Shown here piece after piece: positions 1 through 64,000 of a stretch of DNA of 64,000 nt. The notes below the pieces were generated by a model. That model saw nothing but the letters and a program-made list of their open reading frames with translations. It had not been told where the DNA came from and did no database searches. This DNA is from an uncultured Paracoccaceae bacterium (GTDB lineage Bacteria; Pseudomonadota; Alphaproteobacteria; Rhodobacterales; Rhodobacteraceae), in assembly GCA_947499715.1 (NCBI GenBank), contig CANMPL010000004.1, forward strand, positions 1 to 64,000. Reading direction: 5' to 3'. Within the stretch, counting starts at the first letter, position 1. The number at the start of each line of letters is the position of its first letter. The translations under genes and the position numbers were made by a program.

Positions 1-152
1 GCAAAGGTCAGATCCTTGGTGCCCGCGTCCTTGATCGCGGCCAGCAGCAGCTCGGGAATGCCGCAAAGCCCAAAGCCCCCCGCCGCAATGAACATCCCGT
101 CATGCAGCAAGCCATCAAGCGCCTGCGACGCATCGGCGTAAATCTTGTTCAT
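1..152 (-). CDS. scoA: 3-oxoacid CoA-transferase subunit A (5' part only)
   Basis: The first 50 residues are present; the gene runs off the left edge of the window. The N-terminus MNKIYADASQALDGL, followed by HDGMFIAAGGFGLCGIPELL, is the typical start of the alpha subunit of succinyl-CoA:3-ketoacid CoA-transferase, which moves CoA from succinyl-CoA to acetoacetate in ketone-body or PHB-derived acetoacetate use. The glycine-rich GGFGLCGIPE stretch is the family's CoA-binding N-terminal signature. A strong ribosome binding site (GAGGAGGT on the minus strand, about 161-169) fixes the ATG at 152. The beta subunit would be expected further left, outside the window. AtoD-type acetoacetate CoA-transferase is the close alternative. 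Confidence 0.88.
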   Translation of the reverse strand, partial: MNKIYADASQALDGLLHDGMFIAAGGFGLCGIPELLLAAIKDAGTKDLTF

Positions 153-306
153 CGCGTTACCTCCTCTAAATCTTTTGAAGATAACTGACCAATGACCCCA
201 GGGAAGTCAATGTGATTGCCGCGATGCAGCAAGCGCGATTTCGGCGGGGCTTGATTGTATCAGACCAACATCGCCTAATGGCGGCGCGCAACGCGGGAGG
301 TTATTC

Positions 307-756
307 ATGAACGGCCAATGTTCTTGCGGCGAAACGACATTTTCCCTGGCGCAAGCGCCCCGACACCGCATGTTCTGCCATTGCGGGATTTGCCAGCAGG
401 TGTATCGCCGGGCTTATGCCGACGTTACCATTAATCGCTGGTCCGATGTGACAGATGCCACTGTAGAGATGATCGCATTCAAGCGCCACAAGACGCGATG
501 GGCCCTTCGCCGCGGCACCTGCAAGCGCTGTGGCGATCCGGTGATGGCGCAGTTGAATTACCTGCCGGGCATCAATCTTGCGCTGATTCCGGCACGTGTG
601 CTGGACGGGGTCGAAGATACGCTGACCCCGCTGCAACACATCTATTACGGCAACCGGGTGGATCACGTGAATGATGGTCTGCCCAAGTTTGAGGGCGCGT
701 TGCGCAGCACGCTTGCTTGCATCGCGCCGTTTCTGGCGGCCCAAAGGGGGCGATAA
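307..756 (+). CDS. GFA/CENP-V domain zinc-binding protein
   Basis: This 149-residue protein belongs to the GFA (glutathione-dependent formaldehyde-activating enzyme-like) family. Cysteines sit in the family pattern: C5 and C7 (QCSCGE), C24/C26/C29 (CHCGIC) and C72/C75 (TCKRCGD). These would bind one or two zinc ions in a beta-tent fold. Most family members have no proven formaldehyde activity, so only the fold is asserted. The ATG follows a clear GGGAGG site about 6 bases upstream. The gene stands alone and converges on topA: its TAA ends at 756 and the topA stop begins at 757, so the two genes abut with no spacer. Confidence 0.85.
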   Translation: MNGQCSCGETTFSLAQAPRHRMFCHCGICQQVYRRAYADVTINRWSDVTDATVEMIAFKRHKTRWALRRGTCKRCGDPVMAQLNYLPGINLALIPARVLDGVEDTLTPLQHIYYGNRVDHVNDGLPKFEGALRSTLACIAPFLAAQRGR

Positions 757-3351
757 TCAGCCCTTTTTCTGAGCTGCTGCCTTTTTCTTTGGCGCGGCCT
801 TCTTTTTGGCCGCAGGCTTTTTCTTGGTGACCTTCTTGCCCGCCTTTGCGGCGCGTTCGTCGATCAGGTCAACCGCCTGCGCCATGGTCAGATCCGCATG
901 TTCAATCGTGTCAGGGATCGTGGCGTTGATCTTTTCCCACTTCACGTAGGGCCCGTACTTGCCATCATAGATGGCCACCGGCCCACCGGCTTCGGGATGT
1001 TCGCCCAGCTCTCGGATCGGCTTTGCCGCACGGCCACGGCCACCGCGACTGGCGACTTTTTCGGCCAAAAGCTGCACGGCGTGGTTCATACCAACGGTCC
1101 AGACGTCCTCGATGCCTTCGAGGTTGGCATTGGTGCCGCCACGATCAGAAGTCGTGTCGGCATGTTTGAGGTAGGGGCCATAACGCCCGATATTAGCCCA
1201 GACATTGGTGCCGTCTTCGGGGTGCGGCCCGATCAGGCGTGGCAATTCCAACAGGCGAAGCGCCTCTGGCAGGCCGATCTCTTCTGGTTCCCATTCCTTG
1301 GGCACACCCTGGCGCGGCGGCTTTTTGTTGTCTTCTGTCACCTCGCCGCGCTGGACATAGGGACCAAACCGGCCCTTGAAGACGCGAATGTCGTCACCGG
1401 CGTCTTGACCAAGCAGCTTACCTTCGGGTGGGATGGCAGAGGCCTCGGCCTCTGGGTCGGGGGGGCCGAAGGGGCGGGTGTAGCGGCATTCGGGATAGTT
1501 GGAGCACCCGATGAACGCCCCGCCAGAGCGTGCTGTGCGCATCGACAACCGGCCAATGTTACAATTGGGGCAAAGTCGCGGGTCGCCGCCGTCTTCCAGC
1601 GGTGGGAACAGGTGCGGTTCCAGCACCTCGTTGATTTTTTCAAGCACTTCACCGATGCGCAGATCGGCGGTTTCCGCAATCGCGGCCGAGAAATCCGACC
1701 AGAAGTTGCGCAGCACCTTCTTATAGTCCGCATCACCCGCGCTGACCTGATCAAGCTGGTCCTCGAGCCCGGCGGTAAAGTCGTAGCCCACGTATTTGCG
1801 GAAGTAGTTGATCAGGAAAACCGTGACCAACCGCCCTTTGTCCTGCGGGATCAGGCGGTTCTTTTCCTTTTCCACATAGCCACGGTCTTGAATGGTCGTG
1901 ACGATGCTCGCATAGGTCGAGGGGCGACCGATGCCCAGTTCTTCCATTTTCTTGACCAGCGTGGCTTCGGTGTAGCGGGGCGGCGGCTGGGTAAAATGCT
2001 GTTCTGGGGTCACGCCGCGCTTTTTGGCGGCCTCGCCTTGGGCCAGTTGCGGCAGGCGCTTGTCGTCGTCATCGACGACGTCATCATCGCGGCCCTCTTC
2101 GTAGACGCGCAAAAAGCCGTCGAACATCATCACTTGGCCAGTGGCGCGCAGCACGACCTGTCCATCGGCGCTGCCGATATCTGCGGTGGTGCGCTCCAGC
2201 CGTGCGGCAGACATCTGGCTGGCCAGCGTGCGTTTCCAGATCAGATCATAAAGCTTGCGCTGGTCGGCATCAGCGATCTTGGCCTCTTCGGTGCTGACGG
2301 ACATATCCGTGGGGCGGATACATTCGTGCGCCTCTTGTGCGTTTTTGGCCTTGTTTTTGTAGACCCGCGCTTCGCCCGGCACATAGGTGTCGCCGTAGCG
2401 TGACTTGATCGCGTCGCGGGCGGCGGTCACGGCCTCTGGCGCCATGTCGATGCCGTCGGTCCGCATGTAGGTGATCAGGCCCGCCTCATAAAGTCGTTGC
2501 GCGACTGACATGGTCTGGCGCGCGCCAAAGCCGAATTTGCGGCTTGCTTCTTGCTGTAGGGTCGAGGTCATGAAGGGCGGCGATGGGTTGCGCGTGCCGG
2601 GCTTGGCCTCGACCGATTGCACGGTCAGGTCACGGCTGGTGATCGCCTGCACGGCCATCTCGGCCTGGGTTTCATTCTCGAGGCTGAATTTATCCAGCTT
2701 TTCGCCTGCCAACACGGTCAGTCGCGCTTCAAAGTCCTGACCACGGTTCGACGTCAGCTGCGCTTTGACGGACCAGTATTCTTGTGCGCGGAAGGCCTCG
2801 ATCTCCATCTCGCGTTCGACAATCAGGCGCAGGGTCACCGACTGCACGCGCCCCGCAGAGCGGGAGCCGGGCAGTTTGCGCCAAAGCACGGGTGATAGGT
2901 TGAAGCCGACCAGATAGTCCAGCGCGCGGCGGGCCAGATAGGCGTCAACAAGCGGCTGGTCGACCTGGCGTGGGTTCTTCATCGCCTCGGTCACGGCCGT
3001 CTTGGTAATGGCGTTGAACACGACGCGGTCGGCCTTTGTGATCTTGAGGCCGCGCTTGTTCGACAACTCTTCCCACAGGTGCCAGGAAATCGCCTCTCCC
3101 TCGCGGTCGGGGTCGGTCGCGAGGATCAGTTCAGGGTCGTCTTTGAGCGCGTCAACAATCGCCTTGATGTGCTTTTTGCTGTCACTGGCGACCTGCCATG
3201 TCATCGCAAAATCGTCGTCGGGCTGGACAGATCCGTCCTTGGGCGGCAGGTCCCGGACGTGTCCATAGGATGCCAGGACGGTATAGTCGGACCCCAAATA
3301 TTTGTTTATTGTCTTAGCCTTAGCTGGGGATTCGACGACGACAACGGGCAT
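757..3351 (-). CDS. topA: DNA topoisomerase I (type IA)
   Basis: This 864-residue enzyme relaxes negative supercoils through a single-strand tyrosyl-DNA break. The N-terminal TOPRIM domain carries E7 (VVVESPAKAK) and the acidic triad in DPDREGE (D80, D82, E84). The active-site tyrosine is Y295 in LITYMRTDG. A four-cysteine zinc finger (CPNC, then CSNYPEC) lies near residues 600-640. Three C-terminal toprim_C repeats follow, recognisable by GRFGPYV, GRYGPYL and GKYGPYV, and then a lysine/alanine-rich tail, as is usual in alphaproteobacteria. Its length fits the family. dprA lies upstream on the same strand after a 159-base gap, a common roseobacter pairing. Confidence 0.98.
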   Translation of the reverse strand: MPVVVVESPAKAKTINKYLGSDYTVLASYGHVRDLPPKDGSVQPDDDFAMTWQVASDSKKHIKAIVDALKDDPELILATDPDREGEAISWHLWEELSNKRGLKITKADRVVFNAITKTAVTEAMKNPRQVDQPLVDAYLARRALDYLVGFNLSPVLWRKLPGSRSAGRVQSVTLRLIVEREMEIEAFRAQEYWSVKAQLTSNRGQDFEARLTVLAGEKLDKFSLENETQAEMAVQAITSRDLTVQSVEAKPGTRNPSPPFMTSTLQQEASRKFGFGARQTMSVAQRLYEAGLITYMRTDGIDMAPEAVTAARDAIKSRYGDTYVPGEARVYKNKAKNAQEAHECIRPTDMSVSTEEAKIADADQRKLYDLIWKRTLASQMSAARLERTTADIGSADGQVVLRATGQVMMFDGFLRVYEEGRDDDVVDDDDKRLPQLAQGEAAKKRGVTPEQHFTQPPPRYTEATLVKKMEELGIGRPSTYASIVTTIQDRGYVEKEKNRLIPQDKGRLVTVFLINYFRKYVGYDFTAGLEDQLDQVSAGDADYKKVLRNFWSDFSAAIAETADLRIGEVLEKINEVLEPHLFPPLEDGGDPRLCPNCNIGRLSMRTARSGGAFIGCSNYPECRYTRPFGPPDPEAEASAIPPEGKLLGQDAGDDIRVFKGRFGPYVQRGEVTEDNKKPPRQGVPKEWEPEEIGLPEALRLLELPRLIGPHPEDGTNVWANIGRYGPYLKHADTTSDRGGTNANLEGIEDVWTVGMNHAVQLLAEKVASRGGRGRAAKPIRELGEHPEAGGPVAIYDGKYGPYVKWEKINATIPDTIEHADLTMAQAVDLIDERAAKAGKKVTKKKPAAKKKAAPKKKAAAQKKG

Positions 3352-3510
3352 GAGAATCTTTCGTTAGGTGCGGTGGGGTCTTAGGCCGCGCAACATGTGG
3401 GGTCACTTGGCGACTTGTCAATGGAGCCATTTTGCAACCGTGCAGAAACCTGATTGAGGACAGGAAAGCGCGGGGAAAAATACCAAAAATCTGTCACACC
3501 TGCGCAAATG

Positions 3511-4629
3511 TCAGGCGATGCGGGCCAGCAACCCCCCGGCCTGTCGCGCGATTTTGCCTTGAAGTTCAAGGTCAACAAGTGCGGGTGCCACCTGCGTTGA
3601 GCCGACCGCCAGATCGCGGATCAGCTGATCCTCGGCCATCGGAGAGGGGCCAAGCCGCGACAGGATCTGATCGTGCAGGGCCGCAATCTCGCGCAGCGGT
3701 TTGGCGGCGGGCGGCGGGGCAAGCGGCAATTCGGGTGCGATTGGGTTGCCCAGGGTTTCGATGATGTCAGCTGCGTTGCGCACCAATTGTGCCCCGTCGC
3801 GGATCAGCATGTTACACCCCGCAGCACGCGCATCAAACGGGTGGCCGGGCACGGCGAGCACGTCGCGGTGCATGTCCAGCGCATTGCGTGCCGTAATCAG
3901 GCTGCCGGATTTGGCCGCCGCCTCAACCACCACGACGGCGCGCGCCAGTCCGGCGATGATGCGGTTGCGGGCCGGGAAGTGGCGGGCCTGCGGTTGCAGC
4001 CCCATGGGCATTTCCGAAACCCGCAGCCCGGATTTGGCGATGTCATGTGCAAGTTCGGTGTTTTCTGCCGGGTAGATGACATCAACGCCGCCTGCTTGTA
4101 CCGCGATGGTGCCGCCATCCAATGCGGCGCTATGCGCGGCCGCATCAACGCCGCGCGCAAGGCCAGAGACGACAATATATCCCGCCTCTGCCAGATCAGC
4201 GGCAAGACGCTTTGCCATCCGTGTGCCAAGCGAGGACGCATTGCGCGCGCCGACGAGCGCCACCATGGGCCGGGTGAGGAGGGAGACATCACCCAGGCAC
4301 CATAGCATCGGCGGTCGATCGTCAATCTGGCGCAGATCTGCTGGATAGGCTGGTTCAGTGTCGTGTATCAGCCGCGCACCTGCCGCACGGCCAGCTTTGA
4401 GTTCTGCGGCAACGACCCCTTCGGGACAAAGCCGGTAGTCCGTCACGCCGGCCGCTTTTGCGACCTCCGGCAAGGCAACCAAGGCCGCCTGTGCCGTGCC
4501 ATGTTCGGCGATGAGCCTGCGAAAGGTCGCAGGGCCAACACGGCGTGAACGCAACAGGCGAAGACGGTCAAAGCCATCGTCCTCCTGGGGGGGGGTGAGG
4601 GTGGGGTGAGCGGAAGTCTCTGGCGCCAC
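3511..4629 (-). CDS. dprA: DNA-processing protein DprA (Smf)
   Basis: The 372-residue protein binds incoming single-stranded DNA and loads RecA during transformation. The Rossmann-like core shows VGARNAS (about 126-132), SGLARGVDAAAH (about 155-166), GGVDVIYPAEN and FPARNRIIAGLA (218-229). A C-terminal winged-helix (DML1-type) region follows from about residue 300. The start is GTG at 4629, supported by GAGGT about 5 bases upstream; no in-frame ATG fits better. In roseobacters dprA next to topA is common, and the gene is often kept in strains with gene transfer agents or competence genes. None of those other genes is visible here. Confidence 0.96.
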   Translation of the reverse strand: MAPETSAHPTLTPPQEDDGFDRLRLLRSRRVGPATFRRLIAEHGTAQAALVALPEVAKAAGVTDYRLCPEGVVAAELKAGRAAGARLIHDTEPAYPADLRQIDDRPPMLWCLGDVSLLTRPMVALVGARNASSLGTRMAKRLAADLAEAGYIVVSGLARGVDAAAHSAALDGGTIAVQAGGVDVIYPAENTELAHDIAKSGLRVSEMPMGLQPQARHFPARNRIIAGLARAVVVVEAAAKSGSLITARNALDMHRDVLAVPGHPFDARAAGCNMLIRDGAQLVRNAADIIETLGNPIAPELPLAPPPAAKPLREIAALHDQILSRLGPSPMAEDQLIRDLAVGSTQVAPALVDLELQGKIARQAGGLLARIA

Positions 4630-4761
4630 GTTAACCTCGTCCTCGTCCTGTTGCTTGAATTAATTTAGATGCGAACTGGTTAACGAGGCATGAATCGCCT
4701 CCCCGCTATTTTGGGGGGGTTAAATTGCGGGGTTGCAACCTGAGGGAGATTATTTCAGCGC

Positions 4762-5241
4762 CTAAGGACCGCCTAAGGACTTCTCGAATCGGATGCAGCG
4801 CAATTCAAATGGCCTGACCGTCGCCGGTGGGCCCATCAAATGCAGTCCCATGTCGTCCCACCCCTGTCGCGCATAGAATCGGGCAGCGACGTCATTTTCG
4901 GCCAAGCAGAACAGGTGTGCACGGGCGACACCAGCGGCGGCCAGCCGCGCTTCGCCGTCGCGCAGCAGTGCCGCCGCCGCCCCGGTGCCACGACCTTCCG
5001 GGGCCACGAACAATTGGTCGAGTTCATCCGCCTCGATCGCGCAGATGCCAAGGGGCGCGCCCACCGGCCCGATCACCCGTGTCCGGGCCTGCATCGTGTC
5101 CAGCCGCGCCGCAAAGCTGTCCAAGGTGCGCATTTCTGACAGGTCGATTGGTACATGCGCCGCGTGCGCCTCGTGCCAGCCGTCGTGCCAAAGGCGCGCA
5201 AGGGTGGGGATATCGTCGGGGGTGAACGGACGCGGTGTCAT
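4762..5241 (-). CDS. GNAT-family N-acetyltransferase
   Basis: This 159-residue protein has the GNAT fold. The acetyl-CoA pyrophosphate-binding motif A is LFVAPEGRGTGAAAALL (about 72-88), and a C-terminal ENDVAARFYARQGW segment (motif B region, about 115-128) follows. Family members acetylate amines of small molecules, antibiotics or proteins. Nothing here indicates the substrate. The ATG at 5241 matches the conserved N-terminus (PRPFTPDDIPTLARLWH). It reads in the same direction as tldD and dprA, but the gap of about 130 bases to dprA and the absence of tight spacing suggest separate expression. Confidence 0.85.
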   Translation of the reverse strand: MTPRPFTPDDIPTLARLWHDGWHEAHAAHVPIDLSEMRTLDSFAARLDTMQARTRVIGPVGAPLGICAIEADELDQLFVAPEGRGTGAAAALLRDGEARLAAAGVARAHLFCLAENDVAARFYARQGWDDMGLHLMGPPATVRPFELRCIRFEKSLGGP

Positions 5242-5284
5242 TGCGCTGAGCCCGCGTAGAGGAGGTTAACGTTTAGTGTTGGCA

Positions 5285-5700
5285 TCATAGAACGATCTGA
5301 AGCCGCATGCGCAACACCAGCCAGAAAATCAGTGCGTGGCCTGCGCCCAGAAGGCTCGACAAGGCAAGCATCGTGGCTGTCATGCGGTCACCCATCAGTG
5401 CAAGCACACACCAAAATGCGAATGTCCCGGCAAGGGCACCGATACCCATCGTCAGGAACCAGCCAGCCTTTCCCTTGCGCAATGCCCATCCGGCAAACGG
5501 CGCGAGGACGCACAGAAGCGGCGCGCTAAGCACCGGGGATAGGGCCAGCGGAAGGGCGATTGAATTGGGTCGATCGGGCACTAAGCCCAGCCCAATGAGC
5601 CCGGCACCAAATATCGGGGGAAGCAGGATCGCAACGAGGCTCGCAATGAACAATGTACCGGGCAACGGTACGGTTCTGTCTTGCGCCTTCGTGCGAAACA

Positions 5701-5701
<1 letters not shown>
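5285..5701 (-). CDS. small four-helix membrane protein, unknown function
   Basis: The 138-residue protein is mostly hydrophobic, with about four membrane segments (roughly residues 15-37, 48-70, 78-100 and 110-132) and short charged loops. I do not recognise a family. The ATG at 5701-5699 overlaps the tldD stop codon (TGATG on the minus strand), which points to translational coupling to tldD. An in-frame start further upstream at 5773 would lie inside tldD and add a non-hydrophobic, Arg-rich extension, so it was rejected. A role linked to TldD cannot be read from the sequence. Confidence 0.7.
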
Positions 5702-7122
<1,421 letters not shown>

Positions 7123-7296
7123 TACGATTCCTTAGGGCTATTTTGATCAAAACCGCAAAAAGCGGCCCTTTGCCGCAACTGCGGTTCTTGAGTTGTTCAT
7201 CAGGATATGGGACAGACGCGTCAGGATACAACGGGATTCCGTCTTGGTGATCCCCGGACCGCGTGGAAACGCGCGACAAGACAGACAGGATTGAAT
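7123..7296. promoter_or_regulatory. Divergent intergenic region tldD/ctaC with a 12-bp palindrome
   Basis: The 174 bases must hold the promoters of both tldD and the ctaC operon. A perfect palindrome TTTTGATCAAAA lies at 7141-7152, next to a short hairpin CCGC-AAAAA-GCGG at 7154-7166. The palindrome lacks the four-base spacer of an FNR box, so it is not called as one. The regulator, if any, is unknown. No convincing -35/-10 pair stands out by eye. Confidence 0.35.
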
Positions 7297-8124
7297 ATGC
7301 GACTGACCTCTTTTGCGACTGGTATGTGGGCTTCGGCCGGAATGATGCTGGCAGGGGCCGCCTCTGCGCAAGAGGTCAACCAAGAGCTGGAGGTGCTTGG
7401 CGCACCGATCCCCGGCCAGACCGGTTTTCAGGCCCCGGCGACAGAGTTGATGCGCGACATCATCTGGCTGGACAACCTGCTGCTGGTGATCATCACTGCG
7501 ATCACCCTGTTTGTGACCGGGCTGATGGCTTGGGTCGTGCTGAAGTATAACCGCAAGTCGAACCCGAACCCTGCGACATTCACCCACCATTCGGTGCTGG
7601 AGGTTGCTTGGACGATCGTGCCCGTGATCATTCTGGTGTTCATTGGCGCGGTTTCGCTGCCGATCCTGTTCAAGCAACAGGAAATCCCTGAGGGCGATAT
7701 CAACATCAAGGTCACCGGCTACCAGTGGTACTGGGGCTATGAATACGTCGACGATGGTGTGGCCTTTGAAAGCTTCATGATTGGCGAGGGCGAGCTGGAA
7801 GACTTCGGCTATGATGAATCGCTCTATCGCTTGGCAACCGACACCGCCGTGGTCGTGCCTGTGGGCAAAACGGTTGTGATGACGGTGACCGGGGCCGACG
7901 TGATCCACTCTTGGACCATTCCTGCCTTTGGGGTGAAGCAAGACGCCGTGCCGGGCCGTCTGGCGCAGCTGTGGTTTGCGGCTGAAAAAGAAGGCATCTA
8001 TTTTGGCCAGTGTTCAGAGCTTTGCGGCAAGGATCACGCCTATATGCCGATCACCGTCAAAGTCGTCAGCCAAGAGGTTTACGACGAATGGCTGGAAGCG
8101 GCAAAGATCGAAAACCCCGTCTAA
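7297..8124 (+). CDS. ctaC: Cytochrome c oxidase subunit II
   Basis: The 275-residue subunit receives electrons from cytochrome c at its CuA centre and passes them to subunit I of the aa3-type oxidase. It has a signal peptide (MRLTSFATGM to about A24), two membrane helices (about 50-75 and 95-118) and a periplasmic cupredoxin domain. CuA ligands are visible as the histidine in VIHSW and C239, C243, H247 and M250 in GQCSELCGKDHAYM. The ATG at 7297 was chosen because it begins the signal peptide; an upstream in-frame start at 7207 adds an unlikely 30-residue Arg-rich leader. It is the first gene of ctaC-ctaB-small gene-ctaG-ctaE. Subunit I is not in the window. Confidence 0.97.
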   Translation: MRLTSFATGMWASAGMMLAGAASAQEVNQELEVLGAPIPGQTGFQAPATELMRDIIWLDNLLLVIITAITLFVTGLMAWVVLKYNRKSNPNPATFTHHSVLEVAWTIVPVIILVFIGAVSLPILFKQQEIPEGDINIKVTGYQWYWGYEYVDDGVAFESFMIGEGELEDFGYDESLYRLATDTAVVVPVGKTVVMTVTGADVIHSWTIPAFGVKQDAVPGRLAQLWFAAEKEGIYFGQCSELCGKDHAYMPITVKVVSQEVYDEWLEAAKIENPV

Positions 8125-8125
8125 T

Positions 8126-8148
8126 GTAGGGTGGGCATTCTGCCCGCC
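8126..8148 (+). repeat. REP-like element: GTAG head plus 8-bp hairpin
   Basis: Two bases after the ctaC stop, GTAG (8126-8129) is followed by an 8-bp stem (8130-8137 with 8141-8148, one G-T pair) and a TTC loop. A GTAG tetranucleotide next to a palindrome is the hallmark of REP sequences mobilised by RAYT (TnpA-REP) transposases. A related copy lies at 10715-10736 on the other strand. It sits inside the operon between ctaC and ctaB, where such hairpins can modulate downstream expression or mRNA stability. Confidence 0.6.
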
Positions 8149-8160
8149 GACCGAGGCACC

Positions 8161-9087
8161 ATGACCGACGCAACGCTGCACGACACACCATACGAGGCCG
8201 GCATGGGCGACTATTTCGCCCTGCTGAAACCGCGCGTGATGTCACTGGTGGTGTTTACCGCTTTGGTTGGCTTGCTTGTCGCCCCGGTGCCCGTGCATCC
8301 CTTTATCGGATTCGTCGGCATTCTGTGCATCGCGGTTGGGGCAGGGGCCTCCGGCGCGCTGAACATGTGGTGGGACGCGGATATCGACGCCAAGATGAAG
8401 CGGACAGCCAAGCGCCCGATTCCCGATGGCAGGGTGCAACCGGGCGAAGCGCTGGGCATCGGTCTGGCCTTGTCGGGCTTTTCGGTGGTGCTCCTCGCTT
8501 TGGCTGCGAACTTCGTCGCAGCGGCGCTCCTTGCCTTTACGATCTTCTTTTACGCTGTGGTCTATTCCATGTGGCTCAAGCGGGCGACGCCGCAGAACAT
8601 TGTCATAGGCGGCGCTGCGGGTGCCTTCCCCCCGATGGTGGGCTGGGCGGTGGCAACCGGCGGCATCGCGGTGGAAAGCGTGCTGATGTTCGCGCTGATC
8701 TTCATGTGGACGCCGCCGCACTTCTGGGCGCTGGCGCTGTTTGTGAAAACCGATTACGGCGATGCCGGTGTGCCGATGCTGACCGAAACGCATGGACGCC
8801 GCAGCACCCGCAATCATATCCTGATCTACACCGTGCTTTTGGTGCCCGTAGCGCTGGGCCTTGCCTTCACCGCGATTGGCGGGCCGGTTTATCTGGCCAC
8901 TGCCGTGGTCATGAACGCCTGGTTCCTCAAAGGGGCCTATGACATCTGGCGGCGCGACGATGCCGCGTCAGAGGCGGACAAGCACCGGGTCGAGATCAAG
9001 ACCTTCAAGGTGTCTCTTTACTATCTCTTTGCCCATTTCAGCGCGCTGCTGGTGGACGCGGTTTTGCGCGCTAGCGGGGTGATTTGA
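8161..9087 (+). CDS. ctaB: Protoheme IX farnesyltransferase (heme O synthase)
   Basis: The 308-residue UbiA-family membrane prenyltransferase converts heme B to heme O, the first step to the heme A of the oxidase. About nine hydrophobic helices are present. The prenyl-diphosphate motif is [19 protein letters not shown] (about 76-94), and a second polar loop includes [15 protein letters not shown] (about 199-213). The ATG at 8161 gives the expected cytosolic N-terminus before [17 protein letters not shown]; the in-frame frame upstream to 8131 lies in the REP hairpin and was rejected. It is followed directly, by a one-base overlap, by the small gene at 9087. Confidence 0.96.
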
Positions 9088-9287
9088 TGGCGATCAAGGT
9101 GGAACACGAACTGCACGAACGCCGCCGGGGCCGCAATTCTGGTGTCGGTCTGTTGCTGGTCGGCTTTGTCGCGATTGTTTTTGGCCTGACCGTGGTCAAG
9201 GTCTTGCAATTGGGCGAAGCGCAGCAGTTTGAAAAATTTGATCACGTGGCCCGCCCACAGATCATCCCGCAGGAGGGTGATCAATGA
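9087..9287 (+). CDS. Small single-helix protein of the cytochrome oxidase operon (CtaF/CoxF-like position)
   Basis: The 66-residue protein has a charged N-terminus ([17 protein letters not shown]), one membrane helix (about 18-40, VGLLLVGFVAIVFGLTVV) and a short soluble tail. A small one-helix protein between ctaB and ctaG is a regular feature of alphaproteobacterial oxidase operons, sometimes named CtaF or CoxF; its function is not settled. The ATG overlaps the ctaB stop (TGATG), and its own stop overlaps the ctaG start (ATGA), so it is translationally coupled on both sides. The call rests on position and topology rather than a residue motif. Confidence 0.75.
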   Translation: MAIKVEHELHERRRGRNSGVGLLLVGFVAIVFGLTVVKVLQLGEAQQFEKFDHVARPQIIPQEGDQ

Positions 9288-9877
9288 TCCTGCCAAACCT
9301 GCAAGGCCCCAAGCGGACGCTGGCGCAGACCGTCACGGTTGTCGTGCTGATGGGCGGATTGGCCTGGGCCTCGGTCCCGTTTTATGACTGGTTCTGCCGT
9401 GTCACTGGATTTGGCGGCGCGACCAATGTGGCGGATGCCGGGTCGGATGTGGTGCTGGATCAGATGATCAAGATCCGCTTTGATGCCTCGCTCGAGCGTG
9501 ACATGCCGTGGACCTTCACACCCGAAGTGCGCGAGATGGAGATCCAGATCGGCGCGACGGGACTTGCATTCTACGAGGCGCATAACCCGACCGACCGCCC
9601 TGTCGCAGGGCAGGCGTCCTATAATGTGACCCCCTATGAGGCTGGTGCATTTTTCGACAAGATCGCTTGCTTTTGCTTCACCGAACAGGTGCTGCAACCG
9701 GGTGAGACGGTGATGATGCCGGTCAGCTTCTTTGTGGACCCCGCCATCGTGGACGACCGCGAAGGGCAATATGTGCACACCATCACGCTGTCCTATACCT
9801 TTTACGAAATCGACCTGCCCGACGACGAAATTGCGCAGGCCGCTTTGACAATCGAAACGCCAGTCGCCATAGACTGA
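9284..9877 (+). CDS. ctaG: Cytochrome c oxidase assembly protein CtaG (Cox11)
   Basis: The 197-residue copper chaperone delivers copper to the CuB site of subunit I. It has an N-terminal membrane anchor (about 12-30) and a periplasmic immunoglobulin-like domain. The copper-binding CFCF motif is present in FDKIACFCFTEQ, and the conserved FFVDPAIVDD segment follows. Its start codon overlaps the preceding small gene (ATGA). The order ctaB-small gene-ctaG-ctaE matches other Rhodobacterales, supporting the assignment of the whole block to aa3 oxidase biogenesis. Confidence 0.97.
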   Translation: MILPNLQGPKRTLAQTVTVVVLMGGLAWASVPFYDWFCRVTGFGGATNVADAGSDVVLDQMIKIRFDASLERDMPWTFTPEVREMEIQIGATGLAFYEAHNPTDRPVAGQASYNVTPYEAGAFFDKIACFCFTEQVLQPGETVMMPVSFFVDPAIVDDREGQYVHTITLSYTFYEIDLPDDEIAQAALTIETPVAID

Positions 9878-9907
9878 ACCTAGACCAAGCCGCAGGGAAC
9901 AAAGACA

Positions 9908-10708
9908 ATGGCCCACGAAAAGAACCACGACTACCACATCCTGAACCCGTCAATCTGGCCGCTTTTGGGCGGCGTTGGTGGCTTTGTGATGCTGTTTGGT
10001 GCTGTCCTTTGGATGCACGGCAGCGGGCCATACCTGTTCCTCGCAGGCCTCGCAGGTGTGCTCTATGTGATGTACGCGTGGTGGGCAGAAGTTGTAGCCG
10101 AAAGCCAGGTGGGTGATCACACGCCCGTCGTGCGCATCGGTCTGCGCTACGGTTTCATCTTCTTTATTATGTCTGAAATCATGTTCTTTGTGGCATGGTT
10201 CTGGTCGTTCTTTAAGCACGCCATGTATCCGATGGGCCCGCAAAGCCCTGCCGTCGATGGCGTTTGGCCGCCCGTAGGGATCGAAACCTTTGACCCTTGG
10301 CACCTGCCGCTGATCAACACGCTGATCTTGCTGTGCTCGGGCGCGGCAGCAACTTGGGCGCACCACGCGCTGGTGCATGAAGACAACCGCGACGACGTGA
10401 AGTCCGGCCTGATCCTTGCGGTGGCGCTGGGCGTGCTGTTCACGATCTTTCAGGCCTATGAATATAGCCACGCAGCCTTTGGCTTTTCCGGCAACATCTA
10501 TGGCGCGAACTTCTTCATGGCGACCGGCTTTCACGGTTTCCACGTATTGGTCGGCACGATCTTTTTGCTGGTCTGCCTGATCCGCGTCTACAAGGGCCAC
10601 TTTACCCAGGAAAAGCACGTCGGGTTCGAGGCGGCAGCTTGGTATTGGCACTTTGTTGATGTCGTTTGGCTGTTCCTGTTCCTGGCCGTTTACATCTGGG
10701 GCGGCTAA
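9908..10708 (+). CDS. ctaE: Cytochrome c oxidase subunit III
   Basis: The 266-residue protein has seven predicted membrane helices and the subunit III signatures [29 protein letters not shown] and [19 protein letters not shown]. The C-terminus [17 protein letters not shown] is also characteristic. It stabilises the catalytic core of aa3 oxidase. The start ATG lies 30 bases after ctaG, with an AGGGAAC ribosome-binding region. It is the last gene of the operon; a REP-like hairpin and then a rho-independent terminator follow. Confidence 0.98.
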
Positions 10709-10714
10709 GGGCGC

Positions 10715-10736
10715 GCCGGTCTAAAGCCCGGCCTAC
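10715..10736 (-). repeat. REP-like element, second copy, reverse strand
   Basis: On the minus strand GTAG (plus CTAC at 10733-10736) precedes an imperfect hairpin with a GCCGG/CCGGC stem. It shares the head TGTAGG-NN-GGGC with the element at 8126-8148 but has a different stem. It lies just after ctaE and before the terminator. Confidence 0.5.
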
Positions 10737-10748
10737 ACACACCAATTG

Positions 10749-10774
10749 GGCGGTCCTTTGGGGCCGCCTTTTTT
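10749..10774 (+). terminator. Rho-independent terminator of the ctaC-ctaE operon
   Basis: An 8-bp GC-rich stem (10749-10756 with 10761-10768, one G-T pair) with a TTTG loop is followed by six T (10769-10774). It lies 40 bases after ctaE and 70 bases before the SURF1 start, so it should end the oxidase operon transcript and let SURF1-thrC be separately controlled. Confidence 0.85.
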
Positions 10775-10843
10775 GTGGCGTCGGACGGGGTTCACCCCGG
10801 CAGCGATCACAGCTATAGACGCGGGCGAACAAAGGGGCGGACC

Positions 10844-11512
10844 TTGCGCAAGATCATCTTTCCATTGCTGCTGACGTTGGCGGGCTGCGCTGTGCTGCTT
10901 TGGCTTGGCATCTGGCAGATGCAGCGTCTTGACTGGAAAGAGGGCGTGCTGGCCGAGATCGACGCCCGCATGGCCGGCGACGCGGTCCTATTGCCCGCGA
11001 CCCCAACCGAAGACGCGGATGAATATCGCGCGGTGACGGCCACGGGGACGACTGGCACGACAGAGCTGCATGTCCTCACCTCTGGCACGGCCGCAGGCAC
11101 CGGTTACCGCGTGATCACGACGCTGGACACCGGCGATCGCGTGGTATTGCTGGACAAGGGGCTGCTGCCGCTCGAGGCGAAAGACACAACGGCGCCCGAA
11201 GCCACCACCAATGTAACAGGCAATCTGTTGTGGCCGGATGACGTGAACTCCGCGACCCCCGCACCGGATCTTGGCGAAAACATCTGGTTTGGCCGCGACG
11301 TGGCGGCCATGGCCGATGCCTTGGGGGCAGAGCCGATCATGGTCATCGCCGCGCAAATGTCGCCAGCCGACCCGCGCACGACGCTGTTGCCCATCGACAG
11401 CGCGGGCATCAAGAACGATCACTGGGAATATGCGGTGACCTGGTTTGGCCTTGCCGCCGTCTGGGCCATCATGGGGGTCGTTTTGATCCGCCGCACCCTG
11501 CAAAAGGACTGA
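10844..11512 (+). CDS. SURF1-family oxidase assembly protein
   Basis: The 222-residue protein belongs to the SURF1 family, which helps insert heme A into oxidase subunit I. Two membrane helices flank a periplasmic domain: IIFPLLLTLAGCAVLLWLGIWQMQRLDWK near the N-terminus (about 4-32) and a C-terminal helix (about 194-216) after the conserved NDHWEYAVTWFGLA. The start is taken as TTG at 10844 behind AAAGGGGCGG; the only longer frame begins with GTG inside the terminator's T-tract and adds an unlikely leader. Placement right after ctaE and before thrC is the usual Rhodobacterales order. Confidence 0.9.
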   Translation: MRKIIFPLLLTLAGCAVLLWLGIWQMQRLDWKEGVLAEIDARMAGDAVLLPATPTEDADEYRAVTATGTTGTTELHVLTSGTAAGTGYRVITTLDTGDRVVLLDKGLLPLEAKDTTAPEATTNVTGNLLWPDDVNSATPAPDLGENIWFGRDVAAMADALGAEPIMVIAAQMSPADPRTTLLPIDSAGIKNDHWEYAVTWFGLAAVWAIMGVVLIRRTLQKD

Positions 11513-11516
11513 CGCC

Positions 11517-12902
11517 ATGCGTTATATCTCGACCCGGGGCCAAGCACCCGACCTGACATTCGAAGAGGCAATGCTGACCGGCCTTGCGCGCGACGGCGGC
11601 CTATATGTGCCAGAGGCGATCCCAACCCTCTCGCCCGATCAAGTCGCCGTAATGGCAGGTCAATCCTATGAGGATGTGGCCTTTGCCGTGATGGGCCCCT
11701 TCATCGGCGACACCTTCACCGACGCCGAATTCAAGACGCTGATTGCCAATGCCTACGCAGGCTTTGGCCACGCTGCTCGCGCGCCCTTGGTGCAACTGGC
11801 CCCCAACCATTTCCTGCTGGAACTGTTTCACGGGCCAACGCTGGCCTTCAAAGATTTCGCCATGCAGCTGATCGGTCAGATGTTTCAAAAGGCATTGGGC
11901 CGGTCGGGCAAGCGCGTGACGATCGTTGGCGCGACATCCGGTGATACCGGGTCGGCCGCGATTGAGGCGTTCCGCGGCCTTGATGCCGTCGACGTCTTTA
12001 TCCTGTATCCCCATGGCCGGGTCAGCGAAGTGCAGCGCCGCCAGATGACCACCCCAACCGAGGCCAACGTGCACGCGCTGGCCGTTGATGGCGACTTTGA
12101 TGATTGCCAAGCCATGGTCAAAGACATGTTCAACGACTTTGCCTTCCGCGAGGCGGTGTCATTGGCGGGGGTGAACTCTATCAACTGGGGCCGCGTTCTG
12201 GCGCAGGTGGTCTATTACTTTACCTCTGCGGTGACGTTGGGCGCGCCGCACCGCGAGGTGTCATTCACCGTGCCAACGGGCAATTTTGGCGACATCTTTG
12301 CAGGCTATATCGCCAAGCGCATGGGCCTGCCGATTGCGGATCTGGTGGTCGCGACAAACACCAACGACATTCTGCACCGCACGCTGGAAACCGGGGCCTA
12401 CACCAAAGAAGGTGTGACGCCGACGATCAGCCCGTCGATGGATATCCAAGTATCGTCGAACTTTGAGCGCGCTCTGTTTGACGCCTACGACCGCGATGGC
12501 GCTGCAGTGGCGCAACAGATGGAAGACCTCAAATCGGGGGGCTTTCAGATCAGCCAAGGGGCATACCAGGCACTCAAAGACACCTACCAATCGGGCCGCG
12601 CATCAGAGGATGAAACCAGCACCGCGATCAAGACCTACCGCGCCCAACATGGCGAGTTGCTTTGCCCGCATTCCGCCGTCGGCGTCCACGTGGCAGAGGC
12701 CCATCTGGGCACAACCCCGATGGTCACTTTGGCCACCGCGCACCCCGCAAAATTCCCTGCCGCGGTCGAGGCGGCAACCGGTGTGCATCCCCCCTTGCCG
12801 CCGCGCATGGCGGACCTGTATGACCGGCCAGAGCGCGTGACCCGCGTCGCAAATGACCTTGCCGCAATTCAGGCCATCATCACGGAACGGACCGCCCATT
12901 GA
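11517..12902 (+). CDS. thrC: Threonine synthase
   Basis: The 461-residue PLP enzyme converts O-phosphohomoserine to threonine. The PLP lysine is K112 in HGPTLAFKDFAMQL, and the phosphate-binding loop appears as GATSGDTGSAAIEAF (about 140-154). NFGDIFAGYIAKRMGLP and the C-terminal TAHPAKFP are typical of the long (class II) threonine synthases. The ATG lies four bases after the SURF1 stop. The M16 peptidase start (TTG) overlaps the thrC stop by four bases, so the two are coupled. Confidence 0.97.
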   Translation: MRYISTRGQAPDLTFEEAMLTGLARDGGLYVPEAIPTLSPDQVAVMAGQSYEDVAFAVMGPFIGDTFTDAEFKTLIANAYAGFGHAARAPLVQLAPNHFLLELFHGPTLAFKDFAMQLIGQMFQKALGRSGKRVTIVGATSGDTGSAAIEAFRGLDAVDVFILYPHGRVSEVQRRQMTTPTEANVHALAVDGDFDDCQAMVKDMFNDFAFREAVSLAGVNSINWGRVLAQVVYYFTSAVTLGAPHREVSFTVPTGNFGDIFAGYIAKRMGLPIADLVVATNTNDILHRTLETGAYTKEGVTPTISPSMDIQVSSNFERALFDAYDRDGAAVAQQMEDLKSGGFQISQGAYQALKDTYQSGRASEDETSTAIKTYRAQHGELLCPHSAVGVHVAEAHLGTTPMVTLATAHPAKFPAAVEAATGVHPPLPPRMADLYDRPERVTRVANDLAAIQAIITERTAH

Positions 12903-14164
12903 CGATTGAACTGCACACATTGTCCAACGGTCTGCGGATCGTCACGGAACATATGCCCGGCCTGCATTCGGCCAGTATCGGCGTCTGGGTCCAGGCGGGC
13001 GGGCGGCACGAGCGCGAAGAGCAAAACGGCATCGCGCATTTTCTGGAACACATGGCGTTCAAGGGCACCAAGACCCGCAGCGCCCTGCAGATTGCCGAGG
13101 CGATCGAAGATGTGGGCGGTTATATCAACGCCTACACCAGCCGCGAGGCGACAGCCTATTATGCCCGCGTTTTGGAAAACGACGTGCCACTGGCGTTGAA
13201 CGTCTTGTCCGATATCTTGCTGAACCCCGTCATGTCCGATGCCGACGTCGAGATTGAGCGCGGCGTGATCCTGCAAGAGATCGGCATGACGCTTGATACG
13301 CCCGACGACATCATCTTCGACTGGCTGCAAGAAGTGGCCTATCCCGATCAGGCGCTTGGTCGCAGTATCCTTGGCCCGCAGGAACGTGTGTCTGGCTTTG
13401 GCGGCGACGACCTGCGCGGTTTCATGGGCGAACATTACGGGCCAGAGCAGATGATCCTTGCTGCCGCTGGCGGTATTGATCACGACGCGATTGTCGCGCA
13501 GGCTGAAACGCTGTTTGGCCACCTCAGCCCGATTGCCCGGCCTGCAAATCTGGTGCAGCCCGCGGCCTTTGGTGGCGGCGAAGTCCGGCGCAACAAGGAC
13601 CTTGAGCAAGTGCATTTCGCGCTTGCACTTGAAGGGCCAAACTACCGCGACCCTGCGATTTACACCGCACAGATCTATGCATCTGTTATGGGCGGCGGCG
13701 TGTCCTCGCGGCTGTTTCAGGAAATCCGCGAAAAACGCGGGCTGTGCTATACCGTTTTTGCACAGGCGGGCGCCTATGAGGACACCGGCCTTGCCACGAT
13801 CTATGCGGGCACCAGTGCCGAACAAATCGGCGAACTGGCCGAGGTCACAATCGACGAAATGAAGCGTGCTGCCGATGATATGACGGCCGCCGAAGTGGCC
13901 CGCGCCCGCGCGCAGATGAAAGCCGGCCTTTTGATGGGGTTGGAAAGCCCGTCGAACCGGGCCGAACGTCTGGCGCGTCTGCTGTCGATGTGGGACCGGA
14001 TCCCAAGCATCTCTGAGACGATTGAACACGTTGATGCCGTGACCACCGGTGACGTCAAAGCCTTTGCCGCGCAGATGGCCGAAACCGGGACCGCAATGGC
14101 GCTTTATGGTCCTACTGACAACGCGCCGACCCTTGCGGCGCTACAGGCAAGGCTCGCTGCCTAA
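12899..14164 (+). CDS. M16-family zinc peptidase (mitochondrial processing peptidase-like)
   Basis: The 421-residue protein has the inverted zinc motif HFLEH (H47, E50, H51) and the distal ligand E127 in GVILQEIGM, so the active site looks complete. The C-terminal half shows GGGVSSRLFQEIREKRGL, the M16 signature. These alphaproteobacterial peptidases are the relatives of the mitochondrial processing peptidase beta subunit and cleave small peptides. The start is TTG at 12899, overlapping the thrC stop (TTGA); the protein begins MTIELHTLSNGLRI, as homologues do. The following GNAT gene overlaps its stop by one base (TAATG). Confidence 0.94.
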   Translation: MTIELHTLSNGLRIVTEHMPGLHSASIGVWVQAGGRHEREEQNGIAHFLEHMAFKGTKTRSALQIAEAIEDVGGYINAYTSREATAYYARVLENDVPLALNVLSDILLNPVMSDADVEIERGVILQEIGMTLDTPDDIIFDWLQEVAYPDQALGRSILGPQERVSGFGGDDLRGFMGEHYGPEQMILAAAGGIDHDAIVAQAETLFGHLSPIARPANLVQPAAFGGGEVRRNKDLEQVHFALALEGPNYRDPAIYTAQIYASVMGGGVSSRLFQEIREKRGLCYTVFAQAGAYEDTGLATIYAGTSAEQIGELAEVTIDEMKRAADDMTAAEVARARAQMKAGLLMGLESPSNRAERLARLLSMWDRIPSISETIEHVDAVTTGDVKAFAAQMAETGTAMALYGPTDNAPTLAALQARLAA

Positions 14165-14748
14165 TGCTGGGGCGGGGGCGCAAGCTGCGGCTTGAAACGG
14201 ATCGCATGACATTGCGACCGCCTCAACATTCCGACTTTCGTGCATGGGCCGCCATGCGCGACAGCAGCCGCGATTTTCTAACCCCGTGGGAGCCGACATG
14301 GGCACCCGACCACCTGAGCCGCAAGGCCTTTACCAACCGGGTCTATTGGGCGCAGCGGTCGATCAACAACGGCTCTGCCGTGCCGCTGTTTCTGGTGCGG
14401 CGCGAAGACGATGCCTTGCTGGGCGCAATCACCCTGGACAACATTCGCCGTGGCCCCGCGCAGGCGGGCACCACCGGCTATTGGGTCGGGGCGGCCTATG
14501 CCCGTCAGGGCTACATGCGCGAAGCGATCCAAGCCGTTGTTCACTATGCCTTTCAGGTGCTTGACCTCAGCCGGATCGAGGCGGGCTGCCTGCCTGAAAA
14601 CACCGCCAGCCGCCGTCTTTTGGAACAATGCGGCTATAAATACGAGGGCGTCGCGCAAAGCTATTTGCAGATCAACGGACGCTGGCGGAACCACGTGTTA
14701 TACGCCAATTTGCGCCACGACCGGCGTGGCAAGACGGATGCCGGCTAA
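14164..14748 (+). CDS. RimJ/RimL-type N-acetyltransferase
   Basis: The 194-residue GNAT protein resembles RimJ, which acetylates the N-terminus of ribosomal protein S5. Visible features are LRLETDRMTLRPPQHSDFRAWAAMR at the N-terminus (about 7-31), YWVGAAYARQGYMREAIQAVV (about 104-124, acetyl-CoA loop) and the C-terminal ENTASRRLLEQCGYKYEG. The ATG overlaps the stop of the M16 peptidase. It is the last gene of the thrC-M16-GNAT set. The substrate is inferred from family resemblance only. Confidence 0.88.
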   Translation: MLGRGRKLRLETDRMTLRPPQHSDFRAWAAMRDSSRDFLTPWEPTWAPDHLSRKAFTNRVYWAQRSINNGSAVPLFLVRREDDALLGAITLDNIRRGPAQAGTTGYWVGAAYARQGYMREAIQAVVHYAFQVLDLSRIEAGCLPENTASRRLLEQCGYKYEGVAQSYLQINGRWRNHVLYANLRHDRRGKTDAG

Positions 14749-14827
14749 CCTGTCCCAAGAGACAGGCATCTCAAGAGGTTAAACTATGTTAAGATGTTCC
14801 CATTGAAACCAAGGGGGACATTTTGTC

Positions 14828-15160
14828 ATGGCACTTTTCTGCACACATTTGCGCTACACCGACGAGGCGCTGATCGGCATCATCAAGAACAAGGAAGACA
14901 GGTCCGTGATGGCCCGCAAGGCGATTGAATCCGCAGGCGGCACATATCACGGCATGTATGGGATGTTGGGCCAGGACCACCACGTCATGGTCATCGCTGA
15001 TATGCCCTCAATTACCGAACATTTGGCTGTGGTCATGATGGTCATGGGCGGCGGATCCGTCGAGGACGTCAAGACAATCACGCTTTACGAAGGGGCCGAT
15101 GTGGTCGCCGCAGCGACGATGGCGGCGGGCGGATCTGTGGATTACAGCCCAGTCAGCTAA
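14828..15160 (+). CDS. GYD-domain protein
   Basis: The 110-residue protein matches the GYD family (named for its conserved Gly-Tyr-Asp), seen here as HGMYGMLGQDHHVMVIADMP (about 49-68). It has a ferredoxin-like alpha/beta pattern and a hydrophobic VVMMVMGGGS stretch. No enzymatic role is established for the family. The ATG follows a GGGGAC sequence after a 79-base gap from the acetyltransferase gene. No neighbour suggests a pathway. Confidence 0.85.
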   Translation: MALFCTHLRYTDEALIGIIKNKEDRSVMARKAIESAGGTYHGMYGMLGQDHHVMVIADMPSITEHLAVVMMVMGGGSVEDVKTITLYEGADVVAAATMAAGGSVDYSPVS

Positions 15161-15212
15161 GTCAGGCGCAAACCGGGTTGACCCTGCCAATGCATTGGGC
15201 AAGGTCAGCCCC

Positions 15213-16121
15213 ATGCGTTTGACCCTTTGTCTTGCTTTCTTGTCCTGCCTTGCGTTGGCGGCCTGTGGCTATGTGCCGCTGGCCAAATCTGGCGCGGATG
15301 ATCCTTTGCGATATGACGCAGCGAAGGTCGCGCGCGCAGACAGGATCGCGGTGTTCATTCCCGGCGCGCTGTCCTCGGTCAATGTCTTTGATGGCTCGCA
15401 GAATTGGGAAGACGCAGGTTATGCCCGCGCCTTTTACCGCTATCCCGGCCTTGATGGCATGGCGGTTGACCATCACGTTGACCCGCCGACCGCCGCAGCC
15501 CGGATTGCCGAATTCGCCAATCGCTACCCCGACAAGGACGTGGCCCTCATCGGCTATTCCACCGGCGGGTTGATCGCCCTAGAGGCGGCTGCCGATATCA
15601 CCAAGGGCCGACAGGTCCACGTCGCGGCAATGTCGACGGCTGTTGAATATGCCGGCGGCTTTGGCACCATCGGGCGCGGTGCGCGCGATATTCTGGGCGC
15701 GGTTATCGCTACCAAATCTCTGCGCAAGGCCGACATCTGGAAACACTATTGGTCAGGCCTGCTGTTCGGACCAGAGGCCTTGAAAGACCCCGCATTGGAA
15801 GCACCGTTGGAACAAAAGATCGCAGAGGGCGAACGGATCTACGTCAAGCTCGACCCGCAAATCGCGATTGCCCATGCGCTTGCCCTGCCGGGCTGGGAGC
15901 TGCCCGAGGATCTTGATCTGACCGGGGTCGAGACGGCCTTTTTCATCGGGCTGAACGATCCGGTCTTTTCGGTGCGCCAGACCACGACCTTTGCCGCCCA
16001 GATCGGCGGCGTGCCGGTCTATGGCTATCCGGGGCAGGGGCATCTGCTGTTCTTTACCCGCCCCGATGTGTTTCGCGATATGCTGCAATTTGCACAGGGT
16101 GAGGATCCGTTGGCCCCCTAG
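15213..16121 (+). CDS. Alpha/beta-hydrolase lipoprotein
   Basis: The 302-residue protein begins with a lipoprotein signal (MRLTLCLAFLSCLALAAC, lipobox LAAC, so C18 would be the lipidated residue). An alpha/beta-hydrolase fold follows, with the nucleophile elbow GYSTGG (about 115-120) and a C-terminal YPGQGHLLFFTRPD that supplies the histidine. It is probably a periplasm-facing esterase or lipase-like enzyme; the substrate is unknown. The ATG at 15213 was chosen because it starts the signal peptide; a frame open from 15099 has no signal. A strong terminator follows. Confidence 0.85.
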   Translation: MRLTLCLAFLSCLALAACGYVPLAKSGADDPLRYDAAKVARADRIAVFIPGALSSVNVFDGSQNWEDAGYARAFYRYPGLDGMAVDHHVDPPTAAARIAEFANRYPDKDVALIGYSTGGLIALEAAADITKGRQVHVAAMSTAVEYAGGFGTIGRGARDILGAVIATKSLRKADIWKHYWSGLLFGPEALKDPALEAPLEQKIAEGERIYVKLDPQIAIAHALALPGWELPEDLDLTGVETAFFIGLNDPVFSVRQTTTFAAQIGGVPVYGYPGQGHLLFFTRPDVFRDMLQFAQGEDPLAP

Positions 16122-16127
16122 ACGCGC

Positions 16128-16158
16128 AAAGACCGCCACACATGCGGGGCGGTCTTTT
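16128..16158 (+). terminator. Rho-independent terminator after the hydrolase lipoprotein gene
   Basis: A perfect 10-bp stem AAAGACCGCC / GGCGGTCTTT (16128-16137 with 16148-16157) with a ten-base loop ends in TTTT. The flanking A and T runs mean it could work in both directions, also ending the leftward transcript that finishes at 16267. Confidence 0.85.
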
Positions 16159-16266
16159 GAGGCATCTCATGCGCAGGCTCGGCATGTAAATATCATCCAG
16201 TCTGTGAAGTCTGGCAGACAAGCCTCTGCATAGGACCATAGCATAAAAAGCCCTAAAAAGCGCGGG

Positions 16267-17283
16267 CTAAGTTTGCATGTCTTTCAAGCGGTTCAGGACA
16301 TTCAGCCCCTGCATGTCCAGAAAATGCAGGATGTCGATAAAGATCCAGTTCTCGGCCAGCTTGTCGCCATCGCGTCGGTAGATATCGACCACACGCATAT
16401 CCGCCGTCGGCCCCTTGGGCAGACCCATATAGCCGCCCAAAGGGGTGACACTCAGGTTGGCCCAGCCAAAAAAGCCGCCGTAGTTGCCTTCGGCCAGTTT
16501 GGCCTGATGGCCGTGGAAAGTGCGATTGGTCAGATGCTTTCGGAATGGTTGCTGGTGCTGCACGATATAGCGGTCAATCGTGTAGGTTGCGCCAATCCCA
16601 TCTGGCCCCCACCACAGCATATCGTCGTGCCAGCAACGCGAAAGTTCCTCGTGTGGCGTCTCGCGCGGTGTTGATCCTGGCCCGGTGTTGGAATTGGCCG
16701 CAATGTCACCAATCATACGGTTGATCAGATCAAGCGTCGCGGTTCCCACTGCGGGGTCCTGCGCGTCGTACAGCAACCCGTCATGGGTCAGGGGGCCGGG
16801 CTGCACCAAATGCTGCCCTGTCTGCGGCGGCAGCGGGTTTAGCCCGGCCTGATGCATCAGATGCACCAGATCGCAAAACAATGCCGTTTCAACGATCTTG
16901 CCGTCTTGCACGCAGTTAAACTCTGCATAGCGCAGCATGGTGATCTTGCCGGTCGGCGGGATGCCCAGAAATGGCGCGTCAAACAGCCCCATCAGATGTC
17001 CCATCGACACGACCCATGTGCCGGGCCGCCCGCGCGACACATTATCGCCTGCAAAGAAGATATCGGGCCTGCGCTGCACCGATGTCATCGCTGTCAGAAA
17101 AGGCGCCCAAAAGGATGCAGCCACATCGGCAGCGCCATATTGCTCATAAAACGGGTGCATTCCGCGCCAATGCCAATCGGCACTTGTCCGCTCTGCCAAA
17201 ATCCCTGCCACGGTCTCAGGGGTGGCCGCGGCCAGCGCATCATAATGCGCCAGCACAACCGCCTTCGCGTCTTGGAATGTCAT
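16267..17283 (-). CDS. Double-domain SnoaL/NTF2-like protein A
   Basis: The 338-residue protein consists of two SnoaL/NTF2-like alpha+beta-cone domains in tandem (about 1-150 and 180-338). Domain 1 ends with RYAEFNCVQDGKIVETALFC and DLVHLMHQAGLNPLPP; domain 2 carries WWGPDGIGA (224-232) and ends ENWIFIDILHFLDMQGL (311-327). The same two motifs occur in proteins C and D of this island. SnoaL-type proteins catalyse cyclisation, isomerisation, hydration or hydrolysis in polyketide and related chemistry; no specific activity is known for this subgroup. It is the last gene of the leftward operon, two bases after the permease stop, so it is tied to the ABC importer. Confidence 0.78.
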   Translation of the reverse strand: MTFQDAKAVVLAHYDALAAATPETVAGILAERTSADWHWRGMHPFYEQYGAADVAASFWAPFLTAMTSVQRRPDIFFAGDNVSRGRPGTWVVSMGHLMGLFDAPFLGIPPTGKITMLRYAEFNCVQDGKIVETALFCDLVHLMHQAGLNPLPPQTGQHLVQPGPLTHDGLLYDAQDPAVGTATLDLINRMIGDIAANSNTGPGSTPRETPHEELSRCWHDDMLWWGPDGIGATYTIDRYIVQHQQPFRKHLTNRTFHGHQAKLAEGNYGGFFGWANLSVTPLGGYMGLPKGPTADMRVVDIYRRDGDKLAENWIFIDILHFLDMQGLNVLNRLKDMQT

Positions 17284-17285
17284 CG

Positions 17286-18167
17286 TTAGCCTTTAACCGC
17301 ACCTGCTGTCAGACCAGAGACGATCTGTCGCTGGAAGAAAACAATCATCACAAAGAGCGGTGCTGTCACAGACACAACCGCCGCCACCGCAAACATCACG
17401 TTGCCCTTGGTTTGTGTGGTGCCAAGGAACGATGCAAGCTTGGGCACCATGGTCTGGTTTTCCTTGCTCAGCAACATCGCCGAGACGGCAAAGTCGTTAT
17501 AGGCCAGCAGAAAACTAAAGAGGCCGGTGGTAATCACGCCGGGCCACATGACCGGGATGATAACATGGCGGAAGGCCTGAAAACGGGTGCAGCCATCGAC
17601 CATCGCACTTTCGTCCAGATCTTGCGGGATGTTCTTGAAGAACGAATGCAGCATCCACAACGTGAAGGGCTGGTTGATCGCCACAAGCACAATAATCGTT
17701 GTCGATAGGTGCCCCCAAAGGTTCCACTCAAAGAACGGCAGCAAATAGCCCGACACCAGTGTGATGGGCGGCATCGCGCGAAAGATCAGCGCAAAGAACA
17801 AGAACCAGAACGCATAGCGAAAACCAGACCGCGCAAGGGCATATCCCCCCAAGGTGCCGCAGGTCAGCGAAATCGTTACCACAAAGATGCAGACGATGAT
17901 CGTGTTCAGGGCCGCGCGCCAGAATTCCTCTTGCACCCATGCGCCGTAATAACCGTCGCCGGTAAAGGACCCGCCGGTTTCCACAATCGTCAGCGTCCCC
18001 CGGAGGGAGTTCATCCAATCTGCCTTGGAAAAGAAGTCGCCCTCGACCTTGAGCGATCCCCAAAGGGTCCACAGGAATGGGAAGGCGGCCATGATCAGCC
18101 AGATCACCAGAAAGACGGTGGCCAGTAACAGGACTGAAGGCGGGCGGGCGGTGGCTTTGCTGCTCAT
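17286..18167 (-). CDS. CUT1-type sugar ABC transporter permease (MalG-like)
   Basis: The 293-residue inner-membrane protein has six predicted helices. The EAA-loop that contacts the ATPase appears as DLDESAMVDGCTRFQAFRHV (about 191-210), preceded by LWMLHSFFKNIPQ. This is typical of the second permease (MalG/UgpE type) of importers for oligosaccharides, polyols and glycerol-3-phosphate-like compounds. Its stop lies two bases before the SnoaL A start, and it begins three bases after the first permease, so SBP-permease-permease-SnoaL A is one transcript. The matching ATPase is on the divergent transcript. Confidence 0.92.
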   Translation of the reverse strand: MSSKATARPPSVLLLATVFLVIWLIMAAFPFLWTLWGSLKVEGDFFSKADWMNSLRGTLTIVETGGSFTGDGYYGAWVQEEFWRAALNTIIVCIFVVTISLTCGTLGGYALARSGFRYAFWFLFFALIFRAMPPITLVSGYLLPFFEWNLWGHLSTTIIVLVAINQPFTLWMLHSFFKNIPQDLDESAMVDGCTRFQAFRHVIIPVMWPGVITTGLFSFLLAYNDFAVSAMLLSKENQTMVPKLASFLGTTQTKGNVMFAVAAVVSVTAPLFVMIVFFQRQIVSGLTAGAVKG

Positions 18168-18170
18168 GGC

Positions 18171-19196
18171 TCAGGTCCTCGGTGAAAAGTCGCGGTAGGT
18201 GCGTACCAGCACCGGTGAAAGCAAGATAGCGACGCCGATGATCGTCAGCACGGATGTGGCCGCCGCCGATGACAGCAATCGTGTCTCGCCCTGAAGGTCG
18301 TTGAAGATCGCGTAAGACAGCGAAAAGGCATGCGCCTGTGCCTGAAAGCTGACGATTGGTTCAAAGACCCGGAAGTTATCCATCAGCTGGATCAACGCCA
18401 CAAAGGTCGTCAATGGCATCAGGTGCGGGATGACGACATAGCGGATCCGCTCGACCCGGCTGGCGCCGTCGATCACGGCGGCTTCCATCGTGTCCTGATT
18501 CACTGTTTGCAGCCCGGCATAAAAGACCACAAAGGCAAACGGGGCAGAGGACCACACGCCATAGACCATCAGCATGATCCACATCAGTGTCGTATCCGCT
18601 TTGACCGATAGTGAGGGATCATCCGCTAGCCATTGCAGCGCCGTGCCCAGCACGCCGCGGGCGTCCACCATCCAGAACAGGATCAAGGCGCCAACCAAGG
18701 GGGTCACGATCATCGGCAGAAGTGAGAAAAAGATCGTCGGCCCTTTCAGCGCCTTGGCGACTGAATTGACGGCGATGGCAATCAGGAAACCGGCGATAAT
18801 CGTCAGCGGCGTGACGATGAACGTATAGGCCAGGGTGAAGGCCAGCGCGTTGTAGAACGGCAGGTTCATCAAGGCGCGGCCAAAATCGGGTAGCCCATCC
18901 GCATTCACCCAAGCGGTGCCAATTTCGCCTACGGCAAGGTGGTTCCGGTCGGTGTAGATCTCGCTCCCCACGAAGCGGCCCAGCGGTTCTTCATCCTGCA
19001 GCGCTTGCGTGGCTTCTTGGTCAACGGCGGTGGATTCGGTGCAGCCAAACGGGCCGCAGCTTTCAACCGTCACCACGACCTGTTCGTGGGCGGCATACAT
19101 CGATTGCGTGACAACCGATACGATGGGCAGTGCGATGAAAAGCAGCATCAAAACCGCAGATGGTAATACAAACCAAAAGAACGCGCTGTGCTTCAT
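18171..19196 (-). CDS. CUT1-type sugar ABC transporter permease (MalF-like)
   Basis: The 341-residue protein is the first permease of the importer. A first membrane helix (about 7-30) is followed by a roughly 80-residue periplasmic insertion (about 31-110) that contains a close cysteine pair (ESCGPFGCTES). Five more helices follow, and an EAA loop reads TMEAAVIDGASRVERIRYVV (about 235-254). The insertion is longer than in many MalF/UgpA proteins and might take part in substrate delivery; that is inference. A stable hairpin separates it from the upstream binding-protein gene. Confidence 0.92.
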   Translation of the reverse strand: MKHSAFFWFVLPSAVLMLLFIALPIVSVVTQSMYAAHEQVVVTVESCGPFGCTESTAVDQEATQALQDEEPLGRFVGSEIYTDRNHLAVGEIGTAWVNADGLPDFGRALMNLPFYNALAFTLAYTFIVTPLTIIAGFLIAIAVNSVAKALKGPTIFFSLLPMIVTPLVGALILFWMVDARGVLGTALQWLADDPSLSVKADTTLMWIMLMVYGVWSSAPFAFVVFYAGLQTVNQDTMEAAVIDGASRVERIRYVVIPHLMPLTTFVALIQLMDNFRVFEPIVSFQAQAHAFSLSYAIFNDLQGETRLLSSAAATSVLTIIGVAILLSPVLVRTYRDFSPRT

Positions 19197-19231
19197 GACA
19201 ATGCCCCAAAATGAATAAGATGGAAGGTCGA

Positions 19232-19252
19232 AAGGGGGCGAACCGCCCCCTT
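19232..19252 (-). promoter_or_regulatory. Stable hairpin between binding-protein and permease genes
   Basis: A perfect 9-bp GC-rich stem (19232-19240 with 19244-19252) with an AAC loop lies in the 69-base gap of the leftward operon. There is no T-run after it on the minus strand, so it is more likely an mRNA-stabilising or partial-termination element. Such hairpins downstream of binding-protein genes usually raise binding protein over permease levels, as in the E. coli malE-malF gap. Confidence 0.6.
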
Positions 19253-19265
19253 CCAGATTGTCGTC

Positions 19266-20513
19266 TTACTGCAGGTAGCCCTGCTCTTTTGCCGCTGTGG
19301 TATAGGCGGCTTCAACGTCGGCCAATGCCTGCTCTGCGCTTTCGTTACCCTGCAGGTAGTCGGCAAGGTTATCGCCCAGGGCAGAGTGCAGCAGACCCAT
19401 GAAGGGCAGCATTGGATAGGGGTTCGCACCTGCGGCCACAGTGGCCAGAACGCCTTCGTTCACCGGTGCGGGCTCATAGCCGTCCATCAGCCAAACCGCC
19501 TGAGACATGGTCTCATCGTTCAGCAGGGCAGGCGACGTGGCGTGCGCCAGTGCCTGGAAGGTTGCAGCCGCTTCAGCGTCGCTGATGTTTTTGGCCACGG
19601 TCCAGCCGTCCCACCACAGAGTGGATGCGGCAACACCGCTGTCGCCCACTGTCAGCGGACCACCGGCAACCGTGTTGGAATAGACGGCCATCTCAGAGCC
19701 TTCGTCATCCATCAGCACGCCAGTCCGGCTGCCCCACATGTTCATCAGGGCCACGTTGCCTGCTTCCCATTCAGCGCTTGTCGCGTTGCTGTCGTGTGTC
19801 AGGTAATCGGGGTTCATATATTCGGTCAGCGCCTTCATCGTTTCCAGCGCAAGAATGCCCTGCTCGTTGTTGATGCTGACATTCGCTGTGCCCGGCTCAA
19901 AGAATGCGCCGCCTGCGCCAAGGTACATGTTCACGAATTCCTCGGCGAGGTTCCAACCAGCCGCATAAGCGCCGCCGACCGGGTTTTCCATGATGCCTTC
20001 AGCGCGGATTTTCTCAGCAGCCGCAAGCACTTCTTCGTAAGATGTTGGCACGTCCATGCCGATCTGTTCCAGCACGTCCTTGCGATACACAAGGTGCTGT
20101 GCGTTCGCCATAAAGGCCACGGCCATCACCTTGCCGTCGATGGTGATCAGCTGACGGGCAGGGATGTCCTGACCATACATCGCGACCAGATCGTCAAGCG
20201 GGCGGATCACGTCTTCGTTGATCAGCGCCACGATGGAAGAGTTGGCAACAATCGCGCTGGTGTATTCAGCGGGGTTGCCCTGCATACCGGGCAGGTTGAT
20301 CGTCTGGTGGTCAGCCGTCAGGTTGCTTTCGGCGTCAATGCCGTTGGCGCAGGACAGTGCGGCAGCAGCGACCGACTGGATCGCAGGGAATTCGTTACCC
20401 ACGATGTTGATACGACCTTCTGTGACGTCACATCCGTGACCCGCGGCCAGTGCGCTTGTCCCGCTCAGGACGGCCATGGCCGTTCCCAGTAGGGCTGTTC
20501 TCATCATTTTCAT
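19266..20513 (-). CDS. Periplasmic solute-binding protein of a CUT1 sugar/polyol importer
   Basis: The 415-residue protein is a family-1 extracellular solute-binding protein. It has a Sec signal peptide (MKMMRTALLGTAMAVLSGTS, cut near ALAA). The two-lobe pattern includes YRKDVLEQIGMDVPTSYEEV (about 144-163) and the Trp-rich STLWWDGWTVAKNISDAEAA segment of lobe 2. The ATG at 20513 is behind GGGAG; an in-frame start 45 bases upstream adds a non-signal leader. The ligand cannot be named; the family binds sugars, oligosaccharides, polyols and glycerophospho-compounds. It is the first gene of the leftward operon, about 105 bases from a LacI-type operator. Confidence 0.92.
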   Translation of the reverse strand: MKMMRTALLGTAMAVLSGTSALAAGHGCDVTEGRINIVGNEFPAIQSVAAAALSCANGIDAESNLTADHQTINLPGMQGNPAEYTSAIVANSSIVALINEDVIRPLDDLVAMYGQDIPARQLITIDGKVMAVAFMANAQHLVYRKDVLEQIGMDVPTSYEEVLAAAEKIRAEGIMENPVGGAYAAGWNLAEEFVNMYLGAGGAFFEPGTANVSINNEQGILALETMKALTEYMNPDYLTHDSNATSAEWEAGNVALMNMWGSRTGVLMDDEGSEMAVYSNTVAGGPLTVGDSGVAASTLWWDGWTVAKNISDAEAAATFQALAHATSPALLNDETMSQAVWLMDGYEPAPVNEGVLATVAAGANPYPMLPFMGLLHSALGDNLADYLQGNESAEQALADVEAAYTTAAKEQGYLQ

Positions 20514-20617
20514 TTCAAAACTCCCGGTTCTCTTTAGGCCCGCATTTTGCGGCTTCATTCAGTGTGACCCTGATGGTCACAGGTCATGCTGACGCATCAC
20601 GCGAATCGCCGCAACAC

Positions 20618-20633
20618 TTGCATACGCTTGCAA
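20618..20633. promoter_or_regulatory. LacI-type operator O1 (near the binding-protein gene)
   Basis: TTGCATACGCTTGCAA is an imperfect 16-bp palindrome with a central CG, the usual form of LacI/GalR-family operators. It lies 105 bases upstream of the binding-protein ATG. It shares TTGCA(A/T)ACG(C/T)(T/A)TGCAA with the second site at 20739-20756. The likely ligand-binding regulator is the LacI-family gene at 27977-29011 inside the same island. Confidence 0.65.
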
Positions 20634-20738
20634 GTAAACTGCGATCACCCTAGGTCACGCAAGAAAAATTCGACCGTGATGGGAAATTTTTAACCATGTT
20701 ACTTTAGGGCTTGATCGGTTTTGCGACTCGGTCCACAG

Positions 20739-20756
20739 TTTGCAAACGTATGCAAA
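20739..20756. promoter_or_regulatory. LacI-type operator O2 (near the ATPase gene)
   Basis: TTTGCAAACGTATGCAAA is an 18-bp palindrome with one mismatched pair and a central ACGT. It ends 14 bases before the ATPase ATG, so a bound repressor would block the rightward transcript. Its centre lies about 122 bases from that of the first operator, a distance that could allow DNA looping between the two divergent promoters. Confidence 0.7.
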
Positions 20757-20769
20757 TTTGAGGGCGATC

Positions 20770-21813
20770 ATGGCGCAAATTGAACTGCGCAATGTGTCAA
20801 AGCGCTGGGGGTCATTCGTTGGCGTCCATGATTTCAACCTGACCATTGCTGATCAAGAATTTCTTGTCCTTCTGGGCCCGTCGGGCTGTGGAAAGACGAC
20901 CACGATGCGAATGATCGCCGGGCTGGAAGATGCCAGTGGCGGCGACATTCTGGTGGATGGCAAACGGATCAATGATCTTGATCCCAAGGACCGCGATGTC
21001 GCGATGGTGTTCCAGTCCTACGCGCTTTATCCCAATATGAACGTCTATGAAAACATCCGCTTCCCGCTGAAAGTGCGCAAAGTAAGTGGCGATCATGACG
21101 CTATGGTCAAACGCGCCTCTGCGATGGTCGAGCTGGACGAGTTTTTGCACCGCAAGCCTGCCGAACTGTCTGGCGGTCAGCGTCAGCGCGTGGCCCTGGC
21201 CCGTGCGGTTGTGCGTGAACCCAACGTGTTCCTGATGGATGAACCGCTCTCGAACCTTGACGCCAAACTGCGCGTCTCGACCCGTGCCCAGATCAAGAAC
21301 CTCAGCCACGAGCTGAAGACCACCACGATCTACGTGACCCATGACCAGATCGAAGCGATGACACTCGCCGACCGCGTTGTGGTCATGAGCAAAGGCAAGG
21401 TCCAGCAGGTGGGATCCCCCACGGACATCTATGACAACCCGGCCAACACCTTTGTTGCGGGCTTCATCGGATCTCCGGCGATGAACCTGATGGATGGCAC
21501 GCTGGAAAACGGCACCTTTACCGCGGACAAGATCAAGATCACCGGTCTGGACAGCAGCCATAACGGTCCTGTCACGCTTGGCTTCCGGGCAGAGGATGCC
21601 TCTGTCGCGGATGGCGAAGGCGATGCCAATTCAAAGGTCTATTCGCTGGAACTTCTCGGCGAGGCGACGATGGTGACGATGCGCGCCGCAGGCACGATCA
21701 TTTCGGTGAAATCGAACAAGGACTACCGGGTCGAAATCGGTGATCCCGTCAGCGCCTCTATCCCTGCCAATATCTGCCACCTGTTCGACCGCGAAAGCGG
21801 GGAGCGACTTTGA
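20770..21813 (+). CDS. ABC transporter ATP-binding protein (UgpC/MalK type)
   Basis: The 347-residue ATPase energises the importer. It shows Walker A GPSGCGKTT (about 37-45), signature LSGGQRQRVALAR (about 134-146), Walker B VFLMDEPLSNLD (about 153-164), the H-loop VTHDQIEAMTLADR and a C-terminal TOBE/MalK-like regulatory region from about residue 240. The start is ATG at 20770 with GAGGG upstream, giving MAQIELRNVSKRWG; the longer frame from 20740 would begin inside operator O2. It heads the rightward operon, opposite the binding protein and permeases, and is followed three bases later by the GMC oxidoreductase. Confidence 0.94.
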   Translation: MAQIELRNVSKRWGSFVGVHDFNLTIADQEFLVLLGPSGCGKTTTMRMIAGLEDASGGDILVDGKRINDLDPKDRDVAMVFQSYALYPNMNVYENIRFPLKVRKVSGDHDAMVKRASAMVELDEFLHRKPAELSGGQRQRVALARAVVREPNVFLMDEPLSNLDAKLRVSTRAQIKNLSHELKTTTIYVTHDQIEAMTLADRVVVMSKGKVQQVGSPTDIYDNPANTFVAGFIGSPAMNLMDGTLENGTFTADKIKITGLDSSHNGPVTLGFRAEDASVADGEGDANSKVYSLELLGEATMVTMRAAGTIISVKSNKDYRVEIGDPVSASIPANICHLFDRESGERL

Positions 21814-21816
21814 TCT

Positions 21817-23322
21817 ATGGCATCCACCGCCACATATGACGTGATCGTGGTGGGTGCCGGTTCGGCAGGCTGCGCTGTGTCCGCCGGTCTCGCCCGCGCG
21901 GGCGTGGGCCGCATTGCTGTGGTTGAAGCCGGGCCAACAGACGCACATCCGCTGGTAAAAATGCCCTTTGGACTGGTCTGGCTGATGGGCTCCCGGCGGG
22001 ACTGGCGATTGCAGTCGGCACCGCAAAAGGCGCTGGGCGGACGGCAGATCAAGATCCCGCGTGGCCGGATGTTGGGCGGGTCAGGGTCAATCAACTCAAT
22101 GGTCTGGTTTCGTGGGCAGGCGTCCGACTTTGATGGCTGGAACGTGCCCGGTTGGGGGTGGTCCGACGTGGCCCCCGCCTTTGACGCGGTCGAGGCGCAG
22201 ATGACACCCGCGCCACTGGAAACGCCGCATCCCCTCACGCAGGCGCTGGGCCGATTGTTCGGTGCCAACAGCGCCGGGCGACCCGATCCCGCGCGCGAAA
22301 CCGCAGGTGTTTGCGATTTCAATCTCAGAAATGGGCGGCGCTGGTCGCCCGCTGATGCCTTCCTGCGCCCCGCGCAAGGGATTGAGGTTTTGACCGGCCA
22401 CCAGGTGCACCGCCTTGATCTTGCAGATAAAACCGCCAATGCGGTGGAATTCACGGATGGCACGCGGATCACCGCCACCAAGGGGATCGTGCTCTCTGCC
22501 GGGGCCATCGGGTCGCCCGAGATCCTGTTGCGCTCTGGCGTGGGTCCGGCGGCGGATCTGGCGGCGGCCAATGTGCCCGTCGTGCTGGACGCGCCACAGG
22601 TAGGCGCAAACCTGCATGACCATCCCGGCATTGGATTGCACTTTGCCGGGCCGGGTTCCGGCCATGGCCTGACTTTCAATCAAGCTTTCAAATGGGCGCT
22701 GGCCCCGTTCAACTACCTTTTCCGCCGCAAAGGCGTCTTTGCCTCACCCACGGTCGAGGGGGCTGCCTTCTTTAACGCCCGCGACGATGGCGGCGCACCC
22801 GATGTGCAAAGCCACTTCATCCCGTTTTTCATGAACTGGAAGGGCGGGCGCTGGGCCTATGGCGCGGGCTATTTTGCCGACGTCTGCCTTTGCCGGCCTA
22901 AATCACGCGGCAGCTTGCGGATCACACCGCAAGGCACCGCGATTGACCTTGGCATCCTCAACGATTCTTCCGACCTTGATACCATGGTCGCGGGCCTCAA
23001 ACGTCTGCGCCAGATCCTGCGCGACGCCCCCTTTGGCGACCATGCCGCCCCAGAAGCCTTCCCCGCTGGGGCCGCCCAGACAGACGCCGACATCCGCCAG
23101 TATATCCTTGATCGCTGCGGCACCGCCTATCATCCGGTCGGCACGTTGCGCATGGGGCAGGGCGATGCGCCCGTGTCGCCCGACCTTGCCGTCAAGGGCA
23201 TCAAGAACCTTTGGGTCGCGGATGCTTCTGTCATGCCATCCATCACATCCGCCAACACAAATGCCCCGTCGATCATGATCGGCCACCGCGCGGGCGACAT
23301 CATCGCAAAGGCCATCCCATGA
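21817..23322 (+). CDS. GMC-family FAD oxidoreductase
   Basis: The 501-residue flavoenzyme has the FAD dinucleotide motif VVGAGSAGCAVSAGLA (about 11-26), the GMC signature region GRMLGGSGSINSMVWFRG (about 84-101), and a catalytic His/Asn pair: H439 in YHPVGTLRMG and N482 in SANTNAPS. GMC enzymes oxidise alcohol groups of sugars, polyols, choline and aryl alcohols. BetA-type choline dehydrogenase is the closest household name, but no betaine genes (betB, betI) are present, so choline is not asserted. The SnoaL B start overlaps its stop (ATGA). Confidence 0.88.
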   Translation: MASTATYDVIVVGAGSAGCAVSAGLARAGVGRIAVVEAGPTDAHPLVKMPFGLVWLMGSRRDWRLQSAPQKALGGRQIKIPRGRMLGGSGSINSMVWFRGQASDFDGWNVPGWGWSDVAPAFDAVEAQMTPAPLETPHPLTQALGRLFGANSAGRPDPARETAGVCDFNLRNGRRWSPADAFLRPAQGIEVLTGHQVHRLDLADKTANAVEFTDGTRITATKGIVLSAGAIGSPEILLRSGVGPAADLAAANVPVVLDAPQVGANLHDHPGIGLHFAGPGSGHGLTFNQAFKWALAPFNYLFRRKGVFASPTVEGAAFFNARDDGGAPDVQSHFIPFFMNWKGGRWAYGAGYFADVCLCRPKSRGSLRITPQGTAIDLGILNDSSDLDTMVAGLKRLRQILRDAPFGDHAAPEAFPAGAAQTDADIRQYILDRCGTAYHPVGTLRMGQGDAPVSPDLAVKGIKNLWVADASVMPSITSANTNAPSIMIGHRAGDIIAKAIP

Positions 23323-23843
23323 AGGGTTCTCGTCCCGAACAAGCCGTCCTGTCCCGTGACACCGACATGTCCAAAACCGACGCAACCCGCGCTGTCATCG
23401 AAGGCATGGTTGACGGCCTGAACGACCACCGCATCGGTGATATCGGCGAATTCTTCGCCCAAACCTTTCGCTGGATCGGCAACACCGGCTGTGGCACCAA
23501 AAATGGCCTGCAAGAATTTCAGGCCAATTGGCAAAAGCCCTTTCAGGCTGCGTTCCACGACAAGGTCTGCGTGGATGAGGCGCGCCTTTACATGGGCGAA
23601 TGGGCCGCTGCCTTTGGTCGACAAGAGGCGACACATGGCGGCGACTTCATGGGTGTGCCCGCATCCGGCAAACGGATCGAGATCCGCTACATGGATTTCT
23701 GGAAAGTCGAAGATGGCCGCATCACCGACAACTACGTCATGGTCGATTTCCCCCATGTGCTCGCCCAGCTTGGCGTTGATGTGTTCAACGGCGAAGGCTG
23801 GGAAAAATACGACCGTGGTGAAGCGGAGCCACCCACCCCATGA
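23319..23843 (+). CDS. Single-domain SnoaL/NTF2-like protein B
   Basis: The 174-residue protein has one SnoaL-like domain. It shares the C-terminal family motif DFWKVEDGRITDNYVMVDFP followed by HVLAQLGVDVF (about 127-156), in which DNY replaces the ENW of proteins A, C and D. H80, H106 and several acidic residues in the cone are candidates for catalysis but not proven. The ATG at 23319 overlaps the GMC stop; a later methionine (residue 17, MSKTDATRAV) is an alternative start. It overlaps protein C by four bases. It may work on the ketone or aldehyde made by the GMC enzyme, which is inference from position. Confidence 0.72.
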   Translation: MKGSRPEQAVLSRDTDMSKTDATRAVIEGMVDGLNDHRIGDIGEFFAQTFRWIGNTGCGTKNGLQEFQANWQKPFQAAFHDKVCVDEARLYMGEWAAAFGRQEATHGGDFMGVPASGKRIEIRYMDFWKVEDGRITDNYVMVDFPHVLAQLGVDVFNGEGWEKYDRGEAEPPTP

Positions 23844-24856
23844 CCCATCTTGAACGCAAGACCGCAGTCCACAATTGGGCCACGGCCTTTGCCGCCCCCG
23901 ATCAGGGCGCATGGCGGCAGGCGACGCTTGACCTGTTTGCAGAAGACGTCGTGTTTCACGTCTTTCATCCGTGGAACGATCTGGTGGGCCTTGGCACCTA
24001 TCTGGATCAGTTCGTCGCTCAGCTCGCCAATGCGTTTCGCGGGTTGCACCGGCGCGACGACATCCTGATTGGCGGAACGTTCGAGGGCGGCGACTGGGTC
24101 GCGACCCACGGCAACTACGTCGGCTATTTTGGCGAACCGCTCATGGGTCTGGCACCCAGCAACCGTCTGGAATACCTGCGCTTTGGCGAATTTCATCGGT
24201 TCGAGAATGGCAAAGTGGTGGAAACCTACCTTTACCTTGACCTGCCGCAATTGATGATCGCAACCGGCCAGTGGCCAGATCGCTTCCCCAGCCCTGCGAC
24301 CCAGAAAGGCTATACAGGGATGATCCCCGGCCCGGCCACGCAGGACGGGTTGCAATTGTCCGAAAATGACCCTGCCCGCAGCGACAGCACCTATGCCCTC
24401 GTAACCGACATGCTGGCAGGGCTTGCCACCAAGGACGAGGCTTGGCGCCCTTACTGGCACGACAATATGATGTGGTACGGCCCCGCGGCCTTTGGCAGCT
24501 TTGTCGGCATCGACGATTTCGCTGCCTTCCAGGTCCCGTTTGAAGGCGCGTTTTCCTTCTGGGGCGGTGGTTCGTCAAATAACGGCGTGACCAAGCATTT
24601 CACCCGCTTTGGTGATGGCGACTACGCCGCCCTTGGCGGGTGGCCATCCTTGATGGTCGTGCGCAAGGACGACTTCTTGGGCCAACCCAGTAAGGGCGAG
24701 ACGCTGCTCATGCGGGTGTGTGACTGGTACCGCCGCACCGGCGATCTGCTGATCGAAAACTGGGTCATGGTCGATATTCCCGACGTCCTTTTGCAAATGG
24801 GCGTCGATCTGTTTCCGGGGCAACACGACGTTGCACCCGGTCCCCGTAACACCTGA
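23840..24856 (+). CDS. Double-domain SnoaL/NTF2-like protein C
   Basis: The 338-residue protein has two SnoaL-like domains. Domain 1 includes RFGEFHRFENGKVVETYLYL and DLPQLMIATGQWP (about 114-146); domain 2 shows HDNMMWYGPAAFGS (207-220) and CDWYRRTGDLLIENWVMVD (about 294-312) followed by LLQMGVDLF. Layout and length are the same as in proteins A and D, so the three are paralogues by tandem duplication and divergence. The start overlaps protein B (ATGA). The HisD-like gene follows after 15 bases with its own AAGGA site. Confidence 0.76.
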   Translation: MTHLERKTAVHNWATAFAAPDQGAWRQATLDLFAEDVVFHVFHPWNDLVGLGTYLDQFVAQLANAFRGLHRRDDILIGGTFEGGDWVATHGNYVGYFGEPLMGLAPSNRLEYLRFGEFHRFENGKVVETYLYLDLPQLMIATGQWPDRFPSPATQKGYTGMIPGPATQDGLQLSENDPARSDSTYALVTDMLAGLATKDEAWRPYWHDNMMWYGPAAFGSFVGIDDFAAFQVPFEGAFSFWGGGSSNNGVTKHFTRFGDGDYAALGGWPSLMVVRKDDFLGQPSKGETLLMRVCDWYRRTGDLLIENWVMVDIPDVLLQMGVDLFPGQHDVAPGPRNT

Positions 24857-24871
24857 CGAAAGGACGCCCCG

Positions 24872-26203
24872 ATGGCCATCCGCCACCTCAAAACTGCTCG
24901 TTCCGCTGAAGCCCGCGCCGAAGACGACGCCAAGACCCGCGCCGTGGTCGAAGCGACGCTGGCCGATATCGAAAAACGCGGCGACGCGGCGGTGCATGAT
25001 CTGGCCGTCAAATTCGATGGCTATGACCGCGCAAGCTATCGCCTCTCGGACGATGAGATCCAGTCCATCATCGCCAAAGTCTCTGACCGCGACATGGCCG
25101 ATATCAAATTCGCACAGGAACAGGTGCGCAATTTCGCCCAAGCGCAAAGGGACAGCATGTTGGACATCGAAGTCGAACCGATGCCCGGCGTCATCCTTGG
25201 CCACAAAAACATCCCCGTGCAATCCGTGGGCTGCTACGTGCCGGGCGGCAAATTTCCGATGGTCGCCAGCGCGCATATGTCCGTCGCCACCGCCTCTGTC
25301 GCCAAGGTGCCACGCATTATCGCTTGCACGCCGCCCTTCAAGGGCGAACCAAATCCGGCTGTTATCGCGGCCATGCACTTGGGCGGTGCGCATGAAATCT
25401 ATGTCCTTGGTGGCATTCAGGCCGTCGGTGCCATGGCCATCGGGACAGAGACGATCGACCCCGTGCATATGCTCGTTGGCCCCGGCAACGCCTTTGTGGC
25501 AGAGGCCAAGCGCCAGTTGTTTGGCCGTGTGGGCATTGACCTGTTCGCGGGCCCAACCGAAACCATGGTGATCGCGGACGAGGCGGGTGCAGACGCCGAA
25601 CTCTGCGCCACCGACCTTCTGGGACAGGCAGAGCATGGCTATAATTCGCCCGCCGTCCTGCTGACCAATTCCGAAAAGCTTGCCAAGGAAACCATGCAGG
25701 AAATCGACCGCATCCTGCAAATCCTGCCCACCGCCGACACCGCCAAAGTGTCGTGGGAGGATTACGGCGAAATCATCGTCTGCGACACCTATGACGAAAT
25801 GCTGACCGTGGCCGACGACATCGCGTCAGAGCACGTGCAGGTCATGACCGACCGCGACGATTGGTTCCTCGAGAACATGACCTGCTATGGCGCGCTGTTC
25901 CTTGGGGCCCGCACGAACGTGTCCAACGGCGACAAGGTCATCGGCACCAACCACACGCTGCCGACCAAAAAGGCCGGGCGTTATACTGGTGGCCTCTGGG
26001 TCGGTAAGTATCTGAAAACCCACAGCTATCAAAAGATCACAACGGATGAGGCTGCCGCCGAGATCGGGGCCTATGGCTCGCGCCTGTGCATGCTCGAAGG
26101 CTTCGTTGGCCACGCCGAACAATGCAACGTCCGTGTGCGCCGCTACGGTGGGATCAACGTGCCATATGGCGAAGGCGCGCCTTACAAGGATGCTGCTGAA
26201 TGA
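24872..26203 (+). CDS. HisD-family NAD-dependent dehydrogenase (possibly HpsN/sulfopropanediol dehydrogenase type)
   Basis: The 443-residue protein has the histidinol dehydrogenase fold, a family that oxidises a primary alcohol to a carboxylate in two NAD-dependent steps. Metal and catalytic residues are intact: Q252 and H255 (LLGQAEHG), E320 and H321 (IASEHVQ), D354 ([10 protein letters not shown]) and H414 (FVGHAEQ). No other his genes are nearby, and it sits in an ABC-importer operon. HisD paralogues in catabolic operons include HpsN, which oxidises 2,3-dihydroxypropane-1-sulfonate; that is one candidate. No sulfolactate-cleaving genes (suyAB, cuyA, xsc) are in the window, so the substrate is left open. 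It overlaps SnoaL D by four bases. Confidence 0.82.
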
Positions 26204-27213
26204 CCGACCTGTCCGCTGCAAAGGCGCAAGTCCGCGCCCTCTGGGCCGCCATTGATGCGGCCCCTGCCGGCACATTGGGCGATGTGGCCGCCAGCCACCT
26301 CGCGCCCGATTTCCACTGGCAGGGCTTTGCCCCGCTGACCGAAACGAAAGGCCCAGCTGACTTTGCCGCAACCTTCCTTGAACCCTTCCGCGCGGCCTTT
26401 CCCGACTACACCCGTCAGATCCATATCTTTTGCGCCGGTCATTCTAACGGTCGCAGGGACGGGCAGGGCGATGGCGCGCTTTGGGTCGGGGCGACCGGGT
26501 ATCTCGTCGGCAAAGCGGCCGCCGAATTTCTTGGCATTCCGGCGACCGATAAAACTCTGCGCCTGCGCTGGTCGGATTTCTACCGCATTGAAGATGGCCA
26601 GATCGTCCAATGCCAATGCCTGATCGACCAAATTGATTGGTTCGAACAAATCGGCCGCCCCGTGCTGCCGCCACCCACTGGCGTCGCTCATGTCTGGCCT
26701 GCGCCCACCGGCTATGACGGTGATTTGGTCGCCGAACAGGACCCCGCCGAAGGGGCCGCGACCATGACCTTGGGTCGCGATTTTATCTTTGGTGGGCTGA
26801 ACAAGTTCGACGAAAACGATCTGTCTTCGATGGGGATGGACCGGTTCTTTCACCCCAATATCAAATGGTACGGACCCGGCGGCATCGGCGCTTGCCTCAG
26901 CTTGCAGGAATTCACCGACCTGCATCAAGCCCCGTGGCTTGTGGCCTTCCCAGACCGCCAAGTGATGGACCTTGATAACCTGATAGCAGAAGACCGGATG
27001 CTGGCGGGATCGTCCTTTCCGGGCGTACTTGCCACGCATACCGGCCCCTACCAAGGGGTGGCTGCGACGGGCAAGAAGTTTGCCGTGCACGGCATCGACT
27101 TTTGGCTGCGTGACGGCGATCAATTCACCGAAAACTGGGTCTATGTGGACTTCATCCACCTTTTCGACCAATTCGGCGTCGACCTGATGCAAAAGATGAA
27201 GGACGCCGCCTGA
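26200..27213 (+). CDS. Double-domain SnoaL/NTF2-like protein D
   Basis: The 337-residue protein has two SnoaL-like domains: domain 1 ends [19 protein letters not shown] and [17 protein letters not shown] (about 123-157); domain 2 shows [14 protein letters not shown] (218-231) and [20 protein letters not shown] (309-328). It is closest in layout to protein A of the leftward operon, for example in the shared [10 protein letters not shown] / PFLGIPPTGK segment. The start overlaps the HisD-like stop (ATGA) and its own stop overlaps the SDR start (TGATG). No activity is known. Confidence 0.76.
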
Positions 27214-27977
27214 TGGACTTGCCGCAAACCCCATCGTTCCGCCTTGATGGCAAACGCGCCTTGGTCGCCGGGGCCTCCTCTGGCATTGGTCTTGCCTGCG
27301 CCACGGCCCTTGCGCAGGCCGGGGCTGCCGTCACTTTGGCCGCGCGGTCTGCTGGCAAACTGTCCGACGCCGTCGCCGCCCTGACCGCTGCGGGATACAC
27401 CGCCGATGCCATGACGCTGGATGTGGCCGATATCGCGGCAACCCAATCCACCGTGGCTGCCGCTGGCCCATTCGACATCCTTCTGAACTCTGCCGGGCTG
27501 GCGATCCACAGCCCCGCCGTGGACACCACGCCTGATGATTTCGCCGCCGTCTCGGACCTCAACTTCAAGGGCGCCTATTTCTTGACCACGGCCGTGGCCA
27601 AGGGGCTGCTGGCAGCGGGCAAACCCGGATCGCTGATCAACATCACCAGCCAGATGGCCTTTGTCGGTGGCATTGATCGCGCGGTCTATTGCGGCACCAA
27701 ACACGCCGTCGAAGGCTTTACCAAAGCCATGGCGATCGAATGGGGCAAGCAGGGGATCCGCGTCAACACGATCTGCCCGACTTTCATCCGCACCCCGCTG
27801 ACCGAACAGACCTTCAACAACCCCGACCGGGTCGCCTGGATCATGGACAAGATCAAACTGGACCGCGTGGGCGAAGTGACCGACATCATGGGGCCGGTGG
27901 TCTATCTGGCCTCTGATGCCAGCGCGATGATGACCGGCACCCACCTTCTGATCGACGGAGGTTGGACCGCAGACTGA
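27213..27977 (+). CDS. Short-chain dehydrogenase/reductase
   Basis: The 254-residue classical SDR has the NAD(P)-binding TGxxxGxG-type motif as AGASSGIG (19-26), NSAGLAIHS (NAG region), the catalytic serine in NITSQMAF and the YxxxK pair in AVYCGTKHAVEG. The cofactor-binding motif is followed by AARSAGKL; the arginine could favour NADP(H), but this is a weak hint. SDRs of this kind oxidise secondary alcohols or reduce ketones of sugars and sugar acids. It overlaps the preceding SnoaL gene and the LacI regulator, each by one base (TGATG), so it is part of the same transcript. Confidence 0.9.
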   Translation: MDLPQTPSFRLDGKRALVAGASSGIGLACATALAQAGAAVTLAARSAGKLSDAVAALTAAGYTADAMTLDVADIAATQSTVAAAGPFDILLNSAGLAIHSPAVDTTPDDFAAVSDLNFKGAYFLTTAVAKGLLAAGKPGSLINITSQMAFVGGIDRAVYCGTKHAVEGFTKAMAIEWGKQGIRVNTICPTFIRTPLTEQTFNNPDRVAWIMDKIKLDRVGEVTDIMGPVVYLASDASAMMTGTHLLIDGGWTAD

Positions 27978-29011
27978 TGCCGACGGACAAGATCACATCG
28001 CTGGAAGTTGCCAAGCGGGCGGGCGTCAGCCAGTCCGCCGTCAGCCGTGTGTTCACGCCGGGGGCCTCCGCCTCTGCCAAGACTATCGAAAAGGTGAAAC
28101 GGGCCGCCGCCGAATTGGGCTATCGCCCCAACCGCATGGCCAGCGCGATGATCACCGGCAAAAGCCGCATCATCGGCCTGATCGTCGCCTATCTGGACAA
28201 TATGTTCTACCCCCTCGCGCTGGAACGGCTGTCAAACGCGCTTCAGGCGCAGGGCTACCACATCCTCGTGTTTACCGCCTCCAACGCGCAGGAACGCGTG
28301 GACGAGATTGTGGCAGAACTGATGGACTATCAGGTCGACGGCATCATCACGGCCTCTGTCTCCATGTCTGGCGATCTGACCGCGAAATGTGCCGCCGCAG
28401 GCATTCCCGTTGTGATGTTCAACCGCGGCCAGGACGGCGTGGATCTGTCGGCCGTGACCTCTGCCAATGTGGCGGGCGGGCGCAAGATCGCGGATTTCCT
28501 CGTGCAGGCCGGACATAACCGCATCGCCCATATCTCTGGCTGGCAAGGGTCCTCAACCGGGCGCGACCGCCAGCGTGGCTTTGCCGACCGGCTGGCAGAG
28601 CTGGGCCATCCCGCCCCACAGATCATCGACGGCATGTATGACCGTGACACGGCCTCTGCTGCCGCGCGCACTTTGATGGCGCAGCCCACGCCGCCCGATG
28701 CGATCTTTGTCGGCAACGACCACATGGCCTTTGCCGTGATCGACACGCTGCGCGGCGAACTTGGCCTGCGGGTGCCGCAAGACGTGGCGATTGTGGGCTA
28801 TGACGATGTGCCCACGGCGGCTTGGGCGGCCTATGATCTGACCACCGTGCGCCAACCCGTCAACCAGATGGTGCAGGCCACAGTTGACCTTCTGATCGCC
28901 AAAATCGCCGATCCGATTGCCCCGGTGCGCCGGGTGGAAATCGACGGCCCGCTTATCCCTCGGGGCTCTGCCCCTCAACATCAAAGGACACCCCATGAAG
29001 GGCTTCTCTAA
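27977..29011 (+). CDS. LacI-family transcriptional regulator of the island
   Basis: The 344-residue regulator has an N-terminal LacI helix-turn-helix (ITSLEVAKRAGVSQSAVSRV, residues 6-25) with the hinge region LGYRPNRMASAM, followed by a periplasmic-binding-protein-like effector domain (about 60-330). It probably represses both the importer and this operon by binding the two TTGCA-type palindromes at 20618-20633 and 20739-20756, responding to a sugar-like inducer. Being inside the operon implies autoregulation. The ATG at 27977 overlaps the SDR stop. The 3' end overlaps the start of SnoaL E by 17 bases. Confidence 0.92.
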   Translation: MPTDKITSLEVAKRAGVSQSAVSRVFTPGASASAKTIEKVKRAAAELGYRPNRMASAMITGKSRIIGLIVAYLDNMFYPLALERLSNALQAQGYHILVFTASNAQERVDEIVAELMDYQVDGIITASVSMSGDLTAKCAAAGIPVVMFNRGQDGVDLSAVTSANVAGGRKIADFLVQAGHNRIAHISGWQGSSTGRDRQRGFADRLAELGHPAPQIIDGMYDRDTASAAARTLMAQPTPPDAIFVGNDHMAFAVIDTLRGELGLRVPQDVAIVGYDDVPTAAWAAYDLTTVRQPVNQMVQATVDLLIAKIADPIAPVRRVEIDGPLIPRGSAPQHQRTPHEGLL

Positions 29012-29975
29012 TCGGTGGAAAGACTTCCCCGACTACATCCTCGGCATCACCAAAGAGATTTGGGAAGACCGGGGCGTCGGCACGCTGAACCACTACTACA
29101 GCGATGATATCCCCGTCCGCTCTCCCATGGGTATTGCCGTGGGCAATCAGGCCACCATCGCGGCGACCATGGCGACAATCAACGAATTCCCCGACCGCCA
29201 GTTGTTCGGCGAGGATGTGATCTGGTCCGAACATGAAACCGGGCTTTTGTCGTCGCACCGCCTGAATACAGTGGCGACGCATAGCCGCGACGGTGCTTTT
29301 GGCCCGGCCACAGGCAAGAAATGGAACATCCGCGTCATCGCCGATTGCGCCGCCAAGGAAGACACGATCTTTGATGAATGGCTGATCCGGGATTACGGCG
29401 GCATCGTCCGACAGATCGGCAAGGACCCGCGTGAATTCACGGCTCAGTTGATCGCGGACGAGGGCGGCCCCGAAAAAGCCGCCATGCCCTTCCTGCCTGA
29501 AAACGACATCGCCGGGGACTACAAAGGTACGGGCAACGACAACCAATGGGGCCAGCGCTATGCCGATACGCTGACCCGGATCATGAACCATGATTTCAAC
29601 CATGTGCTGGAAAGCTATGACCGCGCGGTCATCGGCGAATACGCAGGCGCGCAAATGCTGACAAGCGCGCAGGAATGCGTAAAGTTCTGGGTTGGCCTGC
29701 GATCATCCTTTCCCTCGGCCACCTTCAAGATCCACCACCAGATCGGCATGGACGCCGACATGCTCTCGCCCCGCGCCGCGATCCGCTGGTCGCTTGATGG
29801 CACCCACGACGGCTGGGGCAGCTTTGGCCGCCCCACAGGCGCGCGGGTGCACGTCATGGGCATGAGCCACGCCGAATTTGGCCCCTACGGCCCGGACGGC
29901 ATCGGCCTGCGCCGCGAATTCGCGCTTTACGATGAAATCGCGATCTGGAAACAGATCCTGATGGCACAAGGCTAA
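28995..29975 (+). CDS. Double-domain SnoaL/NTF2-like protein E (divergent)
   Basis: The 326-residue protein again has two SnoaL-like halves (about 10-140 and 178-326) but lacks the WYGP and ENW motifs of proteins A, C and D, so it is a diverged branch. The second half ends FGPYGPDGIGLRREFALYDE, and the N-terminal half contains WEDRGVGTLNHYYSDDIPVR, a common opening in SnoaL proteins. The ATG lies 17 bases inside the LacI gene and has its own AAAGGA site. A frame open from 28917 has no ribosome binding site and no homologous N-terminus. Its stop overlaps the next gene (TAATG). Confidence 0.74.
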   Translation: MKGFSNRWKDFPDYILGITKEIWEDRGVGTLNHYYSDDIPVRSPMGIAVGNQATIAATMATINEFPDRQLFGEDVIWSEHETGLLSSHRLNTVATHSRDGAFGPATGKKWNIRVIADCAAKEDTIFDEWLIRDYGGIVRQIGKDPREFTAQLIADEGGPEKAAMPFLPENDIAGDYKGTGNDNQWGQRYADTLTRIMNHDFNHVLESYDRAVIGEYAGAQMLTSAQECVKFWVGLRSSFPSATFKIHHQIGMDADMLSPRAAIRWSLDGTHDGWGSFGRPTGARVHVMGMSHAEFGPYGPDGIGLRREFALYDEIAIWKQILMAQG

Positions 29976-30496
29976 TGCGTCCCGCCCTCATCTCTCTCGC
30001 CTTTTTGGCGACGTCGCTGCAAGCGCAGGACCTGATCCAATACGACATGGAACAGCTGCCAATCGCCATGATGGAGCTCGAGGGCGGGGACTTTTTCGCA
30101 ACGCTTTATGAAGAGGCAGAGCCGTTCCAATCCATGATTGTCTTCAATTGTACGAACTGTGCCGCGTTCACCGAAGTCATCGCCGGCGTTACCGCCGACT
30201 TGGATGACATTGCGCCAAAGCTGATGGCCGACCCCAACGCTTTCGTCGCGCAATTCGCAGGGGAATGCCAACAAACGGCCCCCGATTGCATCGCCGGCAC
30301 CGTGACAGAGGCGGGACTGCCCGGATATTCCTATGCAGGCCGGTTTGATGGCACCGTGGTGATCGAACACAACTACTTTGCAAATGGACTGGTCTACCAC
30401 ATCTACAGCGCCGCCCCGGTCGCACAAATCGCGCAAGACAACGCCGTCTATATGCTTGAAATCTTAACACCCTTAGTCACAGGACAAATCCAATGA
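29975..30496 (+). CDS. Small exported protein with four cysteines, unknown function
   Basis: The 173-residue protein has a Sec signal peptide (MRPALISLAFLATSLQAQ, cut near residue 16-18). The mature part has two cysteine pairs, FNCTNCAAF and GECQQTAPDC, which could form disulfides in the periplasm. I do not recognise a family. Starting on the stop of SnoaL E and ending over the cupin start (ATGA), it is locked into the operon, so a periplasmic role in handling the same substrate is plausible but inferred. Confidence 0.6.
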   Translation: MRPALISLAFLATSLQAQDLIQYDMEQLPIAMMELEGGDFFATLYEEAEPFQSMIVFNCTNCAAFTEVIAGVTADLDDIAPKLMADPNAFVAQFAGECQQTAPDCIAGTVTEAGLPGYSYAGRFDGTVVIEHNYFANGLVYHIYSAAPVAQIAQDNAVYMLEILTPLVTGQIQ

Positions 30497-31458
30497 CACC
30501 CGCTGAAATGGAATCCCGCATCGTCCGCTATGGCGATCTGATGCCCTGCAAAACGGCCTTTATCGACGCCCACACACCAGGGTCGAACCAAAAGGAAAAC
30601 TTTACCATCATCGGTGGCGGCGTATCGGAAAGCCCCGATCAACACGTCCACATCGGCATCCCGCATGGGTTCAACATCGGGGCCGCCGGGCAACCGCCGC
30701 ATTGCCGCAACTCCTTGCATGATCACCACACGGCAGAGGCGTTCTTTGTCCTCAAAGGCCGCTGGCGTTTCTTCTGGGGCCGCTGGGGCACAGCAGGAGA
30801 GGTCGTGCTGGAAGAGGGTGACATCTTTAACATCCCCACCGGCATTTTCCGTGGCTTTGAAAACATCGGGACCGACTATGGGATGATCATGGCGATCCTT
30901 GGTGGCGATGATGCCGGTGGCGGTGTCATGTGGGCGCCGCAGGTGATCGAAGACGCCGCAGACCACGGGCTGATCCTTGGTGACAACGGCAAACTCTATG
31001 ACACCAAAAAGGGCGAGACGCTGACCAATGGCGTCAAACCGATGCCGCTGATGACCGACGAAGAGCTCGCCAAGCGGCCAGAGCCCACAACCCGCGACGT
31101 CCTGCCCAACCATGTGGCCCGTTACTGGGACATGATGGCGATGGCCGACAAAGATCCCGTGACCGTGATCGGAGAGGCAGGCCTTTTGCGCGACAAGCCC
31201 GGTTTTGAAGTTGGCTTTATGAACCGCAACTCTGCCAGCGACGCGATGCACCAGCATGATTACCCCTCCGTCCTGATGCCGATGCGCGGCCATTGGCGTG
31301 TGAACTGGGATGGCGGATCGGCGACGCTGGCCCCCGGCGATACCATGTCGGTGCCGGAAAACCTGATGCACAATGCCGTGCCATCAATGACCGGCGAAGC
31401 CTCGCTTTACCACGTCGTTGCCACCGGCGATCCGGCGGGTGCCACGTGGAAAGGTTAA
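30493..31458 (+). CDS. Bicupin domain protein
   Basis: The 321-residue protein has two cupin barrels. The first carries a metal-ligand pattern HDHHTAEAFFVLKGRW (about 76-91) and EGDIFNIPTGIFRGFEN; the second has DAMHQHDYPSVLMPMRG and APGDTMSVPENLMHN but lacks the glutamate after HxH, so only the first site looks fully metal-competent. Bicupins include gentisate-type dioxygenases, sugar-acid isomerases and decarboxylases; none is specifically indicated. Codon-overlap with the preceding gene (ATGA) makes it the last gene of the tightly packed operon before a 88-base gap. Confidence 0.78.
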   Translation: MTPAEMESRIVRYGDLMPCKTAFIDAHTPGSNQKENFTIIGGGVSESPDQHVHIGIPHGFNIGAAGQPPHCRNSLHDHHTAEAFFVLKGRWRFFWGRWGTAGEVVLEEGDIFNIPTGIFRGFENIGTDYGMIMAILGGDDAGGGVMWAPQVIEDAADHGLILGDNGKLYDTKKGETLTNGVKPMPLMTDEELAKRPEPTTRDVLPNHVARYWDMMAMADKDPVTVIGEAGLLRDKPGFEVGFMNRNSASDAMHQHDYPSVLMPMRGHWRVNWDGGSATLAPGDTMSVPENLMHNAVPSMTGEASLYHVVATGDPAGATWKG

Positions 31459-31479
31459 CCGACCTTCAGACTTCAATAC

Positions 31480-31523
31480 GCATGGGTTGTGCATACTATG
31501 TGCATGGGTTGTGTATGCTTTGT
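31480..31523 (+). repeat. Two tandem 22-bp repeats upstream of the MetE-like gene
   Basis: Two adjacent 22-bp units (31480-31501 and 31502-31523) agree at 19 of 22 positions; both begin GCATGGGTTGTG. The period equals about two helical turns, so a protein could contact both on one DNA face. They end 23 bases before the start codon of the MetE-like gene and after the operon's only sizeable gap. They may be activator sites or a promoter. TATGCT at about 31514-31519 resembles a -10 box, but no good -35 is clear. Confidence 0.55.
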
Positions 31524-31546
31524 GCCCCTACGAAAAGGACCGTTCG

Positions 31547-32674
31547 ATGCCTAAAATTTTGACCAGCCACGTCGGATCATTGCCCCGCACCCAAGAGGTC
31601 GTGGATTTCATCTTTGCCCGTGAACACGGCAAGGACTACGACCAAGCCGCCTTTGACGCGGCGATGACGGCAGCCGTTGATGAAACCGTGCGAAAACAAA
31701 AGGTTGCAGGTGTCGATATCGTGTCGGATGGGGAGACGTCCAAGATTTCCTACGCCACCTACGTCAAAGACCGCTACACCGGTTTTGACGGCGACAGTCC
31801 GCGTAATGCACCTGCTGACCTCAAGGAATTTCCCAGCTTTCTCAAGCGCTTGGCGGACGACGGCGGCACCCCGCAATACGCAAGACCGATGTGCGTCGGC
31901 GAAGTGACCTCAAAAGGGCAGGGCGAGCTGGAAAAGGATATCGCCAACCTCAAGGGCGCGATGGCCAAACACGGGGTTGATCGCGGCTTTATGAACGCGG
32001 CCTCTCCCGGCGTTATCTCTTTGTTTTTGCAGAATGATTACTACAAGACGCGCGAAGCCTATCTGGCCGCTTTGGCCGATGCGATGAAGGCGGAATATGA
32101 AACCATCGTGGCCTCCGGCCTAGATCTGCAACTTGATTGCCCCGACCTCGCACTGTCGCGTCACATGTTGTTTAACGATTTGTCCGATGATGAGTTCCTG
32201 AAAATCGCCGCAAGCCATGTTGAGGCGTTAAATCATGCACTTAGCGACGTTCCGGCAGACAAAGTCCGCGTTCACATCTGCTGGGGCAACTACGAAGGCC
32301 CACACGTCTGCGACATTCCGATGTCCAAGATGTTCGATACCCTGATGTCGACCAAATCGCGCTACGTGCTGTTTGAAACCTCCAACCCCCGCCACGGCCA
32401 CGAATGGGCCACCTTCCGCGATCGCAAGGCCGATATTCCAGACGATAAGGTGCTAGTGCCGGGCGTTGTGGACACGACGACAAACTTTGTCGAACACCCA
32501 GAACTTGTCGCGCAACGTATTGAAAGATTTAAAGATATTGTCGGATCGGACCGCGTGATCGCTGGTTCTGACTGTGGCTTTGGCACCTTTGCAGGCTTTG
32601 GCGCGGTTGATCCCGAAATCGCCTATGCCAAGCTGGGCGCACTTTCTGACGGGGCCAAACTGGCAAGCGCATGA
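31547..32674 (+). CDS. MetE C-terminal-type (cobalamin-independent methyltransferase) family protein
   Basis: The 375-residue protein corresponds to the catalytic C-terminal half of cobalamin-independent methionine synthase. The zinc ligand set is intact: H243 and C245 (VHICWGN), E277 (LFETSN) and C343 (GSDCGFGT). The opening TSHVGSLPR is the family's N-terminal signature. The full-length MetE N-terminal domain is missing, so it is not ordinary methionine synthase. Relatives transfer or remove alkyl groups from thiols, including core-MetE and coenzyme M-type enzymes. The ATG at 31547 is behind AAAAGGA; an open frame from 31418 runs through the repeats and was rejected. It overlaps the hydrolase gene by four bases. 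Confidence 0.82.
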   Translation: MPKILTSHVGSLPRTQEVVDFIFAREHGKDYDQAAFDAAMTAAVDETVRKQKVAGVDIVSDGETSKISYATYVKDRYTGFDGDSPRNAPADLKEFPSFLKRLADDGGTPQYARPMCVGEVTSKGQGELEKDIANLKGAMAKHGVDRGFMNAASPGVISLFLQNDYYKTREAYLAALADAMKAEYETIVASGLDLQLDCPDLALSRHMLFNDLSDDEFLKIAASHVEALNHALSDVPADKVRVHICWGNYEGPHVCDIPMSKMFDTLMSTKSRYVLFETSNPRHGHEWATFRDRKADIPDDKVLVPGVVDTTTNFVEHPELVAQRIERFKDIVGSDRVIAGSDCGFGTFAGFGAVDPEIAYAKLGALSDGAKLASA

Positions 32675-33357
32675 CACCGCTGATCCTGCTGCCCGGAATG
32701 ATGTGTGACGCGCGGCTTTTCGCCCCGCAAATCAAGGCGTTACCGGACGCGCAGGTCATGGCGATTGACGCCTATGACACGATAGAGGCTTTGGCAGGGG
32801 ATATCCTTGCCAAAGCACCGGCGCGTTTTGCGCTGGCGGGGCTGTCGATGGGCGGCATCGTCGCGATGGAGGTGTTGCGCCAAGCCCCTGATCGTGTTGA
32901 CAGAATCGCGCTCTTGGACACGAACCCCAAGGCCGAACATCCCACCATTGCCGCCAGTCGTGAACCGCAAATTGCCAAGGTTGCAGTTGGCGATCTGATC
33001 CCCGTGATGCGGGATGAGATGAAGCCGAATTACCTGACCGACGGCCCCCGTCGCGGCGCGATTTTGGATCTTTGCATGGACATGGCCGCCGACCTTGGGC
33101 CAGAGGTCTTTATCCGTCAATCCCGCGCCCTGCAAACCCGCCCCGACCAGCAAGAGACGCTGAAAAACTGCACCGTCCCGGCGCTCGTTCTGTGCGGGCG
33201 CGATGATGCGCTTTGCCCTGTCCATCGCCACACGCTGATGCATGAACTCATGCCGCACAGCACCCTGCACATCGTTGAAAACGCAGGGCATTTGCCCACT
33301 CTTGAACAACCTGACGAAACAACCGCAGCGCTGGTGCGCTGGTTAGAGGCCCCATGA
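32671..33357 (+). CDS. Alpha/beta-fold hydrolase
   Basis: The 228-residue protein has a compact alpha/beta-hydrolase fold: oxyanion region LLPGMMCDARLF (about 5-16), nucleophile elbow GLSMGG (about 52-57), catalytic aspartate in LCGRDDALCP and histidine in ENAGHLPTLEQP. Such enzymes cleave esters, thioesters, lactones or C-C bonds. It overlaps both neighbours (ATGA at each end), which makes the MetE-like, hydrolase and RraA-like genes one unit. The substrate is unknown. Confidence 0.88.
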   Translation: MTPLILLPGMMCDARLFAPQIKALPDAQVMAIDAYDTIEALAGDILAKAPARFALAGLSMGGIVAMEVLRQAPDRVDRIALLDTNPKAEHPTIAASREPQIAKVAVGDLIPVMRDEMKPNYLTDGPRRGAILDLCMDMAADLGPEVFIRQSRALQTRPDQQETLKNCTVPALVLCGRDDALCPVHRHTLMHELMPHSTLHIVENAGHLPTLEQPDETTAALVRWLEAP

Positions 33358-34046
33358 ATGATGCACTTCTGACGCTCTTGCGCAGTGTCGATACCCCCAC
33401 CGTTTGCAATGCCATCGAAGTGGCCCAAGGCAAGCGCGGCTTTGATGCCTTCACCCGCGGCACGATGCTGATCAACGACCCAAAGGGCGTTGCCGTTGGT
33501 TATGCGGTGACAGCCAAAATCGCCGCCGTGACCCCACCATCAGAGCCGCCAGATGTGATCCGCGCCCGCCGCATGGCCTATTACAAAGCCATGGCAGAGG
33601 CCCCAAAACCCAGCATTTGCGTGATCGAGGATGAAGATTACCCCAATGCCATCGGGGCCTATTGGGGTGAGGTGAACACGACCATTCACAAGGGCTTTGG
33701 CATGTCCGGCACGCTGACCAATGGCGTGATGCGCGACCTTGGCGACATGGCCCCGGAATACCCGGTGATCGCGGGATCCATCGGCCCCAGCCACGGTTTT
33801 GTGCATGTGACCGATCTGGATTGCAGCGTTGACGTGTTTGGCCTGACAGTCCGACCCGGTGACCTTGTCCATGCTGACCGTCACGGCGCAGTCGTTGTGC
33901 CGGTGGACGTGATCGATGCACTGGCCGGAGCGATCAAGAAAATGCAGGATACAGAACACCTTGTGCTTGGTCCCGCGCGCGCGGACGGCTTTGATTTCGC
34001 GGCCTTTGAGGCCGCCTGGACGGCATTTGAAAAGGCGCGGACTTAA
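33354..34046 (+). CDS. RraA-like aldolase/decarboxylase family protein
   Basis: The 230-residue protein is of the RraA/HMG-aldolase fold. The catalytic Arg-Asp pair is R127-D128 in NGVMRDLGD, and the C-terminal VRPGDLVHADRHGAVVVP matches the family. Enzymes of this family cleave 4-hydroxy-4-methyl-2-oxoglutarate or decarboxylate oxaloacetate; E. coli RraA itself inhibits RNase E and lacks the aldolase residues. Here the residues are present, so a carbon-carbon lyase acting on a keto-acid is more likely. It overlaps the hydrolase gene (ATGA). Confidence 0.85.
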   Translation: MNDALLTLLRSVDTPTVCNAIEVAQGKRGFDAFTRGTMLINDPKGVAVGYAVTAKIAAVTPPSEPPDVIRARRMAYYKAMAEAPKPSICVIEDEDYPNAIGAYWGEVNTTIHKGFGMSGTLTNGVMRDLGDMAPEYPVIAGSIGPSHGFVHVTDLDCSVDVFGLTVRPGDLVHADRHGAVVVPVDVIDALAGAIKKMQDTEHLVLGPARADGFDFAAFEAAWTAFEKART

Positions 34047-34100
34047 TGCGTGATTGCCCTGAGCGCTGAGCGGTATATCTAGCGCGCAAAGGAGTTCGCC

Positions 34101-35510
34101 ATGCTCAACCCCGCTGATGATGCCTTTGCCGTGCAATTGCGGCAGGTGCTGCCTGCCGCCGCCTTCAAGGATGATACCGCGCCCTATCTGACAGAGCCGC
34201 GCGGACGTTGGCAGGGACGCGGGATCGTTGTAGCGCCGGGGAATGTCGCAGAGGTTGCGGCCGTCGTCTCTGCCTGCCACTTGGCGCGCGTTGGGGTGGT
34301 GCCTTATAGCGGTGGAACGGGTCTAGTCGGTGGGCAGATCATGCCAGATGGGCCTGCCCCTGTGATCCTGTCGCTCGAGCGGATGAACCAGATCAGGGCC
34401 GTCTATCCTCTTGAAAACACGATGATCGTGGATGCCGGTGTGATCCTGGCAGACGTGCAGAAGGCGGCGCAGGATGTGGACCGGATGTTTCCACTCTCGC
34501 TTGCCTCGGAAGGGTCCGCGCGCATTGGCGGGTTGTTGTCGACCAACGCGGGCGGTGTGAATGTGCTGCGCTATGGCAACGCCCGCGCCCAGTGTCTGGG
34601 GCTGGAAGTTGTGCGGCCGGACGGGTCGATCTGGCATGGGCTGACGCGGTTGCGCAAAGACAACACAGGCTATGATTTGCGGAACCTGATGATCGGCGCT
34701 GAAGGTACCTTGGGTGTGATCACCGGGGCAGCGTTGCGGTTGGTGCCGCAGCCTGCATCGGTGGGGGCCGCGATTCTGGCAGTTCCGTCGCCTGCGGCCG
34801 CGCTGGAGCTTTTGGCATTGGCGCAGGCACAGCTTGGTGATGCCGTATCGGCCTTTGAACTGATCCACCGGCAGGGCATGGATTTTCTGGCAGAGGTGGG
34901 ACCAGCGGTGAAAGCACCCTTTGCAGATCAGCCGGACTGGATCGTGCTGGTTGATCTTGGCATGCCACAAGGCGGCGTGCCCGAGGCGGCCCTGGCGCGA
35001 TTGTTTGAAACCGCCGCCGACATGGGGTTGGTGCAGGATGGGGTCATCGCGCAATCCTTGGCGGACAGACAGGCGTTTTGGCACATCCGGGAAAGCATTC
35101 CCGAGGCAAACCGCCGGGTTGGTTCCGTCAGCAGCCATGATATTTCGCTGCCCCTTGGCGCGGTGGCGGAATTCATCGCACAAGGGGCCGGTGAGATTGC
35201 GAAGATTGGGACGTTCCGGATCAATTGCTTTGGGCATTTGGGGGATGGCAACCTGCATTATAACGTCTTTCCGGTGCCGGGGCGGAGTAGAGAAGATCAC
35301 CTGTCAGATCGCACGGCGGTCAAAACAGCGGTGCACGATCTGACCCATGCTATGGGTGGATCTGTGAGTGCAGAGCATGGCATTGGTCGGCTGAAAGTCG
35401 AGGATCTGATCAGCTATGGTGATCCGGCAAAGCTTGCGATGATGCGCGCGATCAAATCGGCCCTGGACCCGCATTATATCATGAACCCCGGGGCCGTCTT
35501 GCCGGTTTGA
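34101..35510 (+). CDS. FAD-linked D-2-hydroxyacid dehydrogenase (GlcD-like)
   Basis: The 469-residue flavoprotein has a PCMH-type FAD-binding domain with VVPYSGGTGLVGGQ (about 63-76) and GSARIGGLLSTNAGGVN (about 138-154), and a C-terminal GlcD-like domain with a metal site in NCFGHLGDGNLHYNVF and SAEHGIGRLK. It ends in MNPGAVLP, as D-lactate and D-2-hydroxyglutarate dehydrogenases do. It oxidises a D-2-hydroxyacid to the keto-acid. The 54-base gap before it holds an AAGGAG site. It is the last gene of the island and may feed the RraA-like enzyme with a 2-keto acid, which is inference. Confidence 0.9.
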   Translation: MLNPADDAFAVQLRQVLPAAAFKDDTAPYLTEPRGRWQGRGIVVAPGNVAEVAAVVSACHLARVGVVPYSGGTGLVGGQIMPDGPAPVILSLERMNQIRAVYPLENTMIVDAGVILADVQKAAQDVDRMFPLSLASEGSARIGGLLSTNAGGVNVLRYGNARAQCLGLEVVRPDGSIWHGLTRLRKDNTGYDLRNLMIGAEGTLGVITGAALRLVPQPASVGAAILAVPSPAAALELLALAQAQLGDAVSAFELIHRQGMDFLAEVGPAVKAPFADQPDWIVLVDLGMPQGGVPEAALARLFETAADMGLVQDGVIAQSLADRQAFWHIRESIPEANRRVGSVSSHDISLPLGAVAEFIAQGAGEIAKIGTFRINCFGHLGDGNLHYNVFPVPGRSREDHLSDRTAVKTAVHDLTHAMGGSVSAEHGIGRLKVEDLISYGDPAKLAMMRAIKSALDPHYIMNPGAVLPV

Positions 35511-35608
35511 CCAAAAGGCGCGGCTGCGCCGCACGACATTGGTTTGCCCTGCGCAAACAGAAATGTCGCGCGCAGGAGCGTAGGGCTGAATTTGCCGCGC
35601 CGTTTGAT

Positions 35609-35642
35609 GCCTCCGGCGGGCATATTTTTATTCAAAAGAAAG
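35609..35642 (+). repeat. Dispersed roseobacter intergenic repeat, copy 1
   Basis: The unit opens GCCTCCGGCGGGCATATTTT and ends CAAAAGAAAG. Its 36-bp extended form matches the copy at 62846-62880 on the opposite strand at all but one position. A shorter variant occurs at 51407-51440. Confidence 0.8.
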
Positions 35643-35774
35643 TGCGCGACCGGCCTTTTGTCACCAGGTGCGCTGGGCGCGGTCGCGGCTTTCTTCGTCA
35701 GCGGTCATCGGCATGCCTGCCTGTACCGCAGGTTGAGCATTGCCAAATATGGTGAAGAAGGACTTAACACCGGG

Positions 35775-35802
35775 CTTTCTTTTGAATGGAAATATGCCGG
35801 GG
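35775..35802 (-). repeat. Dispersed intergenic repeat, copy 2 (partial)
   Basis: On the plus strand it reads CTTTCTTTTGAATGGAAATA followed by TGCCGG, which is the reverse-strand AAAGAAAAG half of the repeat; the CCTCCGGC half is degenerate. It forms an inverted pair with copy 1, about 130 bases away. Confidence 0.6.
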
Positions 35803-35866
35803 GGTCTGGGGGGCTGGCCCCCCTTTACTGCGGTCGCGGTCGGTGCTGACGTTGAAGGTTTTGCGC

Positions 35867-36397
35867 TTAGTCGCCATCAAAGGCACAAAGCGCATGCACA
35901 TCCATCCCAAGTTCTTCCAGTTTTGCGCGGCCACCCAAATCGGGCAGGTCAATCACAAAGGCACAGCCGACAACCTCTGCCCCCATGCGTTCGATGAGTT
36001 TGATTCCCGCCTCAGCGGTGCCGCCTGTGGCTAGCAGATCGTCGACCATGAGCACCCGCTCTCCGGCTTGCAGGGCGTCGTCGTGAACTTCCATCACGGC
36101 TTTGCCGTATTCCAGCGTATAGGCCTGTTCAATCGTCTTGCCTGGCAGTTTGCCTTTCTTGCGGATCGGGACGAAGCCGACCGAAAGCTGGTGGGCAATG
36201 GCGCCGCCCAGAATGAAGCCACGCGCTTCTAGCCCGACCACCCGGTCGATGGGTTGGCCCGCATAGGGGTGCAACAATTGGTCAATTGCGATCCGAAAGC
36301 CGCGCGGGTCGGCAAAAAGGGTTGTCACGTCGCGGAACATGATGCCCGGCTTTGGGAAATCGGGGATTGTGCGGATGTAGTCGGCGACAGTTTTCAT
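35867..36397 (-). CDS. apt: Adenine phosphoribosyltransferase
   Basis: The 176-residue enzyme makes AMP from adenine and PRPP. The PRPP-binding loop is [18 protein letters not shown] (about 120-137) and the N-terminal [18 protein letters not shown] (about 14-31) is typical of APRT. It lies 12 bases downstream of mtnP on the same strand: MtnP releases adenine from methylthioadenosine and Apt salvages it, a logical two-gene operon. Confidence 0.97.
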
Positions 36398-36409
36398 GTT
36401 CAGCTTTCG

Positions 36410-37276
36410 TTAAAGGACGCGGCCAGCGACGGCGTCGAGTTTGGCGATTAATACGGGGTCACGTTTGATCGGGGCGGTCATGATCGCATGTTCGAGGGCC
36501 CGGTCGCAGCCATGCGGGCAGGTTTCGTGTGCGGGCGCGAGGCTGGTGGCCAGCGCCAGAACCAGATCACGGGCCTTGGTGCCGTTGCCTTGCAAGGTTG
36601 CGATAACGTCAGAGACGTCCACAGCGCCGTGATCGGGATGCCAGCTGTCGTAGTCGGTGATCATCGCGACAGAGGCGTAACAAAGCTCTGCCTCGCGGGC
36701 GAGTTTTGCTTCGGGCATGTTGGTCATGCCGATGACGTCACAGCCCCAGTCGCGATACATCAGGCTTTCGGCACGGGACGAAAATTGCGGACCTTCCATT
36801 GCGAGATAGGTGCCGCCGTCGTGCATCGTGACACCGGCCGAATTGCCTGCCGTCAGGCAGGCAGCCGATAGGCGCGGGCAGGTAGGGTGAGCGACGCTTA
36901 CATGGGCAACGCAGCCTGTGCCAAAGAAGGATTTGTCACGCGCGAATGTGCGGTCAATAAACTGATCGACAACAACAAAATCGCCGGGCGCCAGATTGTC
37001 GCGAAACGACCCGCAGGCGCTGATGCTGACAACATCGGTAACACCAAGCCGCTTGAGCACGTCGATATTGGCGCGGTAGGGCACGGTTGAAGGGCTATGA
37101 ACATGACCCCGACCATGGCGCGGCAGAAAGACCACCGGCAGGCCCGACAGAACACCGGTGAGCACAGCGTCAGAGGGCTGCCCCCAAGGGCTTTCGACGT
37201 CGATCCAGGCGGCATCTTGCAAGCCGGGAATGTCATAAAGACCGGATCCGCCGATTATGCCCAGTTTTGTCTGCAT
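36410..37276 (-). CDS. mtnP: S-methyl-5'-thioadenosine phosphorylase
   Basis: The 288-residue phosphorylase splits methylthioadenosine to adenine and 5-methylthioribose-1-phosphate in the methionine salvage route. Signatures are LGIIGGSGLYDIPGL (about 4-18), FLPRHGRGHVHSPS, SACGSFRDNLAPGDFVVVDQ and the substrate region MEGPQFSSRAES. Two ATGs lie side by side (37279 and 37276); the second was preferred for spacing to GGAGG upstream. Its neighbour apt handles the adenine released. The rest of the methionine salvage genes are not in the window. Confidence 0.95.
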   Translation of the reverse strand: MQTKLGIIGGSGLYDIPGLQDAAWIDVESPWGQPSDAVLTGVLSGLPVVFLPRHGRGHVHSPSTVPYRANIDVLKRLGVTDVVSISACGSFRDNLAPGDFVVVDQFIDRTFARDKSFFGTGCVAHVSVAHPTCPRLSAACLTAGNSAGVTMHDGGTYLAMEGPQFSSRAESLMYRDWGCDVIGMTNMPEAKLAREAELCYASVAMITDYDSWHPDHGAVDVSDVIATLQGNGTKARDLVLALATSLAPAHETCPHGCDRALEHAIMTAPIKRDPVLIAKLDAVAGRVL

Positions 37277-37411
37277 CATTACCTCCGCCCTCGCGGCATA
37301 GTTGTGGAGACCACCAACGCGGGGTGCAAGACAAATGTTCCATGATGGGGTGACATCTTAATCCTGTCGCGCTAGGTGCCTGTCAAAGCAGCAAATCACA
37401 CGGAAATCACT

Positions 37412-39034
37412 ATGGCCCGCGCTCTTTTGGCGAGTTTCGCCGACAGTCTTGCATTGACGAACCCTGATGCGCCCCTCACGCCGACGCAGTGGCGGACGGA
37501 TATCCTGTCGGGTTTGACGGTGGCGCTGGCCCTGGTGCCAGAGGCGGTGGCCTTTGCCTTTGTGGCGGGTGTGCACCCTTTGGTGGGGCTTTATGCGGCC
37601 TTTATCGTGGGGCTGATTACGGCAGTTTTTGGTGGGCGGCCCGGCATGATCTCTGGTGCGACAGGGGCCTTGGCGGTGGTCATGGTCAGCCTCGTGGCGC
37701 AGCACGGGGTTGAATATCTGTTTGCAACCGTGGTCTTGATGGGGCTGATCCAGATCTTTGTGGGCGTGATGCGATGGGGTAAGTTTATCCGACTGGTGCC
37801 GCATCCGGTGATGCTTGGCTTTGTAAACGGTCTGGCGATTGTGATCTTTCTGGCGCAACTGGGCCAATTTCAGGTGCCCGGTTCGGCGGAAAGTGCAGGG
37901 CACGGCATGGCCAACGGCGAGTGGCTGTCGGGCTTGCCGCTGATGTTGATGCTGTCGCTGACGGCCGTCACGATGGCGATTATCTGGGTGATGCCGCGCG
38001 TCACCACAGCGATCCCGGCGCCGCTTGCGGGCATCGGGATTGTCGCTGCGATTGTCATTATCTTTGGCCTTGATGTGCCACGCGTCGGCGATCTGGCCAG
38101 TATCGAAGGTGGATTGCCTGCCTTTCATATTCCCATGGTCGAACTGAGCTGGGCAACGTTTGAAATCATCCTGCCCTATGCGTTGATCCTGGCCGCGATT
38201 GGCCTGATCGAAAGCCTTTTGACGCTGAATCTTGTGGGTGAAATGACCAACCAACGTGGCGGTGCGTCGCAGGAATGCATTGCCCAGGGCGTGTCGAACA
38301 CGGTCACGGGGTTCTTTGGCGGCATGGGCGGTTGCGCGATGATTGGTCAGTCGATGATCAACGTCAAATCAGGCGGGCGCACGCGGATCGCGGGCATTGC
38401 TGCGGCCTTGTTCCTGCTCGCCTTCATCCTGTTTGCCAGCGGCCTGATCGAACAGATCCCGCTGGCCGCATTGGTTGGCGTGATGTTCATGGTCGTGATC
38501 GGGACATTCGCGTGGAATAGCCTGACGATCCTGCGCAAGGTCCCGCGCACCGATGCTTTTGTCACCGTGCTTGTCACGATCGTGACCGTGGCCACAGACC
38601 TTGCAACAGCCGTGGTTGTTGGTGTGATCGTCAGCGCGCTGGCTTATGCGTGGCAGAACGCGACCCGCATTCACGCGATCAAACGCGAATCCCGCACCGA
38701 AGAAGGTGCGCAGGTCTATGAAATTCAGGGGCCGCTATTCTTTGGGTCTGCAGATGGTTTCATGGAGATTTTTGACGTCGAAGCAGACCCCGAAGTTGTG
38801 ATCGTGGACTTTGCCGGGAGCCGGGTTGCGGATCAGTCAGCCTTGCAGGCGATTGAATCGGTGGCGCTGAAATACGAGGACGCAGGCAAGCGTATTCAAT
38901 TGCGCCACCTGAGCCGTGATTGCCACCAGTTGCTGCAAAAAGCAGGCCATCTTGTGATCGATAGCGACGATGACCCAGACTACGAAATCGCAGTTGATTA
39001 TGATGTGCGCACGGGGATCATTGGCGGCCACTAA
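37412..39034 (+). CDS. SulP-family anion transporter with STAS domain
   Basis: The 540-residue membrane protein has 10-12 helices, begins with a typical SulP opening (WRTDILSGLTVALALVPEA, about 26-44), and carries a C-terminal STAS domain (about 430-540, VVIVDFAGSRVADQSALQAI). SulP members carry sulfate, bicarbonate or dicarboxylates; nothing distinguishes these here. Sulfate or bicarbonate are the usual candidates. The ATG at 37412 was chosen behind ACGGAA; a GTG at 37376 without a ribosome binding site would add 12 residues. Confidence 0.92.
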   Translation: MARALLASFADSLALTNPDAPLTPTQWRTDILSGLTVALALVPEAVAFAFVAGVHPLVGLYAAFIVGLITAVFGGRPGMISGATGALAVVMVSLVAQHGVEYLFATVVLMGLIQIFVGVMRWGKFIRLVPHPVMLGFVNGLAIVIFLAQLGQFQVPGSAESAGHGMANGEWLSGLPLMLMLSLTAVTMAIIWVMPRVTTAIPAPLAGIGIVAAIVIIFGLDVPRVGDLASIEGGLPAFHIPMVELSWATFEIILPYALILAAIGLIESLLTLNLVGEMTNQRGGASQECIAQGVSNTVTGFFGGMGGCAMIGQSMINVKSGGRTRIAGIAAALFLLAFILFASGLIEQIPLAALVGVMFMVVIGTFAWNSLTILRKVPRTDAFVTVLVTIVTVATDLATAVVVGVIVSALAYAWQNATRIHAIKRESRTEEGAQVYEIQGPLFFGSADGFMEIFDVEADPEVVIVDFAGSRVADQSALQAIESVALKYEDAGKRIQLRHLSRDCHQLLQKAGHLVIDSDDDPDYEIAVDYDVRTGIIGGH

Positions 39035-39052
39035 TCGAGTGGCCCGCAATGG

Positions 39053-39661
39053 CTAACCCTGACCGGGCCGGGTCAGGCTAAAGACCTCGCGCACAGTGGT
39101 GTAATCGCGATAGCCCAGACGCGACAGCGGGTTGAACGTGGTCACGTCAAACTTGCCATCGACGATGCAATCGTCACGCATGTGGATCCCGACAACTTCG
39201 CCGAAAATCGTGGTGTTTGCCTCTCCGGGGAGGCTGACCATTTTAGTGAGCTTGCATTCCAGTGTTGCGGGGGCCACGGCCACGCGGGGGCAATTGATCG
39301 TCTCACACTCGGCCTTTTCAACATTGGCGAGGGCAAATTCGTCAACCTCTTTGCCCCAGGGCCCAGATGTGGCGTTCATCATATCCCGCATGTCGTAGGC
39401 GACGATATTGACCGAAAACACCCCGGTTTCGCGGATATTTCCGCCGCTGTCCTTGATCCCGTCCCGGTCGGGCTTGTCCGATGTGCTGGCAAACATCACC
39501 TGTGGCGGGACGTAGGCCACGGCGTTGAAGAACGAATAGGGGGCCAGATTATCGGATCCATCGGCCCCGCGCGTGCCGATCCATGCAATCGGGCGCGGCG
39601 CGATCAGCGCGTTAAAGGGGTTATGGGGCAGCCCATGGCCATCTTCGGGGCGGTAGAACAT
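39053..39661 (-). CDS. Flavin reductase-like domain protein
   Basis: The 202-residue protein has the FMN-binding split-barrel fold of the flavin reductase-like family, with NALIAPRPIAWIGTRGADGS (about 17-36), APYSFFNAVAYVPPQVMFAS (about 40-59) and TGVFSVNIVAYDM. Such proteins supply reduced flavin to two-component monooxygenases or bind FMN for unknown oxidoreduction. No obvious partner is adjacent; the flavin monooxygenase at 44016 is of a single-component type. It stands divergent to the GNAT gene that begins at 39735. Confidence 0.9.
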   Translation of the reverse strand: MFYRPEDGHGLPHNPFNALIAPRPIAWIGTRGADGSDNLAPYSFFNAVAYVPPQVMFASTSDKPDRDGIKDSGGNIRETGVFSVNIVAYDMRDMMNATSGPWGKEVDEFALANVEKAECETINCPRVAVAPATLECKLTKMVSLPGEANTTIFGEVVGIHMRDDCIVDGKFDVTTFNPLSRLGYRDYTTVREVFSLTRPGQG

Positions 39662-39734
39662 CGGCTAAACTCTCTTGGACAATGTGTTGGGTTTAGGTAG
39701 CCTGCCCGCAAAGAAGAGGCCAGTTGAAAGAACC

Positions 39735-40235
39735 ATGCCCGCAGAGCAGATTTTACTGGCGCAAGAATTGGCCGCCGATCACTGGGACGTCGAAGCGCTT
39801 TATGACCTGACCTTTGCGCCAGGGCGCACGGCGTTGTCGTCCTACCGGCTGCGCGATGATGTCGACCCGATCCCAGATCTGTGCCTGACGGCCCGTGACA
39901 GGGACGGCATACTGGCAGGGGCGATCCGCAATTGGCCCGTCCGGGTTGGCCACGCAAAGGCTGTGTTACTGGGGCCGGTGGCCGTGCATCCCACACGGCA
40001 GGGCGAGGGGATTGCGGCCCTTTTGATGCTGCGCGCGATTGAATTGGCACGCGACGCTGGCTGGGATCGGATGATGCTGGTGGGTGATGCGCCATATTAT
40101 GGGCGCTTCGGGTTTGAGCGGCTGTCTGGCGTGACCATGCCACCACCCACCAACCCTGACCGCGTGCTGGGGATTGCCTTGCGCGCGGGCGCTTGGGACG
40201 GGGTGCAGGGGGACGTGACCCGCGCGATTGATTGA
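39735..40235 (+). CDS. GNAT-family N-acetyltransferase (YhbS-like)
   Basis: The 166-residue protein has the acetyl-CoA motif A GPVAVHPTRQGEGIAALLML (about 78-97) and the YYGRFGFERLSG segment typical of YhbS-type GNATs. The substrate is unknown. The ATG at 39735 (MPAEQILLAQELAADHWD) was chosen over the in-frame start 60 bases upstream, which adds a non-homologous leader. It is probably a stand-alone gene. Confidence 0.85.
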   Translation: MPAEQILLAQELAADHWDVEALYDLTFAPGRTALSSYRLRDDVDPIPDLCLTARDRDGILAGAIRNWPVRVGHAKAVLLGPVAVHPTRQGEGIAALLMLRAIELARDAGWDRMMLVGDAPYYGRFGFERLSGVTMPPPTNPDRVLGIALRAGAWDGVQGDVTRAID

Positions 40236-40287
40236 AAATCACACCAAACCGCATATCTAGATCGCAGGACAATCAAAGGTGCCCTGC

Positions 40288-41079
40288 ATGAAAGTGATCA
40301 ATCCCGAGACCACGTTTCCGCCGCTTTCGGCAGACAAAAGGGCGCAGGTTGCGGCCCTCGCGGCGCGGCAAAAGCGGGCGAATGGGATCTTGATGAAAGC
40401 GATCAACTTTGTCGGCGGTCAGGTTGAGGATACGTTGAAAATGCTGCCCGCTGGCGCGCGCGAACAGATTGACGCCGCCGCACGCAATGCCTTGCAGCGC
40501 AGCTATGATCTGGCCGCGACCTCGCGCAGGGGGCGGTTTTCGCAAACGGTGCAGACAGATGCGGGCCACAAGATCATGGCAACAATATCCGGGGCTTTGG
40601 GCGGTCTGGGTGGCCTGCCCACGGCGCTTGCCGAACTGCCGGTGGCGACGACGATGATCTTTCGCGCTGTGCAGGGCGTGGCCGCGCAATATGGAGAGGA
40701 TCCAACAGCGCAGGAAACCCGACTTGAATGCCTTGCGGTCTTTGGCGCAGGTGGGCCGGGAACCGACGACGATGGCGTCGACACCTCTTTTATTGGTGCG
40801 CGTCTGGGCCTGACGGGTGCGGCTGTGCACGGGCTATTGGGCAAGGTCGCGCCGCGTTTTGCCACCGTGCTCAGCCAAAAGCTGGCCAGCCAAGCGGTTC
40901 CGGTCTTGGGAGCTGCGGCCGGGGCAGGTACGAATTACGCCTTCACCGACTATTACGTCGAGATGGCACATGTGCATTTTGGGCTGCGGCAATTGGCACG
41001 TGATCACGGCGAAGATCCGGTGCTGGATGCGTTCCATGCCGAACTGGCCAAGGGCAAGGTGCCGGTCAAAAGGGCCTAA
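40288..41079 (+). CDS. EcsC-family protein
   Basis: The 263-residue protein matches the EcsC family, which is often annotated as an ABC-transporter-associated protein but has no fixed function. It has hydrophobic and glycine-rich segments (about 95-125, SGALGGLGGLPTALAELPVA, and 195-220) and a charged N-terminus. A conserved-looking YYVEMAHVHFGLRQLARDHG stretch lies near the C-terminus. The ATG at 40288 follows an AAGGTG site. It converges on ptsP with a four-base overlap of the stop codons. Confidence 0.8.
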   Translation: MKVINPETTFPPLSADKRAQVAALAARQKRANGILMKAINFVGGQVEDTLKMLPAGAREQIDAAARNALQRSYDLAATSRRGRFSQTVQTDAGHKIMATISGALGGLGGLPTALAELPVATTMIFRAVQGVAAQYGEDPTAQETRLECLAVFGAGGPGTDDDGVDTSFIGARLGLTGAAVHGLLGKVAPRFATVLSQKLASQAVPVLGAAAGAGTNYAFTDYYVEMAHVHFGLRQLARDHGEDPVLDAFHAELAKGKVPVKRA

Positions 41080-43355
41080 GTGATCTTGCCGCCTGCCATC
41101 GCGCCGGTCAGGCGCGCGTTTTCGACCAGATAGTCAGACACCGCTCGGCGCACCGATTGCGCCCCGTTGTCGCGCGCATCATCAATCACGGTTTTGACCT
41201 CTTCCAAATTGACCTGCCGCAACAGATGCTTGACCGGCCCGACGGACGCAGGGCGCATCGACAAAGACCCAAAGCCGATGGCGGCAAAGCACAAGGCCTC
41301 GACCGGGCGGCCCGCGTCTTCGCCACAAAAAGAGATCGGCGTGTCCGCTTCCTTGCAGCGTTGCACGACCTGTTCCAGAAACGACAGAAAGCTGACGTTA
41401 AGCGTATCATAGCGCCGCCGCACGCGTTCGTTTTCACGATCCGCGGCGTAGAAAAACTGTTTCAGGTCATTGCCACCGACGGACAGAAAATCGACCTCTT
41501 CAAAGAAACCTTGCGCCGCATATCCCAGCGAAGGCGTTTCCAGCATGGCCCCAACTTCAATCTTTGAGGGCAGCGGGTTGCCAAGGCGGCTTTCGCGTTC
41601 GAGCACTTTCTCAAGCTCTGCCTTGGCTTCGCGAAATTCGCTGCGCAGCGTGATAAACGGAAACATAACCGTCAGCGGACCGCCACGCGCGGCACGCACA
41701 AGCGCCTGCAACTGCATCCGCAGGATGCCCGGCTTATCAAGGCCCACGCGGATCGCCCGCCAGCCCATCGCGGGGTTGGGTTCATCGTTGGGCTTCATGT
41801 AGGGCAGCACCTTGTCGGACCCGATGTCCAAGGTTCGAAATGCCACGCGACGCCCGTCGGCGGCATCCATCACACGGGCATAAAGCGCCGAAAGCTCTGC
41901 CCGGCGGGGCATTTGGCTGCGGATCAGGAACTGCAATTCCGTCCGAAACAGGCCCACGCCTTCGGCACCGGACCCCGCAAGCGAGGGCAGATCAGCCATA
42001 AGGCCCGCATTCATATGCAGGTGGATCGTGCGGCCGCATTTCGATGTCGCGGGCAAATCCCGGATGCTGGCATAGCGTTCCTGCGCACGGGTCTGCATCG
42101 CGATCTTGTCGGCGAAGGCGGTTTGCACGGTATCGTCCGGGCGCAGGTGCACGATGCCCTGTTCGCCATCAACAAGGATCTGGTCGCCGTTCAGCGCCTC
42201 TGTCGTGATGCCCTTTGCATTGATCACCAACGGAATAGCCCAGGCGCGGGCAACGATGGTCGCATGGGAACCGACAGAGCCTTCTTCCAGCACAATACCT
42301 TTGAGGCCCTTGCCATATTCCAGCAACTCGCCGGGCCCGATGTTGCGAGCAACAAGGATCGGATTATCCGGCATCTCTGCCCCGGTATCCGCACCTTGAC
42401 CGGTCAGGATCCGCAGCAAGCGGTTCGACAGGTCGTCAAGATCGTGCAGCCGTTCGCGCATATAGGCATCAGCCGATTGGCCAAGCCTTGTGCGGGCCAG
42501 TGATTGTTCTTTTTCCACGGCCGCTTCGGCCGAAAGTCCGTTTTCCACGTCCGATTCCATCCGGCGCATCCAAGAGCGCGAATTGGCGAACATCCGGTAG
42601 GCTTCGAACACCTGTTTTTGGTCGACGTTGACCGAGGCCTGATCGGACAGCATCTCGTCTACGGTCATGCGTAATTGATCGACGGCTTCACGCAGGCGGA
42701 TCATCTCGGCCTCTGGGTCGTCGGCAATCGGGTTTGTCACTACGACGCGCGGTTCATGCAGGTAGACCTGACCCGCGCTTGCGCCTTCCTGTGCAATGGA
42801 CCCCTTGAACATGACCGGGTTCTGGTGCCGCGCCGAGAGGGCCGCACCTTCGCCGACAAATGCGCCCAATTCTGTCATCTCTGCCAGCACCATGGCCACG
42901 ACTTCGAGGGCATAGACCTCGTCTGCTGTAAATTCGCGCGCTTCTTTCGATTGCACGACCAGCACGCCCATGGTTTCGCCTAGGCGCTGCACCGGCACGC
43001 CGCAGAAGGACGAATACCGTTCTTCGCCGGTTTCCGGCATATAGCGGAAGCCTTTGGCGGATGGCGCATCAGCGGTATTGAAGACTCGCTTGGTCTTGGC
43101 CACCCGGCCAACAAGGCCTTCGCCGAGCCGCATCCGGGTTTGGTGCACGGAATCAGCCATCAGGCCTTCGGTCGCGCAAAGCTCTAGCGTCTCTTCGTCG
43201 CGGAACAGATAGATTGAACAGACCTCGGTGCGCATGGAATCGGCCGTCAGCGTGACGATCTTGTCCAAACGCTCTTGTCCCGCGCCGTCTTCTGCCAGCG
43301 CGCGGCGTAACCGCCCCAAAAGTTTGCGGCTTTCTGTTTCGATCCGTTCGGACAT
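41076..43355 (-). CDS. ptsP: Phosphoenolpyruvate-protein phosphotransferase PtsP (EI-Ntr)
   Basis: The 759-residue protein is enzyme I of the nitrogen-type PTS, taking phosphate from PEP to a histidine and on to NPr. It begins with a GAF domain (about 15-165) that senses small molecules in this family, then the phosphohistidine domain with H364 in GSHATIVARAWAIP, and the PEP-binding TIM barrel (about 440-740). The ATG at 43355 has GGGGGAC upstream; a frame open to 43454 lies in an unlikely leader. The partner genes (npr, ptsN) are elsewhere. Confidence 0.96.
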   Translation of the reverse strand: MSERIETESRKLLGRLRRALAEDGAGQERLDKIVTLTADSMRTEVCSIYLFRDEETLELCATEGLMADSVHQTRMRLGEGLVGRVAKTKRVFNTADAPSAKGFRYMPETGEERYSSFCGVPVQRLGETMGVLVVQSKEAREFTADEVYALEVVAMVLAEMTELGAFVGEGAALSARHQNPVMFKGSIAQEGASAGQVYLHEPRVVVTNPIADDPEAEMIRLREAVDQLRMTVDEMLSDQASVNVDQKQVFEAYRMFANSRSWMRRMESDVENGLSAEAAVEKEQSLARTRLGQSADAYMRERLHDLDDLSNRLLRILTGQGADTGAEMPDNPILVARNIGPGELLEYGKGLKGIVLEEGSVGSHATIVARAWAIPLVINAKGITTEALNGDQILVDGEQGIVHLRPDDTVQTAFADKIAMQTRAQERYASIRDLPATSKCGRTIHLHMNAGLMADLPSLAGSGAEGVGLFRTELQFLIRSQMPRRAELSALYARVMDAADGRRVAFRTLDIGSDKVLPYMKPNDEPNPAMGWRAIRVGLDKPGILRMQLQALVRAARGGPLTVMFPFITLRSEFREAKAELEKVLERESRLGNPLPSKIEVGAMLETPSLGYAAQGFFEEVDFLSVGGNDLKQFFYAADRENERVRRRYDTLNVSFLSFLEQVVQRCKEADTPISFCGEDAGRPVEALCFAAIGFGSLSMRPASVGPVKHLLRQVNLEEVKTVIDDARDNGAQSVRRAVSDYLVENARLTGAMAGGKIT

Positions 43356-43477
43356 TCTGTCCCCCACGCCACCACTTAGGCTACCTATAGGCGAGTTCTG
43401 CCGGGAAGGGGAGTAGGAAAGGGCGGCAAAACGGCGTGAGCCGTGATGCGCCACTTGGATTTAGCAGCGCTGTGCAA

Positions 43478-43933
43478 TCAAGCGCCGTCTGGCAGGGTCA
43501 GCACGGCGCAGGGCGCGTGATGAGAGATCCGCTGACTGGTGCTGCCGAGGATCAGGCCTGCGATATTGCCCAGACCCCGGCGGCCCGTCACGATCAGGTC
43601 GGCGTCGATCTTTTTGGCGATAGCGATGATTTCGTCTCCCGGATCGCCTCTTTCGGTAAAGCTATCAGCAACGGTGCAGCCGTTTTCCGTGACCACATCC
43701 GTGGCACTTGCGATCACTTTGGCCGCAGCGGCCTGCACGGTCTTTTCATCCGGCATGGTGGTGACCATGTGGTAGCCCGCGACCGCCCCAGTGGCGAAGG
43801 CCACCGTTTCGGGGTGTGGGATATGCGCAAGATACAGTGAGGCATCGCAAGCCTTTGCAAGCTCACAGGCTGTCTTGAGTGCGGCCAGTGCGGGGGCAGA
43901 GCCGTCCACGCCAATCAGGATTTTCGAAAACAT
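43478..43933 (-). CDS. Universal stress protein (UspA family)
   Basis: The 151-residue protein has the UspA fold with an N-terminal ILIGVDGSAPALAAL (about 5-19) and the ATP-binding GRRGLGNIAGLILGS (Gx2Gx9GS type, about 117-131), so it is probably of the ATP-binding class. The ATG lies after AAAGGAAAG. An FNR-like box lies 59-72 bases upstream of its start in the divergent region, so induction at low oxygen is likely by analogy with other Usp proteins in this order. Confidence 0.93.
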   Translation of the reverse strand: MFSKILIGVDGSAPALAALKTACELAKACDASLYLAHIPHPETVAFATGAVAGYHMVTTMPDEKTVQAAAAKVIASATDVVTENGCTVADSFTERGDPGDEIIAIAKKIDADLIVTGRRGLGNIAGLILGSTSQRISHHAPCAVLTLPDGA

Positions 43934-43991
43934 GAGGCTTTCCTTTCCTTTAATTATGGCCTCACTCTAATCGTGCGTTGGGGCAGTGACC

Positions 43992-44005
43992 TTGATGCAG
44001 GTCAA
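43992..44005. promoter_or_regulatory. FNR/FnrL-like box between the stress protein and flavin monooxygenase genes
   Basis: TTGATGCAGGTCAA fits the TTGA-N6-TCAA FNR-family consensus, with nine of the ten half-site bases TTGAT/ATCAA present. It is centred about 65 bases upstream of the Usp ATG on one side and 17 bases upstream of the monooxygenase ATG on the other, so it is best placed to act on the Usp promoter. On the minus strand CATAAT (43953-43958) and TTAGAGT (about 43963-43969) are two possible -10 boxes. Confidence 0.6.
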
Positions 44006-44015
44006 AGGGGATAGG

Positions 44016-45131
44016 ATGCCAAAAGCCATCATCATCGGGGCAGGACCTGCAGGGTTGGCAGCGGGTGCTGCGTTGCAGGATCAGGGATTTGCGGTCGAGA
44101 TCCTAGAGCGGGCAAGGGCCGTCGGCACAAGCTGGCGTAATCATTATGATTGCCTGCATCTTCACACCGCGCGGGGGCGGTCTGGGTTGCCGGGTCTCGC
44201 GATGGACGCAAGCGTTGGTCGCTATCCCTCGCGCGACGCCGTGATTTCATACCTCGAGCGCTACGCCGCGCATCACCAGCTCAACCCGCGCTTTGGCGTC
44301 ATGGTGACCGGGGTGAAACGCGACGGGGACGGGTGGATCGTCACGACTGACAACGCGCCCACGCGTGGTGACGTTGTGGTCGTGGCGACAGGGCTAAACG
44401 CGACGCCGCATGTGGCCACTTGGCCGGGTGAATTTGATGGGCCGATCTTGCATTCCAGCGCTTACCGCAACCCGCGGCCTTTTGCGGGGCAACGGGTGCT
44501 GGTGGTGGGCTTTGGCAATTCGGGCGGTGATGTCGCGCTGGATCTGGCGAAGGCTGGCGTTGACGTGACGCTGTCGCAGCGGGGGCCGGTGAATATCTTA
44601 CCCAAAGAGCTGTTTGGGATGCCGATCACCTCTTTCGGGCTGTTGAGCAAGCTCTTGGGTTACAAGACCGCTGATCTGCTGACCGCCCCGATCCGGCGGT
44701 TGGTCATAGGCCGGCCCGAGGATTATGGGCTGCAGTCAACGGGCAAGGGCCCCGGTGCGCGGGTGATCGAAGATGGGCGCATTCCGTTGATCGATGTCGG
44801 CACACTAGGTGCGATCAAAGCGGGCCAGATCGCGGTAAAGCCGGGGATCGCGCGGCTTGATGCCAAGGAGGTGGCATTCGCCGACAACAGTCGCGCGCCC
44901 TTTGACGCCATCATCGCCGCAACCGGATATAACGTCGACCTGCGGGGCTTGCTGGGGCAAAGCCCGGCACTTGACGCAAATGGGCGACCCAAGGTGAGCG
45001 GCGGCGGCACAGTGGAACGGGGGCTCTACTTTTGTTCTTTCCGCGTCTCGCCGGATGGGCAGCTTTTCGCAACGGGCAAAGAAGCACTGGCCATCGCCGC
45101 CCATGCCAAGGGTGCCTTTTCGCTCGCCTAA
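44016..45131 (+). CDS. Flavin-containing monooxygenase (FMO/YUC-like)
   Basis: The 371-residue protein has two Rossmann motifs: FAD-binding GAGPAGLAAGAAL (8-20) and NAD(P)H-binding VVGFGNSGGDVALDL (about 169-183). The FMO identifying sequence appears as FDGPILHSSAY (FxGxxxHS type, about 141-151), followed by a conserved ATGYNVDLRGLL. Plant YUC-like bacterial FMOs oxidise indole-pyruvate, amines or sulfides; the substrate here is unknown. The ATG at 44016 follows AAAGGGGATAGG. The MFS gene follows after 27 bases with its own site. Confidence 0.9.
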   Translation: MPKAIIIGAGPAGLAAGAALQDQGFAVEILERARAVGTSWRNHYDCLHLHTARGRSGLPGLAMDASVGRYPSRDAVISYLERYAAHHQLNPRFGVMVTGVKRDGDGWIVTTDNAPTRGDVVVVATGLNATPHVATWPGEFDGPILHSSAYRNPRPFAGQRVLVVGFGNSGGDVALDLAKAGVDVTLSQRGPVNILPKELFGMPITSFGLLSKLLGYKTADLLTAPIRRLVIGRPEDYGLQSTGKGPGARVIEDGRIPLIDVGTLGAIKAGQIAVKPGIARLDAKEVAFADNSRAPFDAIIAATGYNVDLRGLLGQSPALDANGRPKVSGGGTVERGLYFCSFRVSPDGQLFATGKEALAIAAHAKGAFSLA

Positions 45132-45158
45132 CTGCACAGAGGGGCGTAAAGCGTCCTC

Positions 45159-46388
45159 ATGCAAATTGTGCCGCTTTCAGATGCCAAGGCGCTGCCGTTC
45201 TGGCGCAGGCCAATCACGCTGCTGTTCCTGATGGCAGTGGCGATGCCGATTGCGTTTAACACGTGGTCGGCCTTGTTGAACAACTTCGTGATCGAAGTAG
45301 CGGGCTTTGATGGCTCTGATATTGGCTGGTTGCATACGGTGCGTGAAATCCCCGGTTTCTTTGCCGTGGGTGTGATCGCGCTGATCATCTTTATGCGCGA
45401 ACAGGTTCTGGGGCTGGTGTCACTTGTGATGCTGGGCGTGGCGACGGCGATCACCGCCTATTTCCCATCGATGGGCGGGATTCTGACGCTGACGATGCTG
45501 TCGTCGATCGGCTTTCACTACTATGAAACGGTCAACCAATCCCTGCAATTGCAGTGGATCAAGATCGACCGGGCCCCGCAGATGATCGGTTGGCTGATGG
45601 CGGCAGGGTCTGCGGCGACATTTGTGGCCTATGTGCTGATCGTCCTGACGTGGGAGGCCTTGGATCTGTCCTATGCCTTTGTCTATCTGGTGTCGGGCGG
45701 CATTACGGCGGCGATTGGGTTGTTTTGCCTGTTTGCCTATCCGCAATTCGAAGCCCCCAATCCGCAACGCACGACCTTTGTGCTGCGCCGGCGGTATTGG
45801 CTCTATTATGCGCTGCAATTCATGGCCGGTGCCCGCAGGCAAGTCTTTGTGGTTTTTGCGGGCTTTATGATGGTCGAAAAGTTCGGCTTTGACGTGCACG
45901 AAGTCACAGCGCTCTACCTGATTACGCTGCTGGCAAGCATCGTGGCCGCGCCACTGATGGGCCGCGTCGTCACATTATTCGGGGAACAGCGCGCGCTTTT
46001 GTTTGAATATGCGGGGCTTGCGGTGATTTTCGCCTGCTACGGCGGGCTATACTTTTTTGGCTGGGGCGTTGCGGTGGCCGCAGCACTCTACGTTCTTGAC
46101 CACGTCTTTTTCGCGCTGGCCTTGGCGCTTAAGACCTATTTCCAAAAGATCGCGGATCCCGGTGATATCGCGCCCACGGCGGCCGTGGCCTTTACGATCA
46201 ACCATATCGCCGCAGTTTTCCTGCCCGCGCTGCTGGGGTATCTGTGGCTGACATCGCCGGGGGCCGTCTTTGTCTTGGCGGCCTGCATGGCCTGCGTGTC
46301 GTTCTTATTGGCGCTTTTGATCCCGCGCCATCCGGTGCCGGGCCGTGAAACCCGTCTCAATTCCGTGATCACCGCGGCGGCAGAGTAG
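45159..46388 (+). CDS. MFS transporter
   Basis: The 409-residue protein has about twelve membrane helices in two six-helix halves, with a short central loop near residues 195-215 (YPQFEAPNPQRTTFVLRRRY). The motif-A-like loop after helix 2 is weak (MREQVLG, about 71-77). I cannot name a substrate. It lies 27 bases after the flavin monooxygenase on the same strand and may form a two-gene unit with it, as an importer or exporter of its substrate or product. Confidence 0.85.
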   Translation: MQIVPLSDAKALPFWRRPITLLFLMAVAMPIAFNTWSALLNNFVIEVAGFDGSDIGWLHTVREIPGFFAVGVIALIIFMREQVLGLVSLVMLGVATAITAYFPSMGGILTLTMLSSIGFHYYETVNQSLQLQWIKIDRAPQMIGWLMAAGSAATFVAYVLIVLTWEALDLSYAFVYLVSGGITAAIGLFCLFAYPQFEAPNPQRTTFVLRRRYWLYYALQFMAGARRQVFVVFAGFMMVEKFGFDVHEVTALYLITLLASIVAAPLMGRVVTLFGEQRALLFEYAGLAVIFACYGGLYFFGWGVAVAAALYVLDHVFFALALALKTYFQKIADPGDIAPTAAVAFTINHIAAVFLPALLGYLWLTSPGAVFVLAACMACVSFLLALLIPRHPVPGRETRLNSVITAAAE

Positions 46389-46442
46389 AAACTGCCCCGC
46401 CTGCACACTATGTTCAGGGCATCCACAGCAAAGGAGCCGCTG

Positions 46443-47090
46443 ATGTTTTCCCTCTTTCGCGACAAGTCCGACATGATTACCGCTGATGACGCCCTTGCCG
46501 GGCGCGAGACCGCGATCCCAACCGCCGAGACGCACTTCGTGCTTGGCACCCCCCTCAAGGATGTCCCCGCGGGCATGGAAGTGGCAATGTTCGGGATGGG
46601 ATGCTTTTGGGGCGTTGAACGGATGTTCTGGAAACTGGACGGCGTCTATTCCACCTCTGTGGGTTATGCAGGCGGCTTTACACCCAATGCCACCTATGAA
46701 GAGGTGTGCAGCGGCAAGACCGGGCATAATGAGGTTGTGCGCGTGGTCTATGACCCCGCCAAGATCAGCTATGAGGCGCTATTACAGGTGTTCTGGGAAG
46801 GGCATGACCCGACCCAAGGGATGCGGCAGGGCAATGATCGCGGCACGCAGTATCGGTCGGGTATCTACACCTATTCGGATGCGCAAAAGGCCGCGGCAGA
46901 GGCCAGCAAGGCGGGTTTTGCGCCACGCCTGTCGGATGCAGGTTACGGCGTCATCACGACAGAGATCGTGGATGCGCCCGCCTATTACTACGCCGAGGAT
47001 TATCACCAGCAGTACCTCGCCAAGAACCCCAACGGCTATTGCGGCATTGGCGGCACGGGCGTGACCTGCCCGATCGGTGTGGGCGTCTGA
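46443..47090 (+). CDS. msrA: Peptide methionine (S)-S-oxide reductase MsrA
   Basis: The 215-residue enzyme reduces methionine-S-sulfoxide in proteins. The catalytic cysteine is C54 in [10 protein letters not shown], with [21 protein letters not shown] (about 76-96) and the Y and D residues in [13 protein letters not shown]. Two further cysteines near the C-terminus ([16 protein letters not shown]) fit the recycling pair. The N-terminal ~40 residues ahead of the domain are a common roseobacter extension. The ATG at 46443 is behind AAAGGAG; a frame open from 46410 was rejected. Confidence 0.95.
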
Positions 47091-47147
47091 TTGACGCCGC
47101 ACGGTTGAAAGCATAGGCGCGGGGCAACAAAAGACGGAGTTGCCCCG

Positions 47148-48023
47148 ATGACCACCTTTACCGCTTTGACGACGATGACAGGCCAAGACACCGCTGATGC
47201 ATTGGCAGAGGCGCTCGAGGCGCTTGTGCCCGAACCCACAGGCATCGGTGTGTTCGAGGTCGAGGATGGATCGGGCCTGTGGGAAGTCGGGGCCTATTTT
47301 ACCGATGCCCCCGATCAGGCAGGTCTTGCGGTCTTGGCCGCGCTGCACGGGGTGAAGGACTTTACCGTCTCCGAAATTCCCGATCAGGATTGGGTCAGCA
47401 AGGTGCAACGCGAACTGCCGCCGGTGCCTGCGGGTCGGTTCTTTGTTTATGGCGCGCATGATGCCGACAAGGTGCCAGCGCAAAGCATCCCCTTGTTGAT
47501 CGAAGCGGCCATGGCTTTTGGCACTGGCCATCACGGCACAACATTGGGTTGTCTGCTGGCGCTGGACGCGCTGGTGGACGCGGGCGCACCGCTGACAAAC
47601 GTCGCCGACATCGGCTGTGGGACAGCGGTGCTGGCAATGGCTGCGGCACATGTAACCGACGCGCCGATTGTGGCCAGCGATATTGACCCCGTGGCCGTGG
47701 ATGTGGCGTTAGCCAACGTCGTGGCCAACGGGTTGGAAGGCCGGGTTGATTGCGTGGTGGCAGCCGGATTTGATGCACCTGCACTTAAGGACCGCGCACC
47801 TTACGATCTGGTCTTCGCCAATATCCTCAAAGGACCGCTCATCGCGATTGCAAGCGACATGGCCAGGGCGACACAAACCGGGGGCCATGCGATTCTGTCG
47901 GGGATTCTGAATGAGCAGGCAGACGATGTGGCCGCACATTATGCACGATTTGGGTTCAATGAATTGTCACGAAATAGCATTGTTGACTGGACGACGCTAA
48001 CTTTAATAAAATCCGACGGGTAG
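47148..48023 (+). CDS. prmA: Ribosomal protein L11 methyltransferase
   Basis: The 291-residue SAM-dependent enzyme trimethylates ribosomal protein L11. The SAM motif I is VADIGCGTAVLAMAAA (about 152-167), post-motif SDIDPVAVDVALANVVANG (about 178-196), and motif IV FANILKGPL (N-x-L-x-x-P-L like). The N-terminal L11-recognition domain (about 1-115) is present. The ATG lies after GACGGAG. It is a single-gene unit followed by a 108-base gap. Confidence 0.94.
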   Translation: MTTFTALTTMTGQDTADALAEALEALVPEPTGIGVFEVEDGSGLWEVGAYFTDAPDQAGLAVLAALHGVKDFTVSEIPDQDWVSKVQRELPPVPAGRFFVYGAHDADKVPAQSIPLLIEAAMAFGTGHHGTTLGCLLALDALVDAGAPLTNVADIGCGTAVLAMAAAHVTDAPIVASDIDPVAVDVALANVVANGLEGRVDCVVAAGFDAPALKDRAPYDLVFANILKGPLIAIASDMARATQTGGHAILSGILNEQADDVAAHYARFGFNELSRNSIVDWTTLTLIKSDG

Positions 48024-48131
48024 ATCGTTAAAATGCCGTAGTTTCAGCGATTTGCCCAAATTTTGCCACATTCTGAAGTGAGAGTGTTTGGACGTGATTA
48101 GTTGAAGTGGGGGCTTTAACTGGAGAGAACA

Positions 48132-48476
48132 ATGGGACTTGCTCAGGCACCATTTGAGAAGCGACTGCGCCGGATCGTCAAAAGCCATCAGCGGATGGCA
48201 AACGGCGTGACCTACCGTGTTGATGGCAACGGTCTGATCCAGGCACAGCCACGCATCTATAACCCGAAATTCCCGCTCCGCGGCCTGATCTTGATGGTTG
48301 GCACGGCGTTTCTGTTCAAAGGCTATATCTATGCCACTTTGGGCGAAACGACTTATGCCGAACGCGTCAGCAAACTGGCTGAAGGAACGCTGATTGAGAA
48401 AGCCGGTGGCTGGATCATGCAAGCTGACCCCGCCACGCTCGCGGTTGCACAAGTCCTGCAAAGCGTCGGCCTCTAA
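48132..48476 (+). CDS. Small conserved single-helix membrane protein
   Basis: The 114-residue protein has a basic N-terminus (FEKRLRRIVKSHQRMANG), one probable membrane helix (about 49-68, LRGLILMVGTAFLFKGYIY) and a soluble C-terminal half. I recognise no named family. The ATG follows GGAGAGAAC. A hairpin terminator lies downstream. A function cannot be inferred from the neighbours. Confidence 0.7.
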   Translation: MGLAQAPFEKRLRRIVKSHQRMANGVTYRVDGNGLIQAQPRIYNPKFPLRGLILMVGTAFLFKGYIYATLGETTYAERVSKLAEGTLIEKAGGWIMQADPATLAVAQVLQSVGL

Positions 48477-48498
48477 AAACCGTCGCTGATGATGCAAT

Positions 48499-48532
48499 AA
48501 AGGCCGCGCCCGGCAGACGGGCAGCGGCCTTT
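48499..48532 (+). terminator. Hairpin terminator for the gene at 48132
   Basis: AAAGGCCGC (48499-48507) pairs with GCGGCCTTT (48524-48532), with an inner GCCCG/CGGGC extension and one unpaired A. Only three T follow, so it may be weak or act together with its twin at 48580-48613. Confidence 0.65.
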
Positions 48533-48577
48533 GATGCGTTGTGGGGGTACGACACGCTCGCCAGATGATCAGACAAC

Positions 48578-48613
48578 AAAAAGGCCGCACCCGAGCGGAT
48601 CGGGGCGGCCTTT
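48578..48613 (-). terminator. Hairpin terminator for the DUF1127 gene
   Basis: The same outer stem AAAGGCCGC / GCGGCCTTT (48580-48588 with 48605-48613), with an inner CCCG/CGGG, is followed on the minus strand by a five-T run (plus AAAAA at 48578-48582). It lies 20 bases after the DUF1127 stop. Confidence 0.75.
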
Positions 48614-48632
48614 GAGCGTCTGAAGTGAGGGA

Positions 48633-48839
48633 TCAGAACGTGCGGCGTGCAACCGTGTCGATGTCGCCAAACGACAAGCCGATGTCATCAAGCTCGCGTG
48701 CGCTAAGCTGAGACAAGGATTTGCGCGTGATGCGGGCATCGTTCCAGGTTGTGACGGCACCAACAAGATTGGTGGCAAAACGTGTGATGGAACCTGCCGA
48801 GATCACGGCGGTCGGACGGGTAGTGTCAAAAGCGGCCAT
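48633..48839 (-). CDS. DUF1127 (YjiS-like) small protein
   Basis: The 68-residue protein ends in the DUF1127 motif LSQLSARELDDIGLSFGDID (about 42-61). Such small arginine-rich-domain proteins in alphaproteobacteria are often expressed under stress, and some bind RNA or affect phosphate and sRNA processes. The ATG at 48839 has an AAGGAGC site at good distance. It is transcribed divergently from ruvC with a long shared region, and ends in a clear terminator. No CcsR-type sRNA motif was seen downstream. Confidence 0.88.
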   Translation of the reverse strand: MAAFDTTRPTAVISAGSITRFATNLVGAVTTWNDARITRKSLSQLSARELDDIGLSFGDIDTVARRTF

Positions 48840-49172
48840 GGCCGTGCTCCTTCGGGTTTATGCTGCATTGCAGCGTTGCTTTCATGAACCGCAGATAGGA
48901 GTGAAATGCGCATCAGACCAGCGCTATTTGTGCATAGCATCTATGCGTTTTCAGAATGCCTAATTATTAAGCGAAGTTAACCATAAGTCACTGATATGGA
49001 ATACGGAATACCGTGTCGTTTTCAGACGCCATTGCGCCGAAAGCGACGCTTTGTAGGTATTTGAGAAGCGCAAAAGGCTTGATGATGATTTGCCGCCCCA
49101 TCCAAAGCGCTTGGCGGATGTTCGCGGTTTGTGCTAACAACGCGTAACAAAAAGAATGAGCAGGGGAAAATC
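48840..49172. other. 333-base divergent intergenic region (DUF1127 / ruvC)
   Basis: No gene was found. The region is less GC-rich than its surroundings and must hold the promoters for both genes. Two inverted repeats are visible: GCATAG-CAT-CTATGC (48932-48946) and ACGGAATACCGT (a 4-bp inverted repeat, about 49003-49014). The first lies about 93 bases from the DUF1127 ATG and could be an operator. No LexA-type site was found for ruvC by eye. Confidence 0.5.
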
Positions 49173-49679
49173 ATGCGTGTTTTGGGGATTGATCCCGGCC
49201 TGCGCAATATGGGCTGGGGCGTCATCGAGGTGCAGGGCAGCCGCATTGCGCATGTGGCCAATGGTGTCTGCCACGGACAGGGCGAAGATTTGGCGGAACG
49301 GTTGTTGGCCCTGCATACCGCATTGGCAGAGGTGTTTGCCGCACACACCCCGGAGGCCGCAGCGATTGAACAGACATTCGTCAACAAGGATGGCGCGGGC
49401 ACGCTCAAGCTGGGGCAGGCGCGCGGTGTGGCGATGCTGGCGGTGGCACAAGCGGGACTGCGGGTCGGGGAATATGCGCCCAATGCGGTCAAGAAGGCCG
49501 TCGTCGGCGTGGGCCACGCAGACAAGCGGCAGGTGTTACATATGGTCAAACTGCAATTGCCGGGCTGTGATATCGCGGGACCTGATGCGGCGGATGCATT
49601 GGCCATCGCGATTTGTCATGCGCATCATTTGCAATCGGCGGGCACACTGGCCACGGCACTTGCAAAGGCCAGCGCATGA
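49173..49679 (+). CDS. ruvC: Holliday junction resolvase RuvC
   Basis: The 168-residue nuclease cuts Holliday junctions. The four acidic catalytic residues are visible: D7 (LGIDPGL), E66 ([10 protein letters not shown]), D138 and D141 (GPDAADALA). It has the RNase H-like fold. The ATG at 49173 begins [16 protein letters not shown]; a frame open from 49131 adds a basic leader and was rejected. It overlaps ruvA by four bases. Confidence 0.97.
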
Positions 49680-50332
49680 TTGGGCGGATCGCAGGGCGGC
49701 TTGAATATCGCGGCACAGACCATGTGCTGATTGATGTGCGCGGTGTTGGATATATCGTCTATGTCAGCAACCGGGTGATGGCAGGTTTGCCGGGGAATGG
49801 CGAAGCGGTCGCACTTTATACCGATTTGCTGGTGCAAGAGACGAATTTGCAGCTGTTTGGGTTCACCACGCTTGTGGAAAAGGAATGGCACCGCTTGTTG
49901 ATGTCGGTGCAGGGCATCGGTGCCAAAGCCTCAATGGCGATATTGGGGACCTTGGGGGCGGATGGCGTGAGCCGTGCGATTGCGCTGGGCGACTGGAACG
50001 CCATTGCCAAGGCCAAGGGTGTTGGCCCCAAGACGGCGCAAAAGGTGATATTGGAGTTGAAAGACAAGGCCCCCGGCGTGATGGCGATGGGCGGCACCGT
50101 AGCAGAGGCGTCGGGCGACGAGGTGATCGACAATGACCCAATGCCAGTGCGCAATCCCACTGTCCCCAAAGGCAACCCCGCGCAGGCAGAGGCGCTGTCT
50201 GCCCTGGGCAATCTGGGCTATGCGCCGGGTGATGCTGCAGGTGCCGTAGCAGAGGCGATGGGAGCGGATCCAGAGGCCGATACCTCGACTTTGATCCGCG
50301 CGGCCTTGAAGCTGCTTGCACCAAAGGGGTAG
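49676..50332 (+). CDS. ruvA: Holliday junction DNA helicase subunit RuvA
   Basis: The 218-residue protein binds the junction as a tetramer and guides RuvB. It begins [20 protein letters not shown], and two helix-hairpin-helix motifs lie at [14 protein letters not shown] (about 77-90) and [16 protein letters not shown] (about 112-127). The C-terminal RuvB-contact domain (about 170-218) ends LIRAALKLL. The start ATG overlaps the ruvC stop (ATGA). Confidence 0.97.
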
Positions 50333-50377
50333 GGGTGTGCCCATCGGTCCTATCGTCCCCCTTCGCGTGGAGCCATC

Positions 50378-51400
50378 ATGAGCGAACCTGACCCCACATT
50401 GCGCCCCGAACGGCAGGCCGAGGATGGCGACCGCGCCTTGCGACCTCTGACGCTGGATGAGTTCATTGGGCAGCGGGATGCGCGCGCAAACCTCAAGGTG
50501 TTCATTGAAAGCGCGCGCAGGCGGGGCGAGGCAATGGATCACACACTGTTTCATGGCCCACCCGGATTGGGAAAGACCACATTGGCGCAGATCATGGCGC
50601 GCGAATTGGGTGTAAATTTCCGCATGACCAGCGGCCCGGTGCTGGCGAAGGCGGGTGATTTGGCGGCGATCCTGACAAATCTGGAAGCCCGTGACGTGCT
50701 GTTCATCGACGAAATTCACCGATTGAATCCCGCTGTGGAAGAGGTGCTTTACCCAGCGTTGGAGGATTTTGAGCTTGATCTGGTGATTGGTGAAGGCCCT
50801 GCGGCCCGGACGGTGCGGATCGAGTTGCAGCCCTTTACGCTTGTGGGGGCAACGACGCGGATGGGGTTGTTGACGACGCCGCTGCGCGACCGATTTGGTA
50901 TTCCGACCCGGCTTGAATTCTACACGCAAGACGAATTGCACGAGATCGTCACGCGCGGCGCGCGTCTATTGGGGGCGCCCGCGGAAGATGGTGGCGCACG
51001 CGAGATCGCGCGGCGGGCGCGGGGGACGCCGCGTATTGCGGGACGGTTGCTGCGCAGGGTTGTCGATTTTGCCGTGGTCGAAGGCGACGGCACAGTGACG
51101 CAGGCGATTGCAGACCGGGCGCTGACACGGCTGGGAGTTGATGACCTTGGGCTCGACAATGCAGACCGGCGATATTTGCGTTTGATTGCAGAAAGTTATG
51201 GTGGTGGCCCGGTCGGGGTGGAGACCCTGTCGGCGGCGCTGTCGGAAAGCCGCGACAGTCTTGAGGACGTCATTGAGCCCTATCTTTTGCAGCAGGGTCT
51301 GATACAGCGCACCCCGCGTGGGCGGATGCTTGCGGCGGCGGCATGGCGGCATTTGGGTTTGGATGCGCCCAAAGGGCAGACCGATTTGTTCGGCGGCTAG
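50378..51400 (+). CDS. ruvB: Holliday junction branch-migration ATPase RuvB
   Basis: The 340-residue AAA+ motor has the RuvB opening [20 protein letters not shown] (about 21-40), Walker [12 protein letters not shown] (about 61-71), Walker [10 protein letters not shown] (about 108-116), sensor region [19 protein letters not shown] and a C-terminal winged helix ([11 protein letters not shown]). It lies 45 bases after ruvA and completes ruvC-ruvA-ruvB. A dispersed repeat follows its stop. Confidence 0.98.
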
Positions 51401-51406
51401 GTCGGA

Positions 51407-51440
51407 GCCTCCGGCGGGGATATTTGGGGCCAAAAGAAGA
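51407..51440 (+). repeat. Dispersed intergenic repeat, variant copy 3
   Basis: It opens GCCTCCGGCGGGGATATTTG and ends CAAAAGAAGA, the same layout as the copies at 35609-35642 and 62846-62880 with a changed middle. Its last base is the A of the next gene's ATG, so the AGAAG end may serve as that gene's ribosome binding site. Confidence 0.7.
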
Positions 51441-52066
51441 TGGACACAGCACAGATAGAAGCCTTGTTCACGCGCGCAGATGGTACGTATTTGTGTGCGC
51501 GTTGGGGGCGGGCCATTGCGCCGGTGGTGTTTGGCGTGGATGAGGCGACCTTGTCGGTGTTCAAGGGCGCGATCGAGGCGGTTGTGACATTGGCGGGCCA
51601 TCAAATGGCAGAAACCGACCCGGAGTTGGGTGCCAACCTGATGGTGTTTTTCTGCGAAGATTGGGATGAATTGCCGCAAGTCCCACATCTGGACCAGCTG
51701 GTGCCGGATCTGAAACCGCTGGTGGGCCGCCTGAAAGCTGCGGATGCCAATCAGTATCGGATCTTTCGGTTTGACGAGGCTGGTGCGATCAAGGCGGCCT
51801 TTGTATTCCTGCGTTACGACGACCATCTGGCGGCGGTCAGTGCCGACACGCTGGCGCTGTCACAAGCTGTGCAGACGATTGTTTTGTGGTCTGATCAGGC
51901 CTTTGCAGATGTGGCTCCGCTTGCCATGGTCAACGGCGCAACCGTGTTACGGCCCGAGATTGCCGATGTGGTGCGGGCGGCCTATGACCCGGTGATGCCG
52001 GTGGTTGCGACGGACGCCAGTCACGCGCTTCGGCTGGCCGCCCGATTAGGCGGCGCGCTGCAATAG
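51440..52066 (+). CDS. Conserved hypothetical protein downstream of ruvB
   Basis: The 208-residue protein has no signal peptide, membrane segment or motif I can name. It has an even mix of alpha and beta and a hydrophobic core segment (VFGVDEATLSVFKGAIEAVV, about 30-49). Its position after ruvCAB suggests only shared transcription. The ATG follows the AAAAGAAG end of the repeat. Evidence that it is real: a long frame with typical codon use and no competing antisense gene. Confidence 0.65.
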   Translation: MDTAQIEALFTRADGTYLCARWGRAIAPVVFGVDEATLSVFKGAIEAVVTLAGHQMAETDPELGANLMVFFCEDWDELPQVPHLDQLVPDLKPLVGRLKAADANQYRIFRFDEAGAIKAAFVFLRYDDHLAAVSADTLALSQAVQTIVLWSDQAFADVAPLAMVNGATVLRPEIADVVRAAYDPVMPVVATDASHALRLAARLGGALQ

Positions 52067-52087
52067 GGTGTCGTCGGCCCGCCGCCT

Positions 52088-53326
52088 TTAGGCTGCTTTT
52101 TCCAACTCGAACGCATCGTGCAGCGCTTGCACCGCCAGTTCCATGTATTTGCGGTCGATCAGCACGCTGACTTTGATTTCCGAGGTTGTGATGACTTTGA
52201 TGTTCACGCCCTCATCGCGTAGCGTGGCGAACATCTTTGCCGCGACGCCGGCGTGCGACCGCATCCCGATGCCGACAATGCTGACCTTGGCCACATCGGT
52301 GTCTGCGACCAGATCGTGAAAGTTGATGTCACCTGCGGATTTCGCCGCTTCCATCGCGGCCTCGGCCCGCTTCACCTGATCGGTGGGGCAGGAGAACGTC
52401 ATATCCGTGCGCCCATCTTCTGAGATGTTCTGTACGATCATGTCGACGTTCACGCCCGCCTCTGACAGGGGGCCAAAGATGGCCGCGGCGATGCCGGGGC
52501 GGTCGGCCACGGAAATCAGGGTCATTTTCGCTTCATCACGGGAATAGGCCACACCGGCCACGACATTGCTTTCCATGATTTCCTCCTCTGCGCAGACAAG
52601 GGTGCCCGCGTCATCTGACGGTTCTTCAAAACTGCTGAGCACCCGCAGGCGGACCTTATAGCGCATCGCCAATTCAACGGATCGGGTTTGCAGGACTTTG
52701 GCCCCAAGCGAGGCGAGTTCCAGCATCTCTTCAAACGCGATCTTATCAAGCTTGCGGGCTTTGTCGGTGATACGGGGATCGGTGGTGTAGACGCCATCGA
52801 CATCCGTGTAGATATCGCAGCGTTCAGCATCAAATGCGGCGGCAAAGGCCACGGCGGTGGTGTCGGACCCGCCGCGGCCCAGCGTGGTGATCCGCCCCTC
52901 TGGGCTGACGCCCTGGAATCCCGCAACCACGGCCACTTTCATGCCCTCGCCAAACTTGGCGCGGATGTTTTCGGGCGGGATATCCTCGATCCGGGCGCTG
53001 GAATGGGCGGAGGTCGTTTTCACCGGCACCTGCCAGCCTTGCCAGCTGCGCGCGGGGATATCCATTTCCTGCAGGCGCAGCGCCATCAGTCCTGCGGTCA
53101 CGTTTTCACCAGATGACACCACGGCATCATATTCGCGTGCATCATAGAGCGGTGAGGTTTCATTCACCCAGCCCACAAGTTCGTTTGTTTTGCCCGACAT
53201 GGCCGAGACGATGACGATCACGTCATAGCCTTTGGCGACTTCCAGCGACACGCGTTTGGCCGCGCGCGCGATCCGGTCAAGGTTTGCGACAGAGGTGCCG
53301 CCAAATTTCATCACAAGTGTCGGCAT
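52088..53326 (-). CDS. lysC: Aspartate kinase
   Basis: The 412-residue enzyme phosphorylates aspartate as the first step to lysine, threonine and methionine. The start reads MPTLVMKFGGTSVANLDRI (KFGGTS motif), GRGGSDTTAVAFAAAFDAE is the catalytic-domain signature, and two ACT domains (about 265-405) bind feedback inhibitors. The ATG at 53326 follows GGGGCA; a frame open to 53497 gives an unlikely leader. thrC and the probable hom end elsewhere in the window belong to the same pathway. Confidence 0.97.
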   Translation of the reverse strand: MPTLVMKFGGTSVANLDRIARAAKRVSLEVAKGYDVIVIVSAMSGKTNELVGWVNETSPLYDAREYDAVVSSGENVTAGLMALRLQEMDIPARSWQGWQVPVKTTSAHSSARIEDIPPENIRAKFGEGMKVAVVAGFQGVSPEGRITTLGRGGSDTTAVAFAAAFDAERCDIYTDVDGVYTTDPRITDKARKLDKIAFEEMLELASLGAKVLQTRSVELAMRYKVRLRVLSSFEEPSDDAGTLVCAEEEIMESNVVAGVAYSRDEAKMTLISVADRPGIAAAIFGPLSEAGVNVDMIVQNISEDGRTDMTFSCPTDQVKRAEAAMEAAKSAGDINFHDLVADTDVAKVSIVGIGMRSHAGVAAKMFATLRDEGVNIKVITTSEIKVSVLIDRKYMELAVQALHDAFELEKAA

Positions 53327-53509
53327 AAGTGCCCCGATATGTGGATTTGCGTCTTCCCGCCCCTTTAGCGCCATGCCCCCTTGAGGGCAATGCGCCTTGC
53401 AAGAGATTGCGGCAAGGGTGGGGAGAATATGCCCGCCTGCGGCCATCCCGCGTCTCGGGACAGCCCCTAATGCCCAACACCGCGTTTTGCCGCGCAACCC
53501 TTTAGGTGA

Positions 53510-53905
53510 TCAATTCGCTTTTTTGCTAGGTATAAAGGGCAGGGGCAGGACCGGGACGCCTTCGTCGATCAGCTTTTTGGCATCCTTGGCACTTGCCTCG
53601 CCGTAAATTGCGCGCTCTGGAATCACGCCGTCGTGCATGTCGCGTGCCTCTTGCGCGAATGACAGGCCGACGTAATCGGAGTTTGCTTCGACCTGTTCCT
53701 TGATCTTTTCGAGCGGCGGCTTGGGTGCGGTAACATTGCCCTTGGTTGGCAGGGCAGGCGCCATCAGCGATTTTGTGACCTTGGCGGATCCGCAATCGGC
53801 ACAGGCGACCATGCCGGCGGTCGCGAGTTTTTCAAAGGCGGACGCATTTTGAAACCAGCTTTCGAACTGGTGGCCGTCCTGGCATTGCAAGGTATATTTG
53901 ATCAT
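53510..53905 (-). CDS. DUF1178 family protein
   Basis: The 131-residue protein has the DUF1178 pattern: MIKYTLQCQDGHQFESWFQN at the start, a CxxC pair in VACADCGSAKVTKSLMAP (about 33-50) and GEASAKDAKKLIDEGVPVLPLP near the end. The cysteines suggest zinc binding. Function is unknown. It lies upstream of lysC by about 180 bases on the same strand. Confidence 0.88.
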   Translation of the reverse strand: MIKYTLQCQDGHQFESWFQNASAFEKLATAGMVACADCGSAKVTKSLMAPALPTKGNVTAPKPPLEKIKEQVEANSDYVGLSFAQEARDMHDGVIPERAIYGEASAKDAKKLIDEGVPVLPLPFIPSKKAN

Positions 53906-53963
53906 TCGCCTGCCTCTGTCCTGCGCTTATAGATAGCGTCACGTTTTGGCACTGCAAGGCCGA

Positions 53964-54458
53964 TCACGGCAGCGTCTTGGAGTCAAATTGCGCAACGATG
54001 CGGCGCAACTCAGGCTCTGCCAGCCGTTTTGCGGCCTTTTTGGGCGACAACCATTTGCGCTTGCGCTGCTTGCGTTCGGGCCATTTGGCGTGTTCTTCGT
54101 AGACCTCAAGCGGATAGACCATGACGACAACCGGGGCGAGCGTCTCGCTCATGGTCTTAACGTAGGCGTAGACACCCAAGCATCGGTCAATCGCGCGCCC
54201 CGTCAGCCCTGCTTCTTCCCAGGCTTCCGTCGCGGCGGCATCTGCCGGGGTTTCCTTGTGCATCGGCCAGCCCTTGGGCAGGATCCAGCGCTTTGATCGA
54301 CGAGAGGTCACGATGCAGACCTGTAATTTGCCCGCCTCAACGCGGTAACACAATGCGGCAAACTGGGTGCGCACGTCCGTTTTGCCGCCCGCACGCAGCT
54401 TAAGCGGCAATTGCCCGTTTTTCCGACGGGAAGACTGGAAACTTGCAGGCGTTTTCAA
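53964..54458 (-). CDS. Nudix hydrolase (diphosphoinositol-polyphosphate-phosphohydrolase-like)
   Basis: The 164-residue protein has the Nudix fold. The Nudix box lies in GWPMHKETPADAAATEAWEE followed by AGL (about 63-85); the arginine of the canonical REUxEE is replaced by threonine, while the metal-binding EE pair is kept. The basic C-terminus (KWPERKQRKRKWLSPKKAAKRL) is typical of the DIPP-like bacterial group that acts on dinucleoside polyphosphates or pyrophosphate-bonded nucleotides. It begins with TTG at 54458, supported by AAAGGA upstream. The neighbouring amidohydrolase gene is divergent. Confidence 0.85.
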   Translation of the reverse strand: MKTPASFQSSRRKNGQLPLKLRAGGKTDVRTQFAALCYRVEAGKLQVCIVTSRRSKRWILPKGWPMHKETPADAAATEAWEEAGLTGRAIDRCLGVYAYVKTMSETLAPVVVMVYPLEVYEEHAKWPERKQRKRKWLSPKKAAKRLAEPELRRIVAQFDSKTLP

Positions 54459-54507
54459 ATGCGTTACGTCCTTTGGCTACATGTTTCATATCGCCAAGGC
54501 CCCGCCC

Positions 54508-55626
54508 ATGACCATCCCCCGTTTTATCGGGTCAGAGATCTATCGCCATTCCAGCTATGGCGCGCGGCATCCTTTGCGGGTGCCACGGGTCAGCACGGTG
54601 ATGGATCTTTCGCGCAGTCTGGGGTGGCTGCCGCCCACGCAATTTCTGACAAGCCCCTGCGCCAAGCCCGCCGCCTTGCACAGTTTTCATACCCCCGCCT
54701 ATATCAGCGCCTTGCAAAGGGCAGAAGCGACGCAGACCGTTGATGCCGCAACCCGCGCGCGGCATGGGCTAGGCACCCACGATAACCCCATCTTTGGTGA
54801 AATGTATCGCCGCCCCGCAACCTCTGCCGGGGCAGCGATGCTGGCAGGAGAGTTATTGCGTGACGGCGGCATCATCTACACGCCCGCTGGCGGCACACAT
54901 CATGGCTTTCCCGATCGCGCGGGTGGGTTTTGTTACCTCAATGACCCGGTGCTGGCGATCCAATCCTTGCGCCGCAATGGCGCGTCACGGATCGCCTATA
55001 TCGACATTGATGCGCATCACCCCGACGGCGTCGAACACGGCTTTGCCGATGACCCAGAAACCTTGCTGATCTCAACCCACGAGGAGGACCGCTGGCCGCG
55101 CACGGGTGCGTTGACTGATGTGGGGGCCGGGCAGGTCTTTAATTTGCCCTTACCAAAGGGCGCACATGACAGCGACATGGCGCTGGCCCGCGATGACCTG
55201 ATCCTGCCTGCGGTGCAGGCCTTTGCCCCCGATGCCATTGTGCTGCAATGCGGGGCTGACGCGGTCGAAGAAGACCCGCAATCGCGGCTGGCATTGTCAA
55301 ACAACGCGCATTGGGCGGTTGTGCAGCACTTAATCGGCATGGCCCCGCGTTTGTTGGTGTTGGGCGGCGGCGGCTATAACCCTTGGTCGGTGGGCCGCTG
55401 CTGGACCGGTGTCTGGGCGGTTCTGAACGGTCATGATATCCCGGACAGGCTACCAAGTCCCGCGCAGGACGTTCTGCGCACGCTGCGTTGGGACGGGCAA
55501 CGCCGCATCAAATCACCGCTCCCGCATTGGATCACAACCCTGCGCGACCCGCCGCGCGATGGCCCGATATCAGAGGTCGTGCGCAGCCGCGTCAGTTTGC
55601 TGCGCGCGCGCCTAGGGTCGCTGTGA
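54508..55626 (+). CDS. Histone-deacetylase-family amidohydrolase
   Basis: The 372-residue protein has the HDAC/AcuC fold with zinc ligands D and H in YIDIDAHHPDGVEHGF, the catalytic His pair in GGTHHGFPDRAGGFCYLND and the third zinc aspartate in CGADAVEEDPQSRLAL, followed by LVLGGGGYN. Bacterial relatives deacetylate polyamines or acetyl-lysine, for instance acetyl-CoA synthetase. The ATG at 54508 (MTIPRFIGSEIYRHSSYG) has AAGG upstream; earlier in-frame codons lack one. Its 3' end overlaps convergent waaA by 35 bases. Confidence 0.9.
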   Translation: MTIPRFIGSEIYRHSSYGARHPLRVPRVSTVMDLSRSLGWLPPTQFLTSPCAKPAALHSFHTPAYISALQRAEATQTVDAATRARHGLGTHDNPIFGEMYRRPATSAGAAMLAGELLRDGGIIYTPAGGTHHGFPDRAGGFCYLNDPVLAIQSLRRNGASRIAYIDIDAHHPDGVEHGFADDPETLLISTHEEDRWPRTGALTDVGAGQVFNLPLPKGAHDSDMALARDDLILPAVQAFAPDAIVLQCGADAVEEDPQSRLALSNNAHWAVVQHLIGMAPRLLVLGGGGYNPWSVGRCWTGVWAVLNGHDIPDRLPSPAQDVLRTLRWDGQRRIKSPLPHWITTLRDPPRDGPISEVVRSRVSLLRARLGSL

Positions 55627-56806
55627 TCTGCGCGATAAGCGGTGCCAGATCGACGGGTTTGGCCACAGCGCGGGCGCGGTTTGCCATGGCGCGGTCATCC
55701 AAATGCGCGATCATCGCTCCAGACAAGCTGGCGGCATCACGCACTTCAATCGCAGCCATCTCTGCATCAAGTGCGCCGTAGATTTCTTTGAAATTCCGCA
55801 CATATGGCCCGTGAAGGATGGGGCAATCATAGGCAATCGGTTCAAATGGCGTATGGCCGCCACGGTCCACCAGAGATCCGCCCAGAAAGGCGACACCAGC
55901 CCTTCGATACCACAACGACATCTCGCCCAGGGTATCGGCAAGATAGACCAGCGCGTCAGGCGCTTCACCGCGGCTGCGCTGTGCGAGGGTCAGCCCGCTG
56001 GCCTTGACCAGCCCCGCTATTTCCGCGGCGCGGTTGGGATGGCGGGGGGCGACGATCAATCGCAAATCAGGCTGCTCCGACAGCGCCTTGGTGAAAGCAT
56101 CCAACACCAATGCCTCTTCGCCCGCATGGGTTGAGGCGGCCAAGATCGTATGGCCCGGACCAAAGGCCGACAAGTCGTCCGGCAGGGGGGTGGTATCCGT
56201 TTCATAGGCCGCCTTCAGCACAATCGGGCCCTGCATCGCCTCCGCGGGAACACCCAAACCCACGAGGTTGTTTTGGGACGTCGGATCCTGTGGCACCGCC
56301 AGCGCGACGGGGCCTAACATTCGCATCGCGAGCGCATTGCGTTTGGACCATTTCGCAGCAGAGCGATCCGACATCCGGGCACCCAGCAGGATCACCGGCT
56401 TTTGCGCGGCATGGGCGGCAAGGATACGGTTTGGCCAAAGCTCATTTTCAAGTACGATCAAGGCCCGCGCCTGCGCCATCATCCGCCGCGCGACGCCGCC
56501 AAAGTCCAAGGGCGCTAGTGCCGGTGTTACATGCGCCATGCCCCAGCTTGCGACGCTGTCGCGACCCGTCGCCGTGTTGCAAGTGACCAGAACCGGATGC
56601 GCTCTCAAAGCGGCGATGATCTGTCTGGCAGAGGCGACCTCTCCTACGCTGGCACCATGGATCCAGACCGCACCCTGCGGCATCGCCGGGCCACGCATCC
56701 GATGGGCAAAATCGCCCCAGGATTCGCGCCCGCGCAGCACAGCCCACAGGCGACCGGTCACCAAAACCGGCAGCACAATCAAATAGATCAGGCGCAGAAT
56801 TATCAC
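55592..56806 (-). CDS. waaA: 3-deoxy-D-manno-octulosonic acid (Kdo) transferase
   Basis: The 404-residue GT30 enzyme adds Kdo to lipid A precursor at the cytoplasmic face of the inner membrane. An N-terminal membrane anchor (about 2-22) is followed by the acceptor domain with the catalytic glutamate in HGASVGEVASAR (about 50-61), LENELWPNRILAA and the donor domain signature VAPRHPNRAAEI and FEPIAYDCPILHGPYVRNFKE. It is transcribed away from modA with 85 bases between. The 3' end overlaps the amidohydrolase gene on the other strand. Confidence 0.95.
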   Translation of the reverse strand: MIILRLIYLIVLPVLVTGRLWAVLRGRESWGDFAHRMRGPAMPQGAVWIHGASVGEVASARQIIAALRAHPVLVTCNTATGRDSVASWGMAHVTPALAPLDFGGVARRMMAQARALIVLENELWPNRILAAHAAQKPVILLGARMSDRSAAKWSKRNALAMRMLGPVALAVPQDPTSQNNLVGLGVPAEAMQGPIVLKAAYETDTTPLPDDLSAFGPGHTILAASTHAGEEALVLDAFTKALSEQPDLRLIVAPRHPNRAAEIAGLVKASGLTLAQRSRGEAPDALVYLADTLGEMSLWYRRAGVAFLGGSLVDRGGHTPFEPIAYDCPILHGPYVRNFKEIYGALDAEMAAIEVRDAASLSGAMIAHLDDRAMANRARAVAKPVDLAPLIAQITATLGARAAN

Positions 56807-56891
56807 GAGGGCGGCCCTTAGTTGGTTTCACCCGACCTAACAGGCCGCGCGCGGTCTTGCCAAGCAGGGGGCGGGGCGAAATAGTCGCGCC

Positions 56892-57611
56892 ATGTGGATC
56901 CAGGGTTTCATCTTTGCGGCAATAACGCTGTGCGCAGGCGCAGTCCACGCCGACCCGCTTGTCGTCTTTGCCGCCGCCAGCCTGAAAGAACCGATGGATA
57001 TGCTTGCCGCCGACTTTGGGGATACGGTCGTATCCTACGGGGGCAGTGGCCAACTTGCACGGCAAGTTCTGCAAGGCGCCCCGGCTGATGTGGTCGTGCT
57101 GGCCCATCCGCAATGGATGGACGCGCTGGGTGCGGTGGCGCAAGACCGGGTTGATCTGCTTGGCAACGCCTTGGTTCTGATCGGGCCGAAAGGGCCAGAG
57201 ATTCCGCTGACCCAAGACGCAATTGCGGCCGCCCTTGGGCAGGGCCGCCTTGCCGTTGGTCTGACAAACGCCGTGCCCGCTGGCCAATACGCCCGCGAGG
57301 CCTTGACCAACCTTGGTCTCTGGCAATCCGTGCAGCCCAAGCTGGCAGAGGTTGATAGCGTCCGCGCCGCCCTTGTGCTGGTCGCGCGCGGTGAAGCCCC
57401 GCTTGGCATAACCTATGCGACCGACGCCGCCGCAGACCCGAGGGTTTCCCCGCGCGCAGTATTCCCAACGGACAGCCACGCCCCCATCGTCTATCCCGCT
57501 GCGCGGCTAAGCGACAAAGAACGCGCCTTTGCCTTCATGACGTTTTTGACAGGCCCCGTCGCGCGGGGGCACTTTGAAGACGCAGGCTTTGTGCGTTTGG
57601 CCGCACCATGA
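56892..57611 (+). CDS. modA: Molybdate ABC transporter substrate-binding protein
   Basis: The 239-residue periplasmic protein has a signal peptide (MWIQGFIFAAITLCAGAVHA) and the ModA opening DPLVVFAAASLKEPMDMLAA (about 21-40) followed by YGGSGQLARQVLQGAPADVV (about 49-68), the oxyanion-binding region. Its stop overlaps modB (ATGA). It heads modA-modB-modC. No ModE-type palindrome was recognised in the 85 bases before it. Confidence 0.94.
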   Translation: MWIQGFIFAAITLCAGAVHADPLVVFAAASLKEPMDMLAADFGDTVVSYGGSGQLARQVLQGAPADVVVLAHPQWMDALGAVAQDRVDLLGNALVLIGPKGPEIPLTQDAIAAALGQGRLAVGLTNAVPAGQYAREALTNLGLWQSVQPKLAEVDSVRAALVLVARGEAPLGITYATDAAADPRVSPRAVFPTDSHAPIVYPAARLSDKERAFAFMTFLTGPVARGHFEDAGFVRLAAP

Positions 57612-58297
57612 CCGCCTTTGGGCTTGATCCTGCCGCCTGGACCGCTGTCGCGCTGTCGTTGCGGGTTGCTTGCGTCGCCACGCTTTGTGCATTGCCACTG
57701 GCGATCTGGGTCGCGCATGTGCTGGCCCGGCGCGCGTTTGTGGGCAAGCAGATTCTCAACGGGGTGGTGCATTTGCCGCTGGTTTTGCCGCCTGTCGTCA
57801 CGGGTTATCTGTTGCTGGTGGTCTTTGGTGGCAACGGAGTGGTTGGGGGTTGGCTGCGCGAGATGACCGGCTTTACCTTTGCGTTTCGCTGGACGGGCGC
57901 CGCTTTGGCCGCGGCAATCATGGCCTTTCCGTTGATGGTGCGGGCCATCAGGCTGGGGATAGAGGCCGTTGACCCCGGTCTGGAGGAAGCCGCCGCAACA
58001 CTTGGCGCCAGCCGCCTGCGGATCTTTTGCACGATTACGCTGCCGTTGATTGCACCCGGCATCCTTGCGGGCGGGGTATTGGGCTTTGCCAAGGCCTTGG
58101 GCGAGTTTGGTGCCACCATCACCTTTGTCGCCGCGATCCCCGGTGAAACCCAGACGATCCCGTCGGCGATTTACGCGCTGCTGCAAGTGCCGGGGCAGGA
58201 GCCCGCTGTTGCGGCACTTGTCGTCGTCTCCGTCGTGCTGGCGATGGGGGCCCTGATCGCCAGCGAATGGCTTGCACGCCGGATCCATGCGCGATGA
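57608..58297 (+). CDS. modB: Molybdate ABC transporter permease
   Basis: The 229-residue membrane protein has five to six helices. The EAA loop with the ModC contact is GLEEAAATLGASRLRIFCTI (about 122-141), and GFAKALGEFGATITFVAAIP (about 159-178) is a ModB signature. It imports molybdate with ModA and ModC. Start and stop both overlap the neighbouring genes (ATGA), giving tight coupling. Confidence 0.95.
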   Translation: MTAFGLDPAAWTAVALSLRVACVATLCALPLAIWVAHVLARRAFVGKQILNGVVHLPLVLPPVVTGYLLLVVFGGNGVVGGWLREMTGFTFAFRWTGAALAAAIMAFPLMVRAIRLGIEAVDPGLEEAAATLGASRLRIFCTITLPLIAPGILAGGVLGFAKALGEFGATITFVAAIPGETQTIPSAIYALLQVPGQEPAVAALVVVSVVLAMGALIASEWLARRIHAR

Positions 58298-59322
58298 TTG
58301 ATCTGGCCATCTCACACCGCCTTGGCGCATTAGATCTTGACGTAGCCTTTTCGTCACCCGCCGGAATCACGGCGATCTTTGGTCCCTCCGGGGCGGGCAA
58401 GACCAGCGTCCTGCGGGCTATCGCCGGGCTGTCCCGGCCGCAGAAAGGGCATCTGACTGTGGACGGCGAGGATTTGACCAATCTGTCGACGCAAGACCGC
58501 CGCATTGGCTATGTCTTTCAAGACGCGCGCCTTTTCCCGCATATGACAGTGCAGCAAAATCTGACCTACGGCGGCCGCCACGATCACGACCGGATCGTCG
58601 AAATGCTGGGCCTTGGTGACTTGCTGATGCGCCGCCCGGCGAAGCTGTCAGGGGGCGAGGCGCAGCGCGTCGCTATCGGTCGCGCCTTGATGAGCAAGCC
58701 GCGGCTGTTGTTGCTTGACGAACCGCTCGCCAGCCTTGACGCGCAGCGCAAGGCCGACGTCTTACCCTATCTGGAACGGCTGCGCGACGATGCGGACATC
58801 CCGATCATCTACGTCAGCCACGACATGGCAGAGGTCGCGCGCCTGGCCACCAGCCTTGTGCTGATCCGTGCGGGCCGGGTCGTTGCCGCAGGCCCGCTGA
58901 CCACGCTTCTCAGCGATCCGTCACTGATTGCGGAGATTGGTGCAGATGTTGCTGGTTCTGTGCTGCCGGTTCGGATCGAAAGCTTTGACGATGCCGACCA
59001 GATGACTACGTTGCACGCGGACGCGGGCCTTTTGATGGTGCCCGGACAATGGGGGGAGGTGGGGCAAGAATTGCGCCTGCGTGTCCCGGCCCGTGACGTC
59101 ATCTTGTCGCGGCATATCCCGCAGGACATCTCGGCGCTCAATATCCTGCCGGTCACGATTGACAGTATCTCTGCTGCGGGCGGGGCCTATGTTGATATTG
59201 CGCTTTGCGCCGGGCGTGACCGGTTGCTGGCGCGGATCACCGCCCGATCCGCCCATGCGCTTGATCTGGCGGTGGATCAAGCGATTTACGCGATTATCAA
59301 AGCAACGGCCGTTGGAGGATGA
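58294..59322 (+). CDS. modC: Molybdate ABC transporter ATP-binding protein
   Basis: The 342-residue ATPase has Walker A GPSGAGKTS (about 28-36), signature LSGGEAQRVAIGRA (about 124-137), Walker B LLLLDEPLASLD (about 144-155) and a C-terminal molybdate-binding TOBE/Mop domain (about 275-340). The ATG at 58294 overlaps the modB stop. The 2-hydroxyacid dehydrogenase and CoxG-like genes follow in the same direction. Confidence 0.94.
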   Translation: MIDLAISHRLGALDLDVAFSSPAGITAIFGPSGAGKTSVLRAIAGLSRPQKGHLTVDGEDLTNLSTQDRRIGYVFQDARLFPHMTVQQNLTYGGRHDHDRIVEMLGLGDLLMRRPAKLSGGEAQRVAIGRALMSKPRLLLLDEPLASLDAQRKADVLPYLERLRDDADIPIIYVSHDMAEVARLATSLVLIRAGRVVAAGPLTTLLSDPSLIAEIGADVAGSVLPVRIESFDDADQMTTLHADAGLLMVPGQWGEVGQELRLRVPARDVILSRHIPQDISALNILPVTIDSISAAGGAYVDIALCAGRDRLLARITARSAHALDLAVDQAIYAIIKATAVGG

Positions 59323-59377
59323 TGCGCGGTTGCATCGCCGCGCCCGCGCTGACAGTCTTTCGCAAAAAAGGTCTGAA

Positions 59378-60358
59378 ATGAAACCAAAACTGCTTGTAGT
59401 CGCACCGACAACTGATGCCATGACATCACGCCTTGGCAAGGCGTTTGAGATGATCCCGCTCTCCGCCACCGATGGCGAAGACGCATTGTTGGCAGCGCAT
59501 GGGGATCGCATCGTTGCCGTTCTGACAGATGGCCATCTGGGATTGGCACCCAATCTGATGGCCCAATTGCCAAACCTTGCGGTGATCGCGGCAAATGGCG
59601 TGGGCTATGACGCAATCGACGTTGGGGCGGCGGCCGATCAAGGCGTCGTTGTCACCCACACACCGGACGTGCTGAACGACGAAGTCGCCAATTGCGCAAT
59701 ATTGTTGTGGATGGCCACGGCCCGCCGGCTCGTGCCGAATGACGCATATGTGCGCGCAGGGCGCTGGCCAATTGAGGGCAACACCGGCCTGACCGACCCA
59801 ATCCAGAACCGAACCGTCGGGATCGTGGGTTATGGCCGCATCGGCCAGACGATTGCGCGTCGGGCGGCTGCTTTTGATGCCGAAATTCTCTATCACGCAC
59901 GCTCTGCCAAGGACGCGCCGGGTGAATTCTGCCCTGATCTGGTCGAGATGGCCGCGCGGTCCGATGTTTTGATCGTGATCACGCCGGGCGGACCCGCAAC
60001 GCGGCACCTGATCAATGTCGACGTTCTTGCAGCCCTCGGCCCTCAGGGCATCTTGGTCAATATCGCGCGCGGATCGGTCGTGGACGAGGCGGCCCTGATC
60101 GCGGCTCTGACCGACGGGACCTTGGGCGGTGCTGGCCTCGACGTCTTTGAGAATGAACCCCAAGTGCCCGCCGCTTTGATCGCGATGGATAACGTCGTGC
60201 TGACACCGCATATCGGTTCGGCAACAACCGCGACGCGGGCCGCGATGGGCGCGCTGGTCTGTGACAATCTGTTGTCCTACCTTGAACATGGCACGGTTTT
60301 GACCCCCGTGCCCGAACACAGTGACCTGAAACCTCGCCCGATTGGAGAATCCGTATGA
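59378..60358 (+). CDS. D-isomer-specific 2-hydroxyacid dehydrogenase
   Basis: The 326-residue NAD(P)-dependent enzyme interconverts 2-ketoacids and D-2-hydroxyacids (glyoxylate/hydroxypyruvate reductase type). The Rossmann motif is GIVGYGRIGQTIARR (about 148-162), and catalytic residues are in NIARGSVVDEAAL (Arg), ENEPQVP (Glu) and LTPHIGSAT (His). The ATG at 59378 follows AAAAAAGG; a frame open from 59081 lies inside modC. It overlaps the CoxG-like gene by four bases. The link to molybdenum uptake is by position only. Confidence 0.9.
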   Translation: MKPKLLVVAPTTDAMTSRLGKAFEMIPLSATDGEDALLAAHGDRIVAVLTDGHLGLAPNLMAQLPNLAVIAANGVGYDAIDVGAAADQGVVVTHTPDVLNDEVANCAILLWMATARRLVPNDAYVRAGRWPIEGNTGLTDPIQNRTVGIVGYGRIGQTIARRAAAFDAEILYHARSAKDAPGEFCPDLVEMAARSDVLIVITPGGPATRHLINVDVLAALGPQGILVNIARGSVVDEAALIAALTDGTLGGAGLDVFENEPQVPAALIAMDNVVLTPHIGSATTATRAAMGALVCDNLLSYLEHGTVLTPVPEHSDLKPRPIGESV

Positions 60359-60864
60359 AGCTCAGCGACAGTCAAACCATCTCTGCCGATGCCGACACGG
60401 TTTGGGCGGCGTTGCTGTCACCGGAGGTGTTGAAAGAATGCGTCCCCGGCTGCACTGCCATGGAAGGCACCGCCGATGACGGCTTTGCCGCCACGGTCGT
60501 GCAAAAAGTGGGTCCTGTGAAAGCGACCTTCAAAGGCGCGGTTACTATCTCAAACCGCGATATGCCCAATAGCCTCACCATCAGTGGAGAAGGCAAAGGC
60601 GGCCCTGCCGGTTTCGCCAAGGGTGGCGCTGATGTGCGACTGGAACAGATCGATGGGGCCACCGTGCTGCACTACGAGGTCGAGGCAAAAGTCGGCGGAA
60701 AGCTCGCGCAATTGGGCAGCCGGATTATCGACGGCTTTGCAAAGAAGATGGCCGATGAATTCTTCACCAACTTCAAAGACGCAGTCGAAGGTCCAGACGA
60801 AGCCGATACAGCAGATGAAGACGCGCCAAAAAAAGGCTGGTTCAAGCGCCTGACGTCTTCATGA
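60355..60864 (+). CDS. CoxG-like SRPBCC domain protein
   Basis: The 169-residue protein belongs to the CoxG (CO dehydrogenase subunit G) group of the SRPBCC/START fold, with a typical opening FMKLSDSQTISADADTVWAAL-like and KECVPGCTAMEGT (about 27-39). The C-terminus (APKKGWFKRLTSS) is basic and amphipathic, as in CoxG, which binds the membrane and escorts molybdenum hydroxylases or their quinone. No coxMSL subunits are in the window. Its overlap with the 2-hydroxyacid dehydrogenase, and modABC upstream, hint at a molybdoenzyme link. Confidence 0.82.
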   Translation: MKLSDSQTISADADTVWAALLSPEVLKECVPGCTAMEGTADDGFAATVVQKVGPVKATFKGAVTISNRDMPNSLTISGEGKGGPAGFAKGGADVRLEQIDGATVLHYEVEAKVGGKLAQLGSRIIDGFAKKMADEFFTNFKDAVEGPDEADTADEDAPKKGWFKRLTSS

Positions 60865-60880
60865 TCTGAAGGAATTACCA

Positions 60881-60955
60881 TGGCAGTCCCTAGGGGAATC
60901 GAACCCCTCTTTCCAGGTTGAAAACCTGGCGTCCTAACCGATAGACGAAGGGACC
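60881..60955 (-). tRNA. tRNA-Glu (anticodon TTC)
   Basis: The minus strand folds into a complete cloverleaf of 75 bases with an encoded CCA. The acceptor GGTCCCT pairs with AGGGACT (one G-T pair), the anticodon stem CCAGG/CCTGG holds loop TTTTCAA with anticodon TTC, and the T arm reads GAGGGGTTCGATTCCCCT. It lies between the CoxG-like gene and recJ. Confidence 0.97.
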
Positions 60956-61041
60956 GCACTTGGTGGGGCGTATTTAGGCAAAGCCGCGAACAAGGGCAAG
61001 AGGATTCTTGCACCATTTTCGCACAAAATTTCTGACCCGAA

Positions 61042-62802
61042 TTAGGCCGGTGCTGCGTCCTCAAGCCGAAGCTGCGGGCTTTGGCGGCCGCGCCATGTGT
61101 TGACCTCTAACCGCCCGGCCAGATGGAACCTTGCACCGCCATGGCCCGTTAGCATCGGCCCCATCGGTCCATCCATCGCGCCAAAGGCGATGGCATCTAT
61201 CCGGGCACCAAGGCCATCGCCAAACGTGACTTTCAAATGGCCCGTGCCAACTTCCTTTGCAAACAGGATCTGGCAGTCAGGAAAGGCAAATCGCGGGGCA
61301 GGAGCACCTGCGCCAAATGGACCTGCGGCCTCAATCATCTCGATCAATTCTACCGTGGCGGCCCCCGGCATCATGACCCCGTCCAGCCGCAAATCCGCCG
61401 GGCCCAACGCCCCGGCACCCTGACGTTCCAGCAATTCCGTCAGCCGTTCCATTGCAGGTTCCAGTTTTTCGCGCGACACGGTCAGGCCAGCCGCCATTTT
61501 GTGGCCGCCACCCTTCTCCAGCAATCCTTCTGCCGCGAGCCGCTGAATGGCAGCCCCAAGGTCAATGCCTGCAACCGACCGCCCCGATCCCTTGCCAATA
61601 TCGCCCTCAAACCCGATCACAATGGCGGGCCGGTTGGTCTGTTCCTTCAGGCGCGACGCCACAATACCAACGACACCCGGATGCCAGCCGTCCGCCGCCG
61701 CCCATACCAATGCACGATCCGTTCCGCGTGCTTCGGCCTGGTCCAACGCCAGCGCGCGCACCTCGGCCTCAATCTCGCGCCGCTCGGTGTTCAGCTGATC
61801 CAGCCGATCCGCCAGATCGCTGGCCTCTTGCGGGTCGCTGGTGGCCAGTAACCGCGCGCCCAGATCCGCCTTGCCGATGCGCCCGCCCGCATTGACACGT
61901 GGGCCGAGCATGAACCCAAGGTGATAGGACGATGGCGCCGTATCCAGCCCGGCGACATCCGCCAGCGCGCGCAACCCGATCCTGTCGCGCCGCGCCATGA
62001 CGGCAAGGCCCTGCCGCACCAGCGCCCGGTTGACGCCCACCAAGGGAGCGACATCGGCCACCGTCGCCAGTGCCACCAGATCCAAAAGCGCAATCAGATC
62101 CGGCCCCTTTTCGCCTTGCGCCTTCAGTTGCCGGTTCGCCTCTACCAGCATCAAGAACACGACCCCCGCCGCGCAAAGATGCGCCAACGCCCCGTCTTCA
62201 TCCTGCCGGTTGGGATTAACGACGGCCAGTGCATCGGGCAGCGTCTCTCCGCCCAGATGGTGATCCAGAACAATGACGTCCGCACCTTCGGCGGCAGCAA
62301 TCGGTCCATGCGACAGCGTTCCGCAATCGACGCAAATGATCAGATCATGGCCCTTGGCAAGGCTGGCCATCGCCTCGTCATTGGGGCCGTATCCCTCGTC
62401 GATGCGGTCAGGAATATAAAGCGTCGCGCGATGGCCCATGTCCCGCAACCAAGAGATCAGCAGCGCCGCAGATGATCCGCCATCCACGTCGTAATCGGCA
62501 AAAATCGCGATTTTTTCAGACTTGCTGATGGCGGTCAGAAATCGTGCGGCCGCTTTGACCATGTCACGCAAGTCAGCAGGATCTGGCAGCAGGTCGCGCA
62601 AAGTGGGGCTGAGAAAGGCCTGCGCTTCTTGCGGGGCAACGCCTCGCCGCACCAACGTCCGGCACAGCGGTCCGGGCAGGCCCGTTTCCTGTGCCATCGC
62701 CTCTGACAAACGGTCCTCATCGCCGCCCGGCCCAACCCAGCGGCGGCCCGTGGCAGAGGTTTCAACATTCAAAAATGCGGGCATATCTGGCATATCTTTC
62801 AT
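61042..62802 (-). CDS. recJ: Single-stranded-DNA-specific exonuclease RecJ
   Basis: The 586-residue DHH-family enzyme degrades single-stranded DNA 5' to 3' in recombination and mismatch repair. The phosphoesterase motifs are IFADYDVDGGSSAALL (about 99-114), ICVDCGTLSHGPI, VIVLDHHLGGE (DHH) and the DHHA1 GGGHKMAAGLTV. The start at 62802 is one of several close in-frame ATGs; ATG at 62793 is an alternative. It lies downstream of glpX on the same strand. Confidence 0.95.
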   Translation of the reverse strand: MKDMPDMPAFLNVETSATGRRWVGPGGDEDRLSEAMAQETGLPGPLCRTLVRRGVAPQEAQAFLSPTLRDLLPDPADLRDMVKAAARFLTAISKSEKIAIFADYDVDGGSSAALLISWLRDMGHRATLYIPDRIDEGYGPNDEAMASLAKGHDLIICVDCGTLSHGPIAAAEGADVIVLDHHLGGETLPDALAVVNPNRQDEDGALAHLCAAGVVFLMLVEANRQLKAQGEKGPDLIALLDLVALATVADVAPLVGVNRALVRQGLAVMARRDRIGLRALADVAGLDTAPSSYHLGFMLGPRVNAGGRIGKADLGARLLATSDPQEASDLADRLDQLNTERREIEAEVRALALDQAEARGTDRALVWAAADGWHPGVVGIVASRLKEQTNRPAIVIGFEGDIGKGSGRSVAGIDLGAAIQRLAAEGLLEKGGGHKMAAGLTVSREKLEPAMERLTELLERQGAGALGPADLRLDGVMMPGAATVELIEMIEAAGPFGAGAPAPRFAFPDCQILFAKEVGTGHLKVTFGDGLGARIDAIAFGAMDGPMGPMLTGHGGARFHLAGRLEVNTWRGRQSPQLRLEDAAPA

Positions 62803-62845
62803 TGCCTGCCACCATATCCGGTGTCAGCCTGCTATGCTACCCGCA

Positions 62846-62880
62846 CTTTCTTTTGAATGAAAATATGCCCGCCGGAGGCA
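62846..62880 (-). repeat. Dispersed roseobacter intergenic repeat, copy 4
   Basis: The reverse complement opens TGCCTCCGGCGGGCATATTT and ends CAAAAGAAAGT, matching the 35609-35642 copy with one changed base over 36. It lies in the 86-base gap between glpX and recJ. Confidence 0.8.
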
Positions 62881-62888
62881 CCCCAAAC

Positions 62889-63854
62889 TCAATTCACCGG
62901 GTTACGATAGATCATGTGGCGCACCGATCCGGTCTTGGACCGCATCAAGATGGTCTCAGCGGTCACAAAGCCGACCTCACGTTTGATCCCCGGCAAAAGA
63001 GAGCCATCCGTGACGCCTGTTGCGGCGAAGATCACATCACCTGTGACCATATCATCGCGGGTATAAACCCGGTCGAAATTTGTGATCCCGGCCTTGGACG
63101 CACGCCCACGCTCATCATCATTGCGAAACAGCAGTTTGCCAAAGATCTGTCCGCCCATGCATTTCAACGCGGCAGCAGCCAACACGCCTTCGGGCGCGCC
63201 GCCTGATCCCATATACATGTCGATACCGGTTTTCGTAGGTTCGGCACAATGCATGACACCGGCCACATCGCCATCGGTAATCAACCGGATTGCAGCGCCC
63301 GTGCTGCGCAGCTCTGCGATCATGTCCTCGTGCCGGGGACGCTCTAGCACACAAACGGTAATGTCTTCTGTCGAACATCCCTTTGCAGCCGCCAATGCGC
63401 TGACCCGTTCGGACGGCGACATCGTCAGCGTAACGACACCCGGTTTGAATCCTGGACCAATCGCCAATTTGTCCATGTAGACGTCCGGTGCATGCAGCAT
63501 CGACCCGCGCGGCCCCATGGCAATGACGGCCAGCGCATTCGGCATGTCCTTGGCGGTCAGCGTCGTGCCTTCAAGCGGATCCAGCGCGATATCCACGCCA
63601 GGGCCTTTCCCGGTGCCCACCTCTTCGCCGATAAAAAGCATCGGTGCTTCATCGCGCTCGCCTTCGCCGATGACCACAACACCTGCGATATCCAACCGGT
63701 TCAACTGCGTGCGCATCGCGTCAACCGCCGCTTGGTCCGCGGCTTTCTCATCCCCGCGGCCGATCAAATAGGCGCAGGCAATCGCCGCAGCTTCAGAGAC
63801 ACGGGCAAGGCCCAGCGAAAGTGTACGGTCATTAAAATCGGGGGCTTTGGCCAT
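62889..63854 (-). CDS. glpX: Fructose-1,6-bisphosphatase class II
   Basis: The 321-residue enzyme hydrolyses fructose-1,6-bisphosphate in gluconeogenesis. Signature segments are VVIGEGERDEAPML (about 60-73), DPLEGTTLTAKDMPNALAVI (about 92-111) and EGVLAAAALKCMGGQIFGKL. Length is normal for the class. The ATG follows AAGGACC. The order (probable hom)-glpX-recJ is common in Rhodobacterales. Confidence 0.96.
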   Translation of the reverse strand: MAKAPDFNDRTLSLGLARVSEAAAIACAYLIGRGDEKAADQAAVDAMRTQLNRLDIAGVVVIGEGERDEAPMLFIGEEVGTGKGPGVDIALDPLEGTTLTAKDMPNALAVIAMGPRGSMLHAPDVYMDKLAIGPGFKPGVVTLTMSPSERVSALAAAKGCSTEDITVCVLERPRHEDMIAELRSTGAAIRLITDGDVAGVMHCAEPTKTGIDMYMGSGGAPEGVLAAAALKCMGGQIFGKLLFRNDDERGRASKAGITNFDRVYTRDDMVTGDVIFAATGVTDGSLLPGIKREVGFVTAETILMRSKTGSVRHMIYRNPVN

Positions 63855-63972
63855 GGTCAGGGTCCTTTATGCAGTCCCCTGACCTAAACCCTCCGCAGCC
63901 ACAAACCTCAAGGCTGTTTGCGCTAAACCTTACCGCAAGGCCCCCGAATTTTCGTCGAAAATGCGCGTCCGC

Positions 63973-64000
63973 TCAGACCGCTTCGATCCGGATCGCCACT
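63973..64000 (-). CDS. C-terminal end of a gene, probably homoserine dehydrogenase
   Basis: Only the last eight full codons (VAIRIEAV) and the TGA stop are inside the window. Reading frame and stop position fit the end of hom, which normally sits upstream of glpX in this order of bacteria. The residues alone are too few to identify the family, so the call rests on gene order. Confidence 0.4.

Follow-up and report, generated by a model that had tools for sequence, protein, structure and literature searches.

An ABC-importer gene island with five SnoaL-like proteins in an uncultured Paracoccaceae bacterium, a putative LacI-controlled catabolic unit

Gene content and layout of the island

The stretch of DNA analyzed here (the window; 64,000 nucleotides from an uncultured Paracoccaceae bacterium) raises the question of what compound may be handled by a row of genes in which an ABC importer and a LacI-family regulator stand together with five SnoaL-like proteins. 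By Pfam, the island at 16267-35510 comprises 19 genes, including a CUT1-type importer, a LacI regulator and the five SnoaL proteins, and the genes flanking it belong to other families. An earlier note on this DNA had named these families from the sequence and had described most genes as overlapping. Pfam confirmed the named families in place, with P0001, P0007, P0008, P0010 and P0013 all scoring above the curated cut-off of 28.4 bits for SnoaL PF07366 (46.7-81.5 bits). The close packing was borne out as well: with ATG starts picked by eye, 10 of the 14 neighboring pairs on the plus strand overlap (by 4 bases in six pairs, by 1 in three and by 17 in one), and the gaps in the remaining pairs are 3, 15, 54 and 88 bases. 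The features are listed below, with recurrence given for the 66 loci longer than 12 kb that were counted, 80 loci having been retained from at least 583 relatives.

16267..17283, minus: SnoaL_A (P0001), two-domain length, 338 aa, last gene of the transporter operon; Pfam SnoaL 47.4 bits, one stretch; at least 40% identity in 23/66 loci
17286..18167, minus: ABC permease, MalG-like half, CUT1 type; Pfam BPD_transp_1; 53/66 loci
18171..19196, minus: ABC permease, UgpA-like half; Pfam BPD_transp_1; 54/66 loci
19266..20558, minus: solute-binding protein SBP_bac_1; Pfam 56.6 bits; 53/66 loci
20618..20633, unstranded: putative LacI operator TTGCATACGCTTGCAA; related sites in 60/63 regions
20740..20755, unstranded: putative LacI operator TTGCAAACGTATGCAA, directly ahead of the ATPase start
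20770..21813, plus: ABC ATPase, UgpC type; NCBIfam NF008653 440.1 bits, cut-off 432; at least 40% identity in 53/66 loci
21817..23322, plus: GMC oxidoreductase, accessory; Pfam GMC_oxred_N/C; 8/66 loci
23319..23843, plus: SnoaL_B (P0007), single-domain, start chosen; Pfam SnoaL 57.7 bits; 42/66 loci
23840..24856, plus: SnoaL_C (P0008), two-domain length; Pfam SnoaL 51.3 bits; at least 40% identity in 8/66 loci
24872..26203, plus: HisD-fold dehydrogenase (P0009), GKFPM motif; Pfam Histidinol_dh 437.4 bits; 62/66 loci
26200..27213, plus: SnoaL_D (P0010), two-domain; Pfam SnoaL 81.5 bits, two stretches
27213..27977, plus: SDR dehydrogenase, KduD/gluconate-5-dehydrogenase-like; Pfam; 62/66 loci
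27977..29011, plus: LacI-family regulator, recognition helix QSAVSRVF; Pfam
28995..29975, plus: SnoaL_E (P0013), two-domain, cluster marker; Pfam SnoaL 46.7 bits; 136/292 genomes
29975..30496, plus: small protein with signal-like N-terminus and CxxC, sequence not conserved
30493..31458, plus: putative bicupin, possible quercetinase-like fold; metal-site residues conserved in the first cupin only
31547..32674, plus: core-MetE-like methyltransferase, Zn-site residues kept; Pfam Meth_synt_2; 123/292 genomes
32671..33357, plus: alpha/beta hydrolase, PcaD-like but under the cut-off; at least 40% identity in 46/66 loci
33354..34046, plus: RraA-like aldolase or lyase; Pfam 69.1 bits; 37/66 loci
34101..35510, plus: GlcD-like FAD-linked oxidase, accessory; Pfam; 7/66 loci

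For the ATPase, the ATG at 20770 is preferred as the start, the listed ORF start (TTG 20740) falling within the putative operator. The small protein at 29975 is putatively exported, its signal being judged by eye; it has no Pfam or NCBIfam match, and no homologues of it were found at the compared loci by tblastn at 1e-12. In the public records listed, many of the cluster genes are annotated as hisD or ester cyclase.

Conservation of the gene set and an operator-like palindrome

Among 292 genomes of the order, SnoaL_E is found in 136, the bicupin in 133 and core-MetE in 123, mostly together: 132 of the 137 genomes with SnoaL_E or the bicupin have both (Fisher p 1.8e-77, kinship not corrected), and SnoaL_E is present in 121 of the 123 genomes with MetE. 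SnoaL_E and the bicupin lie no more than 20 kb apart in 112 of 129 pairs, which represent 129 of the 132 genomes with both genes, each at its best place only. Genome G229 (L195) has HisD, LacI and MetE without SnoaL_E or the bicupin. Across the 66 loci, HisD, SDR, LacI, bicupin and MetE each recur in 60-63, GMC (8) and GlcD (7) are accessory, and the count of 37 for RraA includes loci truncated by the 10 kb flanks. The position of SnoaL_D is often held in other loci by a SnoaL gene only 32-38% like those of the window. A recount at an identity of at least 40% left most genes unchanged or one locus fewer; SnoaL_A fell from 31 to 23 loci, SnoaL_C from 41 to 8 and the ATPase from 56 to 53, because weak cross-matches had been included. 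Since L138 and L139 are the same contig named twice and some loci with G handles duplicate named genomes, the loci are not independent. The conserved core consists of the importer, HisD, SDR, LacI, SnoaL_E, the bicupin and MetE, next to which come the hydrolase and RraA, while GMC and GlcD are optional.

The LacI regulator is accompanied by a common operator-like site. A palindrome of the TTGCAWNCGNWTGCAA type occurs in 60 of 63 divergent promoter regions, all from related genomes, compared with a mean of 0.375 and a maximum of 3 in shuffles that preserved single-base content only, and of the 120 LacI proteins that were compared, 84 carry the recognition helix QSAVSRVF. A scan of seven other genomes gave 14 operator-like sites, 9 of them no farther than 9 kb from SnoaL_E or the bicupin (reversed control, 0). 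At five operator-like places there, the nearest 1.5 kb or so contain no cluster gene, but at one of the five an ABC ATPase matched weakly. The site is absent from 11 of 25 distant or split loci. That the genes co-occur, cluster and have a common operator-like site is as expected of an importer-linked catabolic island. The earlier note had proposed such an island and had suggested looking for its genes in other Rhodobacterales. They do co-occur and lie together there, and the proposed catabolic, importer-linked character is retained, with the unit redefined as the core given above plus optional genes, so that GMC, GlcD and the small protein fall outside the core.

Active-site residues of the island enzymes

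The HisD-fold protein P0009 passes the NCBIfam hisD model TIGR00069 (420.6 bits, cut-off 243.8), which does not separate the clades at issue, and its best solved relatives in a PDB sequence search are DHPS dehydrogenases (8v35, E 3.6e-112). Only the clade of cluster sequences was used from the HisD tree, because its branches are long. Excerpts of PMC11382572 give GRY(A/S)H as the motif of HpsN, whose His126 recognizes the sulfonate, and GSAPL as that of biosynthetic histidinol dehydrogenase. P0009 is without GSAPL and has GKFPM, as do all 17 of the L034-L053 orthologues that could be read (that of L042 is partial and was excluded), the sulfonate-recognition His being replaced by Met. The Zn ligands and catalytic residues (Gln-x-x-His, Glu-His, Asp-Lys and a C-terminal His; roles from the same excerpts of PMC11382572) are kept in P0009 and in the compared cluster rows. 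Judged by its motif, P0009 is not the sulfonate enzyme HpsN; a second HisD-like copy in the same genome (L002) carries GRYSH and is likely HpsN.

DHPS is used by Roseobacters according to excerpts of PMC11131964, and its pathway (HpsN, HpsO and HpsP) resembles the island in that a HisD-fold four-electron alcohol dehydrogenase adjoins an SDR, a transporter and a regulator (PMC11131964 and PMC11382572, in part). In addition to the motif, the island differs in its extra SnoaL, MetE, bicupin and RraA proteins, and no sulfolyase family is found among the 19 genes. Import differs too, being of the TRAP type in the DHPS pathway and by a CUT1 ABC importer in the island. The DHPS route was set aside on the GKFPM motif; among the sulfonates that the earlier note had listed as candidate substrates, DHPS via HpsN is thereby made unlikely.

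In the core-MetE protein, H286, C288, E320 and C386, which we take from the motif to be the Zn-binding positions of MetE, are found in 65 of 65 rows (418-aa reading from 31418), and the full-length MetE model TIGR01371 is not reached (23.7 bits, cut-off 929.95). The association of MetE with SnoaL_E suggests that the substrate is methylated. Of the 136 genomes with SnoaL_E, 15 have no MetE, and of the 16 loci checked in the wider module 15 are likewise without it (only L173 has it), so demethylation cannot be a feature of the whole module. A SAM methyltransferase-like gene directly precedes MetE in 5 of 112 loci (by Pfam in one, L109), and DAO-type proteins lie near the cluster in 7 of 112, with Pfam identifying the one of L079 as a DAO-GcvT fusion; because DAO-type proteins abound in the family of the host bacterium, their adjacency may be chance. 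Excerpts of PMC12478193 describe core-MetE homologues in marine bacteria, plausibly made only under cobalamin limitation. The island protein shares with them the catalytic MetE core with an invariant His-Cys-Glu-Cys site, but unlike them it belongs to a putatively catabolic row of genes and goes with SnoaL_E.

Two SnoaL stretches are recognized by Pfam in P0010 and P0013, and length and motif suggest a second domain in P0001 and P0008. In SnoaL_E, H88, D133 and D313 are invariant in 15 rows. The SnoaL proteins share with SnoaL polyketide cyclases the Pfam family and, by motif, an acidic residue of the W-x3-D kind that has a known role in those cyclases. They differ in their tandem two-domain form, in their importer-linked operon and in remaining below the cut-off of 200 of the SnoaL methyl ester cyclase model NF033407 (best, 33 bits for P0007). 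The earlier note had suggested that the SnoaL proteins may isomerize, hydrate or hydrolyze intermediates; dehydration or isomerization is favored here as their putative activity, since Pfam detects no sugar-acid dehydratase of the ordinary kind in the island. Enolase-superfamily-like ORFs were seen by eye near 3 of 112 loci, where a normal dehydratase may therefore exist.

The metal ligands of quercetinase are three His and one Glu. The first cupin of the bicupin keeps H76, H78 and E82, the fourth position is R120 in 35 of 35 rows, so that this set is incomplete, and the second cupin has no conserved His; identity to quercetin dioxygenase YxaG (1y3t) is 17%, and in fold the protein matches oxalate decarboxylase and seed storage proteins as well as it matches quercetinase. 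RraA has R127-D128 in 38 of 38 rows, an Arg-Asp pair that is typical of RraA-type aldolases and of known functional role, and scores 30.5 bits with the CHA aldolase LigK/PcmE model TIGR02798 (cut-off 304.5). GlcD likewise stays below TIGR00387 (226.1 bits, cut-off 567.9). NCBIfam cut-offs are reached neither by GMC, MetE, RraA and GlcD nor, in the best 25 models for each, by the SDR and the hydrolase; the ATPase passes the UgpC model, as a CUT1-type importer does. Searches of the PDB by sequence found weak relatives for MetE, RraA, SnoaL_D, the bicupin and the binding protein, those of the last being distant (best 6dtq, E 5.9e-10).

A proposed catabolic route and its alternatives

From gene content, co-occurrence, synteny, operator-like sites and conserved active-site residues, we propose, with a probability of roughly 0.6, that the island forms a catabolic regulon, controlled by LacI, whose substrate is a small polyhydroxylated compound, probably O-, N- or S-methylated. 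In an order of steps inferred from family chemistry, the substrate would enter via the CUT1-type importer and the core-MetE protein would pass its methyl group to a thiol, e.g., homocysteine. The SnoaL proteins may isomerize, dehydrate or hydrolyze ring or chain intermediates, thus replacing the absent sugar-acid dehydratase, while oxidation of a CH2OH group to COOH would fall to the HisD-clade enzyme and that of a CHOH group to C=O would fall to the SDR. The bicupin, with one metal site, may oxidize or isomerize an enol-ketone, the alpha/beta hydrolase may open a lactone or diketone, and GlcD (Ldh_2 in one genus) would lead to a 2-oxoacid, presumably a hydroxy-oxoacid, which RraA, elsewhere an HpaI-type aldolase, would cleave, probably yielding pyruvate plus another fragment.

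Related modules in Pantoea, Deinococcus, Priestia, Novosphingobium and Labrenzia have other importers or aldolases, an amidase and a second HisD. Within the wider modules, importers (ABC, MFS, TRAP or SSS) and aldolases (RraA or HpaI/GarL type) are exchangeable; an HpaI/GarL-like aldolase and a fuconolactonase-like amidohydrolase found there are both below curated cut-offs. The Ensifer module has OtnK and a class II aldolase, and the L181 operon has Ldh_2 and PfkB downstream of an operator-like site; these links to sugar-acid metabolism also count in favor of the proposed regulon.

These partners bear on a possible, though unlikely, alternative of ordinary sugar or sugar-acid catabolism, in which the substrate would be unmethylated, MetE would supply methionine when, e.g., cobalamin is scarce and the SnoaL proteins would act on sugar-acid intermediates. 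Non-phosphorylative sugar-acid pathways end in HpaI/GarL-type aldolases, and the island shares with them an SDR, a lactonase-like hydrolase and a 2-oxoacid aldolase. The CUT1 importer, the KduD-like SDR, the GarL/HpaI-type replacements and the OtnK, Ldh_2 and PfkB partners are all consistent with such a pathway, as are the wider modules, mostly without MetE, and the excerpts of PMC12478193 on cobalamin limitation. The island differs from those pathways in having several SnoaL proteins instead of a sugar-acid dehydratase. What speaks against the alternative is that MetE stands in the gene row and tracks SnoaL_E, as a housekeeping methionine synthase would not be expected to do.

Catabolism of a mycosporine or C7 cyclitol is improbable. 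HisD would act on a ring CH2OH, MetE would remove an O-methyl group, the bicupin would cleave an enediol ring to 4-carboxy-4-hydroxy-2-oxoadipate and RraA/HpcH would yield pyruvate and oxaloacetate; vinylogous or side-chain amides would be the targets of the amidases found elsewhere. What is said here of mycosporine chemistry is general knowledge. Quite improbable, too, is an undescribed degradation of mycosporine-like sunscreens or C7 cyclitols in which the SnoaL proteins would detach amino substituents. RraA is far under the LigK/PcmE cut-off, the fold match of the bicupin is tied with non-dioxygenases, PfkB, Ldh_2 and OtnK better fit sugar acids, and no direct link of the island to mycosporines was found; nor did a literature search, among the matches listed and in the excerpts they gave, return a catabolic pathway for mycosporines.

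A biosynthetic cluster for a polyketide-like product would suit the naming of SnoaL for polyketide cyclases and the public ester cyclase annotations, but it is very improbable, as the 19 genes include no polyketide synthase, ligase or exporter and do include an importer with its binding protein, a LacI regulator, a hydrolase and an aldolase. Sulfonate (DHPS) catabolism with the HisD-fold enzyme as HpsN is hardly credible given the GKFPM motif.

For the gene set itself, the literature search returned no publication describing it among the matches listed, in agreement with the earlier note, which knew of no characterized pathway with this set, and a search of PMC10130141 by term gave no lead. 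Given that almost half of the genomes sampled from the order have SnoaL_E and that related modules occur in Bacillota and Deinococcota, the compound handled by the unit is probably a common one. If the proposed regulon is real, SnoaL proteins would gain a catabolic role, HisD a third specificity besides histidinol and sulfonates, and core-MetE a place in a demethylation route; the HisD motif and the operator make the unit easy to annotate.

Gene content, co-occurrence and conservation of the cluster

The source genome comprises 4.02 Mb in 44 contigs, and the features of the window concerned here are as follows:

16267-35510, both strands: cluster of 19 genes
20618-20633, divergent promoter: first palindrome of the putative LacI operator
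20740-20755, divergent promoter: second palindrome of the putative LacI operator
29975-30496: small protein with a CxxC motif, apparently exported judging by its sequence

Four genes of the cluster (i.e., those for SnoaL_A, two permeases and the binding protein) are on the minus strand and fifteen on the plus strand, where the ATPase gene is first, the gene for the GlcD-like enzyme is last and 10 of the 14 adjacent gene pairs overlap. Genes of other families are found on both flanks. The gene list of the earlier note is correct with regard to both families and positions.

The earlier note had also proposed a search for co-occurrence in the order Rhodobacterales, where the three markers searched in the same 292 genomes do mostly occur together. 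SnoaL_E, the bicupin and core-MetE are matched in 136, 133 and 123 genomes, respectively; 132 genomes carry both SnoaL_E and the bicupin, four carry SnoaL_E without the bicupin and one carries the bicupin without SnoaL_E (Fisher p 1.8e-77, kinship ignored), while 121 of the 123 MetE genomes also carry SnoaL_E. Among the 129 shared genomes for which the best places of both are listed, SnoaL_E and the bicupin are less than 20 kb apart on one contig in 112, and are farther apart or on separate contigs in the remaining 17. In a sample of the phylum enriched for relatives, SnoaL_E is matched in 23 of 398 genomes, 7 of which are outside the family.

A scan of named genomes yielded at least 583 relatives, of which the best 80 were retained and 66 loci longer than 12 kb were tallied at an identity of at least 40%. 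The bicupin is found in 63 of these loci, SDR and HisD in 62 each, MetE and LacI in 60 each, the permeases in 53 and 54, the binding protein and ATPase in 53 each, the hydrolase in 46, SnoaL_B in 42, RraA in 37, SnoaL_A in 23, GMC and SnoaL_C in 8 each and GlcD in 7, with the outer genes undercounted because the flanks were 10 kb. The position of SnoaL_D is often occupied elsewhere by a SnoaL protein with 32-38% likeness to those of the window, and that of the CxxC protein by differing small proteins, including a PNPOx-like one in the compared locus L068. Hosts among the best 80 relatives include Yoonia, Leisingera, Paracoccus and Microvirga, as well as metagenome-assembled genomes labelled Methylobacterium, Rhizobiaceae and Granulosicoccaceae. 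Two culturable species, Yoonia litorea and Leisingera aquaemixtae, are among these hosts.

A putative LacI operator

A site with at most two mismatches from GCATACGTATGC is found in 60 of 63 divergent regions, those of the window and compared loci, while 200 mononucleotide shuffles gave a mean of 0.375 regions with a site and a maximum of 3. The case for the operator rests on this conservation rather than on counts in the window, because the loose pattern with two mismatches occurs there four times against 1.69 expected, which is not beyond chance. Exact matches are present at five places in the source genome, two of them in the divergent promoter of the window. With one mismatch allowed, 9 of 14 places in seven other genomes are less than 9 kb from SnoaL_E or the bicupin, and no cluster genes were found near the other five; the reversed pattern gave no places near SnoaL_E or the bicupin in the same genomes. 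The recognition helix of LacI begins with QSAVSRVF in 84 of 120 compared proteins.

Elsewhere in the source genome, two identical TTGCAACCGGTTGCAA palindromes are found at contig C2, 196014-200367. The first adjoins another LacI gene, whose product is 39% identical to the window LacI, and is near a gene that, by eye, encodes a sugar-type binding protein. These palindromes and this LacI probably constitute a separate regulon.

Related gene sets in distant bacteria and HisD variants

Relatives are also found on plasmid records of Deinococcus, Priestia, Pantoea, Ensifer, Novosphingobium, Roseibium, Vibrio and others. The annotated neighbourhoods compared, from two Deinococcus, Priestia, Pantoea, Ensifer, Novosphingobium, Labrenzia and Alloyangia, each contain parts of a single set: an ester cyclase, hisD in one or two copies, an SDR, an alpha/beta hydrolase, an aldolase, a cupin and a LacI regulator, frequently with an amidase or carbon-nitrogen hydrolase. 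Their importers are of the ABC or MFS type, with both ABC and TRAP in Labrenzia, and TRAP and SSS transporters are present in further loci. MetE is found in 1 of 16 such loci (L173), and the table listed for Vibrio pelagius contains nothing of the set beyond the importer and four SnoaL-type genes. Of the 25 distant or split loci listed, 14 have the core site and 11 lack it; Pantoea, Labrenzia and one each of the two Deinococcus and two Novosphingobium loci are among those that have it. Amidohydrolases are found at four cluster loci (L053, L054, L076 and L173, 7922-8818), the last being fuconolactonase-like with a score below the cut-off.

A second HisD-fold gene of the source genome (contig C3, 454177-455427) encodes the motif GRYSH and, on this sequence, is likely a true HpsN for DHPS. 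Another kind of HisD, with the motif GR[YF]P[LI], is found in eight compared loci (L057, L058, L059, L062, L063, L064, L065 and L066), in most of them near an amidase or carbon-nitrogen hydrolase, and is labelled hisD in annotated records.

Proposed function

Given the importer, the LacI site, the dehydrogenases, the hydrolase and the aldolase, we propose, with a probability of about 0.6, that the cluster is a regulon serving the catabolism of a small compound that is polyhydroxylated and probably methylated. Methylation of the substrate is suggested by the tracking of SnoaL_E by MetE, by a SAM methyltransferase-like gene directly upstream of MetE and after the bicupin in 5 of 112 loci (L051, L109, L131, L133 and L135; the L109 copy confirmed by Pfam) and by DAO-type proteins near the cluster in 7 of 112 loci. 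Of the two parts of the proposal, methylation is the weaker, and it does not apply to the wider module. Pfam, applied to L079 alone among the seven, identifies its DAO-type protein as a DAO-GcvT fusion; this protein (5949-8387) and that of L094 (15120-17525) are encoded immediately downstream of the alpha/beta hydrolase. The SnoaL proteins may act as dehydratases or isomerases, since no other dehydratase is among the 19 genes.

A mycosporine or other C7 cyclitol is an unlikely substrate. In such a route every core enzyme would have a role, and the end product would be 4-carboxy-4-hydroxy-2-oxoadipate; however, RraA scores far under the LigK/PcmE cut-off, and the OtnK, PfkB and Ldh_2 partners of related loci suit sugar acids. 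In Ensifer NER9 the module is followed by genes for OtnK, a 3-oxo-tetronate kinase, and for an aldolase of class II, and in locus L181 the site is followed by those for a binding protein, permeases, an ATPase, a SnoaL relative, bicupin, RraA, an Ldh_2 dehydrogenase, which may be the counterpart of the window GlcD, and a PfkB kinase.

In the literature searched, outside which most subscription journals lie, no paper combining SnoaL with histidinol dehydrogenase was found, and none on this gene set was found among the papers listed. As the proposed catabolic regulon the cluster would belong to a familiar kind, the importer-linked catabolic operon; what is new is the combination of enzymes, together with a third clade of HisD and SnoaL proteins in tandem.
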